NCBI GenBank assembly: GCA_022376925.1
Contig: JAIOJX010000026.1
Location: forward strand, 252,771,330-252,835,329
Direction of reading: 5' to 3'
DNA: 64,000 nt
Source of the DNA: Tragulus kanchil
Taxonomy: Eukaryota > Chordata > Mammalia > Artiodactyla > Tragulidae
Part shown: positions 1-64,000 of the stretch, in pieces
Layout: each line of letters starts with the position of its first letter
Position numbering within the stretch: the stretch's first letter is position 1
Position numbers and translations under genes: made by a program
The notes under the pieces: model-generated
Databases searched by the model: none
What the model was told of the DNA's origin: nothing
Seen by the model: the letters and a program-made list of their open reading frames with translations, nothing else

Positions 1-229
1 CTGCAAAAGTACAACCCGCCACCTCCAATGATTTACAAGGAACGAATGGTCTGGGACAAATTTGCTTCAGCCTTTAAAGGGGAGGGCTCGCTGCCATCAC
101 ATAGGGTGATCAGGGAATGGGAGGAGGGAAGGTCGGGAAGGCAGTGTTGGATTCAAGTGAACAAACATTCACTGCGCCACTCACCAAGCGCAAAAGAAAG
201 AGGAGGGGGGAAAAGGCAGTATTTAAATC

Positions 230-1180
230 AGTGGGCCCTGCAGGTTTGCCGGCGGGGCCAAGATCCGGAGGCGCGGACTCGTGAGCTGGGGAGCAGCAGG
301 GCTCGAGAGGAGCCCTTCCTCCGCCAGGCGAGGGCGGCCAACCAGGGCCGGGCCTTCAGCGCCCCGCTCCCAATGCCCGCACACTCGCCGGCCCACTCGC
401 CAGCCCGCGGGCCGACCAGTCGTAGCCGCTTACCGGTGGCGCCTCTCTGCCTCCCCGGGGGCAGCCCTTCAACGGTTGCCGCAGTCAGAGCACCACCCCG
501 CGGTGGGGCACGTCGAGCCCGCCCGCCGCTCTGGGAGCCGCGTAGCTGCACCGCTCTCGCGAGAGCTCGGCGGAGTCCGCGAGCTGCGGGGGAGGAGAAG
601 GGAGGGGCCTTTAACGGCGGAGGCCGGTTCTGCGCCGGATCCAGGAGCTGGGAGGACGCCATTGTGCTCCGCGGTCAACTGTTCCGCCTTTAGGGGCCCA
701 GAACTCCAAGGAGGAAGGCGGCGGTGTGATCGCTGGCAGCGGGACGAGCCTCGTTCAGTGCCAGGTCAGGAGCAGGGGTGAGACACTGCGGAGCTCGGAG
801 TTTTAGCTTTCCGGGCGGTGCTTCAGGTCTAGGCCGCGGGTGGGGGAGGGGGTGAAACGAAGTTCTGGCCGCGGGACGCCGACCGCCTTTCCTTCCCTTC
901 AAGACCCGGGGCCGTGGGTGGTTAAGGGCAGCCGGGCGCGGGCCTCCTCCGCCGGCGGCCTTTCGTCTCTGGGTGGAGTTTGTGACGAGTGGAGGGAGTA
1001 GGCTGCGTGTCTCCTTTACGGAAGTGCGTTTTCCTTATGGACGAGCGGCGGGCGAGGGGAAGGGGTTGGAGGCCGATTTTACCCCTTCCGCAGCCGCCTC
1101 TTCGGGAAAGCGGTACGGAGGGTCCTCTGGAACCCCGCGAGCCAGGTGGGTGCTGAGCGGGTGTTGAAGGCGGGGAGGCT
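230..1180. promoter_or_regulatory. MARCHF7: CpG island promoter of MARCHF7
   Basis: The stretch is GC-rich with frequent CpG in an otherwise AT-rich window, typical of a broadly expressed mammalian promoter. It surrounds the probable first exon. An AT-rich TATA-like stretch (tatttaaa, 220-227) lies just upstream, but CpG-island promoters rarely depend on one. An ETS-like site, ACGGAAGTG, lies near 1018-1026, downstream of the probable donor. The transcription start cannot be fixed from sequence alone. Confidence 0.75.
600..764 (+). other. MARCHF7: Probable non-coding exon 1 of MARCHF7
   Basis: GC-rich sequence in the CpG island ends at a good splice donor, CCAG|GTCAGG, with the exon border at 764. 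It holds no start codon that opens into the MARCHF7 frame, so it would be 5' untranslated sequence joined to the exon at 22044. The 5' boundary is a guess because no transcript evidence is available. An exact copy of its 3' part, including the donor, lies at 1742-1874. Confidence 0.45.
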
Positions 1181-2847
1181 CGAGTCGAAGGAACCTTACC
1201 AGCCCGTTGTGTGGGGTAAAGGTGTGGTTTGCTCGGTGCCCGTCCCAGGTATTCCGAGTATCGTGATAGTTGGGGATTTCTTTAGTACTGTAGTATATTG
1301 TGTGTGCTTCAAATAGAAATAGGCTGTGGTATGTATAAAAACGGACCTGTCGGCATAAGAAGTAAAATACGGAAGGCACTAGTAGTTGAATACAGGACTC
1401 CTTCATTTTGATGAAACTGCGTAGTAAAGATGAATGTGTACGCACCCCTAAAATACTTATTTTTTCCTACGAACAGATGTAAATATATGAGGAACATCTC
1501 TGTCTTGGTAATAATTGATAAACTGATCACAATTGCTGTCGTTTGACGCTGTTAAGAGCAGAGTGAAATTGAATTCATAAGACTTTTCCGATATTGTAGG
1601 ATACTTTAGGTATTTTTCGTTATTAAAATAATTTTAAAATCTCCTCCTTTCTTGCTTTAATTTACTCGTTTCTGAAACTAAGAAATAAGGTTAAAGGTGA
1701 ATTTTTTATTTTAAAAAATCAAACATTATGCTGTTGTGGCGGCGCCGGATCCAGGAGCTGGGAGGACGCCATTGTGCTCCGCGGTCAACTGTTCCGCCTT
1801 TAGGGGCCCAGAACTCCAAGGAGGAAGGCGGCGGTGTGATCGCTGGCAGCGGGACGAGCCTCGTTCAGTGCCAGGTCAGGAGCAGGGGTGAGACACTGCG
1901 GAGCTCGGAGTTTTAGCTTTCCGGGCGGTGCTTCAGGTCTAGGCCGCGGGTGGGGGAGGGGGTGAAACGAAGTTCTGGCCGCGGGACGCCGACCGCCTTT
2001 CCTTCCCTTCAAGACCCGGGGCCGTGGGTGGTTAAGGGCAGCCGGGCGCGGGCCTCCTCCGCCGGCGGCCTTTCGTCTCTGGGTGGAGTTTGTGACGAGT
2101 GGAGGGAGTAGGCTGCGTGTCTCCTTTACGGAAGTGCGTTTTCCTTATGGACGAGCGGCGGGCGAGGGGAAGGGGTTGGAGGCCGATTTTACCCCTTCCG
2201 CAGCCGCCTCTTCGGGAAAGCGGTACGGAGGGTCCTCTGGAACCCCGCGAGCCAGGTGGGTGCTGAGCGGGTGTTGAAGGCGGGGAGGCTCGAGTCGAAG
2301 GAACCTTACCAGCCCGTTGTGTGGGGTAAAGGTGTGGTTTGCTCGGTGCCCGTCCCAGGTATTCCGAGTATCGTGATAGTTGGGGATTTCTTTAGTACTG
2401 TAGTATATTGTGTGTGCTTCAAATAGAAATAGGCTGTGGTATGTATAAAAACGGACCTGTCGGCATAAGAAGTAAAATACGGAAGGCACTAGTAGTTGAA
2501 TACAGGACTCCTTCATTTTGATGAAACTGCGTAGTAAAGATGAATGTGTACGCACCCCTAAAATACTTATTTTTTCCTACGAACAGATGTAAATATATGA
2601 GGAACATCTCTGTCTTGGTAATAATTGATAAACTGATCACAATTGCTGTCGTTTGACGCTGTTAAGAGCAGAGTGAAATTGAATTCATAAGACTTTTCCG
2701 ATATTGTAGGATACTTTAGGTATTTTTCGTTATTAAAATAATTTTAAAATCTCCTCCTTTCTTGCTTTAATTTACTCGTTTCTGAAACTAAGAAATAAGG
2801 TTAAAGGTGAATTTTTTATTTTAAAAAATCAAACATTATGCTGTTGT
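632..2847 (+). repeat. Local tandem duplication 1 (CpG island and exon 1)
   Basis: Copy 1 is 632-1737 and copy 2 is 1742-2847, offset 1110 bp. Four extra bases (GGCG) sit at the joint. The copies appear identical otherwise. Confidence 0.95.
1742..2290. promoter_or_regulatory. Second copy of CpG island and exon-1 donor
   Basis: This is a copy, offset by 1110 bp, of the downstream part of the CpG island, including the probable exon-1 3' end and its donor at 1874. It starts abruptly at GCGCCGGAT inside the island, without the upstream promoter half. It is most likely the duplicated end of an assembly contig and not a second promoter. Confidence 0.6.
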
Positions 2848-4702
2848 TAAAAAGGCAGACACATACTGTAAGTAAATTTTTTTCTCTTCCATGAGCGGAA
2901 ATTGTGTTTCAGAAATGGGGTCAATATTTCATTTACAGCTCTACAGCATTTGTGAAACAGCAGTGGCATAGGAGGTATTAGAGACCAGATGATAAGGGTT
3001 TGGGCCTTGATTTTGCCATAATTAATTAACCTCTTCCTGTGGTTGAAGTGAGGATTAAATTAGATGTAGTAATGTGTTGCAGTCAAAACGCTGGGGGACA
3101 TAATACTTGCAAAGTGAACTTTTGATAAGTATAAACAATTGGAATTGATACTAAAGTCCGGTTTATATTCGTGAGTTTTTCAGATTTTACTCTCCCTGTA
3201 ATACGTTCCTCCTAGGATACTGAATGCTTCTCATACACACGATAATACATGCTTATGGAAGTTCTAGACTACCACAAGTTCTTACTTTTAGATGACAGCT
3301 TTTTACAGCTCTTCCTTTGCCCTTAATTACAACACGGATGTAGTGTGAGCTGGTCAGTAAGTACATTCTTGGGGGTTTTTTTGAAGTTACATGCTGGGTC
3401 AGAGGTCTCGATTAAGAAAGGTTGAAAATTCCTTTCTTATTTAAATACAGGTCATTTCTGTTTCTGTCACTTTGGCAAGAGAGCTTGATATCCTAGATAA
3501 AAGCACAAAGATTCCTGTGTATAGGCATGCACATATGTTGTCTGTGAAGATGTCAGATCATCGGCTTGTGTATGAAAAGACATCCATTTTAACATACGGA
3601 AGGCACTAGTAGTTGAATCCCGGACTCCCTCATTTTGATGAAACTGCGTAGTAAAGATGAATGTGTACGCACCCCTAAAATACTTATTTTTTCCTACGAA
3701 CAGATGTAAATATATGAGGAACATCTCTGTCTTGGTAATAATTGATAAACTGATCACAATTGCTGTCGTTTGACGCTGTTAAGAGCAGAGTGAAATTGAA
3801 TTCATAAGACTTTTCCGATATTGTAGGATACTTTAGGTATTTTTCGTTATTAAAATAATTTTAAAATCTCCTCCTTTCTTGCTTTAATTTACTCGTTTCT
3901 GAAACTAAGAAATAAGGTTAAAGGTGAATTTTTTATTTTAAAAAATCAAACATTATGCTGTTGTTAAAAAGGCAGACACATACTGTAAGTAAATTTTTCT
4001 CTTCCATGAGCGGAAATTGTGTTTCAGAAATGGGGTCAATATTTCATTTACAGCTCTACAGCATTTGTGAAACAGCAGTGGCATAGGAGGTATTAGAGAC
4101 CAGATGATAAGGGTTTGGGCCTTGATTTTGCCATAATTAATTAACCTCTTCCTGTGGTTGAAGTGAGGATTAAATTAGATGTAGTAATGTGTTGCAGTCA
4201 AAACGCTGGGGGACATAATACTTGCAAAGTGAACTTTTGATAAGTATAAACAATTGGAATTGATACTAAAGTCCGGTTTATATTCGTGATTTTTTCAGAT
4301 TTTACTCTCCCTGTAATACGTTCCTCCTAGGATACTGAATGCTTCTCATACACACGATAATACATGCTTATGGAAGTTCTAGACTACCACAAGTTCTTAC
4401 TTTTAGATGACAGCTTTTTACAGCTCTTCCTTTGCCCTTAATTACAACACGGATGTAGTGTGAGCTGGTCAGTAAGTACATTCTTGGGGGTTTTTTTGAA
4501 GTTACATGCTGGGTCAGAGGTCTCGATTAAGAAAGGTTGAAAATTCCTTTCTTATTTAAATACAGGTCATTTCTGTTTCTGTCACTTTGGCAAGAGAGCT
4601 TGATATCCTAGATAAAAGCACAAAGATTCCTGTGTATAGGCATGCACATATGTTGTCTGTGAAGATGTCAGATCATCGGCTTGTGTATGAAAAGACATCC
4701 AT
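2477..4702 (+). repeat. Local tandem duplication 2
   Basis: Copy 1 is 2477-3589 and copy 2 is 3594-4702, offset about 1117 bp. Copy 1 begins inside copy 2 of the previous duplication, so part of it occurs three times (1369, 2479 and 3597 for GGAAGGCACTAGTAG). Differences cluster at the joint: GAATCCCGGACTCCC in copy 2 against GAATACAGGACTCCT. Confidence 0.95.
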
Positions 4703-4807
4703 ACCTCCAGTTTTTAACCAGCTGCATATCTATTTCAGACAGCTGTTCACCTGATAGATGTTCAAGAGTTGCCCACTCAATTTTAGAGAAATAATTTTAG
4801 TAGTGCA

Positions 4808-4850
4808 AAACTATCAAAATCGAAAAATGTAAAACAACTTTTGATAGTTT
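4808..4850. repeat. Inverted repeat, 12-bp arms
   Basis: AAACTATCAAAA (4808-4819) and its complement TTTTGATAGTTT (4839-4850) with a 19-base loop. No known element recognised around it; 4703-5380 otherwise shows nothing. Confidence 0.7.
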
Positions 4851-5389
4851 GTTGTATTTTAGCCACTAGATTGTAGATTAGGGCTTCACATTACAAGAAG
4901 CTTGACCCTCCTTCTACCTTGTACAACTCACAATTTAATCATCAGACTAATGTATAAACAACTACTATTATCTTAGTGTAAGTATTGATATATGTTAGTA
5001 TTGTGGGAGCACTGAGAAGGGGTATTTAATCTTGGATGAAATTTTTGGAAGACTTATTACTTGAACTGAGATGTGAAGGATGATTAGGAGTTTGGTAAGG
5101 AAACTGGAAGTCATGGTATCTGGATTTGTTTTAGGAATGGACAGTTTGTTCCCTGTGGTTGAAACAATTGAGTGGAAGGAGTATGACATGAAAGACCTGT
5201 GCTGTTGTAGAAATTTAGTGCTCCGTGCTGTTGGGAATAAAGAGCTCTTGTGTCTCTAAGCCATGTTTAAAAAATGATTTTAAATTATTTTCGCTGGTAC
5301 ATCCTTCTGTTACTGCAGATAATTAAGTGCTAGTGATAAAGAACAGTGGGACATGCATAAGCGAAATGCACAGCTTTGTATCAAACCTC

Positions 5390-5622
5390 TTTTTTTTTTT
5401 TTTGGCCACTCCTATTGTTTCTTTGATTTATTTATCTTTGTTCTTTGGCCTGTGTGGGCCTCCCATCGCAGTGGCCTTTCGCTCCAGAGCTCTGGCTGGG
5501 CAGTTGAACACATAGGTCCAGCCACTCCGCGGCATGTGGGATCTTCCCAGGCTGGGGATTGAACCAGTGCCCCTTGCGATGCAAGGCGGTGTCCTTACCC
5601 ACTGGACCACCACGGAAGCCCC
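5390..5622 (-). mobile_element. CHR-type tRNA SINE
   Basis: Its head is at the right end (GGACCACCACGGAAGCCCC) and its T-run tail at the left. It is flanked by the direct repeat TCAAACCTC at 5381-5389 and 5623-5631, an intact target-site duplication. Confidence 0.92.
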
Positions 5623-7130
5623 TCAAACCTCATTTTTAACTAATAAACTTAACTAAAGAATTTACCTTTTAGCTGTTAAATAACTAAGTCAACTACTGAT
5701 CACGATAGTATGTTACAATTTAAAATGTGTAAAGATTTTGAGTTCTTACTAAGATCTACTTGAATTCACTAAAATAGGATTAGTGTCGTTTATTTTCTCA
5801 CCCTTATTTTTCAAAAAGTCTATTTTTAATACACTTGCTAATGATAAGTTGAACCCAGAAAGGGGGAGCAGGATAAAATTACAATTTGAGAGCTAGCTGG
5901 ATTACTTTTTGTGATCTTAATTTTTAACTTTGGTCTGAACTGTTGTTGAAGCTGGTTTTTCCTGTTCTCAGATGTATTTCTCTGTGGCTTTACTGGTTAG
6001 ACTAGATAAGTCGAATAGTAGGTTTTTAAATTACCCACTGTTATACACCCAGTTTTGTCAGCAGCTTTAAAAAGGCAAAATCTGAACCTTAAAAGCTAGT
6101 CTTATCTTTATTATGATCATTTCACTTCAGTATAATGTTTCCCAGTTTCAGAATAACTCTAAAATAGCTTCTGTTTATTGAATGAAGATTGAAACTTGAC
6201 AATGATTATATAAACTTAAGAGAACACATTATTTCAAAGTATTCTAACGTAGACCTAAATATCACAGTCATATTTTCTCAAGAAGATGTTGAACTTTTTT
6301 CTAGGTATTGATTTTTAAGACTTGGGCATATCTTTGTGTCTTAAATACTGCTCAACTGAAAATCATGAGGAACTTTTTTTAAAGACCCCAGAACTTGTGT
6401 GCTTTCAGAGTGCTTTCTTCATGACCACCCTTAGATTTTATGTCTCCATGTTCATTAGGATCAATAGAACACTAAAATTTCCCATTAAGGGGGAAAAAAT
6501 TTTTCCCCCAAAGCAGGTATTTAAGCAAAAGGATATTATGCCATGTAGAGGTAAATAAAGAATTATAACTATGTTAATATTTTTGGGAGACTGTTGACTG
6601 TTGAAAACATGTTGCTATTTTCCATAGTAACTCTGGTCTTCATGACATGAATTCATTGACGAGTAATGCTGTGCTTTTGGTGTGACTCAGTGACTGGAAC
6701 GCTCCTGGATATTAAGAGAAAGTCTAAGTTAGACCCTGAAATCATTAGATTTTTCAAAAGACTGGATACATAATGATAATTGTAGAAATTACAAGAAAAG
6801 GAGTAAATTATGAAGCTTTGCTCTACTCCTACATAGCACTCCACCTCAAAGCCCTCGGGATTAAAACTACTGTTCACAGTGTTTTCACGGTTCTGTGTGC
6901 TTGTTGAGTAGTTCTGTTGGTTTTGCCTGGATTCACTCATGGAGGATTTTTAAGGCTAGCAGGTCCAAGATGGCAGAAGTTCGTCACATTTCTGGCACTT
7001 GGTATTGGTTAACATTTAGGCTTTGCTAACTGTGGTCTTTGATGACATGGGGGTCCCAGACAGCATTCCAGGAGAATGAAAGTGGAAGCCTCTTAGAGCC
7101 TTGAAAATCATATAATGTCACACTGTTTTC

Positions 7131-7330
7131 TTGTAGCTCACATAGTAGAGAATCTGTCTGCAGTGGGGAAGACAAGGGTCTGATCCCTAGGTGGGGAAGA
7201 TCCCCTGGAGAAGGGAATGGCAGCCCACTCCATTATTATTGCCTGGAGAATCCCATGGACAGAGGAACCTGGTGAACTTTGGGGTTCATGGAATCACAAA
7301 GAATCAGACACAAATGAGCAACAACATTTC
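7131..7330 (+). mobile_element. Bov-tA SINE, diverged
   Basis: The tRNA-like head is decayed. The Bov-A body is clear: AAGATCCCCTGGAGAAGGGA, CCTGGAGAATCCCATGGACA and a diverged GACACAAATGAGCAAC end. Confidence 0.88.
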
Positions 7331-7590
7331 TCAAAGTAAGTCTCACAAAGTAGCAAGATACGGGGAAATAGATTCCACCTTCTTGCTGACAGACAAGCAA
7401 CATTAGTGCAAGGAGCTGTGGGTGTTTTATAGCCATACTTTGTTGTTTACCACAGGATGCTTAGACTATTTTATTGAGACCAGACATGCCTAAAGATGTG
7501 ACTGGGATTTACTTTAAAATAGGATGGTGAAATAGTCAAATGTTGATAATTGTTGAAAACTGTTGTTTGGCATGTGGAGGTTTATGATTT

Positions 7591-7903
7591 TTTTTTTAAC
7601 ATTTTATTTATTTATTTATTTTGCAGGGTGGGGAGGGAGGTGAGCAGGCGGGCCACTTCTATTGGTCTTTCATTTATCTATTTTCATACATCTTTGTTCT
7701 TTGGCCCATGTGGGCCTCCCATCGCAGCGGTCTCTGTTGTCACAGAGCACCGATTCTGGGCACATGCGCTCCAGAGCTCCGGCTCAGTAATTGGACACAT
7801 TGGTCCATGGCACGTGGGATCTTCCTAGGCCAGGGATTGAACCGGCGCCCCTTGCACTGCAAGGTGGTGGTGTCCTTACCCACTGGACCACCAGGGAAGC
7901 CCA
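7591..7903 (-). mobile_element. CHR-type tRNA SINE, full length
   Basis: A complete copy with a G-rich tail segment (GGGTGGGGAGGGAGG in + orientation). Target-site duplication AGGTTTATGATTT lies on both sides (7578-7590 and 7904-7916). Confidence 0.93.
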
Positions 7904-8013
7904 AGGTTTATGATTTGATTTTTGTGTATCTTAGAAATTTTCTCATAGTAAAAATTAAATTTTTAAGGCATACTCAGGTAATCTAAACTCCGTTTTGCAA
8001 AGTGATTTCGACC

Positions 8014-8120
8014 ATCTATTATTTACCAAAATATTTTCCATCTATTATTTACCAAATAACAATTTATCATTTAATAATGATAAATAATAGTTTGTCATTT
8101 TCCTTCTATTATTTACCAAA
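8014..8120. repeat. Short repeated motif TCTATTATTTACCAAA
   Basis: Three copies, at 8014-8030, 8040-8056 and 8104-8120, with an opposite-orientation relative (ATAAATAATAG) between the second and third. The origin is unknown. Confidence 0.7.
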
Positions 8121-8535
8121 CTAGAATAGTACTCGGCTTAAAATTTAATACTTCCTTTGTGGTGTATAGATACTAACAGGTATAAACCAGCAGTGCTATA
8201 ATTTAGAAAAAGGGATTAATTTTAGTTCTTTATAGATTTTATTGTAAGATAAAATAATCTTTTCATCTGCCAGTAACTGTTTCCCTTAATTATCAAAGTT
8301 AGATCAAACACATTAAAGAAATTTTGGAGAAGAAAATAGAACCCACTCAGACGCAAGGGAAATGTTAATAATGGCTACTTTCTCCAATTTTGTATGCGTA
8401 TACTCATATAAGTAAGGTATATAAATTTTTTTTACAGTGATTATTCTCTGGTACCAAAATCTGAATGATTTTTAAAAATGTTTTTACTGTGTGTTAAAGA
8501 CAAATTTCAAATAATGAAAAAGCCAGAGTAATGTC

Positions 8536-8714
8536 TGTTCAGTCACTCAGTTGTGTCTATTTGTGATCCCATGGACCACAGCCAGCCAGGCTCCTCTGTC
8601 CGTAGGCTTCTCCAGGCAAGAATATTAGAGAGGGTTGCCATTTTCTCCTCCAGGGAATCTTTCTGACCCAGGTATTGAACCCACATTACAGACAGATTCT
8701 TTACTACTGAGCCC
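8536..8714 (-). mobile_element. Bov-tA SINE
   Basis: Reverse orientation: diverged Bov-A part at left (TGATCCCATGGACCACAGCC) and tRNA-derived head at right (TTCTTTACTACTGAGCCC). Repeated at 9641-9819. Confidence 0.88.
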
Positions 8715-8779
8715 AAAATAATGCCTGCTAAAGCTGTTTATATGAAAGGCTTTTACCATCTGACAGTATTGCTTAATAG

Positions 8780-8945
8780 TAGCTACCATTTGTTGACTAT
8801 ATACTGTTTGCTAGCAAAGCTCACGATAACACCTGTAAAATTGGTACTATTGTTTCCATTCTGTAGGTGAGGAAATTAAGCAATAGTGATATTAAGCCTA
8901 TAGTCACACAGAGACTCACAGACTTCAAAGCTTGTATTCCCAAAT
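8780..8945 (+). mobile_element. MIR SINE remnant
   Basis: Shows the MIR core pattern: ATAGTAGCTACCATTTGTTGA, GGTACTATTGTTTCCATTCT, then GTGAGGAAATTAAGCAA and AGTCACACAG, all diverged as expected for this ancient family. Confidence 0.85.
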
Positions 8946-9640
8946 ACTATATTTACAAATTGTTAGAAGTTGATGCATATGCTAAAAATCAGGCAATGCT
9001 TAGTTTATCTTGTCTATCATGTTTACCATTTTTCAAAAATTGCCATTGTTAATCAGTACATTTAAAAGTAATGTCTTAAGTATAGACTGTTAGTTTGAAT
9101 GGAGCTGGGGCCTTTTTGTTAATCTGGTCATTTGGTTTAGGACTCCTCTGTGACTCATGACATGCTGAACAAGGCTGTTACTGAAGGAATGGAACACCGT
9201 GATCTATAGAGTAATGGGAAAGGATATCATGTTATTTGAGAGATCCCTTTATAAGCAGAATCGTCAGTCAAATTAGTTCAGCCAATTTCACTTCATATTT
9301 TTTCTACTCTAGTTGTTTACGTCTGTAACTCTAATTAAAAGTATGATAGACTTTATTACTCCTTCCTCTGTCTCTTAAACCCTGTATTTGCCATCATCTG
9401 TTTTTCCATCCTTCATTCTGGAAAGTTTCTTCTGGCCTGTTTCCCAGCTTTACGGTTTTTTCACTTGAAATGTTAATAATGGCTACTTTCTCCAATTTTG
9501 TCGTATACTCATATAAGTAAGGTATATAAATTTTTTTTACAGTGATTATTCTCTGGTACCAAAATCTGAATGATTTTTAAAAATGTTTTTACTGTGTGTT
9601 AAAGACAAATTTCAAATAATGAAAAAGCCAGAGTAATGTC

Positions 9641-9819
9641 TGTTCAGTCACTCAGTTGTGTCTATTTGTGATCCCATGGACCACAGCCAGCCAGGCTCCT
9701 CTGTCCGTAGGCTTCTCCAGGCAAGAATATTAGAGAGGGTTGCCATTTTCTCCTCCAGGGAATCTTTCTGACCCAGGTATTGAACCCACATTACAGACAG
9801 ATTCTTTACTACTGAGCCC
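9641..9819 (-). mobile_element. Bov-tA SINE (duplicate of 8536-8714)
   Basis: The same insertion, carried in copy 2 of local duplication 3. It is not a separate insertion event. Confidence 0.88.
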
Positions 9820-9884
9820 AAAATAATGCCTGCTAAAGCTGTTTATATGAAAGGCTTTTACCATCTGACAGTATTGCTTAATAG

Positions 9885-10050
9885 TAGCTACCATTTGTTG
9901 ACTATATACTGTTTGCTAGCAAAGCTCACGATAACACCTGTAAAATTGGTACTATTGTTTCCATTCTGTAGGTGAGGAAATTAAGCAATAGTGATATTAA
10001 GCCTATAGTCACACAGAGACTCACAGACTTCAAAGCTTGTATTCCCAAAT
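9885..10050 (+). mobile_element. MIR remnant (duplicate of 8780-8945)
   Basis: Copy within local duplication 3. Confidence 0.85.
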
Positions 10051-10707
10051 ACTATATTTACAAATTGTTAGAAGTTGATGCATATGCTAAAAATCAGGCA
10101 ATGCTTAGTTTATCTTGTCTATCATGTTTACCATTTTTCAAAAATTGCCATTGTTAATCAGTGCATTTAAAAGTAATGTCTTAAGTATAGACTGTTAGTT
10201 TGAATGGAGCTGGGGCCTTTTTGTTAATCTGGTCATTTGGTTTAGGACTCCTCTGTGACTCATGACATGCTGAACAAGGCTGTTACTGAAGGAATGGAAC
10301 ACCGTGATCTATAGAGTAATGGGAAAGGATATCATGTTATTTGAGAGATCCCTTTATAAGCAGAATCGTCAGTCAAATTAGTTCAGCCAATTTCACTTCA
10401 TATTTTTTCTACTCTAGTTGTTTACGTCTGTAACTCTAATTAAAAGTATGATAGACTTTATTACTCCTTCCTCTGTCTCTTAAACCCTGTATTTGCCATC
10501 ATCTGTTTTTCCATCCTTCATTCTGGAAAGTTTCTTCTGGCCTGTTTCCCAGCTTTACGGTTTTTTCACTTTTGCTTAGTCTACTGGTAAATGCGTCTCA
10601 GTTTCCCAGTTGGCTAACATTAGGGCCATCTCTTCATCTGGTTCTGTTAATTGATAGCTCTTGAGGATGAATTTTTTTCTTGTTTTTTTTTTTTCTTGTT
10701 TTGTTTT

Positions 10708-10770
10708 TTTAACTTATCTTTAGTTGGAGGATAATTGCTTTACAGTGTTGTGTTGGTTCCTAATAGTTTT
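10708..10770 (-). mobile_element. L1 3' end fragment
   Basis: AACTTATCTTTAGTTGGAGG followed by ATAATTGCTTTACAGTGTTG resembles the reverse complement of mammalian L1 3' ends. It is short, with a T-rich tract before it. Confidence 0.55.
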
Positions 10771-11311
10771 GTGTCTTACACTTTTTGATTGAGGTGAAAT
10801 GTTGCAATTGAGGAATAGTAGAGACTGGGGTCAGTAATTTTTATGCCTGGATATGGACATATTCTTGTCAGATTGTCAGTGTGGTAGATTGAGTTGGTTT
10901 ACTCTGTATTGGGGCTGGGTTTAAACTTTATTACTGCTTTATTTACTTTTGGAGTGCTCTGACTGCTGCTACATGATGCTCAGAGTGAGGCTGAAGTGCT
11001 GGAGGATTTCTTTCAGTATTCCTTCACTATCCTCAACTTCCTGCAGGCTCTGCATATCAGCACCACAGAGAGGTCTAAAACTCTATGGCTGTTGTTAACT
11101 TCCTCGACGGTGAACTGCTGTACCATCTTACTTGAAGGACAGACCATGGAGAAATGTTCTTGGTTTTATGCATCATTCTTCAGTTTGGGGTAGACTCTGT
11201 GTGTCTGATCCCCAGAGGTGGTGCTGTCTCGGGATTTATGTACTTTTCCCAGATCCCTGTCACCTCCTCCCCAGCAGAGTGAACTGAAGCTAGGATTTCT
11301 TTAAGGTGGTA

Positions 11312-11516
11312 CTTCCTTACCGCTAGTGGCTCAGTGGTAAAGAATCTGCCTGCCAATGCAGACATGGGTTCTATCGCTTGGTTGGGAAGGTCCCCTGAAG
11401 AAGGAAATGGCAACTCACAGTAGTATTCTTGTCTAGGAAACCCCATGGACAGAGAAGCTTGTCAGGTTGCAGTCCATGGATGGCAAGAGAGTTGGACACA
11501 ACTTAGCAGCTAAACA
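11312..11516 (+). mobile_element. Bov-tA SINE
   Basis: Head GCTCAGTGGTAAAGAATCTG, middle GGTCCCCTGAAGAAGGAAAT and Bov-A end GAGTTGGACACAACTTAGCA are all present with scattered mutations. Confidence 0.9.
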
Positions 11517-13824
11517 AGTTGGAAGTTAAATGGGAACGGTAGGTTATAGTGTTCTGGATACTGGGGCAAAGAATTTAAAATTTGTTTTTAAGGTAATAGA
11601 AAACAGTTGAAAGTTTGGGGAGTGGTGCCAGTACTAGTAAGATGAAATAGAAATGAAGAAAATGTTTGGATTAATGATGAGTTCCCTTTAGACAAGGCCT
11701 AATGTGGTATTATTAGAGATAAACTTTGTTGGTTTATTTACAATAGGCCTCATATTCATGTCAAGTCTTGCTGAAAAGCTTTGTAAAATTCATTTTAAAT
11801 TTGTATTTTAGTATATGTTGTGTGAAAGCTTTCAGTTGCATGTGACTGAGATCTTGTTAACTTTGGTAACTTTGGGCACAGAATTTTGCATGTCAGGTAG
11901 TGACAGTATTCTTTGAGGCTTTTTACCTGGTCTAAGAAAGTTTAAGGTAAGTTTGAGGCAAGATTATTTCCTTAGAATAGATTTGAATTGTACTGTTTAT
12001 AGATAGGAGAGACTTCTTTTTGGGGCTGAAACGCAAAAACATGTAGCTGCCTTTAAAAAGCTCTACAGAGATTTCCTGTGAAGCCCTGTTGGATGAAATT
12101 GCCTATTTAAAATGTGGTCAGTTTTTTTTAGTACTTAACAAGTCAGAGGTTTATGAGATGACAGACTACTTAAGTTTTGGAGTTGGTATAAATATTTGTT
12201 TTCCACCACGTTCCTCATGGCAGTTACTATTAAAATGCCATAGGTAAGGGAACACTTGACAGTCACAGTAAGACTAGTTGGGTAAACTAGCAGTTAAATA
12301 TCCACTTCAGAGAATCTTCACAAGTTGAAAAGTTCAATACAATAAAAATCTCAAATATTGATTATAAGATTTTTGTAGCTTTGTGCGTTTCTTTCTGCAT
12401 TTGAAGTTGAAGCAAGTTTTAAAGAATGAAAAATACAACCTCTTGGAGCAGTCCATGCCTCAGCTTTCTCAGACATAGATGTGTTGATAAGGAACATGAG
12501 CACACAAGTCCCGTGGATCCAGATGGCTGGCATATGAGTGAGACTCAGTAAAAATTTGTGTGTTAATAATGGTAGCTTCATAGGAATGAGTGCTGTATGC
12601 AGATTGAGTGGTAAGGCATGCTGACAGGTGCATATCTCTTCAGCTCAAGCCTACTATCCTATCTGATTTCCCTTATAAAATGTAAGTTCAAATGTTAAAG
12701 TATTAATAATTTCAAGAGGTCAACAGTAGAGCTTTTAATGAAGCACAGGGTAGCATGTGTTTGCATAAGTAGTCACACATTTATAAAACCATCCTTGATG
12801 GTAAGTTTTTACCTTATCACCAAGAAGAGACCTCAGCTCTCCAACTCTGGAATCAAACTTAAAGAAATTTGTATTTTAAAGAAACTTCATAGTAGCAGAA
12901 GGAAAGTGAAAGGCCATTCTATTGACCATTGACGAAAAACTATACATACGAACTTTCTGTGCTTTACTGTTTAAGTCTTGATTAAAAGCATTGAGCTTCA
13001 GGATGCTTTTTCCCATCTCATCTGTTATTCTGGCTTGTACTTTTTCCATTAGAGCACTTTCAGCTCTTCTAAGTTATATGATTATTTATGTAGTTTGTTC
13101 TTGACTAGATCATAGCTTCTTTCTAGTCATTATCTCAGTAGCTTCAGTGTTGTCCCCTCTCTCTGTCCCTTTGTTCAGTATTAATTAATGTGCTTAGTGT
13201 GTGGGAAAAAAAATTTCTTCTTAAATGAATGAACTTGAAAAGATGCCTCATAGTACCTTGTAGAAGTTTTTCAAGGACTGCATATTTTATTTTTTACTAT
13301 TTTTTTGTGCTTTTGACCTACAACTTACACAACCAAATTACGTAAGTTTTCAGGTAGCACGTACATTGGTCAAAATTCAATCAGTTTATGTAGAGGAGTT
13401 GCCAAAAATAGTTTAATGCAGTATAAATTATAGGTCTCAGAGGACTTTGCCTCTTTGCCTTCTCTCAAGAGCTTTGCTTTTAGAGATTTCCTACTAGGTT
13501 AGTTTCATTCTGCAAGTAAGTCTAAGAGTAAGAATTGAGTATAAATAAAATCAAAGTAAACCACAAGAAGCACGATTAAGAAACATTATTGATAAAGAAA
13601 CAAATATATACCTGTATCTTTTATAAAAAACATTTTATTTCCCTGTTTAAAATCCTCAACAAATACAGCCCCTTATTTAGTATTTTTATAGCCTTCTTGA
13701 TAAAATAACAAATCTACTACTTGTTAAATCTTTTATGGACTTTTGCATATCAATATTTAACCATTAGTACTCTTTCTACTATTGTATGCCTTTTTAAAAT
13801 GTCCAATTCATAATTTACTTTTTT

Positions 13825-14133
13825 TTTAATTTTTGGCCTCTTATTGTTTGTTTTTTTAAAATTTATTTATTTTCATCCATCTTTATTCTTCGGCCTGTGT
13901 GCACCTCCCACTGCAGTGGCCTGTCTTGCTGCAGAACACTGGCTCTGGGTGCATGCGCTTCTGGCTCTGGGCACATACGTTCCATAGTGCTGGCTCAGAA
14001 TTGGACACATCCAATTCTGGACATCGGTCCAGCCACTCCTCGGCATGTGGGCTCTTCCCGGGCCAGGAATCGAACCAGTGCCCCCTGCACTGCGAGGTGG
14101 ACTCCTTACCCACTGGACCACCAGGGAAGTCCC
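13825..14133 (-). mobile_element. CHR-type tRNA SINE
   Basis: Full-length, with an imperfect target-site duplication CATAATT(T/C)AC on both sides. Confidence 0.92.
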
Positions 14134-14951
14134 ATAATTCACTTTTTTAATGAAAATTTTTGTATGGCTGTATAGTTTATAAAAATGAGGCAAGGAAAGA
14201 TTTATGTTATGTGACTGTACACTTTATCATCCAAACCAGGCCACTATTAAGAGAAAATACAAGTACTAGCTTCAGTGTTGTCCCCTCTCTCTGTCCCTTT
14301 GTTCAGTATTAATTAATGTGCTTAGTGTGTGGGAAAAAAAATTTCTTCTTAAATGAATGAACTTGAAAAGATGCCTCATAGTACCTTGTAGAAGTTTTCA
14401 AGGACTGCATATTTTATTTTTTACTATTTTTTTGTGCTTTTGACCTACAACTTACACAACCAAATTACGTAAGTTTTCAGGTAGCACGTACATTGGTCAA
14501 AATTCAATCAGTTTATGTAGAGGAGTTGCCAAAAATAGTTTAATGCAGTATAAATTATAGGTCTCAGAGGACTTTGCCTCTTTGCCTTCTCTCAAGAGCT
14601 TTGCTTTTAGAGATTTCCTACTAGGTTAGTTTCATTCTGCAAGTAAGTCTAAGAGTAAGAATTGAGTATAAATAAAATCAAAGTAAACCACAAGAAGCAC
14701 GATTAAGAAACATTATTGATAAAGAAACAAATATATACCTGTATCTTTTATAAAAAACATTTTATTTCCCTGTTTAAAATCCTCAACAAATACAGCCCCT
14801 TATTTAGTATTTTTATAGCCTTCTTGATAAAATAACAAATCTACTACTTGTTAAATCTTTTATGGACTTTTGCATATCAATATTTAACCATTAGTACTCT
14901 TTCTACTATTGTATGCCTTTTTAAAATGTCCAATTCATAATTTACTTTTTT

Positions 14952-15260
14952 TTTAATTTTTGGCCTCTTATTGTTTGTTTTTTTAAAATTTATTTATTTT
15001 CATCCATCTTTATTCTTCGGCCTGTGTGCACCTCCCACTGCAGTGGCCTGTCTTGCTGCAGAACACTGGCTCTGGGTGCATGCGCTTCTGGCTCTGGGCA
15101 CATACGTTCCATAGTGCTGGCTCAGAATTGGACACATCCAATTCTGGACATCGGTCCAGCCACTCCTCGGCATGTGGGCTCTTCCCGGGCCAGGAATCGA
15201 ACCAGTGCCCCCTGCACTGCGAGGTGGACTCCTTACCCACTGGACCACCAGGGAAGTCCC
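14952..15260 (-). mobile_element. CHR-type SINE (duplicate of 13825-14133)
   Basis: Same insertion, present again in copy 2 of local duplication 4. Confidence 0.92.
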
Positions 15261-15629
15261 ATAATTCACTTTTTTAATGAAAATTTTTGTATGGCTGTAT
15301 AGTTTATAAAAATGAGGCAAGGAAAGATTTATGTTATGTGACTGTACACTTTATCATCCAAACCAGGCCACTATTAAGAGAAAATACAAGTACTATTGAT
15401 AATTGTCCTAGGATAATGAGCACAAATTAGGACTTTTCTAACTGTAAACTGAGACTGGTCTCAGCAAACCAGGAAATATGGTCATCCTGCTTAAAAGAAA
15501 AACAGTGGTCCTTTACCTCACTGTATATCTCTTTCCCAGTCTCACTTTGCATAGGCAGCTATCCTTAACTTTTAGCTGTTTTGGATTTATCTTCTTATTT
15601 CTAAATGATATGTTTATGGTTTTTCAACA

Positions 15630-15662
15630 TTACATATATATGTGTGTGTGTGTGTGTGTATA
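15630..15662. repeat. (TA)n(TG)n microsatellite
   Basis: Alternating TA then TG dinucleotides directly before a Bov-tA element, a common location for such repeats. Confidence 0.85.
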
Positions 15663-15674
15663 CTGTATGTATAT

Positions 15675-15875
15675 GGGTCCTCAGTCATCTCTGACTCTTA
15701 GTGATCCCATGAACTGTAATCTGCCAGGCTTCTCTGTTCATGAGATTTTCCCAGCAAGAATAATGGAGTAGGTTGCCATTTCCTCCTCCAGGGGATCTTC
15801 CTGACCCAGGAACAGAACTCCTGTGTCCCCTACATTGCAGATGGATTCTTTACCCTTGAGCAGTCAGGGAAGCCC
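15675..15875 (-). mobile_element. Bov-tA SINE
   Basis: Reverse orientation; GTGATCCCATGAACTGTAAT at the left and GAGCAGTCAGGGAAGCCC at the right end mark the two parts. Confidence 0.88.
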
Positions 15876-15998
15876 TCTTCAGTATTGTGTGTGTGCTTTT
15901 TTTAATTCACTGTTGTCTGTCCTTCCTCTACCCACCTCAGTCACACAGCATATTTGTAGTGCGATATTGATTCAGTGGTCTGCTTTACTTAAGAGTTG

Positions 15999-18214
15999 AC
16001 CCAAACACTGCAATATCTCCTTGCTTGCACAATAGCTCTATTTTCCCAATTTACAAAATTAATGTATTGAATTGCATTTTTTCCAAGCACTTAACATTTT
16101 TTCCCCCAATTGTATCATCCCCGCCAGGAGCCAAAATAGTTTTCTAATGGTGCTATTTTATCAGGAGGACTTTGCTTCCACTGTGATCCTGTTCCAGTCT
16201 TGATCAGTTGCTCCCTATGCTTTCTACATAATTTTGTAACTGTTACCTAGATTCTGTGTCTGGTTCTTTGATTCTTCACGTGCAGTTTTCCTAGGGCCTG
16301 CTCTTCATTTAACTAACTTCCTATGTTTTGTCTTGATTGTTTCTTAATGTCTTTCATGTTTGACCAGTCTTTTCTCTCCTCACATTTAGTTCCTAGATTT
16401 GAGGTCAATGCAAATTTTTTTTCTCGGTACCACAGGCGTTGCTTTATTGTCTTCAGAGTTTTTAAAGTTGTAATTAAGAGGCCATTCTGATTACTTCTCT
16501 TCTCTGTAAATGACACATTTTTGTAAATTATAGTGCCTTTATTTTTGATGTTTTGGAATTTCAAGATGATAAATGTTGGTTAGTGTTGGTTTGTTTTTGT
16601 TTGTTTGATGCTGTCAGGTGATCTTGACCGCTTTCAATGTGGAGATTTGTGTCCTTCAATTCTAGAAAAGTTTTTTCCTTTCTTTGGTTTTTTTCTCTCT
16701 TTTTATAACCACACTTGCAGTCAAATGATCAGTAACTCCCCTAGACAATTCTCCAGTTTTTGAGTTATTTTCTGCTTCTGGAAAGTGTCCCAGTTCTTCT
16801 GTTGGGTTTATTTCATTATATCACATATCCTTTTTCTTTTTTTTTTTTTTTAAGTGTATAACATTTTGAATTACCACAGCTATTCATTATACTGGTTGCT
16901 TTCTGAACCATCCTTTGTTATTTTATGAATGAATGTCTTTTCCTCCCTTTAAAAATAATCATTTATTAGCCCCTTTCCCCAGATTGCCTCTTAAGTTCCT
17001 TTTTTGTCATTTACTTTGGTCTTTCTTTTTGGATATCTAGTGATCCTTGGTGTTTTTATTAGAGGAAGCACTTTAGAAAGGGGAAAAAAGGAAAGGTTTG
17101 TTACCCAAACACTGCAATATCTCCTTGCTTGCACAATAGCTCTATTTTCCCAATTTACAAAATTAATGTATTGAATTGCATTTTTTCCAAGCACTTAACA
17201 TTTTTTCCCCCAATTGTATCATCCCCGCCAGGAGCCAAAATAGTTTTCTAATGGTGCTATTTTATCAGGAGGACTTTGCTTCCACTGTGATCCTGTTCCA
17301 GTCTTGATCAGTTGCTCCCTATGCTTTCTACATAATTTTGTAACTGTTACCTAGATTCTGTGTCTGGTTCTTTGATTCTTCACGTGCAGTTTTCCTAGGG
17401 CCTGCTCTTCATTTAACTAACTTCCTATGTTTTGTCTTGATTGTTTCTTAATGTCTTTCATGTTTGACCAGTCTTTTCTCTCCTCACATTTAGTTCCTAG
17501 ATTTGAGGTCAATGCAAATTTTTTTTCTCGGTACCACAGGCGTTGCTTTATTGTCTTCAGAGTTTTTAAAGTTGTAATTAAGAGGCCATTCTGATTACTT
17601 CTCTTCTCTGTAAATGACACATTTTTGTAAATTATAGTGTCTTTATTTTTGATGTTTTGGAATTTCAAGATGATAAATGTTGGTTAGTGTTGGTTTGTTT
17701 TTGTTTGTTTGATGCTGTCAGGTGATCTTGACCGCTTTCAATGTGGAGATTTGTGTCCTTCAATTCTAGAAAAGTTTTTTCCTTTCTTTGGTTTTTTTCT
17801 TTTTATAACCACACTTGCAGTCAAATGATCAGTAACTCCCCTAGACAATTCTCCAGTTTTTGAGTTATTTTCTGCTTCTGGAAAGTGTCCCAGTTCTTCT
17901 GTTGGGTTTATTTCATTATATCACATATCCTTTTTCTTTTTTTTTTTTTTTAAGTGTATAACATTTTGAATTACCACAGCTATTCATTATACTGGTTGCT
18001 TTCTGAACCATCCTTTGTTATTTTATGAATGAATGTCTTTTCCTCCCTTTAAAAATAATCATTTATTAGCCCCTTTCCCCAGATTGCCTCTTAAGTTCCT
18101 TTTTTGTCATTTACTTTGGTCTTTCTTTTTGGATATCTAGTGATCCTTGGTGTTTTTTTATTAGAGGGAAGCACTAAGAAAGGTGATTAGAAAGGGGGAA
18201 AAAAAGGAAAGGTT
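15999..18214 (+). repeat. Local tandem duplication 5
   Basis: Copy 1 is 15999-17102 and copy 2 is 17103-18214. The last 60 bases of copy 1 have lost a short piece (AGCACTTTAGAAAGG against AGCACTAAGAAAGGTG...) next to the joint. Confidence 0.95.
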
Positions 18215-20040
18215 AGAAACTCGTGATGAATATTGAACTTCACTTTGGATAGGATGGGTAAATGGCAAGCTAGCTTTGTAATTAGAAACATTCCAAATGT
18301 TAGTATCCAGAAATCTCTGGTATTTTGTTTGATTTTCTAATAGCATCAGATAAGAGAGAGGTTTTGAATCTCAACATTGAGTGTGTAGATTATCTTCTAT
18401 TCGTTAAACTTAACTTTTGCATAGAAGATTGCATATTGGGGGAGGGGTAATAGTTTACATGGGAGTTCCTTTTTCTCCAGAGAAGAGACACCCTACTTCT
18501 TTGGAAGAATGGAGATATGGGAAGAATTGGGGGTTTTACTGCTCCAAGTACAGATTTTAATTCAGCAACTTCCTGCATTATCCCTTTATTGAATTACCTT
18601 GTATCTCCAGGTTTTCTAGGATGCTAAGGCCAACTGCTTTGCTTCCAGCTCCTCTCTCTTTAAAAAGTACTTGGGGAATATCTTTATCCTCTCCTGAATT
18701 ACTCTGCTTCTCCTCTAACTTTTTTTGATTTTCCAAATATACGTTGAAATCTCTTGATTTTTATGGTCCCTTTTCCAATTCTTTTCATAGTTAAAGCTTT
18801 TGGATTCATCGACTTACTTTACAGGGATTTTGGAAAGAGGGACCAAAATGATGCATAAAGATAACCTTGTGTTTAACTGGAACTTCAAAACTGACCTTTT
18901 CTGATCAGCTGTCTTATTTAATCATGTTCTAAAGCATAGCTTTTTTTCCTGGTTTCTCATTAACTAGATATTCTTTAGTTTTAATTTTTGTTTTTTTAAG
19001 TGTATAACATTTTGAATTACCACAGCTATTCATTATACTGGTTGCTTTCTGAACCATCCTTTGTTATTTTATGAATGAATGTCTTTTCCTCCCTTTAAAA
19101 ATAATCATTTATTAGCCCCTTTCCCCAGATTGCCTCTTAAGTTCCTTTTTTGTCATTTACTTTGGTCTTTCTTTTTGGATATCTAGTGATCCTTGGTGTT
19201 TTTTTATTAGAGGGAAGCACTAAGAAAGGTGATTAGAAAGGGGGAAAAAAAGGAAAGGTTAGAAACTCGTGATGAATATTGAACTTCACTTTGGATAGGA
19301 TGGGTAAATGGCAAGCTAGCTTTGTAATTAGAAACATTCCAAATGTTAGTATCCAGAAATCTCTGGTATTTTGTTTGATTTTCTAATAGCATCAGATAAG
19401 AGAGAGGTTTTGAATCTCAACATTGAGTGTGTAGATTATCTTCTATTCGTTAAACTTAACTTTTGCATAGAAGATTGCATATTGGGGGAGGGGTAATAGT
19501 TTACATGGGAGTTCCTTTTTCTCCAGAGAAGAGACACCCTACTTCTTTGGAAGAATGGAGATATGGGAAGAATTGGGGGTTTTACTGCTCCAAGTACAGA
19601 TTTTAATTCAGCAACTTCCTGCATTATCCCTTTATTGAATTACCTTGTATCTCCAGGTTTTCTAGGATGCTAAGGCCAACTGCTTTGCTTCCAGCTCCTC
19701 TCTCTTTAAAAAGTACTTGGGGAATATCTTTATCCTCTCCTGAATTACTCTGCTTCTCCTCTAACTTTTTTTGATTTTCCAAATATACGTTGAAATCTCT
19801 TGATTTTTATGGTCCCTTTTCCAATTCTTTTCATAGTTAAAGCTTTTGGATTCATCGACTTACTTTACAGGGATTTTGGAAAGAGGGACCAAAATGATGC
19901 ATAAAGATAACCTTGTGTTTAACTGGAACTTCAAAACTGACCTTTTCTGATCAGCTGTCTTATTTAATCATGTTCTAAAGCATAGCTTTTTTTCCTGGTT
20001 TCTCATTAACTAGATATTCTTAGTTGAATAGTTTTAATTG
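17945..20040 (+). repeat. Local tandem duplication 6
   Basis: Copy 1 is about 17945-18990 and copy 2 is about 18991-20040, offset 1046 bp. It overlaps copy 2 of the previous duplication, so TAAGTGTATAACATTTTG occurs three times (16851, 17951 and 18997). Confidence 0.95.
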
Positions 20041-20260
20041 ATACTGAGCTTCTGTTTTTTATGTTTTTAATATTGTCTGCCTCCTACTGTAGCATAAACC
20101 ATATATTTTGTTGATGTTTTAGCTCACTTCATCCTCTTTTCCATCATTGTTTGATACCATGTTTTTGAGGCAGATATTCTTTTGTAGTAACTTTTAAGAT
20201 AGAGCCATGTGATTAATCCACAACTTAGTTGATAAGTTAATGAATTAAAAGTGAATTAGC

Positions 20261-20601
20261 GGGGCTTCCCCTGGTGGTCCAGTGGATAAGGACACCGCCT
20301 TGCAGTGCAAGGGGCGCCGGTTCGATCCCTGGCCTGGGAAGATCCCACGTGCCGTGGAGCGGCTGGACCAATGTGTCCAATTACTGAGCCGGAGCTCTGG
20401 AGCGCATGCGCCCAGAGCTGGCAGACGCCACCGCAATGGGAGGCCCACATGGGCCAAAGAACAAAGATGGATGAAAATGGAGAATTAAAGGACCAATAGA
20501 AGTGGCCTGCCCGCTCCTCTCCCTCCCCAACCTGACCCCCGCCCAAAATAAATAAATAAATAAATTTTTTTTAAAAATCTTTTAAAAAAAGAGTAAAAAA
20601 A
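20261..20601 (+). mobile_element. CHR-type tRNA SINE, full length, + strand
   Basis: This is the clearest copy in sense orientation. The tRNA head has an intact Pol III B box (GGTTCGATCCC), followed by the CHR-like body and an AAATAAATAAATAAAT tail. Target-site duplication AAAAGTGAATTAGC lies on both sides (20247-20260 and about 20603-20616). Confidence 0.95.
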
Positions 20602-20799
20602 AAAAGTGAATTAGCTATTTTTAGCTTAAATGTTTAATTTGAATGTTTTCATACAGCAGATACAACTTTTTAGGCTGCATATCAGGCAAGTGAAATACCT
20701 TAATTTCAATCCACTGCCAGAAATAAGGGAGTGATATTTGACCTTGTGAATAACTGGAAGATGTTAAAGTGATTTCTTTTTACATTCTTTGCCCTTTTT

Positions 20800-21413
20800 T
20801 TTTAACATTTATTTTATTTATTTATCTTTTGGGGGGTCGGGTGGGGAGGGAAGGGGACGGGCGGGCCACTTCTGTTGGTCTTTCATTTCTCTGTTTTCGT
20901 CCGTCTTTGTTCTTTTGGCTCTTGTGGGCCTCCCATCGCGGTGGCCTCCGTTGTCGCAGAGCTCTGGCTCGGTAATTGGACACATCAGTCCAGCCGCTCC
21001 ACAGCACGTGGGATCTTCCCAGGCCAGGGATCGAACCGGCGCCCCTTGCACTGCAAGGTGGTGTCCTTACCCACTGGACCACCAGGGGAAGCCCCCCTTT
21101 TAAAAAAAAAAAAAAACTTATTTATTTAGGCGGGGGTGGGGAGGGGGGTGGGCGGGCTACTTCCACTGGTCTTTCATTTGTCTAGTTTCATCCATCTTTG
21201 TTCTTTGGCCCGTTTGGGCCTCCCATTGCAGTGGCCTCTGTTGTCACTGAGCACCGGCTCTGGGCGCATGCGCTCCAGAGTTCCCGCTCGGTAATTGGAC
21301 ACATCGGTCCAGCTGCTCCGCGGCACGTGGGATCTTCCCAGGCCAGGGATCAAACTGGCGCCCCTTGCACTGCAAGGCGGTGTCCTTACCCACTGGACCA
21401 CCAGGGGAAGCGC
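20800..21413 (-). mobile_element. Two CHR-type SINEs back to back
   Basis: Two full elements in the same orientation (about 20800-21094 and 21095-21413). One target-site duplication, TCTTTGCCCTTTTT, flanks the pair (20786-20799 and from 21414). The left one probably inserted into the A-rich tail of the right one. Confidence 0.92.
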
Positions 21414-21509
21414 TCTTTGCCCTTTTTATTTTTACTGTTAGGGCTGATGTCATTTCAGTTGTTCAGAGGCTGCATTGTAACTTTTTTTTTCTAATTTATA
21501 AAAATTAGG

Positions 21510-21720
21510 GTTTTCACAGCAGCACTACTAGTTATAGCTGAAAACTGGAAACAATCCGCTGTCCACCCACAGTAGAATAGAGAAATCGGTGTATTTGATC
21601 CAGTGAAATGTTATATAAATCACAGCATTTGAGCAAATGAAGCCAGACATAAAAAGAGTACATGTTGTATGAATCCATTTATATAGAAAGAGTTTAAGAA
21701 AAAAAAAAAAGATGCAGCTA
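21510..21720 (+). mobile_element. L1 3' remnant
   Basis: Resembles the mammalian L1 3' region: GCTGAAAACTGGAAACAATC, AGTGAAATGTTATATAAATC, GAAGCCAGACATAAAAAGAG and ATGAATCCATTTATATAG. Old and diverged. Confidence 0.75.
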
Positions 21721-22043
21721 ATGGTGACACTTAGCATGTGTTAAGGAATGTTTAGTCTAGAAAACTTAGAAATTATTCTCAATTTCGGAAGGGGGGCAGG
21801 AAACAAACCATAAGTTTTCATCACTATTATTACCATGTTGCGTTACTTTATGAACAGTAGGGAACCTTTGATGAACTTCATACCTCTGCCATGTAGAAGA
21901 GTGATGATGGTGTAACAGTTCGTCATACCAGATTTAATTTGCATGGTTAATTCTTGATTTGAGCTGAAATTTAAGGAGAAGGTTAAGAATCAAAGGTCTG
22001 AGTGTTTTCCCAAAGGCAATTAATAAAAATTTGCATTTCACAG

Positions 22044-22208
22044 GAAACCTTAAGAATGGAGCCCAAACCTTCAAGGATTCCAAGAAGAATTTCTGTTCAA
22101 CCCTCTAGCTCTTTAAGTGCTAGGATGATGTCTGGAAGCAGAGAAAGTAGTTTAAATGATACCTATCACTCAAGGGACTCTTCATTTAGGCTGGATTCTG
22201 AATATCAG
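22044..22208 (+). CDS. MARCHF7: MARCHF7 coding exon 2 (start codon), copy 1
   Basis: The acceptor TTTCACAG precedes 22044 and the donor CAG|GTAACA follows 22208. The ATG is at 22056-22058, and 51 codons run to the phase-0 donor. The peptide starts [18 protein letters not shown] and continues as the conserved Ser/Arg-rich N-terminus of axotrophin. An upstream in-frame Met exists in intronic sequence at 22002 but lies before the acceptor, so it is not used. No zinc finger or membrane segment is present here; this part of the protein is predicted to be disordered. A second identical exon lies 1099 bp downstream. Only one is expected in the real gene, and the window alone does not say which copy represents the locus. 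Confidence 0.93.
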
Positions 22209-22610
22209 GTAACAGATTAATTTGAAATATGTGTATATACATTCTCATTTTCAAAGTCTTTGAGGCCATGTGATTTTTCTGGATTTTGTAGTAGAGTGTG
22301 TTTATAACACCTCAGCTGGATCTGAGGCATCCTGTACTCAAAATACTAGTAAATCTGCAGCAGACTAATTGAATATTCCACACTAAGTAGCAAAAACTTA
22401 ATGTTTTTTGAACTTTTTGGACTTAAGGATTTTGAATAAGAGATTGTGGTCATATTTAAAATGTTCATACCTTCCAAAGATGTGGAAACCTTTTAACCTA
22501 AAAACATTTTAAGTATCAGTTTAAATTAACAGGCTGTCTTTTGATGAAGGTGCATCACTAACAGTGTTTTTATATGGAAATTTATGGGATTTTAATTTAT
22601 AAAAATTAGG

Positions 22611-22821
22611 GTTTTCACAGCAGCACTACTAGTTATAGCTGAAAACTGGAAACAATCCGCTGTCCACCCACAGTAGAATAGAGAAATCGGTGTATTTGAT
22701 CCAGTGAAATGTTATATAAATCACAGCATTTGAGCAAATGAAGCCAGACATAAAAAGAGTACATGTTGTATGAATCCATTTATATAGAAAGAGTTTAAGA
22801 AAAAAAAAAAAGATGCAGCTA
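22611..22821 (+). mobile_element. L1 3' remnant (duplicate of 21510-21720)
   Basis: Copy within local duplication 7. Confidence 0.75.
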
Positions 22822-23142
22822 ATGGTGACACTTAGCATGTGTTAAGGAATGTTTAGTCTAGAAAACTTAGAAATTATTCTCAATTTCGGAAGGGGGGCAG
22901 GAAACAAACCATAAGTTTTCATCACTATTATTACCATGTTGCGTTACTTTATGAACAGTAGGGAACCTTTGATGAACTTCATACCTCTGCCATGTAGAAG
23001 AGTGATGATGGTGTAACAGTTTCATACCAGATTTAATTTGCATGGTTAATTCTTGATTTGAGCTGAAATTTAAGGAGAAGGTTAAGAATCAAAGGTCTGA
23101 GTGTTTTCCCAAAGGCAATTAATAAAAATTTGCATTTCACAG

Positions 23143-23307
23143 GAAACCTTAAGAATGGAGCCCAAACCTTCAAGGATTCCAAGAAGAATTTCTGTTCAAC
23201 CCTCTAGCTCTTTAAGTGCTAGGATGATGTCTGGAAGCAGAGAAAGTAGTTTAAATGATACCTATCACTCAAGGGACTCTTCATTTAGGCTGGATTCTGA
23301 ATATCAG
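23143..23307 (+). CDS. MARCHF7: MARCHF7 coding exon 2, duplicate copy
   Basis: This is a second copy of the start-codon exon with the same acceptor, ATG (23155-23157) and donor. It lies inside a 1.1 kb duplicated block that also copies about 550 bp of upstream and 380 bp of downstream intron. If both exons were real and spliced together, the second ATG would simply follow in frame after 51 codons and four codons read from the 5'UTR part (GAAACCTTAAGA). That would repeat the N-terminus, which is not known for this family. The assembly explanation is favoured. Confidence 0.6.
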
Positions 23308-23330
23308 GTAACAGATTAATTTGAAATATG

Positions 23331-25610
23331 TGTATATACATTCTCATTTTCAAAGTCTTTGAGGCCATGTGATTTTTCTGGATTTTGTAGTAGAGTGTGT
23401 TTATAACACCTCAGCTGGATCTGAGGCATCCTGTACTCAAAATACTAGTAAATCTGCAGCAGACTAATTGAATATTCCACACTAAGTAGCAAAAACTTAA
23501 TGTTTTTTGAACTTTTTGGACTTAAGGATTTTGAATAAGAGATTGTGGTCATATTTAAAATGTTCATACCTTCCAAAGATGTGGAAACCTTTTAACCTAA
23601 AAACATTTTAAGTATCAGTTTAAATTAACAGGCTGTCTTTTGATGAAGGTACATCACTAACAGTGTTTTATATGAATTATGGGATTTTATTTTTATTATT
23701 AGTAATGAGTTTGCATAGACTTATAATTTACATAAAATGACAGAAGTTCCTTTATGTAGCTAATTTTCATTGAGACTAACAGCCTTTCTTTAAAAAAAAA
23801 ATCTTATTAGTGTTATAACAATGGTTGTAGTTTAAAATGGTATAAATCTCAGAGGCATGGTTTATAGGTTTAATGCAGCTTATCTTGTGTATCTTTGACA
23901 TTTAAGTTTATTGCATTATAGACTGAAAACCTGATTTAGTCACATATAATTTGCAGAAGTCTAATGATTCGGTAACTGATTAAGAGAATCTTTTAGTGGA
24001 AATTATATATCATACAATGACTTTGTCATTTAGAAGTATTTTTGCATACTAGTAAGCATTTTATACAAATGAAATAAAATAATTTTTCTAAAATACCCAT
24101 ATCTACTGCCCATTTGCTAATGTTATATGTACTGTTTATTTACTTATTAAATGTTGTTTGACAGTGTATTTTTTTTACTCTGTCACTAGGCAAGAGTATG
24201 CTTGCCAGAGGTACAAAATCACATATTTTCAATTCTACTAGAAATGTTGTAGGTTAAACGATTGTGACTTACTTTTTTAATATTTATTTTTATTCATTTG
24301 GTTGTGTTGTATCTTAGTTTCCACACATGGAATCATCATTGTGTCATGTGGGACCTTGTGGCTTACAGATTGTTTGAGCTCATGAGCTCAGTAGTTACTG
24401 TTAGCGGGGCTTAGTTGCTCAGCAGCACGTGGGATCTTAATTCCTTGACCAGGAATTGAACTCACATCCCTGTATATACATTCTCATTTTCAAAGTCTTT
24501 GAGGCCATGTGATTTTTCTGGATTTTGTAGTAGAGTGTGTTTATAACACCTCAGCTGGATCTGAGGCATCCTGTACTCAAAATACTAGTAAATCTGCAGC
24601 AGACTAATTGAATATTCCACACTAAGTAGCAAAAACTTAATGTTTTTTGAACTTTTTGGACTTAAGGATTTTGAATAAGAGATTGTGGTCATATTTAAAA
24701 TGTTCATACCTTCCAAAGATGTGGAAACCTTTTAACCTAAAAACATTTTAAGTATCAGTTTAAATTAACAGGCTGTCTTTTGATGAAGGTACATCACTAA
24801 CAGTGTTTTATATGAATTATGGGATTTTATTTTTATTATTAGTAATGAGTTTGCATAGACTTATAATTTACATAAAATGACAGAAGTTCCTTTATGTAGC
24901 TAATTTTCATTGAGACTAACAGCCTTTCTTTAAAAAAAAAATCTTATTAGTGTTATAACAATGGTTGTAGTTTAAAATGGTATAAATCTCAGAGGCATGG
25001 TTTATAGGTTTAATGCAGCTTATCTTGTGTATCTTTGACATTTAAGTTTATTGCATTATAGACTGAAAACCTGATTTAGTCACATATAATTTGCAGAAGT
25101 CTAATGATTCGGTAACTGATTAAGAGAATCTTTTAGTGGAAATTATATATCATACAATGACTTTGTCATTTAGAAGTATTTTTGCATACTAGTAAGCATT
25201 TTATACAAATGAAATAAAATAATTTTTCTAAAATACCCATATCTACTGCCCATTTGCTAATGTTATATGTACTGTTTATTTACTTATTAAATGTTGTTTG
25301 ACAGTGTATTTTTTTTACTCTGTCACTAGGCAAGAGTATGCTTGCCAGAGGTACAAAATCACATATTTTCAATTCTACTAGAAATGTTGTAGGTTAAACG
25401 ATTGTGACTTACTTTTTTAATATTTATTTTTATTCATTTGGTTGTGTTGTATCTTAGTTTCCACACATGGAATCATCATTGTGTCATGTGGGACCTTGTG
25501 GCTTACAGATTGTTTGAGCTCATGAGCTCAGTAGTTACTGTTAGCGGGGCTTAGTTGCTCAGCAGCACGTGGGATCTTAATTCCTTGACCAGGAATTGAA
25601 CTCACATCCC
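23331..25610 (+). repeat. Local tandem duplication 8
   Basis: Copy 1 is 23331-24470 and copy 2 is 24471-25610, offset exactly 1140 bp, with no difference seen. Its first 360 bases are also in copy 1 of the previous duplication, giving three copies (22231, 23331 and 24471). Copy 1 cuts an old SINE in the middle. Confidence 0.96.
24271..24470 (-). mobile_element. Old CHR SINE, cut by a duplication joint
   Basis: Diverged CHR element missing its head because local duplication 8 restarts at 24471. The complete version is at 25411-25650. Confidence 0.8.
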
Positions 25611-25650
25611 CTGCATTGCAAGGTGGATTCTGAAACACCAGGGAAGTCCC
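25411..25650 (-). mobile_element. Old CHR SINE, complete
   Basis: Ends GAAACACCAGGGAAGTCCC. Flanked by ATTGTGACTTA and ATAGTGACTTA, an aged target-site duplication. Confidence 0.83.
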
Positions 25651-26155
25651 TGATAGTGACTTATTAAGAGCACAGAATTGGTGGGGGGGGGAAGTATTCC
25701 TATTTTGTCTGATTTTTCATATAGATAATTACTGAGCCACACAGACAGTGAAACCAGGCTGAGAGTCTTGAATATATTTAGAAAGTTCATTGACTTCAAA
25801 ATATTATTTCCCGACTTTTCAGGTTGTTCCTAATGTCATAGATTATTCCCAAAGTCTAATTTTTCGTTGTGGAAGTTAAACAAATGCAGACATTAAAGAA
25901 AAATTAAAGTGTTTTATTGACTCAATGAATTAATTTAGTAAAATTTGGGGTTTTCCTTAATGTTTTTAATGTATTTTAAGTGGTTTTCAGTTTTTTTTTT
26001 TTTTTTTTTCAATGGATTACAGGAATGTTTGCAGACTGCTTTGCTCTTTTAGTTTTGATTTAGAAACTGCAATTCCTATGTTCCTGAGCAAAGTAGTTTC
26101 CTGTTTCCTCTTCTGTGAAATGGTGATAATGGTAATTTTCTCATACAGTTACTGT

Positions 26156-26494
26156 GTTTTTTTTTTTTTTTTAAAGATTTATTTATTTATTTATTTTGGG
26201 CCGGGGTCGGGTTGGGGAGGGAGGGGAGCGGGCGGGCCACTTCTATTGCTCTTTCATTTCTCTATTTTCATCCATCTTTGTTCTTTGGCTCCTGTGGGCC
26301 TCCCATCGTGGTGGCGTCTGTCATTGCAGAGCGCCGGCTCTGGGTGCATGCGCTCCAGAGCTCTGGCTCCGTAATTGGACACATCTTTCCGGCCGCTCCG
26401 CGGCACGTGGGATCTTCCCAGGCCAGGGATCAAACCGGTGCCCCTTGCACTGCAAGGCGGTGTCCTTACCCACTGGACCACCAGGGGAAGCCCC
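26156..26494 (-). mobile_element. CHR-type tRNA SINE with long G-rich tail
   Basis: Full-length, with perfect target-site duplication AGTTACTGT (26147-26155 and 26495-26503). The tail segment at 26198-26238 has many runs of three or more G. Confidence 0.94.
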
Positions 26495-26571
26495 AGTTAC
26501 TGTTTTAATTGGAAGAAATACATACATACATACATACACATACTCACAGTCAGATAAAAAAATGAAAAAAA

Positions 26572-26830
26572 AAATATTTTTTTTGGCCACTTCTATTGGT
26601 CTTTCATCGTCCATTTTTGTTCTTTTGGCCTGTGTGGGCCTCCCATCGCAGTGGACTCTCACTGCAGAGCACTGTCTCTAGGTGCGTGGGCTCCAGAGCG
26701 CTGACTCGGTAATTGGACACATCAGTCCAGCCGCTCCGCGGAAAGTGGAATATTCCCAGGCCAGGGATGGAACTGGTGCCCCTTGCACTGCAAGGCAGTG
26801 TCTGTACCTACTGGACCACCAGGGAAGCCC
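26572..26830 (-). mobile_element. CHR-type tRNA SINE
   Basis: Slightly shorter copy without the G-rich tail segment, ending GGACCACCAGGGAAGCCC. A (CATA)n run precedes it. Confidence 0.9.
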
Positions 26831-27317
26831 TGAAAATAGTTTTAAATACAATTAGGAAAGTACAGATAAAACACTGAGAGTGGATCAGGATTGATTATTA
26901 CATTGATAGGTATTTGTAAGTTCTTGGAGCATTCTAAAGTTAAACTTGGGTCATTGTTTGGGTGTTGGGGAGATCACAAGGAAACATAACCACATCTTAT
27001 AAGGTGTTTTGTTCATACAGAAAAGGAAACAGTGCTTGGTAGTTTAGTCTAAAAGGGGGAATGGTGAATGATAGAGAAGACAGTATGTAAAGAAGAGGTC
27101 AGAGTTTTCATTTGTTGCTTATGGTACAGAAAATTTTCAGGGCAGGAACTATCAATCATCTCAAAGTTTTGATTCATGGAAATGAGCCAAGAAAGAGCAT
27201 TTTATTCTGAACTTGCTATTATCACTGTGCATTTTATTACTGTGGATGATTTCCCATGATTAAACATTGTCTGGTGGATAACATTCATTGCATTTGCAGC
27301 AATTTAAATTTTTTTTT

Positions 27318-27720
27318 TAATAATTGCTTTATTAAGGTATAAATTAGATACCATACGGCTTGCCCATTTAAAGTGTACAATTCAGTTATTTTTAGTATAT
27401 TCACAGGATTGTGCAAACCATCACCATGGTAAACTTTAGAATCTTTTGTTACCTCAAGAGAATATCCTACAACTTTTTGCTATCACTGCACTGTCTCTTT
27501 CTTCCCCTTAGCACTAAACAACCAGTAATCTACTTTCTGTCCCTATAGATTTTCCTGTTTGAGACATTCATATATATATAAGTGGAAACATTCTAAGTGA
27601 TCTTTTTGGACTAGCTTCTCTCACTTAGCATGCTTATTTAAAGTTCATCTACTTGATGATAGCATATATCAGCATTTCATTTCTTTTTATGGTGAATAAT
27701 ACTCCACTGTGTTGATATAT
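27318..27720 (-). mobile_element. Old L1 3' end
   Basis: Begins TAATTGCTTTATTAAGGTAT and runs through AAAGTGTACAATTCAGTTAT, AAACCATCACCATGGTAAAC and TATGGTGAATAATACTCCAC, the reverse-complement pattern of ancient L1 3' regions. Interrupted by a Bov-tA element at its right end. Confidence 0.8.
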
Positions 27721-27724
27721 TGGA

Positions 27725-27938
27725 GCTTCCCAGGTGGCCCAGTGGTAAAGAATCCACCTGCCAGTTCAGGAGATGCAGATTCCATCCCTGGGTCAGGATG
27801 ATCCCTCTGCAGGAAGGAAATGGCAAAACCCTGCGTAGTTCTTGCCTGGAAAATTCTGTGGTCAGAGGAGCCTGGCGGGCTACAGTTTATCGTGCTGCAA
27901 GGAGTTGGACACGACTGAGTGAATGAACACATGCGTCC
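27725..27938 (+). mobile_element. Bov-tA SINE
   Basis: Starts GCTTCCCAGGTGGCCCAGTGG and ends AGTTGGACACGACTGAGTGA, a near-complete element. Repeated at 28807-29020. Confidence 0.93.
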
Positions 27939-28024
27939 ACTTCTTATTTTCATATAAATGTTCTTAATCTCTTGAGATAATTAAAAAAGATTAATTGAAC
28001 TTGTCAGATTAAAAAAGCTTTAGT

Positions 28025-28325
28025 GGGGGGCTTCCCTGGTGGTCCAGTGGGTGGGGACGCCGCCTTGCGGTGTGGGGGGTGCCGGTTCGATCCCTGGCCT
28101 GGGAATATCCCCCGTGCTGCGGAGTGGCTGGACTCATGTGTCCAACTGCCGGGCCAGAGCTCTGGAGTGCGTGCACCCGGATCTGGTACTCTGTGGCAAG
28201 AGGGGCCACTGCGATGGGAGGCCCACATGGGCCGAAGAACAATGATGGATGAAAACAAAAAACAAAAAATGAAAGACCAATAGAAGTGCCCCTCCCAAAA
28301 ATTAAAAAAAAAACAAAAACAAAAA
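28025..28325 (+). mobile_element. CHR-type tRNA SINE
   Basis: Sense orientation with GGTTCGATCCCTGG B box and A-rich tail. Target-site duplication CTTTAGT lies on both sides. Confidence 0.93.
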
Positions 28326-28330
28326 CTTTA

Positions 28331-28735
28331 GTAAGTCAAGTGATGCTGTTGAAGAGAGTGAAAAGACAGCTCAAAGAATAGGAGAAGTTATTTGTGAACC
28401 AAATGTTATCTGACAAGGAACTTGTAACCAGACAATATAAAGGACTCTTATATCTTTAAAAAAAAAAAAAGCTCAGTTTAAGATTATTTATTTATGTGGC
28501 TGTGCTGGGTCTTAGTTGTGGCATGTGGATCTAGTTCCCTGATCAGGGATTGAACCCAGACTGCATTGGGAACACAGAGTCTTAACCACTGGGCCACCAG
28601 GGAATTCCCGTAAGCTCAGTTTACAATGGGCAAAGAAACTGAATAGACATTTGTCAGAAGTTGTGCAATTGGCAGATGAGAGCGTGAATAAATGCCCAGC
28701 ATCATCAAGTGTTCGGAAATACAAATGTACACTCT
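28331..28735 (+). mobile_element. L1 remnant split by a short CHR SINE
   Basis: GTGAAAAGACAGCTCAAAGA, TCTGACAAGGAACTTGTAAC and, after the inserted SINE, GGGCAAAGAAACTGAATAGA match the usual order near the 3' end of L1 ORF2. It continues after another SINE at 30098-30185. Confidence 0.75.
28482..28611 (-). mobile_element. Short CHR SINE
   Basis: Pattern GGCTGTGCTGGGTCTTAGTT to GGCCACCAGGGAATTCCCG. Flanked by the target-site duplication AAGCTCAGTTTA inside the L1. Confidence 0.9.
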
Positions 28736-28737
28736 TT

Positions 28738-28772
28738 TGGCGGGGGGAGTGGCCACTTCTATAGGTCTTTCA
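28738..28772 (-). mobile_element. SINE tail fragment at a duplication joint
   Basis: Only the first 35 bases of the SINE that is complete at 29819-30097. It is cut where local duplication 9 restarts. Confidence 0.8.
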
Positions 28773-28806
28773 TTTATGGTGAATAATACTCCACTGTGTT
28801 GATAAG

Positions 28807-29020
28807 ACTTCCCAGGTGGCCCAGTGGTAAAGAATCCACCTGCCAGTTCAGGAGATGCAGATTCCATCCCTGGGTCAGGATGATCCCTCTGCAGGAAGGA
28901 AATGGCAAAACCCTGCGTAGTTCTTGCCTGGAAAATTCTGTGGTCAGAGGAGCCTGGCGGGCTACAGTTTATCGTGCTGCAAGGAGTTGGACACGACTGA
29001 GTGAATGAACACATGCGTCC
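28807..29020 (+). mobile_element. Bov-tA SINE (duplicate of 27725-27938)
   Basis: Copy within local duplication 9. The first bases differ (GACTTCCC against GAGCTTCCC) next to the joint. Confidence 0.92.
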
Positions 29021-29106
29021 ACTTCTTATTTTCATATAAATGTTCTTAATCTCTTGAGATAATTAAAAAAGATTAATTGAACTTGTCAGATTAAAAAAGC
29101 TTTAGT

Positions 29107-29407
29107 GGGGGGCTTCCCTGGTGGTCCAGTGGGTGGGGACGCCGCCTTGCGGTGTGGGGGGTGCCGGTTCGATCCCTGGCCTGGGAATATCCCCCGTGCT
29201 GCGGAGTGGCTGGACTCATGTGTCCAACTGCCGGGCCAGAGCTCTGGAGTGCGTGCACCCGGATCTGGTACTCTGTGGCAAGAGGGGCCACTGCGATGGG
29301 AGGCCCACATGGGCCGAAGAACAATGATGGATGAAAACAAAAAACAAAAAATGAAAGACCAATAGAAGTGCCCCTCCCCAAAATTAAAAAAAAACAAAAA
29401 CAAAAAC
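29107..29407 (+). mobile_element. CHR-type SINE (duplicate of 28025-28325)
   Basis: Copy within local duplication 9. Confidence 0.92.
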
Positions 29408-29564
29408 TTTAGTAAGTCAAGTGATGCTGTTGAAGAGAGTGAAAAGACAGCTCAAAGAATAGGAGAAGTTATTTGTGAACCAAATGTTATCTGACAAGGA
29501 ACTTGTAACCAGACAATATAAAGGACTCTTATATCTTTAAAAAAAAAAAAAAGCTCAGTTTAAG

Positions 29565-29694
29565 ATTATTTATTTATGTGGCTGTGCTGGGTCTTAGTTG
29601 TGGCATGTGGATCTAGTTCCCTGATCAGGGATTGAACCCAGACTGCATTGGGAACACAGAGTCTTAACCACTGGGCCACCAGGGAATTCCCGTA
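29565..29694 (-). mobile_element. Short CHR SINE (duplicate of 28482-28611)
   Basis: Copy within local duplication 9. Confidence 0.9.
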
Positions 29695-29818
29695 AGCTCA
29701 GTTTACAATGGGCAAAGAAACTGAATAGACATTTGTCAGAAGTTGTGCAATTGGCAGATGAGAGCGTGAATAAATGCCCAGCATCATCAAGTGTTCGGAA
29801 ATACAAATGTACACTCTT

Positions 29819-30097
29819 TTGGCGGGGGGAGTGGCCACTTCTATAGGTCTTTCATTTATCAATTTTCATCCATCTTTGTTCTTTGGCCCATGTGGGCCTC
29901 CCATTGCAGTAGCCTCTGTTGTTGCTGTAGAGCACTGACTCTGAGCTCATGCGCCCGGAGAGCTCTGGCTTGGTAATTGGACTCATTGGGCCAGCCGCTC
30001 CACGGCATGTGGGATCTTCCCAGGCCAGGGATTGAACCAGCCCCCCTTGCACTGCAAGGTGGGTGTCCTTTCCCACTGAACCATCAGGGAAACCCCA
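29819..30097 (-). mobile_element. CHR-type tRNA SINE inserted in L1
   Basis: Target-site duplication AAATGTACACTCTT is present before and after, and L1 sequence resumes on the right. Confidence 0.93.
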
Positions 30098-30194
30098 AAT
30101 GTACACTCTTAAGGAGACACTACTTTATACCTATGAGAATGGTTAAGGTAAAATGAGACAATACCAAGTTTTGCCAATGTTGTAGAGAAGTTTG

Positions 30195-30640
30195 AACCTT
30201 CGACTACTTAAGCCTCCTCAGACCACCACTTTGCCTTCTTGCAATTCTTTTTCCTTGGTGTGGTTTTTGTTTCTACCTCCTGTACAATGTTACAAACCTC
30301 TGTCCATAGTTTTTTAGACACCCTCATCTACCAGATAATCTAATTCATCTCTTCCACTGTATCATCATAAGAGATTTGGTTTAGGTCATACCTGAATAGC
30401 TTAGTGATTTTCCCTACTTTCTTCAGTTTAAGCCTGATTCTTGCAGTAAGGAGCCGATGGTTTCAGCCACAGTCTGTTCTGAGTCTTGTTTTTGCTAACT
30501 GTATAGAGCCGCTCCATCTTTGGCTATAAAGAATATAATCAGTCTGATTTTGATATTGACCATTTGGTGATATCCATGTGTAGAGTTATCTCTTGAGTTG
30601 GAGGAAAAGGGTGTTAGCTATGACCAATGTGTTCATGTTT
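30195..30640 (-). mobile_element. BovB (RTE) LINE fragment
   Basis: Reverse-orientation coding part of BovB, recognised from the order CTCCTGTACAATGTTACAAA, TAGGTCATACCTGAATAGCT, TTTTCCCTACTTTCTTCAGT, AACTGTATAGAGCCGCTCC and GATATCCATGTGTAGAGTT. BovB is abundant in ruminants and absent from most other mammals, so it supports the species call. The element is 5' and 3' truncated and full of stops. Confidence 0.85.
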
Positions 30641-31606
30641 TAGGAGCATATAAAATGCCCTTTTAAAAGATTGGGGTTGAGATATTTGCTATTTTAAATT
30701 TACTTACTTGTCAGCAAGAGCAGTTCTTTCTAAATTTTAAATTAAAACGTTAAAAAAATGTTTGACATTCAAATGTTCCAACCATTGGCCTGCAGGATTA
30801 GGTCCCTGATGATGACAGTGGCTAATAACATAGTTTTATTTTGAAATATCAAATGAGTTTTAAACCATGTGCTATTCAGTTCTTTGATTCGGTCACTGTA
30901 GACAACTTGGTAGAGAAGACTTATGAGACCAAGTTTGTGTTAAGCTAAGGGGTTCTACATTTAATTAACAGAATATCCTCTGAGCAGGAGTTAGATGAAA
31001 TCCTTATCTGCACATTTCTACTTTTTCAGCTTTGTGTCTTCTGCTTTTCCATATATGTGCAAGATTTATTCTGTAGAGTTACCATGGACTAACACAGTTC
31101 CTTGAATGCGTGTAGTATGCTTCTCATAATTGAAAGATAATAGCAGATCAAGTAAGTAGTGATGCCTTAGAATTCCCATGGTAGAGTAGTTAAGACATTT
31201 TTTAATCTTTTTGTGTTATTAGTCTATAACCTCCTTCCTCATTTGCCTACTCAGTGACTCCAGTTATCACCTTCTACAAGTTCTCACCTTTCCTTAGAGT
31301 TTTTTCTTTTCTGTAGAACTTTCAGCTTATTTCCTACTATTGTACTTACTCAATTATTTATTTGTTTATCTGTACTCTAAAACTTTGAACACATTATTTG
31401 GGCTTTTATGTTTATCATGTGAATATTACGTTAACATAGATTGAATTTATGACCCATGATAACATTCCATTTTTAACTTTCTTTTTTCGAGAAATATATG
31501 GTCTCTTTGTCTGTGTATGCGTATTTGTACATTGTAACTTTTGTGTTATTTCACTCTATTGTACATGTAATAATTGTATGTTTAAAGAGAAGACCTTGCA
31601 CTAAGG

Positions 31607-31949
31607 TTTTTTTTTTGTTTTTTTTTTTAACATTTATTTTATTTATTTATCTTTTTTTTGGGTGGTGAGGTGGGGAGGGAGGGGGACGGGCAGGCCACTT
31701 CTATTGGTCTTTCATTTATCTGTTTTCATCCGTCTTTGTTCTTTGGCCCATGTGGGCCTTCCATTGCAGCGGCCTCTGTCGTCGCAAAGCGCCGCTCTGT
31801 GTGATGCGCCCCAGAGCTCCGACTCAGTAATTGGACACATCAGTCCAGCCACTCCGCAGCACCTGGGATCTTCCCAGGCCAGGGCTTGAACCGGCGCCCC
31901 TTGCACTGCAAGGCGGTGTCCTTACCCACTGGACCACCAGGGGAAGCCC
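31607..31949 (-). mobile_element. CHR-type tRNA SINE, full length
   Basis: Long T-run and G-rich tail at left, GGACCACCAGGGGAAGCCC at right. Repeated at 32721-33063. Confidence 0.92.
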
Positions 31950-32720
31950 TAAGAGTTTTATAGTATGTGACTTAGCTGTTTTTTCATTGATGAAGAAATT
32001 CCATATTTTACATTTCCTTTTTTTTTAAGAAACCATAAATATATAAGTTTGTGTTAAGCTAAGGGGTTCTACATTTAATTAACAGAATATCCTCTGAGCA
32101 GGAGTTAGATGAAATCCTTATCTGCACATTTCTACTTTTTCAGCTTTGTGTCTTCTGCTTTTCCATATATGTGCAAGATTTATTCTGTAGAGTTACCATG
32201 GACTAACACAGTTCCTTGAATGCGTGTAGTATGCTTCTCATAATTGAAAGATAATAGCAGATCAAGTAAGTAGTGATGCCTTAGAATTCCCATGGTAGAG
32301 TAGTTAAGACATTTTTTAATCTTTTTGTGTTATTAGTCTATAACCTCCTTCCTCATTTGCCTACTCAGTGACTCCAGTTATCACCTTCTACAAGTTCTCA
32401 CCTTTCCTTAGAGTTTTTTCTTTTCTGTAGAACTTTCAGCTTATTTCCTACTATTGTACTTACTCAATTATTTATTTGTTTATCTGTACTCTAAAACTTT
32501 GAACACATTATTTGGGCTTTTATGTTTATCATGTGAATATTACGTTAACATAGATTGAATTTATGACCCATGATAACATTCCATTTTTAACTTTCTTTTT
32601 TCGAGAAATATATGGTCTCTTTGTCTGTGTATGCGTATTTGTACATTGTAACTTTTGTGTTATTTCACTCTATTGTACATGTAATAATTGTATGTTTAAA
32701 GAGAAGACCTTGCACTAAGG

Positions 32721-33063
32721 TTTTTTTTTTGTTTTTTTTTTTAACATTTATTTTATTTATTTATCTTTTTTTTGGGTGGTGAGGTGGGGAGGGAGGGGGA
32801 CGGGCAGGCCACTTCTATTGGTCTTTCATTTATCTGTTTTCATCCGTCTTTGTTCTTTGGCCCATGTGGGCCTTCCATTGCAGCGGCCTCTGTCGTCGCA
32901 AAGCGCCGCTCTGTGTGATGCGCCCCAGAGCTCCGACTCAGTAATTGGACACATCAGTCCAGCCACTCCGCAGCACCTGGGATCTTCCCAGGCCAGGGCT
33001 TGAACCGGCGCCCCTTGCACTGCAAGGCGGTGTCCTTACCCACTGGACCACCAGGGGAAGCCC
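32721..33063 (-). mobile_element. CHR-type SINE (duplicate of 31607-31949)
   Basis: Copy within local duplication 10, with no difference seen. Confidence 0.92.
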
Positions 33064-33636
33064 TAAGAGTTTTATAGTATGTGACTTAGCTGTTTTTTCA
33101 TTGATGAAGAAATTCCATATTTTAGGTTTTCTTTTATTTTTTAAGTACCATTTATAAGAGTTGTTCGACTATTCCTGAGAATGGGCATAAGATCCAAATA
33201 TGTTTTTGATGACTTAAAAATCTTATTTTTCACAGTCACTTTATATATTAGAGCCTTTCTTGGTCTTCTGTCTACCTATAAGAGGGGGAAACAAGGTTCC
33301 TCAGTGGGTTAATGTTAAACCTGGAGAACAAAATAATTACATACAAATTCTTATGCTTAAGTGTTTCTAGCCTTGTGTATGTATTCAGTTACATAGAAGA
33401 CATAGCTAAATCAGATTCGTTACCTAGCAAGATAAATTATTATGTTAAGGAACAAATGGTAGAAGGCAACAAAGACTATGAAAAAACTACATGGTAGAAA
33501 AATCTGTGCTTATGAAGAGTGAATGGTCCTTCGCAATTTATTACAGCACTGTAGATTAAATTTAAAATTTCAATTTAATATTTAAGAATTGCAAGTATTT
33601 TGTTGTTCTTTTGTAAAATTTTAATTTAACTTACAG

Positions 33637-33826
33637 TCTGCATCATCAGCTGCGTCGCCATTTCCGTCTACATGGTATAGTGAGTCTGAGATACCTCAGG
33701 GAGCATGTTCAAGATCACAAAGCCAGCAACGGGATCATGATTCAAAAAGACCTAAACTTTCTTGTACAAACTGTACATCTACCTCAACTGGAAGAAGTGT
33801 TGGACATGGTTTAAATGCAGTATCAG
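33637..33826 (+). CDS. MARCHF7: MARCHF7 coding exon 3
   Basis: The acceptor AACTTACAG precedes 33637 and the donor TCAG|GTAATA follows 33826. The exon is 190 nt, entered in phase 0 and left in phase 1. It encodes 63 residues rich in Ser, Gln and Arg, including [19 protein letters not shown], a strongly conserved axotrophin stretch with a basic KRPK patch that could act in nuclear targeting (inference). The two cysteines of CTNC are not part of the RING-CH finger. It is too interrupted by flanking stops to appear as a long open frame. It is in single copy, outside any duplicated block. Confidence 0.93.
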
Positions 33827-35599
33827 GTAATAATTAAATTGCTGCATGTGCTAGTCGGTGTATATGTATTTTGGAGAAAAGGCCTTTTCCCAAGCTGTAC
33901 TGTAGTAAGCAAGTAAAGTTACGTGTGAGATTGGGTCAGACATAGTGTGGAGTTTCCAAAATCTTACCTAAGGTTAGTGCTGGAACTGAAATTAAGTTTC
34001 CATCTTGGATTTTTTTCCTAAATTTGGTAAAAATGTCTTACATAAATGGGATATTAGCAGACTTTATTTAATTAGAATAGCTGATATGTATGATAACAGT
34101 GTGCTGATTATTATAGGAGATTTTAAATTGTTACTGGGAAAGCTAAATTTACTGATAATATGTTTAAAATGATTGTAAATAACAACCATTGTGCCGTATG
34201 ATACGTGTATTTTAAGAATGTAGAAATTCTTTAGTTTGAAAATAATGGTGTTCTACTGGGAGCTCCGTACAAGGAATTGGAAAGTTGTGATTCTGATCCT
34301 CTAAATGTGTGCCATTGGACAAGTCGGTTAACCACTCTGGTATGAAAGATTTAGGCATAAACTCCAGGCTTGTACTCATGGGCACACATTTGTTGCACAA
34401 ATTGAGAAGATATTTTGTTGAGAGGTACATCATCACTTATATGTCTTTTTGAATGAAGTGCTAGCCAATGCCTAAAGTAGTTTTAGAGTAAGATGAAATT
34501 TGTGGTGACACAGTTGGAGAATAAAATTCTTGAAATGCATATGTACTACTAAAAGTGTAAGCAATTCCTTTCTGTTTTGATAGGAAGAATCACAATGGGA
34601 AAGACACTGCCCATCTGAAAGATTTTAAGAGTAATGTGATGGGCAGGAGCAGACTGACCTTAACTTTGAAGACAGGTTACTGTTGTGTAGAGATAGTTTT
34701 GTTTTTTGCTCTGTGAAAGTGTAGCATTAACCCTGGGCCATTTCTCTTAATGAGGGGAATTTAAGGTGGTTAGGAGTAGGAGAGGAAGACCCAGAATCTC
34801 AAGATTAAACAGTAAGGGGTAAGTTTTGAGACTTAAATTTTTTAATTTCTTTTTAAATGAAATCATATCTAACAAAGTTTTAAATTGTACTTGTAGTGGT
34901 ATATTAATTCTTAGCATAAGAATGAACAAGGTATGGCGGCAGTAATAGTTCTGACAAAATAAAACCTGCAATACAACCTCTTTCACTTCAGGATAGCTTT
35001 GATTTTGGTTTTGGCTGTTCTCATCACTTTGGGCAACTTCTCATGAAATTCTGCTTCTTTGGCAAACTTTATATTTTTGTTCTGTAATCATTTTACATCA
35101 TGTTTATATTGTGTAGTCAGGTATTTTGGAGAGTGACTGAGACATTGGTATCCTAGATGGGGGTATGTTTTAGTATTAGAGAAGAACATGTTTGAGTAGG
35201 AGATAATTTTATAAGTGATTAGTTCATTAAGTGAGTATGTTTTGCTTGGTTTTGCTTTTGGTTGCAACTGTATAACTGGATTCCAATGTGTGCATGCGTG
35301 CGTAGTCACTTCAGTTGTGTTGTACTGTTTGCAACCCCATTCACTGTAGCCTGCCAGGCTCCTCTGTCCATGGGATTCTCCAGGCAAAAATACTGGAGTG
35401 GGTTGCCAAGCCCTTCTTTACAGGATCTTCCTGACCTAGGGATCAAACCTGCTTCTCTTAGGTCTCCTGTATTGGCAGGCAGGTTCTTTACCACTAGTGC
35501 CGCCAAAACTGTAACTATCTCTATGTAATATCAAAGGTTTGTTGTCATCAGAAACCTTGAAAGCTTTCTCTGAATTAAAACTTCTTCAATTATTTTAAG
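33827..35599 (+). other. MARCHF7: Intron 3 of MARCHF7
   Basis: This short intron holds the start of a duplicated block at 34848 and a Bov-tA SINE (35291-35506). Nothing recognisable lies in 33827-34847. Confidence 0.8.
35291..35506 (-). mobile_element. Bov-tA/Bov-A2 SINE
   Basis: Left end TGCGTAGTCACTTCAGTTGT and right end CAGGTTCTTTACCACTAGTG. It lies about 90 bp upstream of the exon 4 acceptor. Confidence 0.92.
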
Positions 35600-35752
35600 A
35601 TTCTACTTGGAGGCATAGTCAAGTTCCCAGATCTTCATCAGTGGTACTTGGATCATTTGAAACTGACTTAATGAGAGAGAGGAGAACAGATTCCTCCATT
35701 AGTAATTTTATGGATTATAGTCACCGAAGTGGTGATTTCACAACTTCATCAT
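35600..35752 (+). CDS. MARCHF7: MARCHF7 coding exon 4, copy 1
   Basis: The acceptor TTTTAAG precedes 35600 and the donor T|GTATGT follows 35752. The exon is 153 nt, phase 1 to phase 1. It encodes the segment around [19 protein letters not shown] through [14 protein letters not shown], a conserved axotrophin region with many Ser residues. Compared with the human protein as I remember it, about four residues are missing in the MRERR...RTDSS stretch, which may be a lineage deletion. Because the exon is symmetrical, the duplicated copy at 36687 could be spliced in without breaking the frame. Confidence 0.92.
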
Positions 35753-36377
35753 GTATGTATAAGCTATATGTTACGCATAATTTATCTAGTAATGTTATAT
35801 TTTCCTGTTCACGTATATCATTAAAATCACAGTACAGAGGAGTAAATGAAATGAACACTATGAGGATTTTTAGAATATAGGGTAGCTTGCGTATTTTAGG
35901 AGTTTGTTGTTTTATTGTAAAAATTGTAACCAATTTCTTTTAAATGAAATCATATCTAACAAAGTTTTAAATTGTACTTGTAGTGGTATATTAATTCTTA
36001 GCATAAGAATGAACAAGGTATGGCGGCAGTAATAGTTCTGACAAAATAAAACCTGCAATACAACCTCTTTCACTTCAGGATAGCTTTGATTTTGGTTTTG
36101 GCTGTTCTCATCACTTTGGGCAACTTCTCATGAAATTCTGCTTCTTTGGCAAACTTTATATTTTTGTTCTGTAATCATTTTACATCATGTTTATATTGTG
36201 TAGTCAGGTATTTTGGAGAGTGACTGAGACATTGGTATCCTAGATGGGGGTATGTTTTAGTATTAGAGAAGAACATGTTTGAGTAGGAGATAATTTTATA
36301 AGTGATTAGTTCATTAAGTGAGTATGTTTTGCTTGGTTTTGCTTTTGGTTGCAACTGTATAACTGGATTCCAATGTG

Positions 36378-36593
36378 TGCATGCGTGCGTAGTCACTTCA
36401 GTTGTGTTGTACTGTTTGCAACCCCATTCACTGTAGCCTGCCAGGCTCCTCTGTCCATGGGATTCTCCAGGCAAAAATACTGGAGTGGGTTGCCAAGCCC
36501 TTCTTTACAGGATCTTCCTGACCTAGGGATCAAACCTGCTTCTCTTAGGTCTCCTGTATTGGCAGGCAGGTTCTTTACCACTAGTGCCGCCAA
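36378..36593 (-). mobile_element. Bov-tA/Bov-A2 SINE (duplicate of 35291-35506)
   Basis: Copy within local duplication 11. Confidence 0.92.
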
Positions 36594-36686
36594 AACTGTA
36601 ACTATCTCTATGTAATATCAAAGGTTTGTTGTCATCAGAAACCTTGAAAGCTTTCTCTGAATTAAAACTTCTTCAATTATTTTAAG

Positions 36687-36839
36687 ATTCTACTTGGAGG
36701 CATAGTCAAGTTCCCAGATCTTCATCAGTGGTACTTGGATCATTTGAAACTGACTTAATGAGAGAGAGGAGAACAGATTCCTCCATTAGTAATTTTATGG
36801 ATTATAGTCACCGAAGTGGTGATTTCACAACTTCATCAT
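36687..36839 (+). CDS. MARCHF7: MARCHF7 coding exon 4, duplicate copy
   Basis: This is a copy of exon 4 offset by 1087 bp, with the same splice sites. It lies in a duplicated block that also carries the Bov-tA SINE upstream. It would add 51 residues if real. No known MARCHF7 form contains this repeat, so it is probably an assembly duplicate. Confidence 0.6.
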
Positions 36840-38400
36840 GTATGTATAAGCTATATGTTACGCATAATTTATCTAGTAATGTTATATTTTCCTGTTCACG
36901 TATATCATTAAAATCACAGTACAGAGGAGTAAATGAAATGAACACTATGAGGATTTTTAGAATATAGGGTAGCTTGGTACGTATTTTAGGAGTTTGTTGT
37001 TTTATTGTAAAAAATTGTAACCAATTTAAAATATGTAGATATACAAGTATCCAGATTATGTTTGCTTATAATTTTTCCACCCTTCTGAATATATATGTTT
37101 TATATATAGTTGATAGTTCTTGTGTGCCACAATGTAATTTGCCTTATGAATTAACTTGAAAAACTTGAAATCATAGCTTTAAGACATAGTTTAGAATTCC
37201 TTTAGTTTACCATGAATTTGTCTTAAAGACCCACACTGTTCTATCAGTGTATGTAAGCTGAACATTTTATCAAGTAGAAGTCCAATTGTGCAATAAATTC
37301 ACTTGGAAAAAAATAAATGCCATAAAACAATAATACTAAATAACTATAAAGAGATGTCAGTTGACATTGACAAGCGTAGCAGACAGAAGTGAAATTTGAT
37401 TTACAAAGAACAATATTCATTTCTATTTAAAAGTGTAACTAGATTTTTTAAATGATTTTATTGGGGCAAGCTGTTGCTTTATTTAAGACAAAGCATCTTT
37501 TCATTTGCTTGACTTTAATGGAGGAGATTTGTAGACAGTATAATAGGTTTGGGGAGTGTAAATGTACAAAATAGATTAGTCCCTAACAGTTTATCCTTCC
37601 AGGAGGCACCATGTGTTAGCACAGTAACCATCTAGGTCTTAAACTAGATATATGGGTGAATATTCTTTATGAAGGAATATTGTGGTATTTCTCATTCTGT
37701 TTGAACATTATTGTTAACAACAGTGTACTGCTGAAGTTGCAGATGCCAGAACTCTGTTCTGACTCCCGAGTCCCCAGCCAGCATTTTTTTTTAAGCATAT
37801 CTAATGAATAACTAGGGGTTAGAATCACTGCTTTTAAGGTGAAAGAAGAGGCAAAAAAAAGATTGAAGAAAGTTTGAACTGTTAGCCTTGTTTGCCATAA
37901 AATTACAGGGGTAGTAATAGTGACATGAAATAATTTTTGTACTTACTGCAGTGTAAGACAAATCTCCAAAACACCATCTCCCTGTGGTAATTTTGCTTTT
38001 GCTTGTTATGAGTCATTTATATTGACTATTTGACCCATTTAAAATTCCTCACCCATTTAGATGTTAGGTATTCTCCCATATCAATTTTTGATCAGTAAAT
38101 TCAGCTGTTTTACTTTCATCAGGTTGGTAGACTGATATATTCCTTTCATAACCTATAATACCTTTTGTTTTTAAAAATTTGCAATGATGACTTTATACAG
38201 CAGCAGTGGATTTTACCATAGAAAGATAGTTAAATATGTTTGGATTTTTTTCTGTAATAATAGTTAAGCTTTGTAGTTATGCCAGTATTCAGTTTGAATC
38301 TAGTGGTTAATTTTGGCGTTAATTAGTGGTTAATAGACACAAATATAATAATGTACAGATACTCATGTAACTGGTTATCTTTCTTTTTTTTTAAACATAG

Positions 38401-39505
38401 ATGTTCAAGATAGAGTTCCTTCTTCATATTCACAAGGAGCAAGACCAAAAGAGAACTCACTGAGCACTTTACAATTAAGTACATCATCTACAAGCCACCA
38501 AATGCCTTCTGAACATCAGACCATACCATGTTCTAGGGACTCTGCTAGACATTCTATAAGATCAAATTTTTCTCCCAGAGAATCAGAATCTCCCTCAAAC
38601 CGTACACAGCCTGGATTTTCGTTTATTTCACGTAGAGGTGAAACCTCAACTGTAGGCAGTTCAGATAGGGTTGGGTCATCTCAAAGATCTTTTCAGGAAT
38701 CTTCTGACAATGAAGGTAGACGTACAACAAGGAGATTGTTGTCACGCTTAGCTTCTAGTATGTCATCTACCTTTTTTTCACGAAGGTCTAATCAAGATTC
38801 ATTGAATACAAGGTCATTGAGTTCTGAAAATTCTTACATTTCTCCAAGAATCTTGACAGGTTCTCATTCTCGTCGTAATGCAGCCTCAGTTTCTGATATT
38901 CCTGATAGTAGAGCATCTGAAGCTTCTCAGGGATTTCGATTTCTTCGGCGAAGATGGGGTTTGTCATCTCCTAGCCAAAATCAGAGCTCTGAACCAGATT
39001 CCCAAAATTTTAACCGAGAATCTGAAGGTAGAAATACAGGACTATGGTTGTCTTCCTCACTTAGGAATAGATGCACACCTTTGTTCTCTAGAAGGAGGAG
39101 AGAGGGACGAGATGAATCTTCAAGGATATCTACCTCTGATATGCCATCTAGATCTCATCATATTTTTAGAAGAGAATCCGATGAAGTGGTTCTTGAAGCT
39201 CAGAGTGATCCCCTTGGGGCTAGTGCCAGCAGGCCACAAGCATCTGCAGCGCCGAGCAGTGCTGCTACAGGTGACTCCCCGTCAGATTCGGCTCGTAGTG
39301 GACGAAGTACGAGAATAACAGGGATCCTTCCTGGTTCCTTATTCCGATTTCCAGTGCCCCCAGCATTTGGGAATAATTTGACTGACAATGTTATGATCAC
39401 TGTAGATATTATTCCTTCAGGTTGGAATTCATCTGATGGAAAGAATGATAAAACTAAAAGTGTACCTTCAAGAGACCCGGAAAGATTGCAGAAAATAAAA
39501 GAGAG
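38401..39505 (+). CDS. MARCHF7: MARCHF7 coding exon 5 (large Ser/Arg-rich exon)
   Basis: The acceptor AAACATAG precedes 38401 and the donor GAGAG|GTAAGT follows 39505. The exon is 1105 nt, entered in phase 1 and left in phase 2, and open throughout. It encodes about 368 residues starting [19 protein letters not shown] and ending [10 protein letters not shown]. The composition is very rich in Ser, Arg, Asn and Gln with clusters such as [18 protein letters not shown] and [14 protein letters not shown], suggesting a disordered, heavily phosphorylated scaffold (inference). The last part, [19 protein letters not shown], is the most hydrophobic and a conserved feature of the family. Opposite-strand open frames here are shadows. 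A damaged second copy of the 3' two thirds follows at 39910. Confidence 0.95.
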
Positions 39506-41008
39506 GTAAGTTTGAATACATGTCATAAGCCTGTGAAGCAGGAACAGATGAGAGAAAGAACTGTCAGTTTCTAAAATGGTTTCTCATAAGAGTGATGTCT
39601 GAAATTTTATTTCCTTAAAATTTACATCCAGTAAGATGTTAACGTCTTGCTCAGAGGTAAAATAGGTGAGAATTAATACTGGAAGTAAGTGCTGGGGATG
39701 CATTGAGAAATAATCCAAAGTCCATTTTTCACAAGCTTTAGATACAGATATGTACAGAGACAAAAAATCTTTTGCCCTGTTTCTTGGTAGACTGGTGTTA
39801 CGTGGAACTGTAAGGCGCCCAAATGGTCATGTGTATCAAGACAGTGTTTCAGCTTTTAATAAGATCATTTATTTGTATTTCTTATTTCAAATCTTTGGGG
39901 ATAAGAAAATTCATTGAATACAAGCAAGTTCTGAAAATTCTTAATTTCTCCAAGAATCTTGACAGGTTCTCATTCTCGTAATGCAGCCTCAGTTTCTGAT
40001 ATTCCTGATAGTAGAGCATCTGAAGCTTCTCAGGATTTCGATTTCTTCGGCGAAGATGGGGTTTGTCATCTCCTAGCCAAAATCAGAGCTCTGAACCAGA
40101 TTCCCAAAATTTTAACCGAGAATCTGAAGGTAGAAATACAGGACTATGGTTGTCTTCCTCACTTAGGAATAGATGCACACCTTTGTTCTCTAGAAGGAGG
40201 AGAGAGGGACGAGATGAATCTTCAAGGATATCTACCTCTGATATGCCATCTAGATCTCATCATATTTTTAGAAGAGAATCCGATGAAGTGGTTCTTGAAG
40301 CTCAGAGTGATCCCCTTGGGGCTAGTGCCAGCAGGCCACAAGCATCTGCAGCGCCGAGCAGTGCTGCTACAGGTGACTCCCCGTCAGATTCGGCTCGTAG
40401 TGGACGAAGTACGAGAATAACAGGGATCCTTCCTGGTTCCTTATTCCGATTTCCAGTGCCCCCAGCATTTGGGAATAATTTGACTGACAATGTTATGATC
40501 ACTGTAGATATTATTCCTTCAGGTTGGAATTCATCTGATGGAAAGAATGATAAAACTAAAAGTGTACCTTCAAGAGACCCGGAAAGATTGCAGAAAATAA
40601 AAGAGAGGTAAGTTTGAATACATGTCATAAGCCTGTGAAGCAGGAACAGATGAGAGAAAGAACTGTCAGTTTCTAAAATGGTTTCTCATAAGAGTGATGT
40701 CTGAAATTTTATTTCCTTAAAATTTACATCCAGTAAGATGTTAACGTCTTGCTCAGAGGTAAAATAGGTGAGAATTAATACTGGAAGTAAGTGCTGGGGA
40801 TGCATTGAGAAATAATCCAAAGTCCATTTTTCACAAGCTTTAGATACAGATATGTACAGAGACAAAAAATCTTTTGCCCTGTTTCTTGGTAGACTGGTGT
40901 TACGTGGAACTGTAAGGCGGCCCAAATGGTCATGTGTATCAAGACAGTGTTTCAGCTTTTAATAAGATCATTTATTTGTATTTCTTATTTCAAATCTTTG
41001 GGGATAAG
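38798..41008 (+). repeat. Local tandem duplication 12 (part of exon 5)
   Basis: Copy 1 is 38798-39906 and copy 2 is 39910-41008. The offset falls from 1112 to 1102 bp over the first 140 bases of copy 2, showing about ten lost bases next to the joint. The remainder is nearly perfect. Confidence 0.96.
39910..40607 (+). pseudogene. Partial duplicate of MARCHF7 exon 5 with junction indels
   Basis: This repeats exon 5 from the equivalent of 38798 to its donor (GAGAG|GTAAG, 40607). It has no acceptor of its own at the front. Within its first 140 bases it has lost about ten bases at several places relative to copy 1; for example, TCTCGTCGTAATG became TCTCGTAATG and CTCAGGGATTT became CTCAGGATTT. 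These break the frame. The rest matches copy 1 with no difference that I noticed. Errors concentrated at the joint, in a highly conserved coding region, point to uncorrected long-read or gap-fill sequence, not an evolved pseudo-exon. Confidence 0.8.
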
Positions 41009-41831
41009 GTAAAATCACTTATATAAATTTTTGAATTTTGTTTTTGAAGTCCAAAAGTGTACTGAATATTCTTGTACTGTGCCTGTTTGGCAGAAATAAT
41101 CAGTTTAAATTCAGGACTTAGAACCTTTTTATTGGTGTGAAATCTATTACAGAGTTTAGATTGCTTAAAAATCCCCAGGAAAAGAAAGATCAGATATTTT
41201 TAGTCCAATTTAATTATTTTGTCATGTTCATGTTGTTACTTATTTTTTCTATTAAAATTACTTTTATGATAAAATGGGATATGACAGTACATGTAAAATG
41301 TAAGAAGAAAAGACTTCTGTAATGCTAAGGTTGTTGGTTGTTTTTGATGGTTTTTTTTTCTTGTTCATAAAGGCCCCATGTAATAGAATTGCTGAGGAGC
41401 ATAGTTGTTGACTATCATTTTAGATTTTTTTGGTATTTAGAAAGAAATGCATTCAAATATTCTGGCTAGTAAAGGGAACGTCATATGCTTTCTAAGATAC
41501 TGAACATTGACTAGTATGTTTCCACTTTTCCTTACAAAAGACAGATTGTACCAAGTGATTTAGTCCCTTAAAATTGGCTGTTTCTCTTTTTTTTGGAGGA
41601 AGAGTTACTCGGTTGTAGTAGTGTCGGCTTTAATGTCGTGGAGGCTGCCTCCTTTTGCAGACTGTCTACTATTGTAATAACTATTGTATTTCTTGTGCTC
41701 AAAGTGAGATTAATTTGAGTGCAGTAATGTAAATAAGGCAGAGCATTAATTTACTGACTTTTCTAAATTTTGGCCTCTTTTTTTATTGATTGTATTTTAT
41801 TCTCTTAACAATTATTGCTTTATTTATCTTA

Positions 41832-41952
41832 ATTTGGCTGCACTGGGTCTTAGTTGTGGCATATGGGATCTAGTTCCCTGACCTGGGATCAAGCCTGGGA
41901 CTCCTGCATTAGAAGTACAGAGTCTTAACCACTGGACCACCAGGGAAGTCCC
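41832..41952 (-). mobile_element. Short CHR SINE
   Basis: GGCTGCACTGGGTCTTAGTT to GGACCACCAGGGAAGTCCC. Confidence 0.9.
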
Positions 41953-41955
41953 TGA

Positions 41956-42208
41956 TTTTTTTTTTTTTTAATCTGTTTATTTTTCATCCGTCTTTATTCT
42001 TTGGCCCGTGTGAGCATCCCATTGCCATAACCTCTCTCTCTGCAGAGCACCAGCTCTGGGTGCATGTGCTCTAGAGCACTGGCTCATAATTGGACACACC
42101 GGTCCAGTCTCTCCATGGCACGTGGGATCTTCCAGGGTCAGGGATTGAATTGATACCCCGTTGCACTGCAAGGTGGCCTCTTTGCCTACTGGACCACCAG
42201 GGAAGCTC
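41956..42208 (-). mobile_element. CHR-type tRNA SINE
   Basis: Directly follows the short CHR element. Ends GGACCACCAGGGAAGCTC. Confidence 0.9.
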
Positions 42209-42897
42209 AATTTATTTCAAGAGTAACCAGTTAAGCCAGCACTACCTTGTCTGGTTAGATAGTTTGAAAACAGCATTTGTTCATCATTTTGACATAAGTT
42301 TATATATGCTTTTTGTTTATAGATGAGGATTATAAAATACTTTACAATTAAATGAATTAAAGTATAAAAAAAATTGAATCTCCCAAAGTGAAAAACTCTC
42401 AACCAGAGAAAGTCACATGTAAAGGTAAAACATAAATCAACATCAGCCAGCCATAGGTGCATGTATGTCTTCATACTGATATACAACAGAAAACTAAATT
42501 TTGTAAGCAGTTATCCTTCAGTTAAAAAACAAAAGATAAAACAAAGATTAATGCTTTCTAAGATACTGAACATTGACTAGTATGTTTCCACTTTTCCTTA
42601 CAAAAGACAGATTGTACCAAGTGATTTAGTCCCTTAAAATTGGCTGTTTCTCTTTTTTTTGGAGGAAGAGTTACTCGGTTGTAGTAGTGTCGGCTTTAAT
42701 GTCGTGGAGGCTGCCTCCTTTTGCAGACTGTCTACTATTGTAATAACTATTGTATTTCTTGTGCTCAAAGTGAGATTAATTTGAGTGCAGTAATGTAAAT
42801 AAGGCAGAGCATTAATTTACTGACTTTTCTAAATTTTGGCCTCTTTTTTTATTGATTGTATTTTATTCTCTTAACAATTATTGCTTTATTTATCTTA

Positions 42898-43018
42898 ATT
42901 TGGCTGCACTGGGTCTTAGTTGTGGCATATGGGATCTAGTTCCCTGACCTGGGATCAAGCCTGGGACTCCTGCATTAGAAGTACAGAGTCTTAACCACTG
43001 GACCACCAGGGAAGTCCC
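42898..43018 (-). mobile_element. Short CHR SINE (duplicate of 41832-41952)
   Basis: Copy within local duplication 13. Confidence 0.9.
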
Positions 43019-43021
43019 TGA

Positions 43022-43274
43022 TTTTTTTTTTTTTTAATCTGTTTATTTTTCATCCGTCTTTATTCTTTGGCCCGTGTGAGCATCCCATTGCCATAACCTC
43101 TCTCTCTGCAGAGCACCAGCTCTGGGTGCATGTGCTCTAGAGCACTGGCTCATAATTGGACACACCGGTCCAGTCTCTCCATGGCACGTGGGATCTTCCA
43201 GGGTCAGGGATTGAATTGATACCCCGTTGCACTGCAAGGTGGCCTCTTTGCCTACTGGACCACCAGGGAAGCTC
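43022..43274 (-). mobile_element. CHR-type SINE (duplicate of 41956-42208)
   Basis: Copy within local duplication 13. Confidence 0.9.
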
Positions 43275-43625
43275 AATTTATTTCAAGAGTAACCAGTTAA
43301 GCCAGCACTACCTTGTCTGGTTAGATAGTTTGAAAACAGCATTTGTTCATCATTTTGACATAAGTTTATATATGCTTTTTGTTTATAGATGAGGATTATA
43401 AAATACTTTACAATTAAATGAATTAAAGTATAAAAAAAATTGAATCTCCCAAAGTGAAAAACTCTCAACCAGAGAAAGTCACATGTAAAGGTAAAACATA
43501 AATCAACATCAGCCAGCCATAGGTGCATGTATGTCTTCATACTGATATACAACAGAAAACTAAATTTTGTAAGCAGTTATCCTTCAGTTAAAAAACAAAA
43601 GATAAAACAAAGATTAATGCTTGAG

Positions 43626-43916
43626 CAGCTTCCCTGGTGGCTCAGTAGTAAAGAATCTGCCTGCCAGTGCAGGAGACACAGGTTGGATCCCTGCTCCAGG
43701 AAGGTCTCACATGCCGCAGAGCAGCTAGGCCCGTGTGCCACAGCTACTGAACCTGTCCTGCAACTGTTGAAGCCTGCACGCCCAGACGCTATGCTCTGCA
43801 ATAAGAGAAGTCTGTGTACCACAGCTTGAGAGTAGCCCCAGGCAACTCAAGAAAAACCCACACACCAACAGAGACTCAGCTGAAAATAGATCAGTAATAA
43901 CTTTTTTTTAAAAAAG
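43626..43916 (+). mobile_element. CHR SINE of a different subfamily
   Basis: Head CTTCCCTGGTGGCTCAGTAG and body CACATGCCGCAGAGCAGCTA, closer to the classical CHR pattern than the dominant type here. Target-site duplication TTAATGCTTGAG lies at 43614-43625 and 43917-43928. Confidence 0.92.
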
Positions 43917-44782
43917 TTAATGCTTGAGGTTGTATCTCTGGTTAAACCTAAGCATGAGTCACCTCAAAGTACATCTGTTTCTCTTTCCACAAATCTTTTG
44001 CTAAACTGATTTAGAAACCATATGATTCAGGATGTACTTCAGTAACAGTTTAACATTCTGTATTATCAGTTTTCAGATTACCTTTTTCATATCAGCAGTG
44101 GACTAAGGCAAGAGATATTTTAACCAAAAACATTTACTTTTTTTATAGTGATCTTTCTGCATTTAAATTACGCAGTACATGTTGGCCTCTGAAATAGAGG
44201 ATGTGGGTTAATAGAAACTGCTCCACACTTTAGTAGAAATCAGAATGATTTACTAACGTTACTGGGGGTGGGGAAAATGAAGAATTAAAAAATCTATTCT
44301 TTTGATTTTATTATGATTTAATACAAAAGTTAACCAGTTTAAATTTGGTTCTGCTAACATGTAAATTGAAAAATCACAAATCAACATTTAATTCATCAAA
44401 ATTTTCTTAAAAGTTTTGGGGGGATGAAAGAAATGGGTATATAAGTACATTTTACTCCTGGAATTGCAGTGGTCTGTGATATTGCAGAAATTAAAATCTT
44501 TGTGAAACTTGTAAATTGTGAAAAATATGGAACTTAAGCTGTACCAGTGACAGAATAGCTTGAATTGTTTGAAGATAAGTAATAGGATAGCCTACTTCAT
44601 TTACCTTTAAAATATTATAATTTTCATTATTGAAATTACTTTTCGTGATAGTTATTATTGTTATCGTTTCCTTTTTTCTGCCCAGAGAGATCATAGTATA
44701 TATGGGGATTGTATACGACTAGAAATGCCCAACCAGGATGAGTTTTGATAACTCTGTTTAGGAAACATGCTTTCTTTTCCAG

Positions 44783-44952
44783 CCTTCTTTTAGAGGACTC
44801 TGAAGAAGAAGAAGGTGATTTGTGTAGAATTTGTCAGATGGCAGCTGCATCATCCTCTAACTTGCTGATAGAGCCATGCAAGTGCACAGGAAGTTTACAG
44901 TATGTCCACCAAGAGTGTATGAAAAAATGGTTACAGGCCAAAATTAACTCTG
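44783..44952 (+). CDS. MARCHF7: MARCHF7 coding exon 6: acidic patch and first half of RING-CH
   Basis: The acceptor TTTTCCAG precedes 44783 and the donor TG|GTAAGA follows 44952. The exon is 170 nt, phase 2 to phase 1. It starts with [18 protein letters not shown]. It carries the first six zinc ligands of the RING-CH (C4HC3) finger: CRIC, then CKC, seven residues, then the His and Cys of YVHQEC. This finger binds two zinc ions and recruits the E2 enzyme. The following [12 protein letters not shown] is the usual tryptophan-containing link. The exon is in single copy, so the catalytic core is not itself duplicated. The phase-1 exit joins exactly to GTTCTTCC of exon 7. Confidence 0.96.
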
Positions 44953-45191
44953 GTAAGATTTACCCTTTTGCGTATTTTGTTTTCACAGTTTTTTTCCAAG
45001 AGATGCACGTATGTATGCATTTTTGTTAACAACTCTGATTATAATTTATTGTCAAATTTATGCTCTTATCAAAAGTACCATTCTTTGAAGCAAAGGCATT
45101 ATAAAGAGTATTTATTTGGATTCGTAAATTTCATACCATGTTTCTTATATTTCATTTACTGAACAATCTGTTTACTTCCATATGTGTATAG

Positions 45192-47413
45192 TACAACTGT
45201 AATTTGTTATTGTTGGTAAGCCTTATATAATATCCTTTTAAATTGAAGAAATATTGTTGGCTATTTAACAGCTATGTTTCTTTGAGAAAAATGTATTTTC
45301 TCTAATGTAATGCAGCAGTAAGATTACTATAGAGAGTCTTTGTTTATTAAGTACCTTTTATGGAGACAGGCATCATTCTAGATATGGGCAATAGAGAACA
45401 AGACAGACAAGGCACTTGCTCCCATGGTGGTGGTATTCTGTGTTAAAGGAGTGCCTTGTTGAGATGAGGACATCTTAAATTTGAAGGAAGAGGAACTGGT
45501 TATTCTAGAATGAGAGGAAGAGCATTCCAGCATATGGAACGACTAGCACAAAGCTGTTAAAGTGGGAATGACTTAGGTGTGTTTGAGAAACGGACTGAAG
45601 GCCCAATGTGACTGGAGTATAACTAGTGGGAAAGGACGGGGGTGATACAGTTGGGATACCAAAGATGAGCAAAGGCTCATTTAGGAAGGTATTGTACTAG
45701 ATGTGGTTGATGCTTGTGGTAGAAATGGATGATTGCGATGTTTTGGAGGTAGAGTCCAACAGTTTGGATATGGTGGAGTGAAGAAGAAACAACACTTAAA
45801 GAGCTCCTAATTTTGCCTTGAATAACGAAGTAAATGGTGGGACCATTTACTGAAATGAAGACTGAGAAAAGAATAAGTATGGGAAAGGAAACCAAGAGTT
45901 CTGTTTTGGAAATAAGTTGTATACGAGCTGTGTATTGGATAACCATATGCAAATTTCAGCTTGGCAGTTAGCAAGACAAGCAATTATGTTTCAAGGGTTT
46001 CAGTATTGAAAGTTACAGTTTTGGGAATCATGAACACATAAATACTATTTTAAGCTTTGAGATTAAATAAGATCACTAGAGCAAGAGCAGATATCCAAAA
46101 CTGAACCCAGAACAAAGCTCTGAAGCACCCAAACGTTTCGTGGAACAGAGATTTGAGGAGCAGCTTCAGTCTGGTATGGTGAAAACTGAGAGAATATAGT
46201 ATTGTACAAGCCAAAAGAATGTAATTGACCTTGTCAGGTACCACAAAGAAGTCAGAAAAGAGAGATAAGAACAAAAGGATGGCAGCGAATTTGGCAGGCA
46301 TTGATACAACTGTAATTTGTTATTGTTGGTAAGCCTTATATAATATCCTTTTAAATTGAAGAAATATTGTTGGCTATTTAACAGCTATGTTTCTTTGAGA
46401 AAAATGTATTTTCTCTAATGTAATGCAGCAGTAAGATTACTATAGAGAGTCTTTGTTTATTAAGTACCTTTTATGGAGACAGGCATCATTCTAGATATGG
46501 GCAATAGAGAACAAGACAGACAAGGCACTTGCTCCCATGGTGGTGGTATTCTGTGTTAAAGGAGTGCCTTGTTGAGATGAGGACATCTTAAATTTGAAGG
46601 AAGAGGAACTGGTTATTCTAGAATGAGAGGAAGAGCATTCCAGCATATGGAACGACTAGCACAAAGCTGTTAAAGTGGGAATGACTTAGGTGTGTTTGAG
46701 AAACGGACTGAAGGCCCAATGTGACTGGAGTATAACTAGTGGGAAAGGACGGGGGTGATACAGTTGGGATACCAAAGATGAGCAAAGGCTCATTTAGGAA
46801 GGTATTGTACTAGATGTGGTTGATGCTTGTGGTAGAAATGGATGATTGCGATGTTTTGGAGGTAGAGTCCAACAGTTTGGATATGGTGGAGTGAAGAAGA
46901 AACAACACTTAAAGAGCTCCTAATTTTGCCTTGAATAACGAAGTAAATGGTGGGACCATTTACTGAAATGAAGACTGAGAAAAGAATAAGTATGGGAAAG
47001 GAAACCAAGAGTTCTGTTTTGGAAATAAGTTGTATACGAGCTGTGTATTGGATAACCATATGCAAATTTCAGCTTGGCAGTTAGCAAGACAAGCAATTAT
47101 GTTTCAAGGGTTTCAGTATTGAAAGTTACAGTTTTGGGAATCATGAACACATAAATACTATTTTAAGCTTTGAGATTAAATAAGATCACTAGAGCAAGAG
47201 CAGATATCCAAAACTGAACCCAGAACAAAGCTCTGAAGCACCCAAACGTTTCGTGGAACAGAGATTTGAGGAGCAGCTTCAGTCTGGTATGGTGAAAACT
47301 GAGAGAATATAGTATTGTACAAGCCAAAAGAATGTAATTGACCTTGTCAGGTACCACAAAGAAGTCAGAAAAGAGAGATAAGAACAAAAGGATGGCAGCC
47401 GGAATTTGGCAGC
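45192..47413 (+). repeat. Local tandem duplication 14
   Basis: Copy 1 is 45192-46304 and copy 2 is 46305-47413, offset 1113 bp. Differences occur only at the joint (GGCAGCGAATTTGGCAGGCA against GGCAGCCGGAATTTGGCAGC). Confidence 0.95.
45330..46300 (+). mobile_element. Ancient GA-rich interspersed repeat, family not named
   Basis: Follows the order of a widespread old mammalian repeat: GGAGACAGGCATCATTCTAG, AACAAGACAGACAAGGCACT, GGAAGAGCATTCCAGCATAT, CATTTACTGAAATGAAGACT and AAGAGTTCTGTTTTGGAAAT. I cannot give its exact family from memory. It continues, interrupted by duplication, to about 50200. Confidence 0.65.
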
Positions 47414-47880
47414 ATGGATGTCCTTGGTGACTTCATTGTGGGACAAGTGTGGGGTGGAGTGAGGTGTCATTGCAGTATTAAATTGGGCTGGGTAAAACTA
47501 GGGATACAATAGCAAAGACGCCCTCTTACAAAAAAATTTACTGTTGAGATGGAGATGCACAGTAGAAATTGGAAAGTTCTGTCTGGTCATGGTACATGTT
47601 TTTGATTTTGAGGTAGAAACTTTGAGGACATGTTTTTATTTTAACAAGAGATACACTGAAGGGAAGATATGAAAAGAGAAGCGGAAGATGGAATCCAGAG
47701 CTCAAGTTCAGTAGGTAGTGTTTAATAGGAAAAAAGATACTTGCTCGTGTAGTTACGGATTATTTCTCATCAAAGGTTGTTGCTTGGTGAGACGATCCTT
47801 GAATGCCTATATAATTGTCTCTGTTTTCTTATAAAGGGTCTTTAATTGGTGGGGGATAGGTTAAGAAGTTTTCACGTATG
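46443..47880 (+). mobile_element. Ancient GA-rich repeat, duplicated and continuing
   Basis: Copy 2 of the same repeat from local duplication 14, running into further parts (GCAGCATGGATGTCCTTGGT) that follow the expected order of the element. Confidence 0.6.
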
Positions 47881-49308
47881 AGGGAAATAGCATTCTAAAA
47901 CTCTTTCAGAGCTTTCAGGTAGTACTAGTGTCCGTAAAACTCTGTGGCCATGAATATGTTTTAGTTTTGTATTTTCTGGCCACTTCTATTGATCCTCATT
48001 TATCTGTTTCCATCCATCTTTGTTCCTTGGCCTGCATGGGCGTCCCATCGCAGTGGACTCTCTCGTCGCAGCACTGACTCTGGACGCGTGCATTCCAGAG
48101 CTCCACTCGGTAGTTGAACATATTGGTTCAGCCACTCCGCGGGACGTGGGATCTTCCCAGGCCAGGGATCGAAGCTGTGTATTGGATAACCATATGCAAA
48201 TTTCAGCTTGGCAGTTAGCAAGACAAGCAATTATGTTTCAAGGGTTTCAGTATTGAAAGTTACAGTTTTGGGAATCATGAACACATAAATACTATTTTAA
48301 GCTTTGAGATTAAATAAGATCACTAGAGCAAGAGCAGATATCCAAAACTGAACCCAGAACAAAGCTCTGAAGCACCCAAACGTTTCGTGGAACAGAGATT
48401 TGAGGAGCAGCTTCAGTCTGGTATGGTGAAAACTGAGAGAATATAGTATTGTACAAGCCAAAAGAATGTAATTGACCTTGTCAGGTACCACAAAGAAGTC
48501 AGAAAAGAGAGATAAGAACAAAAGGATGGCACCCGGGAATTTGGCAGCATGGATGTCCTTGGTGACTTCATTGTGGGACAAGTGTGGGGTGGAGTGAGGT
48601 GTCATTGCAGTATTAAATTGGGCTGGGTAAAACTAGGGATACAATAGCAAAGACGCCCTCTTACAAAAAAATTTACTGTTGAGATGGAGATGCACAGTAG
48701 AAATTGGAAAGTTCTGTCTGGTCATGGTACATGTTTTTGATTTTGAGGTAGAAACTTTGAGGACATGTTTTTATTTTAACAAGAGATACACTGAAGGGAA
48801 GATATGAAAAGAGAAGCGGAAGATGGAATCCAGAGCTCAAGTTCAGTAGGTAGTGTTTAATAGGAAAAAAGATACTTGCTCGTGTAGTTACGGATTATTT
48901 CTCATCAAAGGTTGTTGCTTGGTGAGACGATCCTTGAATGCCTATATAATTGTCTCTGTTTTCTTATAAAGGGTCTTTAATTGGTGGGGGATAGGTTAAG
49001 AAGTTTTCACGTATGAGGGAAATAGCATTCTAAAACTCTTTCAGAGCTTTCAGGTAGTACTAGTGTCCGTAAAACTCTGTGGCCATGAATATGTTTTAGT
49101 TTTGTATTTTCTGGCCACTTCTATTGATCCTCATTTATCTGTTTCCATCCATCTTTGTTCCTTGGCCTGCATGGGCGTCCCATCGCAGTGGACTCTCTCG
49201 TCGCAGAGCACTGACTCTGGACGCGTGCATTCCAGAGCTCCGACTCGGTAGTTGAACATATTGGTTCAGCCACTCCGCAGCACGTGGGATCTTCCCAGGC
49301 CAGGGATC
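47040..49308 (+). repeat. Local tandem duplication 15
   Basis: Copy 1 is 47040-48173 and copy 2 is 48174-49308, offset about 1134 bp. It overlaps the previous duplication, so about 370 bp occurs three times. Copy 1 ends inside a SINE, with several lost or changed bases compared with the complete SINE after copy 2. Confidence 0.95.
47964..48173 (-). mobile_element. CHR-type SINE cut by a duplication joint
   Basis: The head is missing after CAGGGATCGAA, where local duplication 15 restarts. Several bases differ from the complete copy at 49099-49370, all in the last 120 bases. Confidence 0.88.
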
Positions 49309-49370
49309 GAACCAGCGCTCCTTGCACTGCAAGGTGGTGTCCTTACCCACTGGATCACCAGGGAAGCCCC
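49099..49370 (-). mobile_element. CHR-type tRNA SINE, complete
   Basis: Target-site duplication ATGAATATGTTTTA on both sides (49085-49098 and from 49371). Confidence 0.93.
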
Positions 49371-49439
49371 ATGAATATGTTTTAAAAGTGATTGGGATAC
49401 GTGTACATTTTTATAGAAGCAATTTTCAGACGCTTAGAT

Positions 49440-50202
49440 ACAGACAAGGGTTTGAGTTGAGTGGGGTTGAAACCTCTGCCAGGTAAAATACGATGACTGG
49501 AGTTAATGTTATTTGTAGGGATGTAGTTGGGAGCCTACAAATTAGAAGGGAGTAAGGACATTAGGAAGTGGATAGTGAGAAGTGGTAGGATTGGTGTCTT
49601 TGAATCTTATTGACATTGAAAACTGCCAGGGTAGGTGAGCTAGAATAGTGAAAAAAAAAATGTAGGTACACAGGAGAGATGCTTAAAATAATATTTTAGG
49701 AGGAGTGTAGTAAATGGCGATGGCAGGGTCAGGGGTGTGACCATAGAATGGGTGGTGGCTGCAGTGGGGAAGGGCAGTTTTGGAAGCAAGGATGTTGAAG
49801 TCAGAATCAGATGTGGTCTGTGTGGAATGGAGATAACCAAGAAATAAGTTGAGTAGAGAAGGTAGGTGCTAAAGTTGTTAATAAATGAGGAGGAATTTTG
49901 AGTTTCATAGCAGCAATAGGTATCAGTAGGCATTTGTCCATGTTTATTGGTCCTGAAGTGTAAAGGGTTGTGGCGGCGGGGGGTGGGGGGAATGATAGCA
50001 GAATTTACCAGTTTATGTTATGCCATGAGTACCTGGAGGACCTAGTGAAATGACCAGTAGGGGGGAATATGCATCAGAGTAATAGACAGACATACTTGCA
50101 TGACAGTGATGGTCTGGTGGTGATAGTTGGATGACAGGCAAATAGATTGCGAGGTATGATGCCATGTATTAATTTCAGTGTTAATAATCTGTTGTGGGAG
50201 TT
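49440..50202 (+). mobile_element. Last part of the ancient GA-rich repeat
   Basis: GA-rich sequence with no coding sign, probably continuing the repeat that begins at 45330. A G-rich run (about 49973-49990) sits in it. Boundaries are uncertain. Confidence 0.4.
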
Positions 50203-50796
50203 TGAGTAACATGTTCAAATTGGAGATGATGAGACTTCCCTGCATCAAGGTAGCAAAGGTCTCCTTGGACTAGTGGGGTTTCTTTCCTTTTGAAATAACC
50301 TGATTCTAAGCCTGTGGGATGGCTGTCATACCTGTGGCAGCCTTTTTTTCTCTGTGTCATGTTATGGCAGCCTCATGACCTTTATTAGTCACTGCCCTTG
50401 GATGTTAATTAAGATTAAATGAATGCTCAGCATAGTTCTTGACACTTAGCAAGGGCCCAGAAATGTTAGCTATTACCAAAATGAAAAACAACTTGACTCA
50501 CCTTCTGTTATACTTGCAATTGGATTGTTTGTGTTGTGTAGATAGGAAAACAGATAATTCAGTATATTATTTAAGAACATTGGATTTTGAAAGTTGGATA
50601 TGCTTAGGTTAGAATAATGACTCCAACGCTTAAACTATAGGATTCTGAGTAAGTCCTTAACATTGATTCTCCTTGTTACACACTTGTTCTAATTTTTAGG
50701 ACAATTTTCCATTTTAAAACCCTGTCTAAACATAAATACAAGGGGGGAAATGGGTTTACTTACACAAGACTTCTACCTGCTTAAATTAGAACCAGA

Positions 50797-50826
50797 AGTT
50801 CTAATTCTAGCTCTAGAATTAGAACT
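50797..50826. repeat. Perfect inverted repeat, 14-bp arms
   Basis: AGTTCTAATTCTAG, two bases, then CTAGAATTAGAACT. Repeated at 51937-51966 by local duplication 16. Confidence 0.9.
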
Positions 50827-50864
50827 AGAATAACCAAATGTTGAGTGTATATAGGACAGAAGGA

Positions 50865-51200
50865 ATATATAACAAAATTTGCCCTTTTAACCATTATTTA
50901 ATGTAGAATTCAGTGGCATTAAGTAGATTGGGAATGTTGTGTGACCATCACCACTATTTCCAAAGCTTAAGTCATCCTAAACAGAAATTCTGTATTAAGC
51001 ACTAACACCCACCCTTCTCACAAGCCTCTGGTAACTTCTGATCTACCTTTCTCTCTGACTTTGCTTATTCTACATGTTTCATATCAGTGAAATCATATAA
51101 TATTGTTGTTGTTGTTTGATCTTATCTGTGTCTTACTTTACTTAGCAGTTGTAGCATGTGTCAGGACTTCATTTTTATGGCTAATGGAAGTTATTTTATC
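50865..51200 (-). mobile_element. Old L1 3' end
   Basis: AATTCAGTGGCATTAAGTAG, GTGACCATCACCACTATTTC and AGTTGTAGCATGTGTCAGGA follow the reverse-complement order of L1 3' regions, as at 27318-27720. Confidence 0.75.
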
Positions 51201-51652
51201 CAAACAAGGCTGGATCCCTTTCTTTGCCTCATATTCTGTAGGGAAGATGCATTTATTCTATTATAGAAGGGCTTAGTATATGTTATCCCATCAAAGATAC
51301 TGGCCTGAGTCTATGTAGCTAGTTGTTTTCTCTGTTTTCATGGCATCTTGTCAAAATACTTAAGGAAGAAAGAAGTACAAATAATATTCCACTGTCAGTG
51401 TCCCTCATCAAAGTACATGAGTATCTGGGGAAAAAAAGAATACAAATAATAGGCAGAGGCTTAGATATTACAAGAATAGGGCATCAGGTGTTCCTGATTG
51501 CTATTTTAGGAGACATTACTGGTTTATGGTGGTGCTGTAGTCTCCCTGCTATCTCTTCCTTAAAGGTTTTCTATAGTCTAAGCTTAAAACCTACAAGGAA
51601 AAATGTTTTATAAAGACATATCAAGATTAAGCTTTCCTTGTGGTTTTACCAG

Positions 51653-51695
51653 GTTCTTCCCTAGAGGCTGTAACCACCTTGAACTTTGTAAAGAG
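51653..51695 (+). pseudogene. Truncated fragment of MARCHF7 exon 7
   Basis: After a normal-looking acceptor (TTTTACCAG) comes the first part of exon 7, but two bases are lost (ACCACCTTGAAC where the intact exon has ACCACCTGTGAAC). The sequence then jumps into a duplicated intron block at AATTCAGTA. It has no donor and would destroy the second zinc pair if used. It sits exactly at a duplication joint and is best read as an assembly edge. Confidence 0.8.
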
Positions 51696-52004
51696 AATTC
51701 AGTATATTATTTAAGAACATTGGATTTTGAAAGTTGGATATGCTTAGGTTAGAATAATGACTCCAACGCTTAAACTATAGGATTCTGAGTAAGTCCTTAA
51801 CATTGATTCTCCTTGTTACACACTTGTTCTAATTTTTAGGACAATTTTCCATTTTAAAACCCTGTCTAAACATAAATACAAGGGGGGAAATGGGTTTACT
51901 TACACAAGACTTCTACCTGCTTAAATTAGAACCAGAAGTTCTAATTCTAGCTCTAGAATTAGAACTAGAATAACCAAATGTTGAGTGTATATAGGACAGA
52001 AGGA

Positions 52005-52340
52005 ATATATAACAAAATTTGCCCTTTTAACCATTATTTAATGTAGAATTCAGTGGCATTAAGTAGATTCGGAATGTTGTGTGACCATCACCACTATTTC
52101 CAAAGCTTAAGTCATCCTAAACAGAAATTCTGTATTAAGCACTAACACCCACCCTTCTCACAAGCCTCTGGTAACTTCTGATCTACCTTTCTCTCTGACT
52201 TTGCTTATTCTACATGTTTCATATCAGTGAAATCATATAATATTGTTGTTGTTGTTTGATCTTATCTGTGTCTTACTTTACTTAGCAGTTGTAGCATGTG
52301 TCAGGACTTCATTTTTATGGCTAATGGAAGTTATTTTATC
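52005..52340 (-). mobile_element. Old L1 3' end (duplicate of 50865-51200)
   Basis: Copy within local duplication 16; one base differs (GATTGGG against GATTCGG). Confidence 0.75.
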
Positions 52341-52794
52341 CAAACAAGGCTGGATCCCTTTCTTTGCCTCATATTCTGTAGGGAAGATGCATTTATTCTA
52401 TTATAGAAGGGCTTAGTATATGTTATCCCATCAAAGATACTGGCCTGAGTCTATGTAGCTAGTTGTTTTCTCTGTTTTCATGGCATCTTGTCAAAATACT
52501 TAAGGAAGAAAGAAGTACAAATAATATTCCACTGTCAGTGTCCCTCATCAAAGTACATGAGTATCTGGGGAAAAAAAGAATACAAATAATAGGCAGAGGC
52601 TTAGATATTACAAGAATAGGGCATCAGGTGTTCCTGATTGCTATTTTAGGAGACATTACTGGTTTATGGTGGTGCTGTAGTCTCCCTGCTATCTCTTCCT
52701 TAAAGGTTTTCTATAGTCTAAGCTTAAAACCTACAAGGAAAAATGTTTTATAAAGACATATCAAGATTAAGCTTTCCTTGTGGTTTTTTACCAG

Positions 52795-52904
52795 GTTCTT
52801 CCCTAGAGGCTGTAACCACCTGTGAACTTTGTAAAGAGAAGTTGCAGCTTAACCTGGAGGATTTTGATATCCATGAACTACATAGAGCTCATGCAAATGA
52901 ACAA
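52795..52904 (+). CDS. MARCHF7: MARCHF7 coding exon 7: second half of RING-CH, copy 1
   Basis: The acceptor TTTTTACCAG precedes 52795 and the donor CAA|GTTAGT follows 52904. The exon is 110 nt, entered in phase 1 and left in phase 0. It encodes [19 protein letters not shown] followed by [21 protein letters not shown] supplies the last two zinc ligands of the RING-CH finger. Because 110 is not a multiple of three, including two copies would shift the frame, so only one can be used in a functional transcript. Confidence 0.94.
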
Positions 52905-53456
52905 GTTAGTATATTTTGCCTAATTTGGTAAGTGTCTATTCTGTGCTTAAAGGACAGCTCTAGAAGAAAAGATTAAGTCATGGTCAGAAAACCTACATTT
53001 TCTTTTACTGCATTAAGTATAATTTTTCTTTACTTTCCTATAACTTTTTGAAGATGAAAGGCAGAAAAGCAAGTGACAGGTTTTAAATTTATTAAGGTAA
53101 AATGTATTATATGGTTCCTATTCCTAAGTAAAACTGAAAATAAAGGGTTCAGAAAGTGATCGCCAAGTAGATATGCTAGTCTTACTTCCCTGGAGCTCAG
53201 TTGTAAATGCCTCTGAGTCCTGGAACGTGGTTGAAATACCAAGCCCTAGATCTACATCCTCTTTTTGCTTTTGATGTTAGGAATGGTTTTTATGTGTCTG
53301 TCTGCCCCCTGTTGATGTTCTTCTATCCTGGTTCCCTCCACTATCCTCATTGTTGCTTGCAGCTTTACATTGAACAACTTACGATATCTTCTATTCCAAG
53401 TTCACATTGTTTATAAACCTCTTTTCTTTTAGCATTTGTATCATATTCTCAGATTT

Positions 53457-53740
53457 TTTTTAAAAATGTTGGCCTCTTTTATCATTATTAATTAATTATT
53501 TATTTACTTATTTATTTTCATCTGTCTTTATTCTTTGGACTGTGACCCTCCCGTTGCTATGGCCTCTCTCTTTGCAGAGCACCGGCTCTGGGCACATGTG
53601 CTCCAGACTGCTGGCTCATAATTGGACACACCTGTCCAGCCGCTCCGCGGCATATGGGATCCTTCTGGGCCAGGGATCAAATTGGCACCCCCTGCAGTGC
53701 AAGGTGGCCTCTTTACTCACTGGACCACCAGGGAAGCCCT
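53457..53740 (-). mobile_element. CHR-type tRNA SINE
   Basis: Flanked by CTCAGATTT on both sides. Repeated at 54540-54823. Confidence 0.92.
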
Positions 53741-53876
53741 CCTCAGATTTCGTTTTGGGCTGTAGTCTCCTGCTATCTCTTCCTTAAAGGTTTTCTATAG
53801 TCTAAGCTTAAAACCTACAAGGAAAAATGTTTTATAAAGACATATCAAGATTAAGCTTTCCTTGTGGTTTTACCAG

Positions 53877-53986
53877 GTTCTTCCCTAGAGGCTGTAACCA
53901 CCTGTGAACTTTGTAAAGAGAAGTTGCAGCTTAACCTGGAGGATTTTGATATCCATGAACTACATAGAGCTCATGCAAATGAACAA
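53877..53986 (+). CDS. MARCHF7: MARCHF7 coding exon 7, duplicate copy
   Basis: This is a copy of exon 7 offset by 1082 bp, with identical splice borders. Only small intronic differences (a shorter T run before the acceptor) separate the blocks. The duplicate is incompatible with copy 1 in one reading frame. Confidence 0.6.
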
Positions 53987-54539
53987 GTTAGTATATTTTG
54001 CCTAATTTGGTAAGTGTCTATTCTGTGCTTAAAGGACAGCTCTAGAAGAAAAGATTAAGTCATGGTCAGAAAACCTACATTTTCTTTTACTGCATTAAGT
54101 ATAATTTTTCTTTACTTTCCTATAACTTTTTGAAGATGAAAGGCAGAAAAGCAAGTGACAGGTTTTAAATTTATTAAGGTAAAATGTATTATATGGTTCC
54201 TATTCCTAAGTAAAACTGAAAATAAAGGGTTCAGAAAGTGATCGCCAAGTAGATATGCTAGTCTTACTTCCCTGGAGCTCAGTTGTAAATGCCTCTGAGT
54301 CCTGGAACGTGGTTGAAATACCAAGCCCTAGATCTACATCCTCTTTTTGCTTTTGATGTTAGGAATGGTTTTTATGTGTCTGTCTGCCCCCTGTTGATGT
54401 TCTTCTATCCGGGTTTCCCCTCCACTATCCTCATTGTTGCTTGCAGCTTTACATTGAACAACTTACGATATCTTCTATTCCAAGTTCACATTGTTTATAA
54501 ACCTCTTTTCTTTTAGCATTTGTATCATATTCTCAGATT

Positions 54540-54823
54540 TTTTTTAAAAATGTTGGCCTCTTTTATCATTATTAATTAATTATTTATTTACTTATTTATT
54601 TTCATCTGTCTTTATTCTTTGGACTGTGACCCTCCCGTTGCTATGGCCTCTCTCTTTGCAGAGCACCGGCTCTGGGCACATGTGCTCCAGACTGCTGGCT
54701 CATAATTGGACACACCTGTCCAGCCGCTCCGCGGCATATGGGATCCTTCTGGGCCAGGGATCAAATTGGCACCCCCTGCAGTGCAAGGTGGCCTCTTTAC
54801 TCACTGGACCACCAGGGAAGCCC
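54540..54823 (-). mobile_element. CHR-type SINE (duplicate of 53457-53740)
   Basis: Copy within local duplication 17. Confidence 0.92.
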
Positions 54824-54835
54824 TCCTCAGATTTG

Positions 54836-55136
54836 TTTGTTTGGTTTTTTGTTTTTTTTTTTAAGAAAGATGGTATTTATTTTTATTTTTTTATATATAA
54901 ATTTTGTTCTTTTATTTTCATCCATTTTTATTCTTTGGCCTGGGTGGGCCTCCCATTGCAGTGGGCTCTCTTATTGTAGAGCACAGGCTCTGGGCGCATG
55001 CTCCAGAGCACTGGGTCCTAATTGGACAGACTGGTTCAGCTGCTCCACAGCACGTGGAATCTTCCCGGGCCAGGGGAGGAACCGGTGCCCCTTGCACTGC
55101 AAGGCAGACTATCCACTGGAGCACCAGGGAAGCCCT
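54836..55136 (-). mobile_element. CHR-type tRNA SINE, adjacent
   Basis: A separate, more diverged element right after the previous one. Ends GGAGCACCAGGGAAGCCC. Confidence 0.9.
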
Positions 55137-55451
55137 CTTTAGATTTTTTGATATGTATTGATAGCTACTCTCCTGAGAAGTGACTTGAGCACTAATTTTT
55201 GTTTTATTGAAGCTTTAACCTTTAAAAAAAAATTTTTGATATGCTTAGATAAAATGAAGAGTTCAGTATCTCCCACACGTTTTTCGGAGAATTCTGGTGG
55301 GAAAAAGACGTTAAAGGAGATTACAGGGTTGACTCGAGCATACTATCCAAGTGTACTTAGCGTATTTGTTATAGAGAGAGATAGGATGGTGGGAGAATGC
55401 TTCAGTAATTGAAAAACAGTTTTTAAGTAAAGGAGTAATGGACACCCCCAC

Positions 55452-55732
55452 CTTTTTTTTTTTTTAATTTGGTCACTTCTATTGGTCTCTCATTTATTTC
55501 CATCTTTGTTGTTTGACCTGTGTGGGCCTCCCATCACAGTGGCCTCAGTTGCTGCAGAGCACTGTCTCTGGGCATGTGCGCTCCAGAGCTCCGGCTCGGT
55601 AGTTGGACACATCGGTCCAGCCGCTTCGCGGCACGTGGGATCTTCCCAGGCCAGGGATCAAACCGCGGGCGCCCCTCGCACTGCAAGGCAGTGTCCTTAC
55701 CCACTGGACCACCAGGGAAGCCCCCCCCCCCC
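55452..55732 (-). mobile_element. CHR-type tRNA SINE ending in a C run
   Basis: The head end reads GGAAG followed by a run of 12 C, a slippage product of the normal GCCCC. The B-box region also has an insertion (AACCGCGGGCGCCCC). Confidence 0.9.
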
Positions 55733-56530
55733 TTTTTGTTTGTTTGTTTTTGATTGAGATAAAAGTTCATGTGAACATAAAAATCATATAAATGAAATCA
55801 ATACGATCCTGTATGGATACCTTTTACTTTTAAAATGTTAGAATAATGAATGCCCTTTGAAAAATGTGATTAAAACTACACTTTTAATAAAATATACAAA
55901 GATACAACATTTGTATATGATTTAAAGGATTCTCAGATCCTTTGAAGCTGATTATTTAGATCCAGGTTAAGAATCACTGATTTAATTAATGTGGACAATT
56001 GATATGGCACAAGTGCTACTCATACTAATTATTTTATTCTGTAATGAACCAGTTGTCCAAAGAGAATACCGTTTTCAGCAAGGAATTGTCTTAAATTCTG
56101 AGTGCTCAAATAGCTGAACATTGGTATTTTAAAGAACACAGGAAAGAGTATATAGAGATAGGATGGAAATAAAAATGTTTTTAATCCTCTCAAAATCAGA
56201 GTAGGTTTCAAAAGATGGCTTTCTTCTGCTGTCCTTCCTTTTCTAGGTAATGTCTCTTAAAGGTGGTGCTTTGGCATTTCAGTTCAAACAGAAATGTTTT
56301 CATGGTTCTCCAAGGATTAAATGACTCACAATCTTAAATAATTTATCAGTGTGAGGGTATGTTAGGTGGAGTTCATTCTGGGGTCTATGAACTACTCTTC
56401 TTTAAATGACTAGATTAATACAGTTTGATTTCCTCATCCAGTGGTTTCATATTTTCAAGGTGATAAATGTTAAAAATAAAAGAAACCTTCTGGACATAAT
56501 TTTCAGAAAAGGAGTAATGGACACCCCCAC

Positions 56531-56811
56531 CTTTTTTTTTTTTGAAGTTGGTCACTTCTATTGGTCTCTCATTTATTTCCATCTTTGTTGTTTGACCTGT
56601 GTGGGCCTCCCATCACAGTGGCCTCAGTTGCTGCAGAGCACTGTCTCTGGGCATGTGCGCTCCAGAGCTCCGGCTCGGTAGTTGGACACATCGGTCCAGC
56701 CGCTTCGCGGCACGTGGGATCTTCCCAGGCCAGGGATCAAACCGCGGGCGCCCCTCGCACTGCAAGGCAGTGTCCTTACCCACTGGACCACCAGGGAAGC
56801 CCCCCCCCCCC
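56531..56811 (-). mobile_element. CHR-type SINE with C run (duplicate of 55452-55732)
   Basis: Copy within local duplication 18, including the same C run and insertion. Confidence 0.9.
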
Positions 56812-57795
56812 TTTTTGTTTGTTTGTTTTTGATTGAGATAAAAGTTCATGTGAACATAAAAATCATATAAATGAAATCAATACGATCCTGTATGGATACC
56901 TTTTACTTTTAAAATGTTAGAATAATGAATGCCCTTTGAAAAATGTGATTAAAACTACACTTTTAATAAAATATACAAAGATACAACATTTGTATATGAT
57001 TTAAAGGATTCTCAGATCCTTTGAAGCTGATTATTTAGATCCAGGTTAAGAATCACTGATTTAATTAATGTGGACAATTGATATGGCACAAGTGCTACTC
57101 ATACTAATTATTTTATTCTGTAATGAACCAGTTGTCCAAAGAGAATACCGTTTTCAGCAAGGAATTGTCTTAAATTCTGAGTGCTCAAATAGCTGAACAT
57201 TGGTATTTTAAAGAACACAGGAAAGAGTATATAGAGATAGGATGGAAATAAAAATGTTTTTAATCCTCTCAAAATCAGAGTAGGTTTCAAAAGATGGCTT
57301 TCTTCTGCTGTCCTTCCTTTTCTAGGTAATGTCTCTTAAAGGTGGTGCTTTGGCATTTCAGTTCAAACAGAAATGTTTTCATGGTTCTCCAAGGATTAAA
57401 TGACTCACAATCTTAAATAATTTATCAGTGTGAGGGTATGTTAGGTGGAGTTCATTCTGGGGGTCTATGAACTACTCTTCTTTTAAATGACTAGATTAAT
57501 ACAGTTTGATTTCCTCATCCAGTGGTTTCATATTTTCAAGGTGATAAATGTTAAAAAATAAAAGAAACCTTCTGGACATAATTTTCAGAAAAGTAATTTA
57601 AGTGAAAATGTAAAGAAAATTTTAGTAAATCAGTTTCAGATTTTTTGAATGCTCCGTGGAATGTGATAGCCAGGTAGTTACTTGCTGAAGTTTGTACTAA
57701 GAACATATAGTTCTTAACGTCAGATGAGTTGATTACCAAAAATAGTACAATTTACATATACTTTACTGTGTAAAAATTTCAGGATTAGATTTTTT

Positions 57796-58070
57796 TTTAA
57801 TTTTGGCCTCTTTTTATTTATTTATTTATTTTTTATGTATTTATTTTCAGCCGTCTTTAATTCTTTGGCCTCTGTGGGCCTTCCACTGCAGCAGCCTCTT
57901 GCTACAGAGCACCAGCTCTGGGTGCATGCGCTCCAGAGCGCTGGCTCATAACTGGACACATTGGTCCAGCTTCTCCACGGCACATGGGATCTTCCCAGGC
58001 CAGGGATCGAACCAGTGCCCCTTGTACTGCAAGGTGAACTCTTTACCCACAGGACCACCAGGGAAGCCCC
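57796..58070 (-). mobile_element. CHR-type tRNA SINE upstream of exon 8
   Basis: Aged target-site duplication AGGATTAGATTTTT / AGGACTAGATTTTT. It lies 370 bp before the exon 8 acceptor. Confidence 0.92.
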
Positions 58071-58438
58071 AGGACTAGATTTTTAATAACACTATATTCC
58101 CAACTTGTATTCTTATCTTCAAAACAACAATTTTGAACGAAAGAACAGTTCTACCCACTAAAAATTTTTGTTTGAATGATCCAAGGAACAGTTAAGTTAC
58201 TCTGTTACCTTTATAAAAGAAGACTATGAAAATAGGATATCACACAGCTACTTCTATCACAGCATTAGTAAAATTACAATATTATGGAAGGTATTTCTTG
58301 GTTTAATAGATGGTGCTCTTACTAAGAAGTGGTTATGAACACATTTCCTCTAGTTTATCAGTGCACTGGGAATGTCAGTATCTTGTCTATTAATTTTTCA
58401 TTCTTCATATTCTTTTCTTATTTGCTTCCCTGTTGAAG

Positions 58439-58552
58439 GCTGAGTATGAGTTTATCAGCTCTGGTCTCTACCTAGTTGTGTTATTGCACTTGTGCGAACA
58501 AAGCTTTTCTGACATGATGGGAAATACAAATGAACCAAGCACACGTGTCCGA
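58439..58552 (+). CDS. MARCHF7: MARCHF7 coding exon 8, copy 1
   Basis: The acceptor TGTTGAAG precedes 58439 and the donor CGA|GTAAGT follows 58552. The exon is 114 nt, phase 0 to phase 0. It encodes [20 protein letters not shown] then [18 protein letters not shown]. The [10 protein letters not shown] stretch is hydrophobic but too short for a confident membrane helix; MARCHF7, unlike most MARCH proteins, is not a multi-span membrane protein. The exon is symmetrical, so the copy 1200 bp downstream could be included in frame. Confidence 0.94.
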
Positions 58553-58995
58553 GTAAGTAACCTTGAAGCAGGGGAAAGGGAAGGATGTGATACATCGAGT
58601 GTTTGTCTTGGAAAGCAGATTGTTTCATATGTTCATATTTCTATTTCCTTTGGGGTATATGGAAAGCTTTTATAAAAATAAGAATTTGTAGATTTTTAAT
58701 AGAAATTGCTGTCTTCGTATGTATCAAGGAGCGTAATTTTTCATAAAACTTTTAGAAAAACAAGTAATTTTCTAGCTCTTGAAGGTAATTGGAATATATT
58801 TCAGTGAAAAACAGGGACTTGGAAGTACTAAGGAAAATGCTCTTTTTAATTAAAATACAAGACTCAGTATTATCATTTAAAACCCTGAAGTTTGTACTAA
58901 GAACATATAGTTCTTAACGTCAGATGAGTTGATTACCAAAAATAGTACAATTTACATATACTTTACTGTGTAAAAATTTCAGGATTAGATTTTTT

Positions 58996-59270
58996 TTTAA
59001 TTTTGGCCTCTTTTTATTTATTTATTTATTTTTTATGTATTTATTTTCAGCCGTCTTTAATTCTTTGGCCTCTGTGGGCCTTCCACTGCAGCAGCCTCTT
59101 GCTACAGAGCACCAGCTCTGGGTGCATGCGCTCCAGAGCGCTGGCTCATAACTGGACACATTGGTCCAGCTTCTCCACGGCACATGGGATCTTCCCAGGC
59201 CAGGGATCGAACCAGTGCCCCTTGTACTGCAAGGTGAACTCTTTACCCACAGGACCACCAGGGAAGCCCC
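58996..59270 (-). mobile_element. CHR-type SINE (duplicate of 57796-58070)
   Basis: Copy within local duplication 19. Confidence 0.92.
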
Positions 59271-59638
59271 AGGACTAGATTTTTAATAACACTATATTCC
59301 CAACTTGTATTCTTATCTTCAAAACAACAATTTTGAACGAAAGAACAGTTCTACCCACTAAAAATTTTTGTTTGAATGATCCAAGGAACAGTTAAGTTAC
59401 TCTGTTACCTTTATAAAAGAAGACTATGAAAATAGGATATCACACAGCTACTTCTATCACAGCATTAGTAAAATTACAATATTATGGAAGGTATTTCTTG
59501 GTTTAATAGATGGTGCTCTTACTAAGAAGTGGTTATGAACACATTTCCTCTAGTTTATCAGTGCACTGGGAATGTCAGTATCTTGTCTATTAATTTTTCA
59601 TTCTTCATATTCTTTTCTTATTTGCTTCCCTGTTGAAG

Positions 59639-59752
59639 GCTGAGTATGAGTTTATCAGCTCTGGTCTCTACCTAGTTGTGTTATTGCACTTGTGCGAACA
59701 AAGCTTTTCTGACATGATGGGAAATACAAATGAACCAAGCACACGTGTCCGA
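59639..59752 (+). CDS. MARCHF7: MARCHF7 coding exon 8, duplicate copy
   Basis: This is a copy of exon 8 offset by exactly 1200 bp. The surrounding block, including the SINE at 57796-58070, is also repeated without any difference I noticed. Repeating this 38-residue segment is not known in the family. Confidence 0.6.
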
Positions 59753-61156
59753 GTAAGTAACCTTGAAGCAGGGGAAAGGGAAGGATGTGATACATCGAGT
59801 GTTTGTCTTGGAAAGCAGATTGTTTCATATGTTCATATTTCTATTTCCTTTGGGGTATATGGAAAGCTTTTATAAAAATAAGAATTTGTAGATTTTTAAT
59901 AGAAATTGCTGTCTTCGTATGTATCAAGGAGCGTAATTTTTCATAAAACTTTTAGAAAAACAAGTAATTTTCTAGCTCTTGAAGGTAATTGGAATATATT
60001 TCAGTGAAAAACAGGGACTTGGAAGTACTAAGGAAAATGCTCTTTTTAATTAAAATACAAGACTCAGTATTATCATTTAAAACCCTGAAATTGAACTCCA
60101 AAAACTGAAAGAGTATGGAAAATTAACTTTTTTTATTTGTTAGGGTCCTGTAAAAGATAACCAGTGTAGTAGTTTTTAAGCATCCATATTTCATCCATAT
60201 TTAGACTATTGGGTATTTACTCAATATGACTATTGCCTTGATTAAACCTGTAAGCTAGTTGTTTGTTAAGTGTTCTTAATTAAATGGTACTGTTACGGAA
60301 ATTTATACTCTACTGCCTTGCCCATTTTATGTAGCAGGGACTAGAGTGTGCATCTCACTACAGTATCATTCTGAACACCTGATATCTTGAAATGTATTCA
60401 TAAACATCCTTCAGACAGCTTTTTATATAAACATTCTCTTTGGTGATAAAAATTGGTAGAGTTTATGGTGAGGTAAAACATTTCTATTATATTTTGAAAA
60501 ATTATCAAATAACAAATTCAGTATATATATATAGATAGAACATTTTTCTGTAATCATGTAAGCATTATTCCTGTTAACCAGTTGTCAGATTATCATTCAG
60601 AGAAAAGAACTATCAAAAGCTTTCAGAGTTTGAGCAAAGATCTCTTGATTACTGAAAAGGCAACTTGTCTCTTTAGAATGAACCAGCCATATAAAGTATA
60701 TAATAAGGCATGTTGAATTCATACCTTTGTAAAAGGTGTATACATATAAAGTACAGAATTGTATGTCATAGTTCTAGGCAGGAAAATAATTGATGTTTTA
60801 AAATTGGCCACTGAAATTCTTTTGGTTCCAAATAACAAAGGTTTAATTTTCTCCATAGATTTTGGAAGTTGTTATATTTATGCAAGAAGACAGTGGTATT
60901 CATTGAATAAGATTATTGTATCTACTCCCAATTCCTATATGATTAATACATGATTTTTACATAACTGATAATGATGATATAAGATGTTTAAAAATTCATA
61001 TCCTTAAGTTTGTAATTCTTGATGTGGGCGGATTAAAAGCCCCATGTTTAAAGGCTTAAAATTATGTTTGACTTTAAAGTAGAAATGAATCTTATACTGA
61101 TTCTAGATCCATTTGCTACATTTAAACTACTGTATTTCTTTCTGCATTGTTTCTAG

Positions 61157-61205
61157 TTTATTAACCTTGCAAGAACTCTTCAGGCACATATGGAAGATCT
61201 CGAAA
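61157..61205 (+). CDS. MARCHF7: MARCHF7 coding exon 9 (penultimate)
   Basis: The acceptor TGTTTCTAG precedes 61157 and the donor GAAA|GTAGGT follows 61205. The exon is 49 nt and encodes FINLARTLQAHMEDLE plus one base, matching the conserved sequence before the acidic C-terminus. It is too short to stand out as an open frame. The phase-1 exit requires a last exon coding for a Thr/Ser-acidic tail, which I could not find before 64000. Confidence 0.92.
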
Positions 61206-61680
61206 GTAGGTGGAATTTCCCCTCCCCAGACTTGTTGAATTTACTTTTGCAAATTAAACCCACAGAGCAAAGCCTAAGTATATATATTCTTTCTACCAAA
61301 TTAGAGCTTCACTTATAGGCTGAATAATACCAGAATAATTGATTTTAAAAAGATGGGTTGGGCAACTGACATTAGTTTTTTAAATAAGAGCATATTTTTA
61401 AGTTACATTAATTTTAATGTATAAAAAGATATTTTTAACCATATTTTACTTTTATTTAAAATAAAAATTCATACTTAATCCCCTCAATTTTAACATTTTT
61501 AAAAAAGAGATGTTTACTAATCAAAACACAATAATTGGTTAGATTTTTTAGATTTTTGTGTATGAAATTTTATTTGTTATTTAGCTTTGTTAGATTATAA
61601 AAGGTGTTCCCCAGGTTTATATATAGTTGGAGGAAAGTAGGAGTGAGAGTCCTAATTCTGAGTCCCTAACAAAAGCCATA

Positions 61681-62040
61681 GTTTTTTGTTTTTTTGTTTT
61701 TTGTGTTTTTTTTTGCTCCTTGTTCAGGTCCTCATGGACCTTTAATAGGCAGCCAACTCCGCCAGCAGCTCCAATCTCTTAGGATCACGTTCCAGCTTTA
61801 GGACTTCTGCCTGGGCTCCTATGTGAAGGCACTTAATGCCCAAATCTTTACAGGCATCTCTGCACAGCTTACCCTCTTCTCAAAGTCCTCAACCTCCAGG
61901 GTGCTTCATATCAGGTGGGCACAGATATTGGTGGCTCTGGAACTATTCTTGGGAATCCAAGATTACCCTATTTGTGCTTTTTCACGTAAAGCAACTGGCT
62001 GCCCATGATCAGATTCCAGTACACTCTTTGAAGTGTTTTA
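61681..62040 (-). pseudogene. Probable processed pseudogene of unknown parent
   Basis: A T-rich tract at about 61681-61716 reads on the minus strand as a poly(A)-like tail. It is preceded (on the minus strand) by roughly 300 bases of balanced, non-AT-rich sequence unlike the surrounding intron. On the minus strand a stretch of open reading ends KRLELLAELAAY followed by a TAA stop near 61745, then a short tail. Other parts need frame changes and contain stops, so it is decayed. I do not recognise the parent protein. It could instead be a diverged repeat. Confidence 0.45.
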
Positions 62041-62182
62041 TATAGGTATTCTTCAGTTGGTTATTTTCTATACTCAACCTTCAAAATACTTGGACTATTA
62101 TACATAGTCTGCATAATGTTTTTACCTTTCGAGAAAGTTTAGCATACACTGAAATAAGGTTTGAAATGGACCTAATCCTCCT

Positions 62183-64000
62183 AAGAACTTTTTAATTACT
62201 TAAATATTCTTAGGCGTGGATTTTTGTCATTAAATTTATACAATCTTTTACGTTTTAGAAGGATTTAGAGGTAAAAATTGAGTAATGCAGTTTCACAATT
62301 TGAGTTAGTATGTGTGGAAATGGTATATGTAAAGGAATCAGAATGGTATAATAAAGTGGGATTCCATTGAGTATTCATCTTTCTTTCCTTCATACCATCT
62401 TAATTCAGATCCATCATGTTGGCTAATACAGAAATCTCTTTTTTATAAGTTATAATTTCTCAAATGTGATGAGTAATATGTTGCAGTATACATTTTCCCC
62501 AGATTGCTTTTTTTTTTGAACTAACATTCTTAACTTAGAATTTGGTTGTTTTTTTTTTCTAACTTTTATTTTACTTTTAACTTTTACAGAGTTTTGTTGT
62601 TTACAGATATATATGTTCTCAGATTAGTCATATATATAAGTATGTAGCAGCGTATGCTCCCAGCATGTGAATTAAAGGGAAAAGATGGAGTTGAAATACG
62701 TATATCCAAACTCAGGGTGAAAGATGTTATGGGCACTACTAGTTAACTCCTAAATACCTGAGTACTAATTTATTCTGAAAAGCTTTTTGATTGAATTTTC
62801 TTCTGTAGTGTTAATCCAGTAGAAAACCGAAACTCTGAAAAACTTACTTTTTTAGTTGAACATTTCTCCATAATATTATATAAAAGTTAATCATAAGATT
62901 TACTCTTCATGAACTAATGTATGCTTAATATCATGTATTTAAAATGAATTTTTAATTTCTGCAAGATAAATATGTGGAGACTAAAGTTTCAGCTATACAT
63001 GTTACATAATTTTTTTCTGATTCCATTTGCTGGGTGCTCTTAAATTGTCCAGTATTAAATACAAGGGTGTACTTTCATCATTTCTGCCCTTGACAATGGG
63101 GGAGATGCTGGTTAGATGTTTAGTGGACATCCATTTTCCTTCGCATGCACTTTATACAGTACATAGTCTTGTACTTACTGTGTCTTTAAAGACATTCGAG
63201 AATATTTTAAACTCTTGAGCCACTAGTGACTAAAATAAATCGAAGTCAGAAATGTTGCAAGAGTGATGAGTTTTTGACAACAAGAACTTTTTAATTACTT
63301 AAATATTCTTAGGCGTGATTTTGTCATTAATTTCAATCTTTTACGTTTAGAAGGATTTAGAGGTAAAAATTGAGTAATGCAGTTTCACAATTTGAGTTAG
63401 TATGTGTGGAAATGGTATATGTAAAGGAATCAGAATGGTATAATAAAGTGGGATTCCATTGAGTATTCATCTTTCTTTCCTTCATACCATCTTAATTCAG
63501 ATCCATCATGTTGGCTAATACAGAAATCTCTTTTTTATAAGTTATAATTTCTCAAATGTGATGAGTAATATGTTGCAGTATACATTTTCCCCAGATTGCT
63601 TTTTTTTTTGAACTAACATTCTTAACTTAGAATTTGGTTGTTTTTTTTTTCTAACTTTTATTTTACTTTTAACTTTTACAGAGTTTTGTTGTTTACAGAT
63701 ATATATGTTCTCAGATTAGTCATATATATAAGTATGTAGCAGCGTATGCTCCCAGCATGTGAATTAAAGGGAAAAGATGGAGTTGAAATACGTATATCCA
63801 AACTCAGGGTGAAAGATGTTATGGGCACTACTAGTTAACTCCTAAATACCTGAGTACTAATTTATTCTGAAAAGCTTTTTGATTGAATTTTCTTCTGTAG
63901 TGTTAATCCAGTAGAAAACCGAAACTCTGAAAAACTTACTTTTTTAGTTGAACATTTCTCCATAATATTATATAAAAGTTAATCATAAGATTTACTCTTC
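62183..64000 (+). repeat. Local tandem duplication 20 (runs off the window)
   Basis: Copy 1 is 62183-63281; copy 2 starts at 63282 and continues past the end. Several bases are lost just after the joint (GCGTGATTTTGTCATTAATTT against GCGTGGATTTTTGTCATTAAATTT), lowering the offset from 1099 to about 1092 bp. Confidence 0.95.

Follow-up and report, generated by a model that had tools for sequence, protein, structure and literature searches.

The MARCHF7 locus

The window, a 64-kb stretch of DNA considered here at its full length, carries MARCHF7 and, along it, a series of directly duplicated units (Table 1). Residues 1 to ~619 of the protein are found once, in order, on the + strand at 22056–59764, second copies included, by tblastn with the MARCHF7 proteins of musk deer, goat and porpoise, which gives approximate exon ends; the last residues (beyond ~619) were not found within the window by the same search. 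The extra MARCHF7 matches are confined to second copies of the duplicated units. The first-pass annotation of this DNA had placed the duplications along one gene.

An open frame of 385 residues (38352–39509) matches MARCHF7 of many mammals (279 proteins at E ≤0.001), with those of musk deer, goat and sheep (85–86% identity) being the best named matches among the 120 of the 279 that were listed; the top match carries no name. Pfam and PDB searches with the reading frame of the large exon gave no match up to an E of 1. The large exon (38352–39503) has 86–87% identity to each of goat, musk deer and porpoise, a divergence above that expected for pecorans and possibly attributable to a tragulid host or to residual consensus error. 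The GC content is 0.575 over positions 1–2000, compared with 0.30–0.46 in the remaining 2-kb bins, a GC-rich start that would suit a MARCHF7 promoter lying in a CpG island together with a non-coding first exon.

Scattered in the window is a ~140-bp interspersed element, which resembles a tRNA-derived SINE, at four places sharing 90–93% identity; the last two of these are the two copies inside pair 18. The six tRNA calls made by ARAGORN represent three loci, each seen twice because it lies inside a duplicated unit, and these loci are presumably SINE remnants. Some of the open-reading-frame translations in the window are also SINE-like, and these, taken with the protein matches, make a ruminant host probable. 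A search of the window against Rfam returned no family at gathering score.

Table 1 Coordinates of the duplicated pairs, MARCHF7 coding exons and repeat-like loci in the window
Feature	Position	Second copy	Joint	Strand	Evidence	Remarks
Pair 1	632–2847		1742		Self-BLAST	Copies 632–1737 and 1742–2847; 100% identity
Pair 2	2473–4702		3590		Self-BLAST	Unit shares 375 bp with unit of pair 1
Pair 3	8359–10571		9467		Self-BLAST	
Pair 4	13139–15395		14267		Self-BLAST	
Pair 5	15995–18183		17100		Self-BLAST, alignment	Aligned copies 18 bp apart
Pair 6	17939–20025		18985		Self-BLAST, global alignment	Shortest period (1046)
Pair 7	21488–23693		22590		Self-BLAST, tblastn	First coding exon doubled
Pair 8	23331–25610		24471		Self-BLAST, global alignment	Copies identical
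Pair 9	27686–29859		28773		Self-BLAST	
Pair 10	30931–33151		32045		Self-BLAST	
Pair 11	34844–37027		35932		Self-BLAST	
Pair 12	38794–41008		39906		Self-BLAST, alignment, tblastn	Copy 2 starts inside large coding exon
Pair 13	41485–43622		42551		Self-BLAST, global alignment	Copies identical
Pair 14	45192–47419		46305		Self-BLAST	
Pair 15	47039–49311		48173		Self-BLAST	
Pair 16	50552–52840		51692		Self-BLAST	
Pair 17	52670–54838		53756		Self-BLAST, tblastn	Exon of residues 541–578 doubled
Pair 18	55421–57593		56500		Self-BLAST	
Pair 19	57685–60089		58885		Self-BLAST, tblastn	Longest period (1200); copies identical; exon of residues ~579–619 doubled
Pair 20	62183–64000		63282		Self-BLAST	Copy 2 runs past window end
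MARCHF7 coding exon	22056–22208	23155–23307		+	tblastn	
MARCHF7 coding exon	33634–33825			+	tblastn	
MARCHF7 large coding exon	~38400–39503	39905–40605		+	tblastn	Second copy partial
MARCHF7 coding exon	44781–44954			+	tblastn	
MARCHF7 coding exon	52794–52907	53876–53989		+	tblastn	
MARCHF7 coding exon	~58442–58564	~59642–59764		+	tblastn	
Interspersed element	20957–21097					
Interspersed element	21276–21411					
Interspersed element	55584–55726	56663–56805				Inside pair 18
tRNA-like locus	14054–14128				ARAGORN	
tRNA-like locus	28032–28106				ARAGORN	
tRNA-like locus	41873–41946				ARAGORN	

Twenty head-to-tail pairs

Self-BLAST of the window (words of 28, identity ≥90%, E ≤1e-20) yields 28 forward pairs, comprising 20 head-to-tail pairs, five secondary matches and three matches between interspersed elements. 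All twenty of the direct duplications of ~1.1 kb claimed in the first-pass annotation are thereby recovered, and every claimed joint is matched, with a largest offset of 8 bp (at 56500, claimed at 56508). The period measured in global alignments is 1046–1200 bp (mean 1108.7, SD 32.2) and the copies are 98.9–100% identical in self-BLAST, in agreement with the length of 1.05–1.2 kb and the near identity described there. Aligned copies are spaced by −12 to +18 bp, and the window contains no N, joints included. Four of the 20 pairs (1, 8, 13 and 19) are without any difference. Pair 20 crosses the end of the window, and the bases compared are the first 726 of copy 1 and the first 719 of copy 2, that is, its start side only. 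Tandem Repeats Finder, for which the longest period covered is 500, reported nothing in the window at score 200.

The five secondary matches (starting at 1363, 16839, 22232, 45926 and 51530) are neighbouring duplicated units that overlap each other, by 169–383 bp. Summed over the periods, second copies make up ~21.8 kb, or ~34% of the window; the uncorrected sum of 22,174 bp, leaving 41,826 bp after deduplication, takes in the whole 1099-bp period of the twentieth pair, of which 719 bases lie within the window. Because near-exact kilobase matches are so numerous in 64 kb, chance is excluded.

Taken as given, with its N-free joints, the sequence reads as real tandem duplication by a biological process copying ~1.1 kb at a time. 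This would demand twenty events within one gene, all of nearly the same length, practically without age and affecting unrelated stretches, and we regard it as vanishingly improbable; much the same holds for the version in which the cell itself produced twenty uniform ~1.1-kb tandem copies in the very recent past and left small deletions at each copy junction.

Differences between copies

In global alignments, 78 events are present in 16 pairs and none in the other four. Nine of them fall 5 bp or less from a copy end, in a zone where the aligner sets its edge arbitrarily, and were set aside; the 69 counted comprise 22 substitutions and 47 indels. Of these 69, 55 are no more than 150 bp away from a copy end, compared with 27% expected, and the remaining 14 are mid-copy. 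Facing each joint are the piece ends at which copy 1 stops and copy 2 starts. On the start side, all 18 deletions are in the joint-facing copy 2, and on the end side 14 of 22 are in the joint-facing copy 1 and 8 in copy 2. Taken joint by joint, the start side has deletions at seven joints, in copy 2 alone at each; the end side has them at 11, in copy 1 alone at five, in both copies at three and in copy 2 alone at three. The end-side polarity is less clean than that of the start side. The computed p-values (1e-19, and 2e-5 by Fisher's test) are overstated, owing to the clustering of events. A second aligner, used without the edge exclusion, gives 45 substitutions and 41 indels, the two counts differing by how each aligner splits gaps; 18 of these 41 indels are in homopolymer runs of at least 3, a share expected of noisy long-read consensus.

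Deletions placed mostly at the joint-facing ends therefore match a consensus that is thin and error-prone where pieces end. Real tandem duplication would require differences spread regardless of the joint, which is not what the alignments give, and it also has against it the mostly joint-facing deletions and a second copy that is frameshifted beside the joint.

That second copy belongs to pair 12; nowhere else does coding sequence extend to the end of a copy. Copy 2 contains a stop and frame changes within its first 140 bp, beside the joint, and needs two frames for tblastn coverage; in copy 1 the frame is open and agrees with goat and porpoise MARCHF7. The joint-facing copy is therefore the damaged one. 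Consensus quality is thus unequal between copies, in the mostly joint-facing deletions as in the broken frame of the large exon.

In the large exon, one difference of 3 bp falls on a residue that goat has and porpoise lacks, and so some of the differences between copies need not be errors. This difference, together with the mid-copy events, is what a haplotype (heterotype) false duplication, with both alleles kept, could leave behind. Allelic differences would, however, spread evenly and the copy length would vary, and the pairs without any difference and the gathering of events near copy ends make such an origin most unlikely.

Origin of the pairs

On the evidence of the sequence, the duplications are very probably an assembly artefact, in which overlaps were left unmerged by whatever program, and not biology; the gap-filling and polishing-chunk routes considered below are included in this judgement as sub-cases. 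The first-pass annotation had proposed unmerged overlapping ends, a reading supported by the end-clustered differences, their joint-facing polarity, the damaged joint-facing coding copy and the single ordered MARCHF7. The scaffold would have been laid out as successive long-read consensus pieces of 1.8–5.9 kb, each overlapping its successor by ~1.1 kb; with the overlaps left unmerged and the pieces written end to end, every overlap would be printed twice. The differences gather near the joints, and the piece boundaries themselves are not marked in the sequence.

The 19 pieces span 1848–5877 bp, while the SD of the period is 3% of its mean. Overlap between neighbouring units, as in the five places above, is natural for tiled pieces. 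The three smallest unit-to-unit steps (731, 734 and 741 bp) form a floor; their clustering has a probability of 0.007 under a floor-plus-exponential model, in a test chosen after the data were seen.

Near-identical tandem copies at N-free joints, with poor sequence at the ends, would also arise if sequence still carrying ~1 kb of untrimmed flank had been inserted during gap filling or contig scaffolding. Short fillers should then alternate with long contigs, which the 19 piece lengths do not cleanly do, and in the five cases of overlapping units the flanks at either end of a piece run into each other, leaving no gap to fill; we consider this route possible, if unlikely. Fixed-size chunks of a polishing program, overlapping by ~1 kb and left unstitched, would account for the constant overlap length, but would give equally spaced joints where the observed spacing is irregular, and are a very unlikely source.

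The consequences of unmerged overlaps would concern data quality only. As written, the MARCHF7 model has doubled or broken exons, and anyone using this assembly for gene annotation, for counts of exon duplications or for the dating of repeats would be led astray.

A candidate assembler

The likeliest source, on a judgement that is about evenly balanced, would be a wtdbg2-like long-read graph assembler with 1-kb nodes, the consensus step of which failed to join adjacent edges. In wtdbg2, adjacent edges share one node, which the consensus program must align and trim; bins are 256 bp, and nodes overlap by at most 256 bp. Each piece would correspond to an edge linking nodes of fixed length, as in wtdbg2, an arrangement that the constant overlap, the overlapping overlaps and the step floor fit. 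The overlap (1108.7, SD 32) is near one 1024-bp node and constant along the contig, 1024 bp being the stretch of read from which wtdbg2 is described as deriving each point (PMC7506008).

In a toy model with randomly phased 256-bp bins and at least three reads needed, overlaps are 1091 (SD 45) with 10 reads and 1133 (SD 32) with 15 at a scale of 0.957, compared with 1109 (SD 32) observed; the scale is fitted to the observed 735-bp floor, the read numbers are free and other settings miss. It is by this fitted model alone that the excess over 1024 bp might be explained. No lattice of 200–340 bp was found in the 19 piece lengths (best R of 0.353, compared with a null median of 0.409), where read-to-read jitter may mask a lattice of bins. 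If the wtdbg2 reading is true, ~1.1-kb tandem pairs with joint-facing deletions would be a simple screen for other long-read assemblies.

Comparison with known systems

The closest class is homotype false duplication, which in the account given by the Vertebrate Genomes Project adjoins contig boundaries and is caused by sequencing errors, and which in one hummingbird assembly was traced, according to a figure legend, to a bug in the FALCON algorithm (PMC8081667). Such duplications are described as having low read depth and, most often but not always, a gap between the copies (PMC9516828). The present pairs probably work like them: near-identical copies, at what would be piece boundaries, have unequal consensus quality. 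In homotype false duplication, ends are kept from merging by errors in the sequence or by a bug of the assembler, as the relevant passages of both reports have it (PMC8081667, PMC9516828). The duplications in the first of these reports are about read-length (PMC8081667), whereas the length here is constant at ~1.1 kb, and, unlike the usual case in the second (PMC9516828), no gap in the form of N separates the copies. Owing to the absence of a gap, we speak of a likeness to the class rather than of membership. Twenty pairs in 64 kb and their uniform length are unusual beside the homotype false duplications as portrayed in those passages (PMC8081667, PMC9516828).

For wtdbg2 itself, no published account of this failure was found in the PMC literature, judged mainly by title and the start of the abstract. 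Redbean (wtdbg2) is noted as often duplicating some sequence when circularising bacterial contigs (PMC6966772), a behaviour that is related to yet different from the present pairs. The window resembles a wtdbg2 layout in its ~1-kb units shared between successive pieces of variable length and in the lower bound on unit spacing, and departs from it in a mean of 1109 rather than 1024 and in piece lengths that show no lattice, unless read-to-read jitter masks one.
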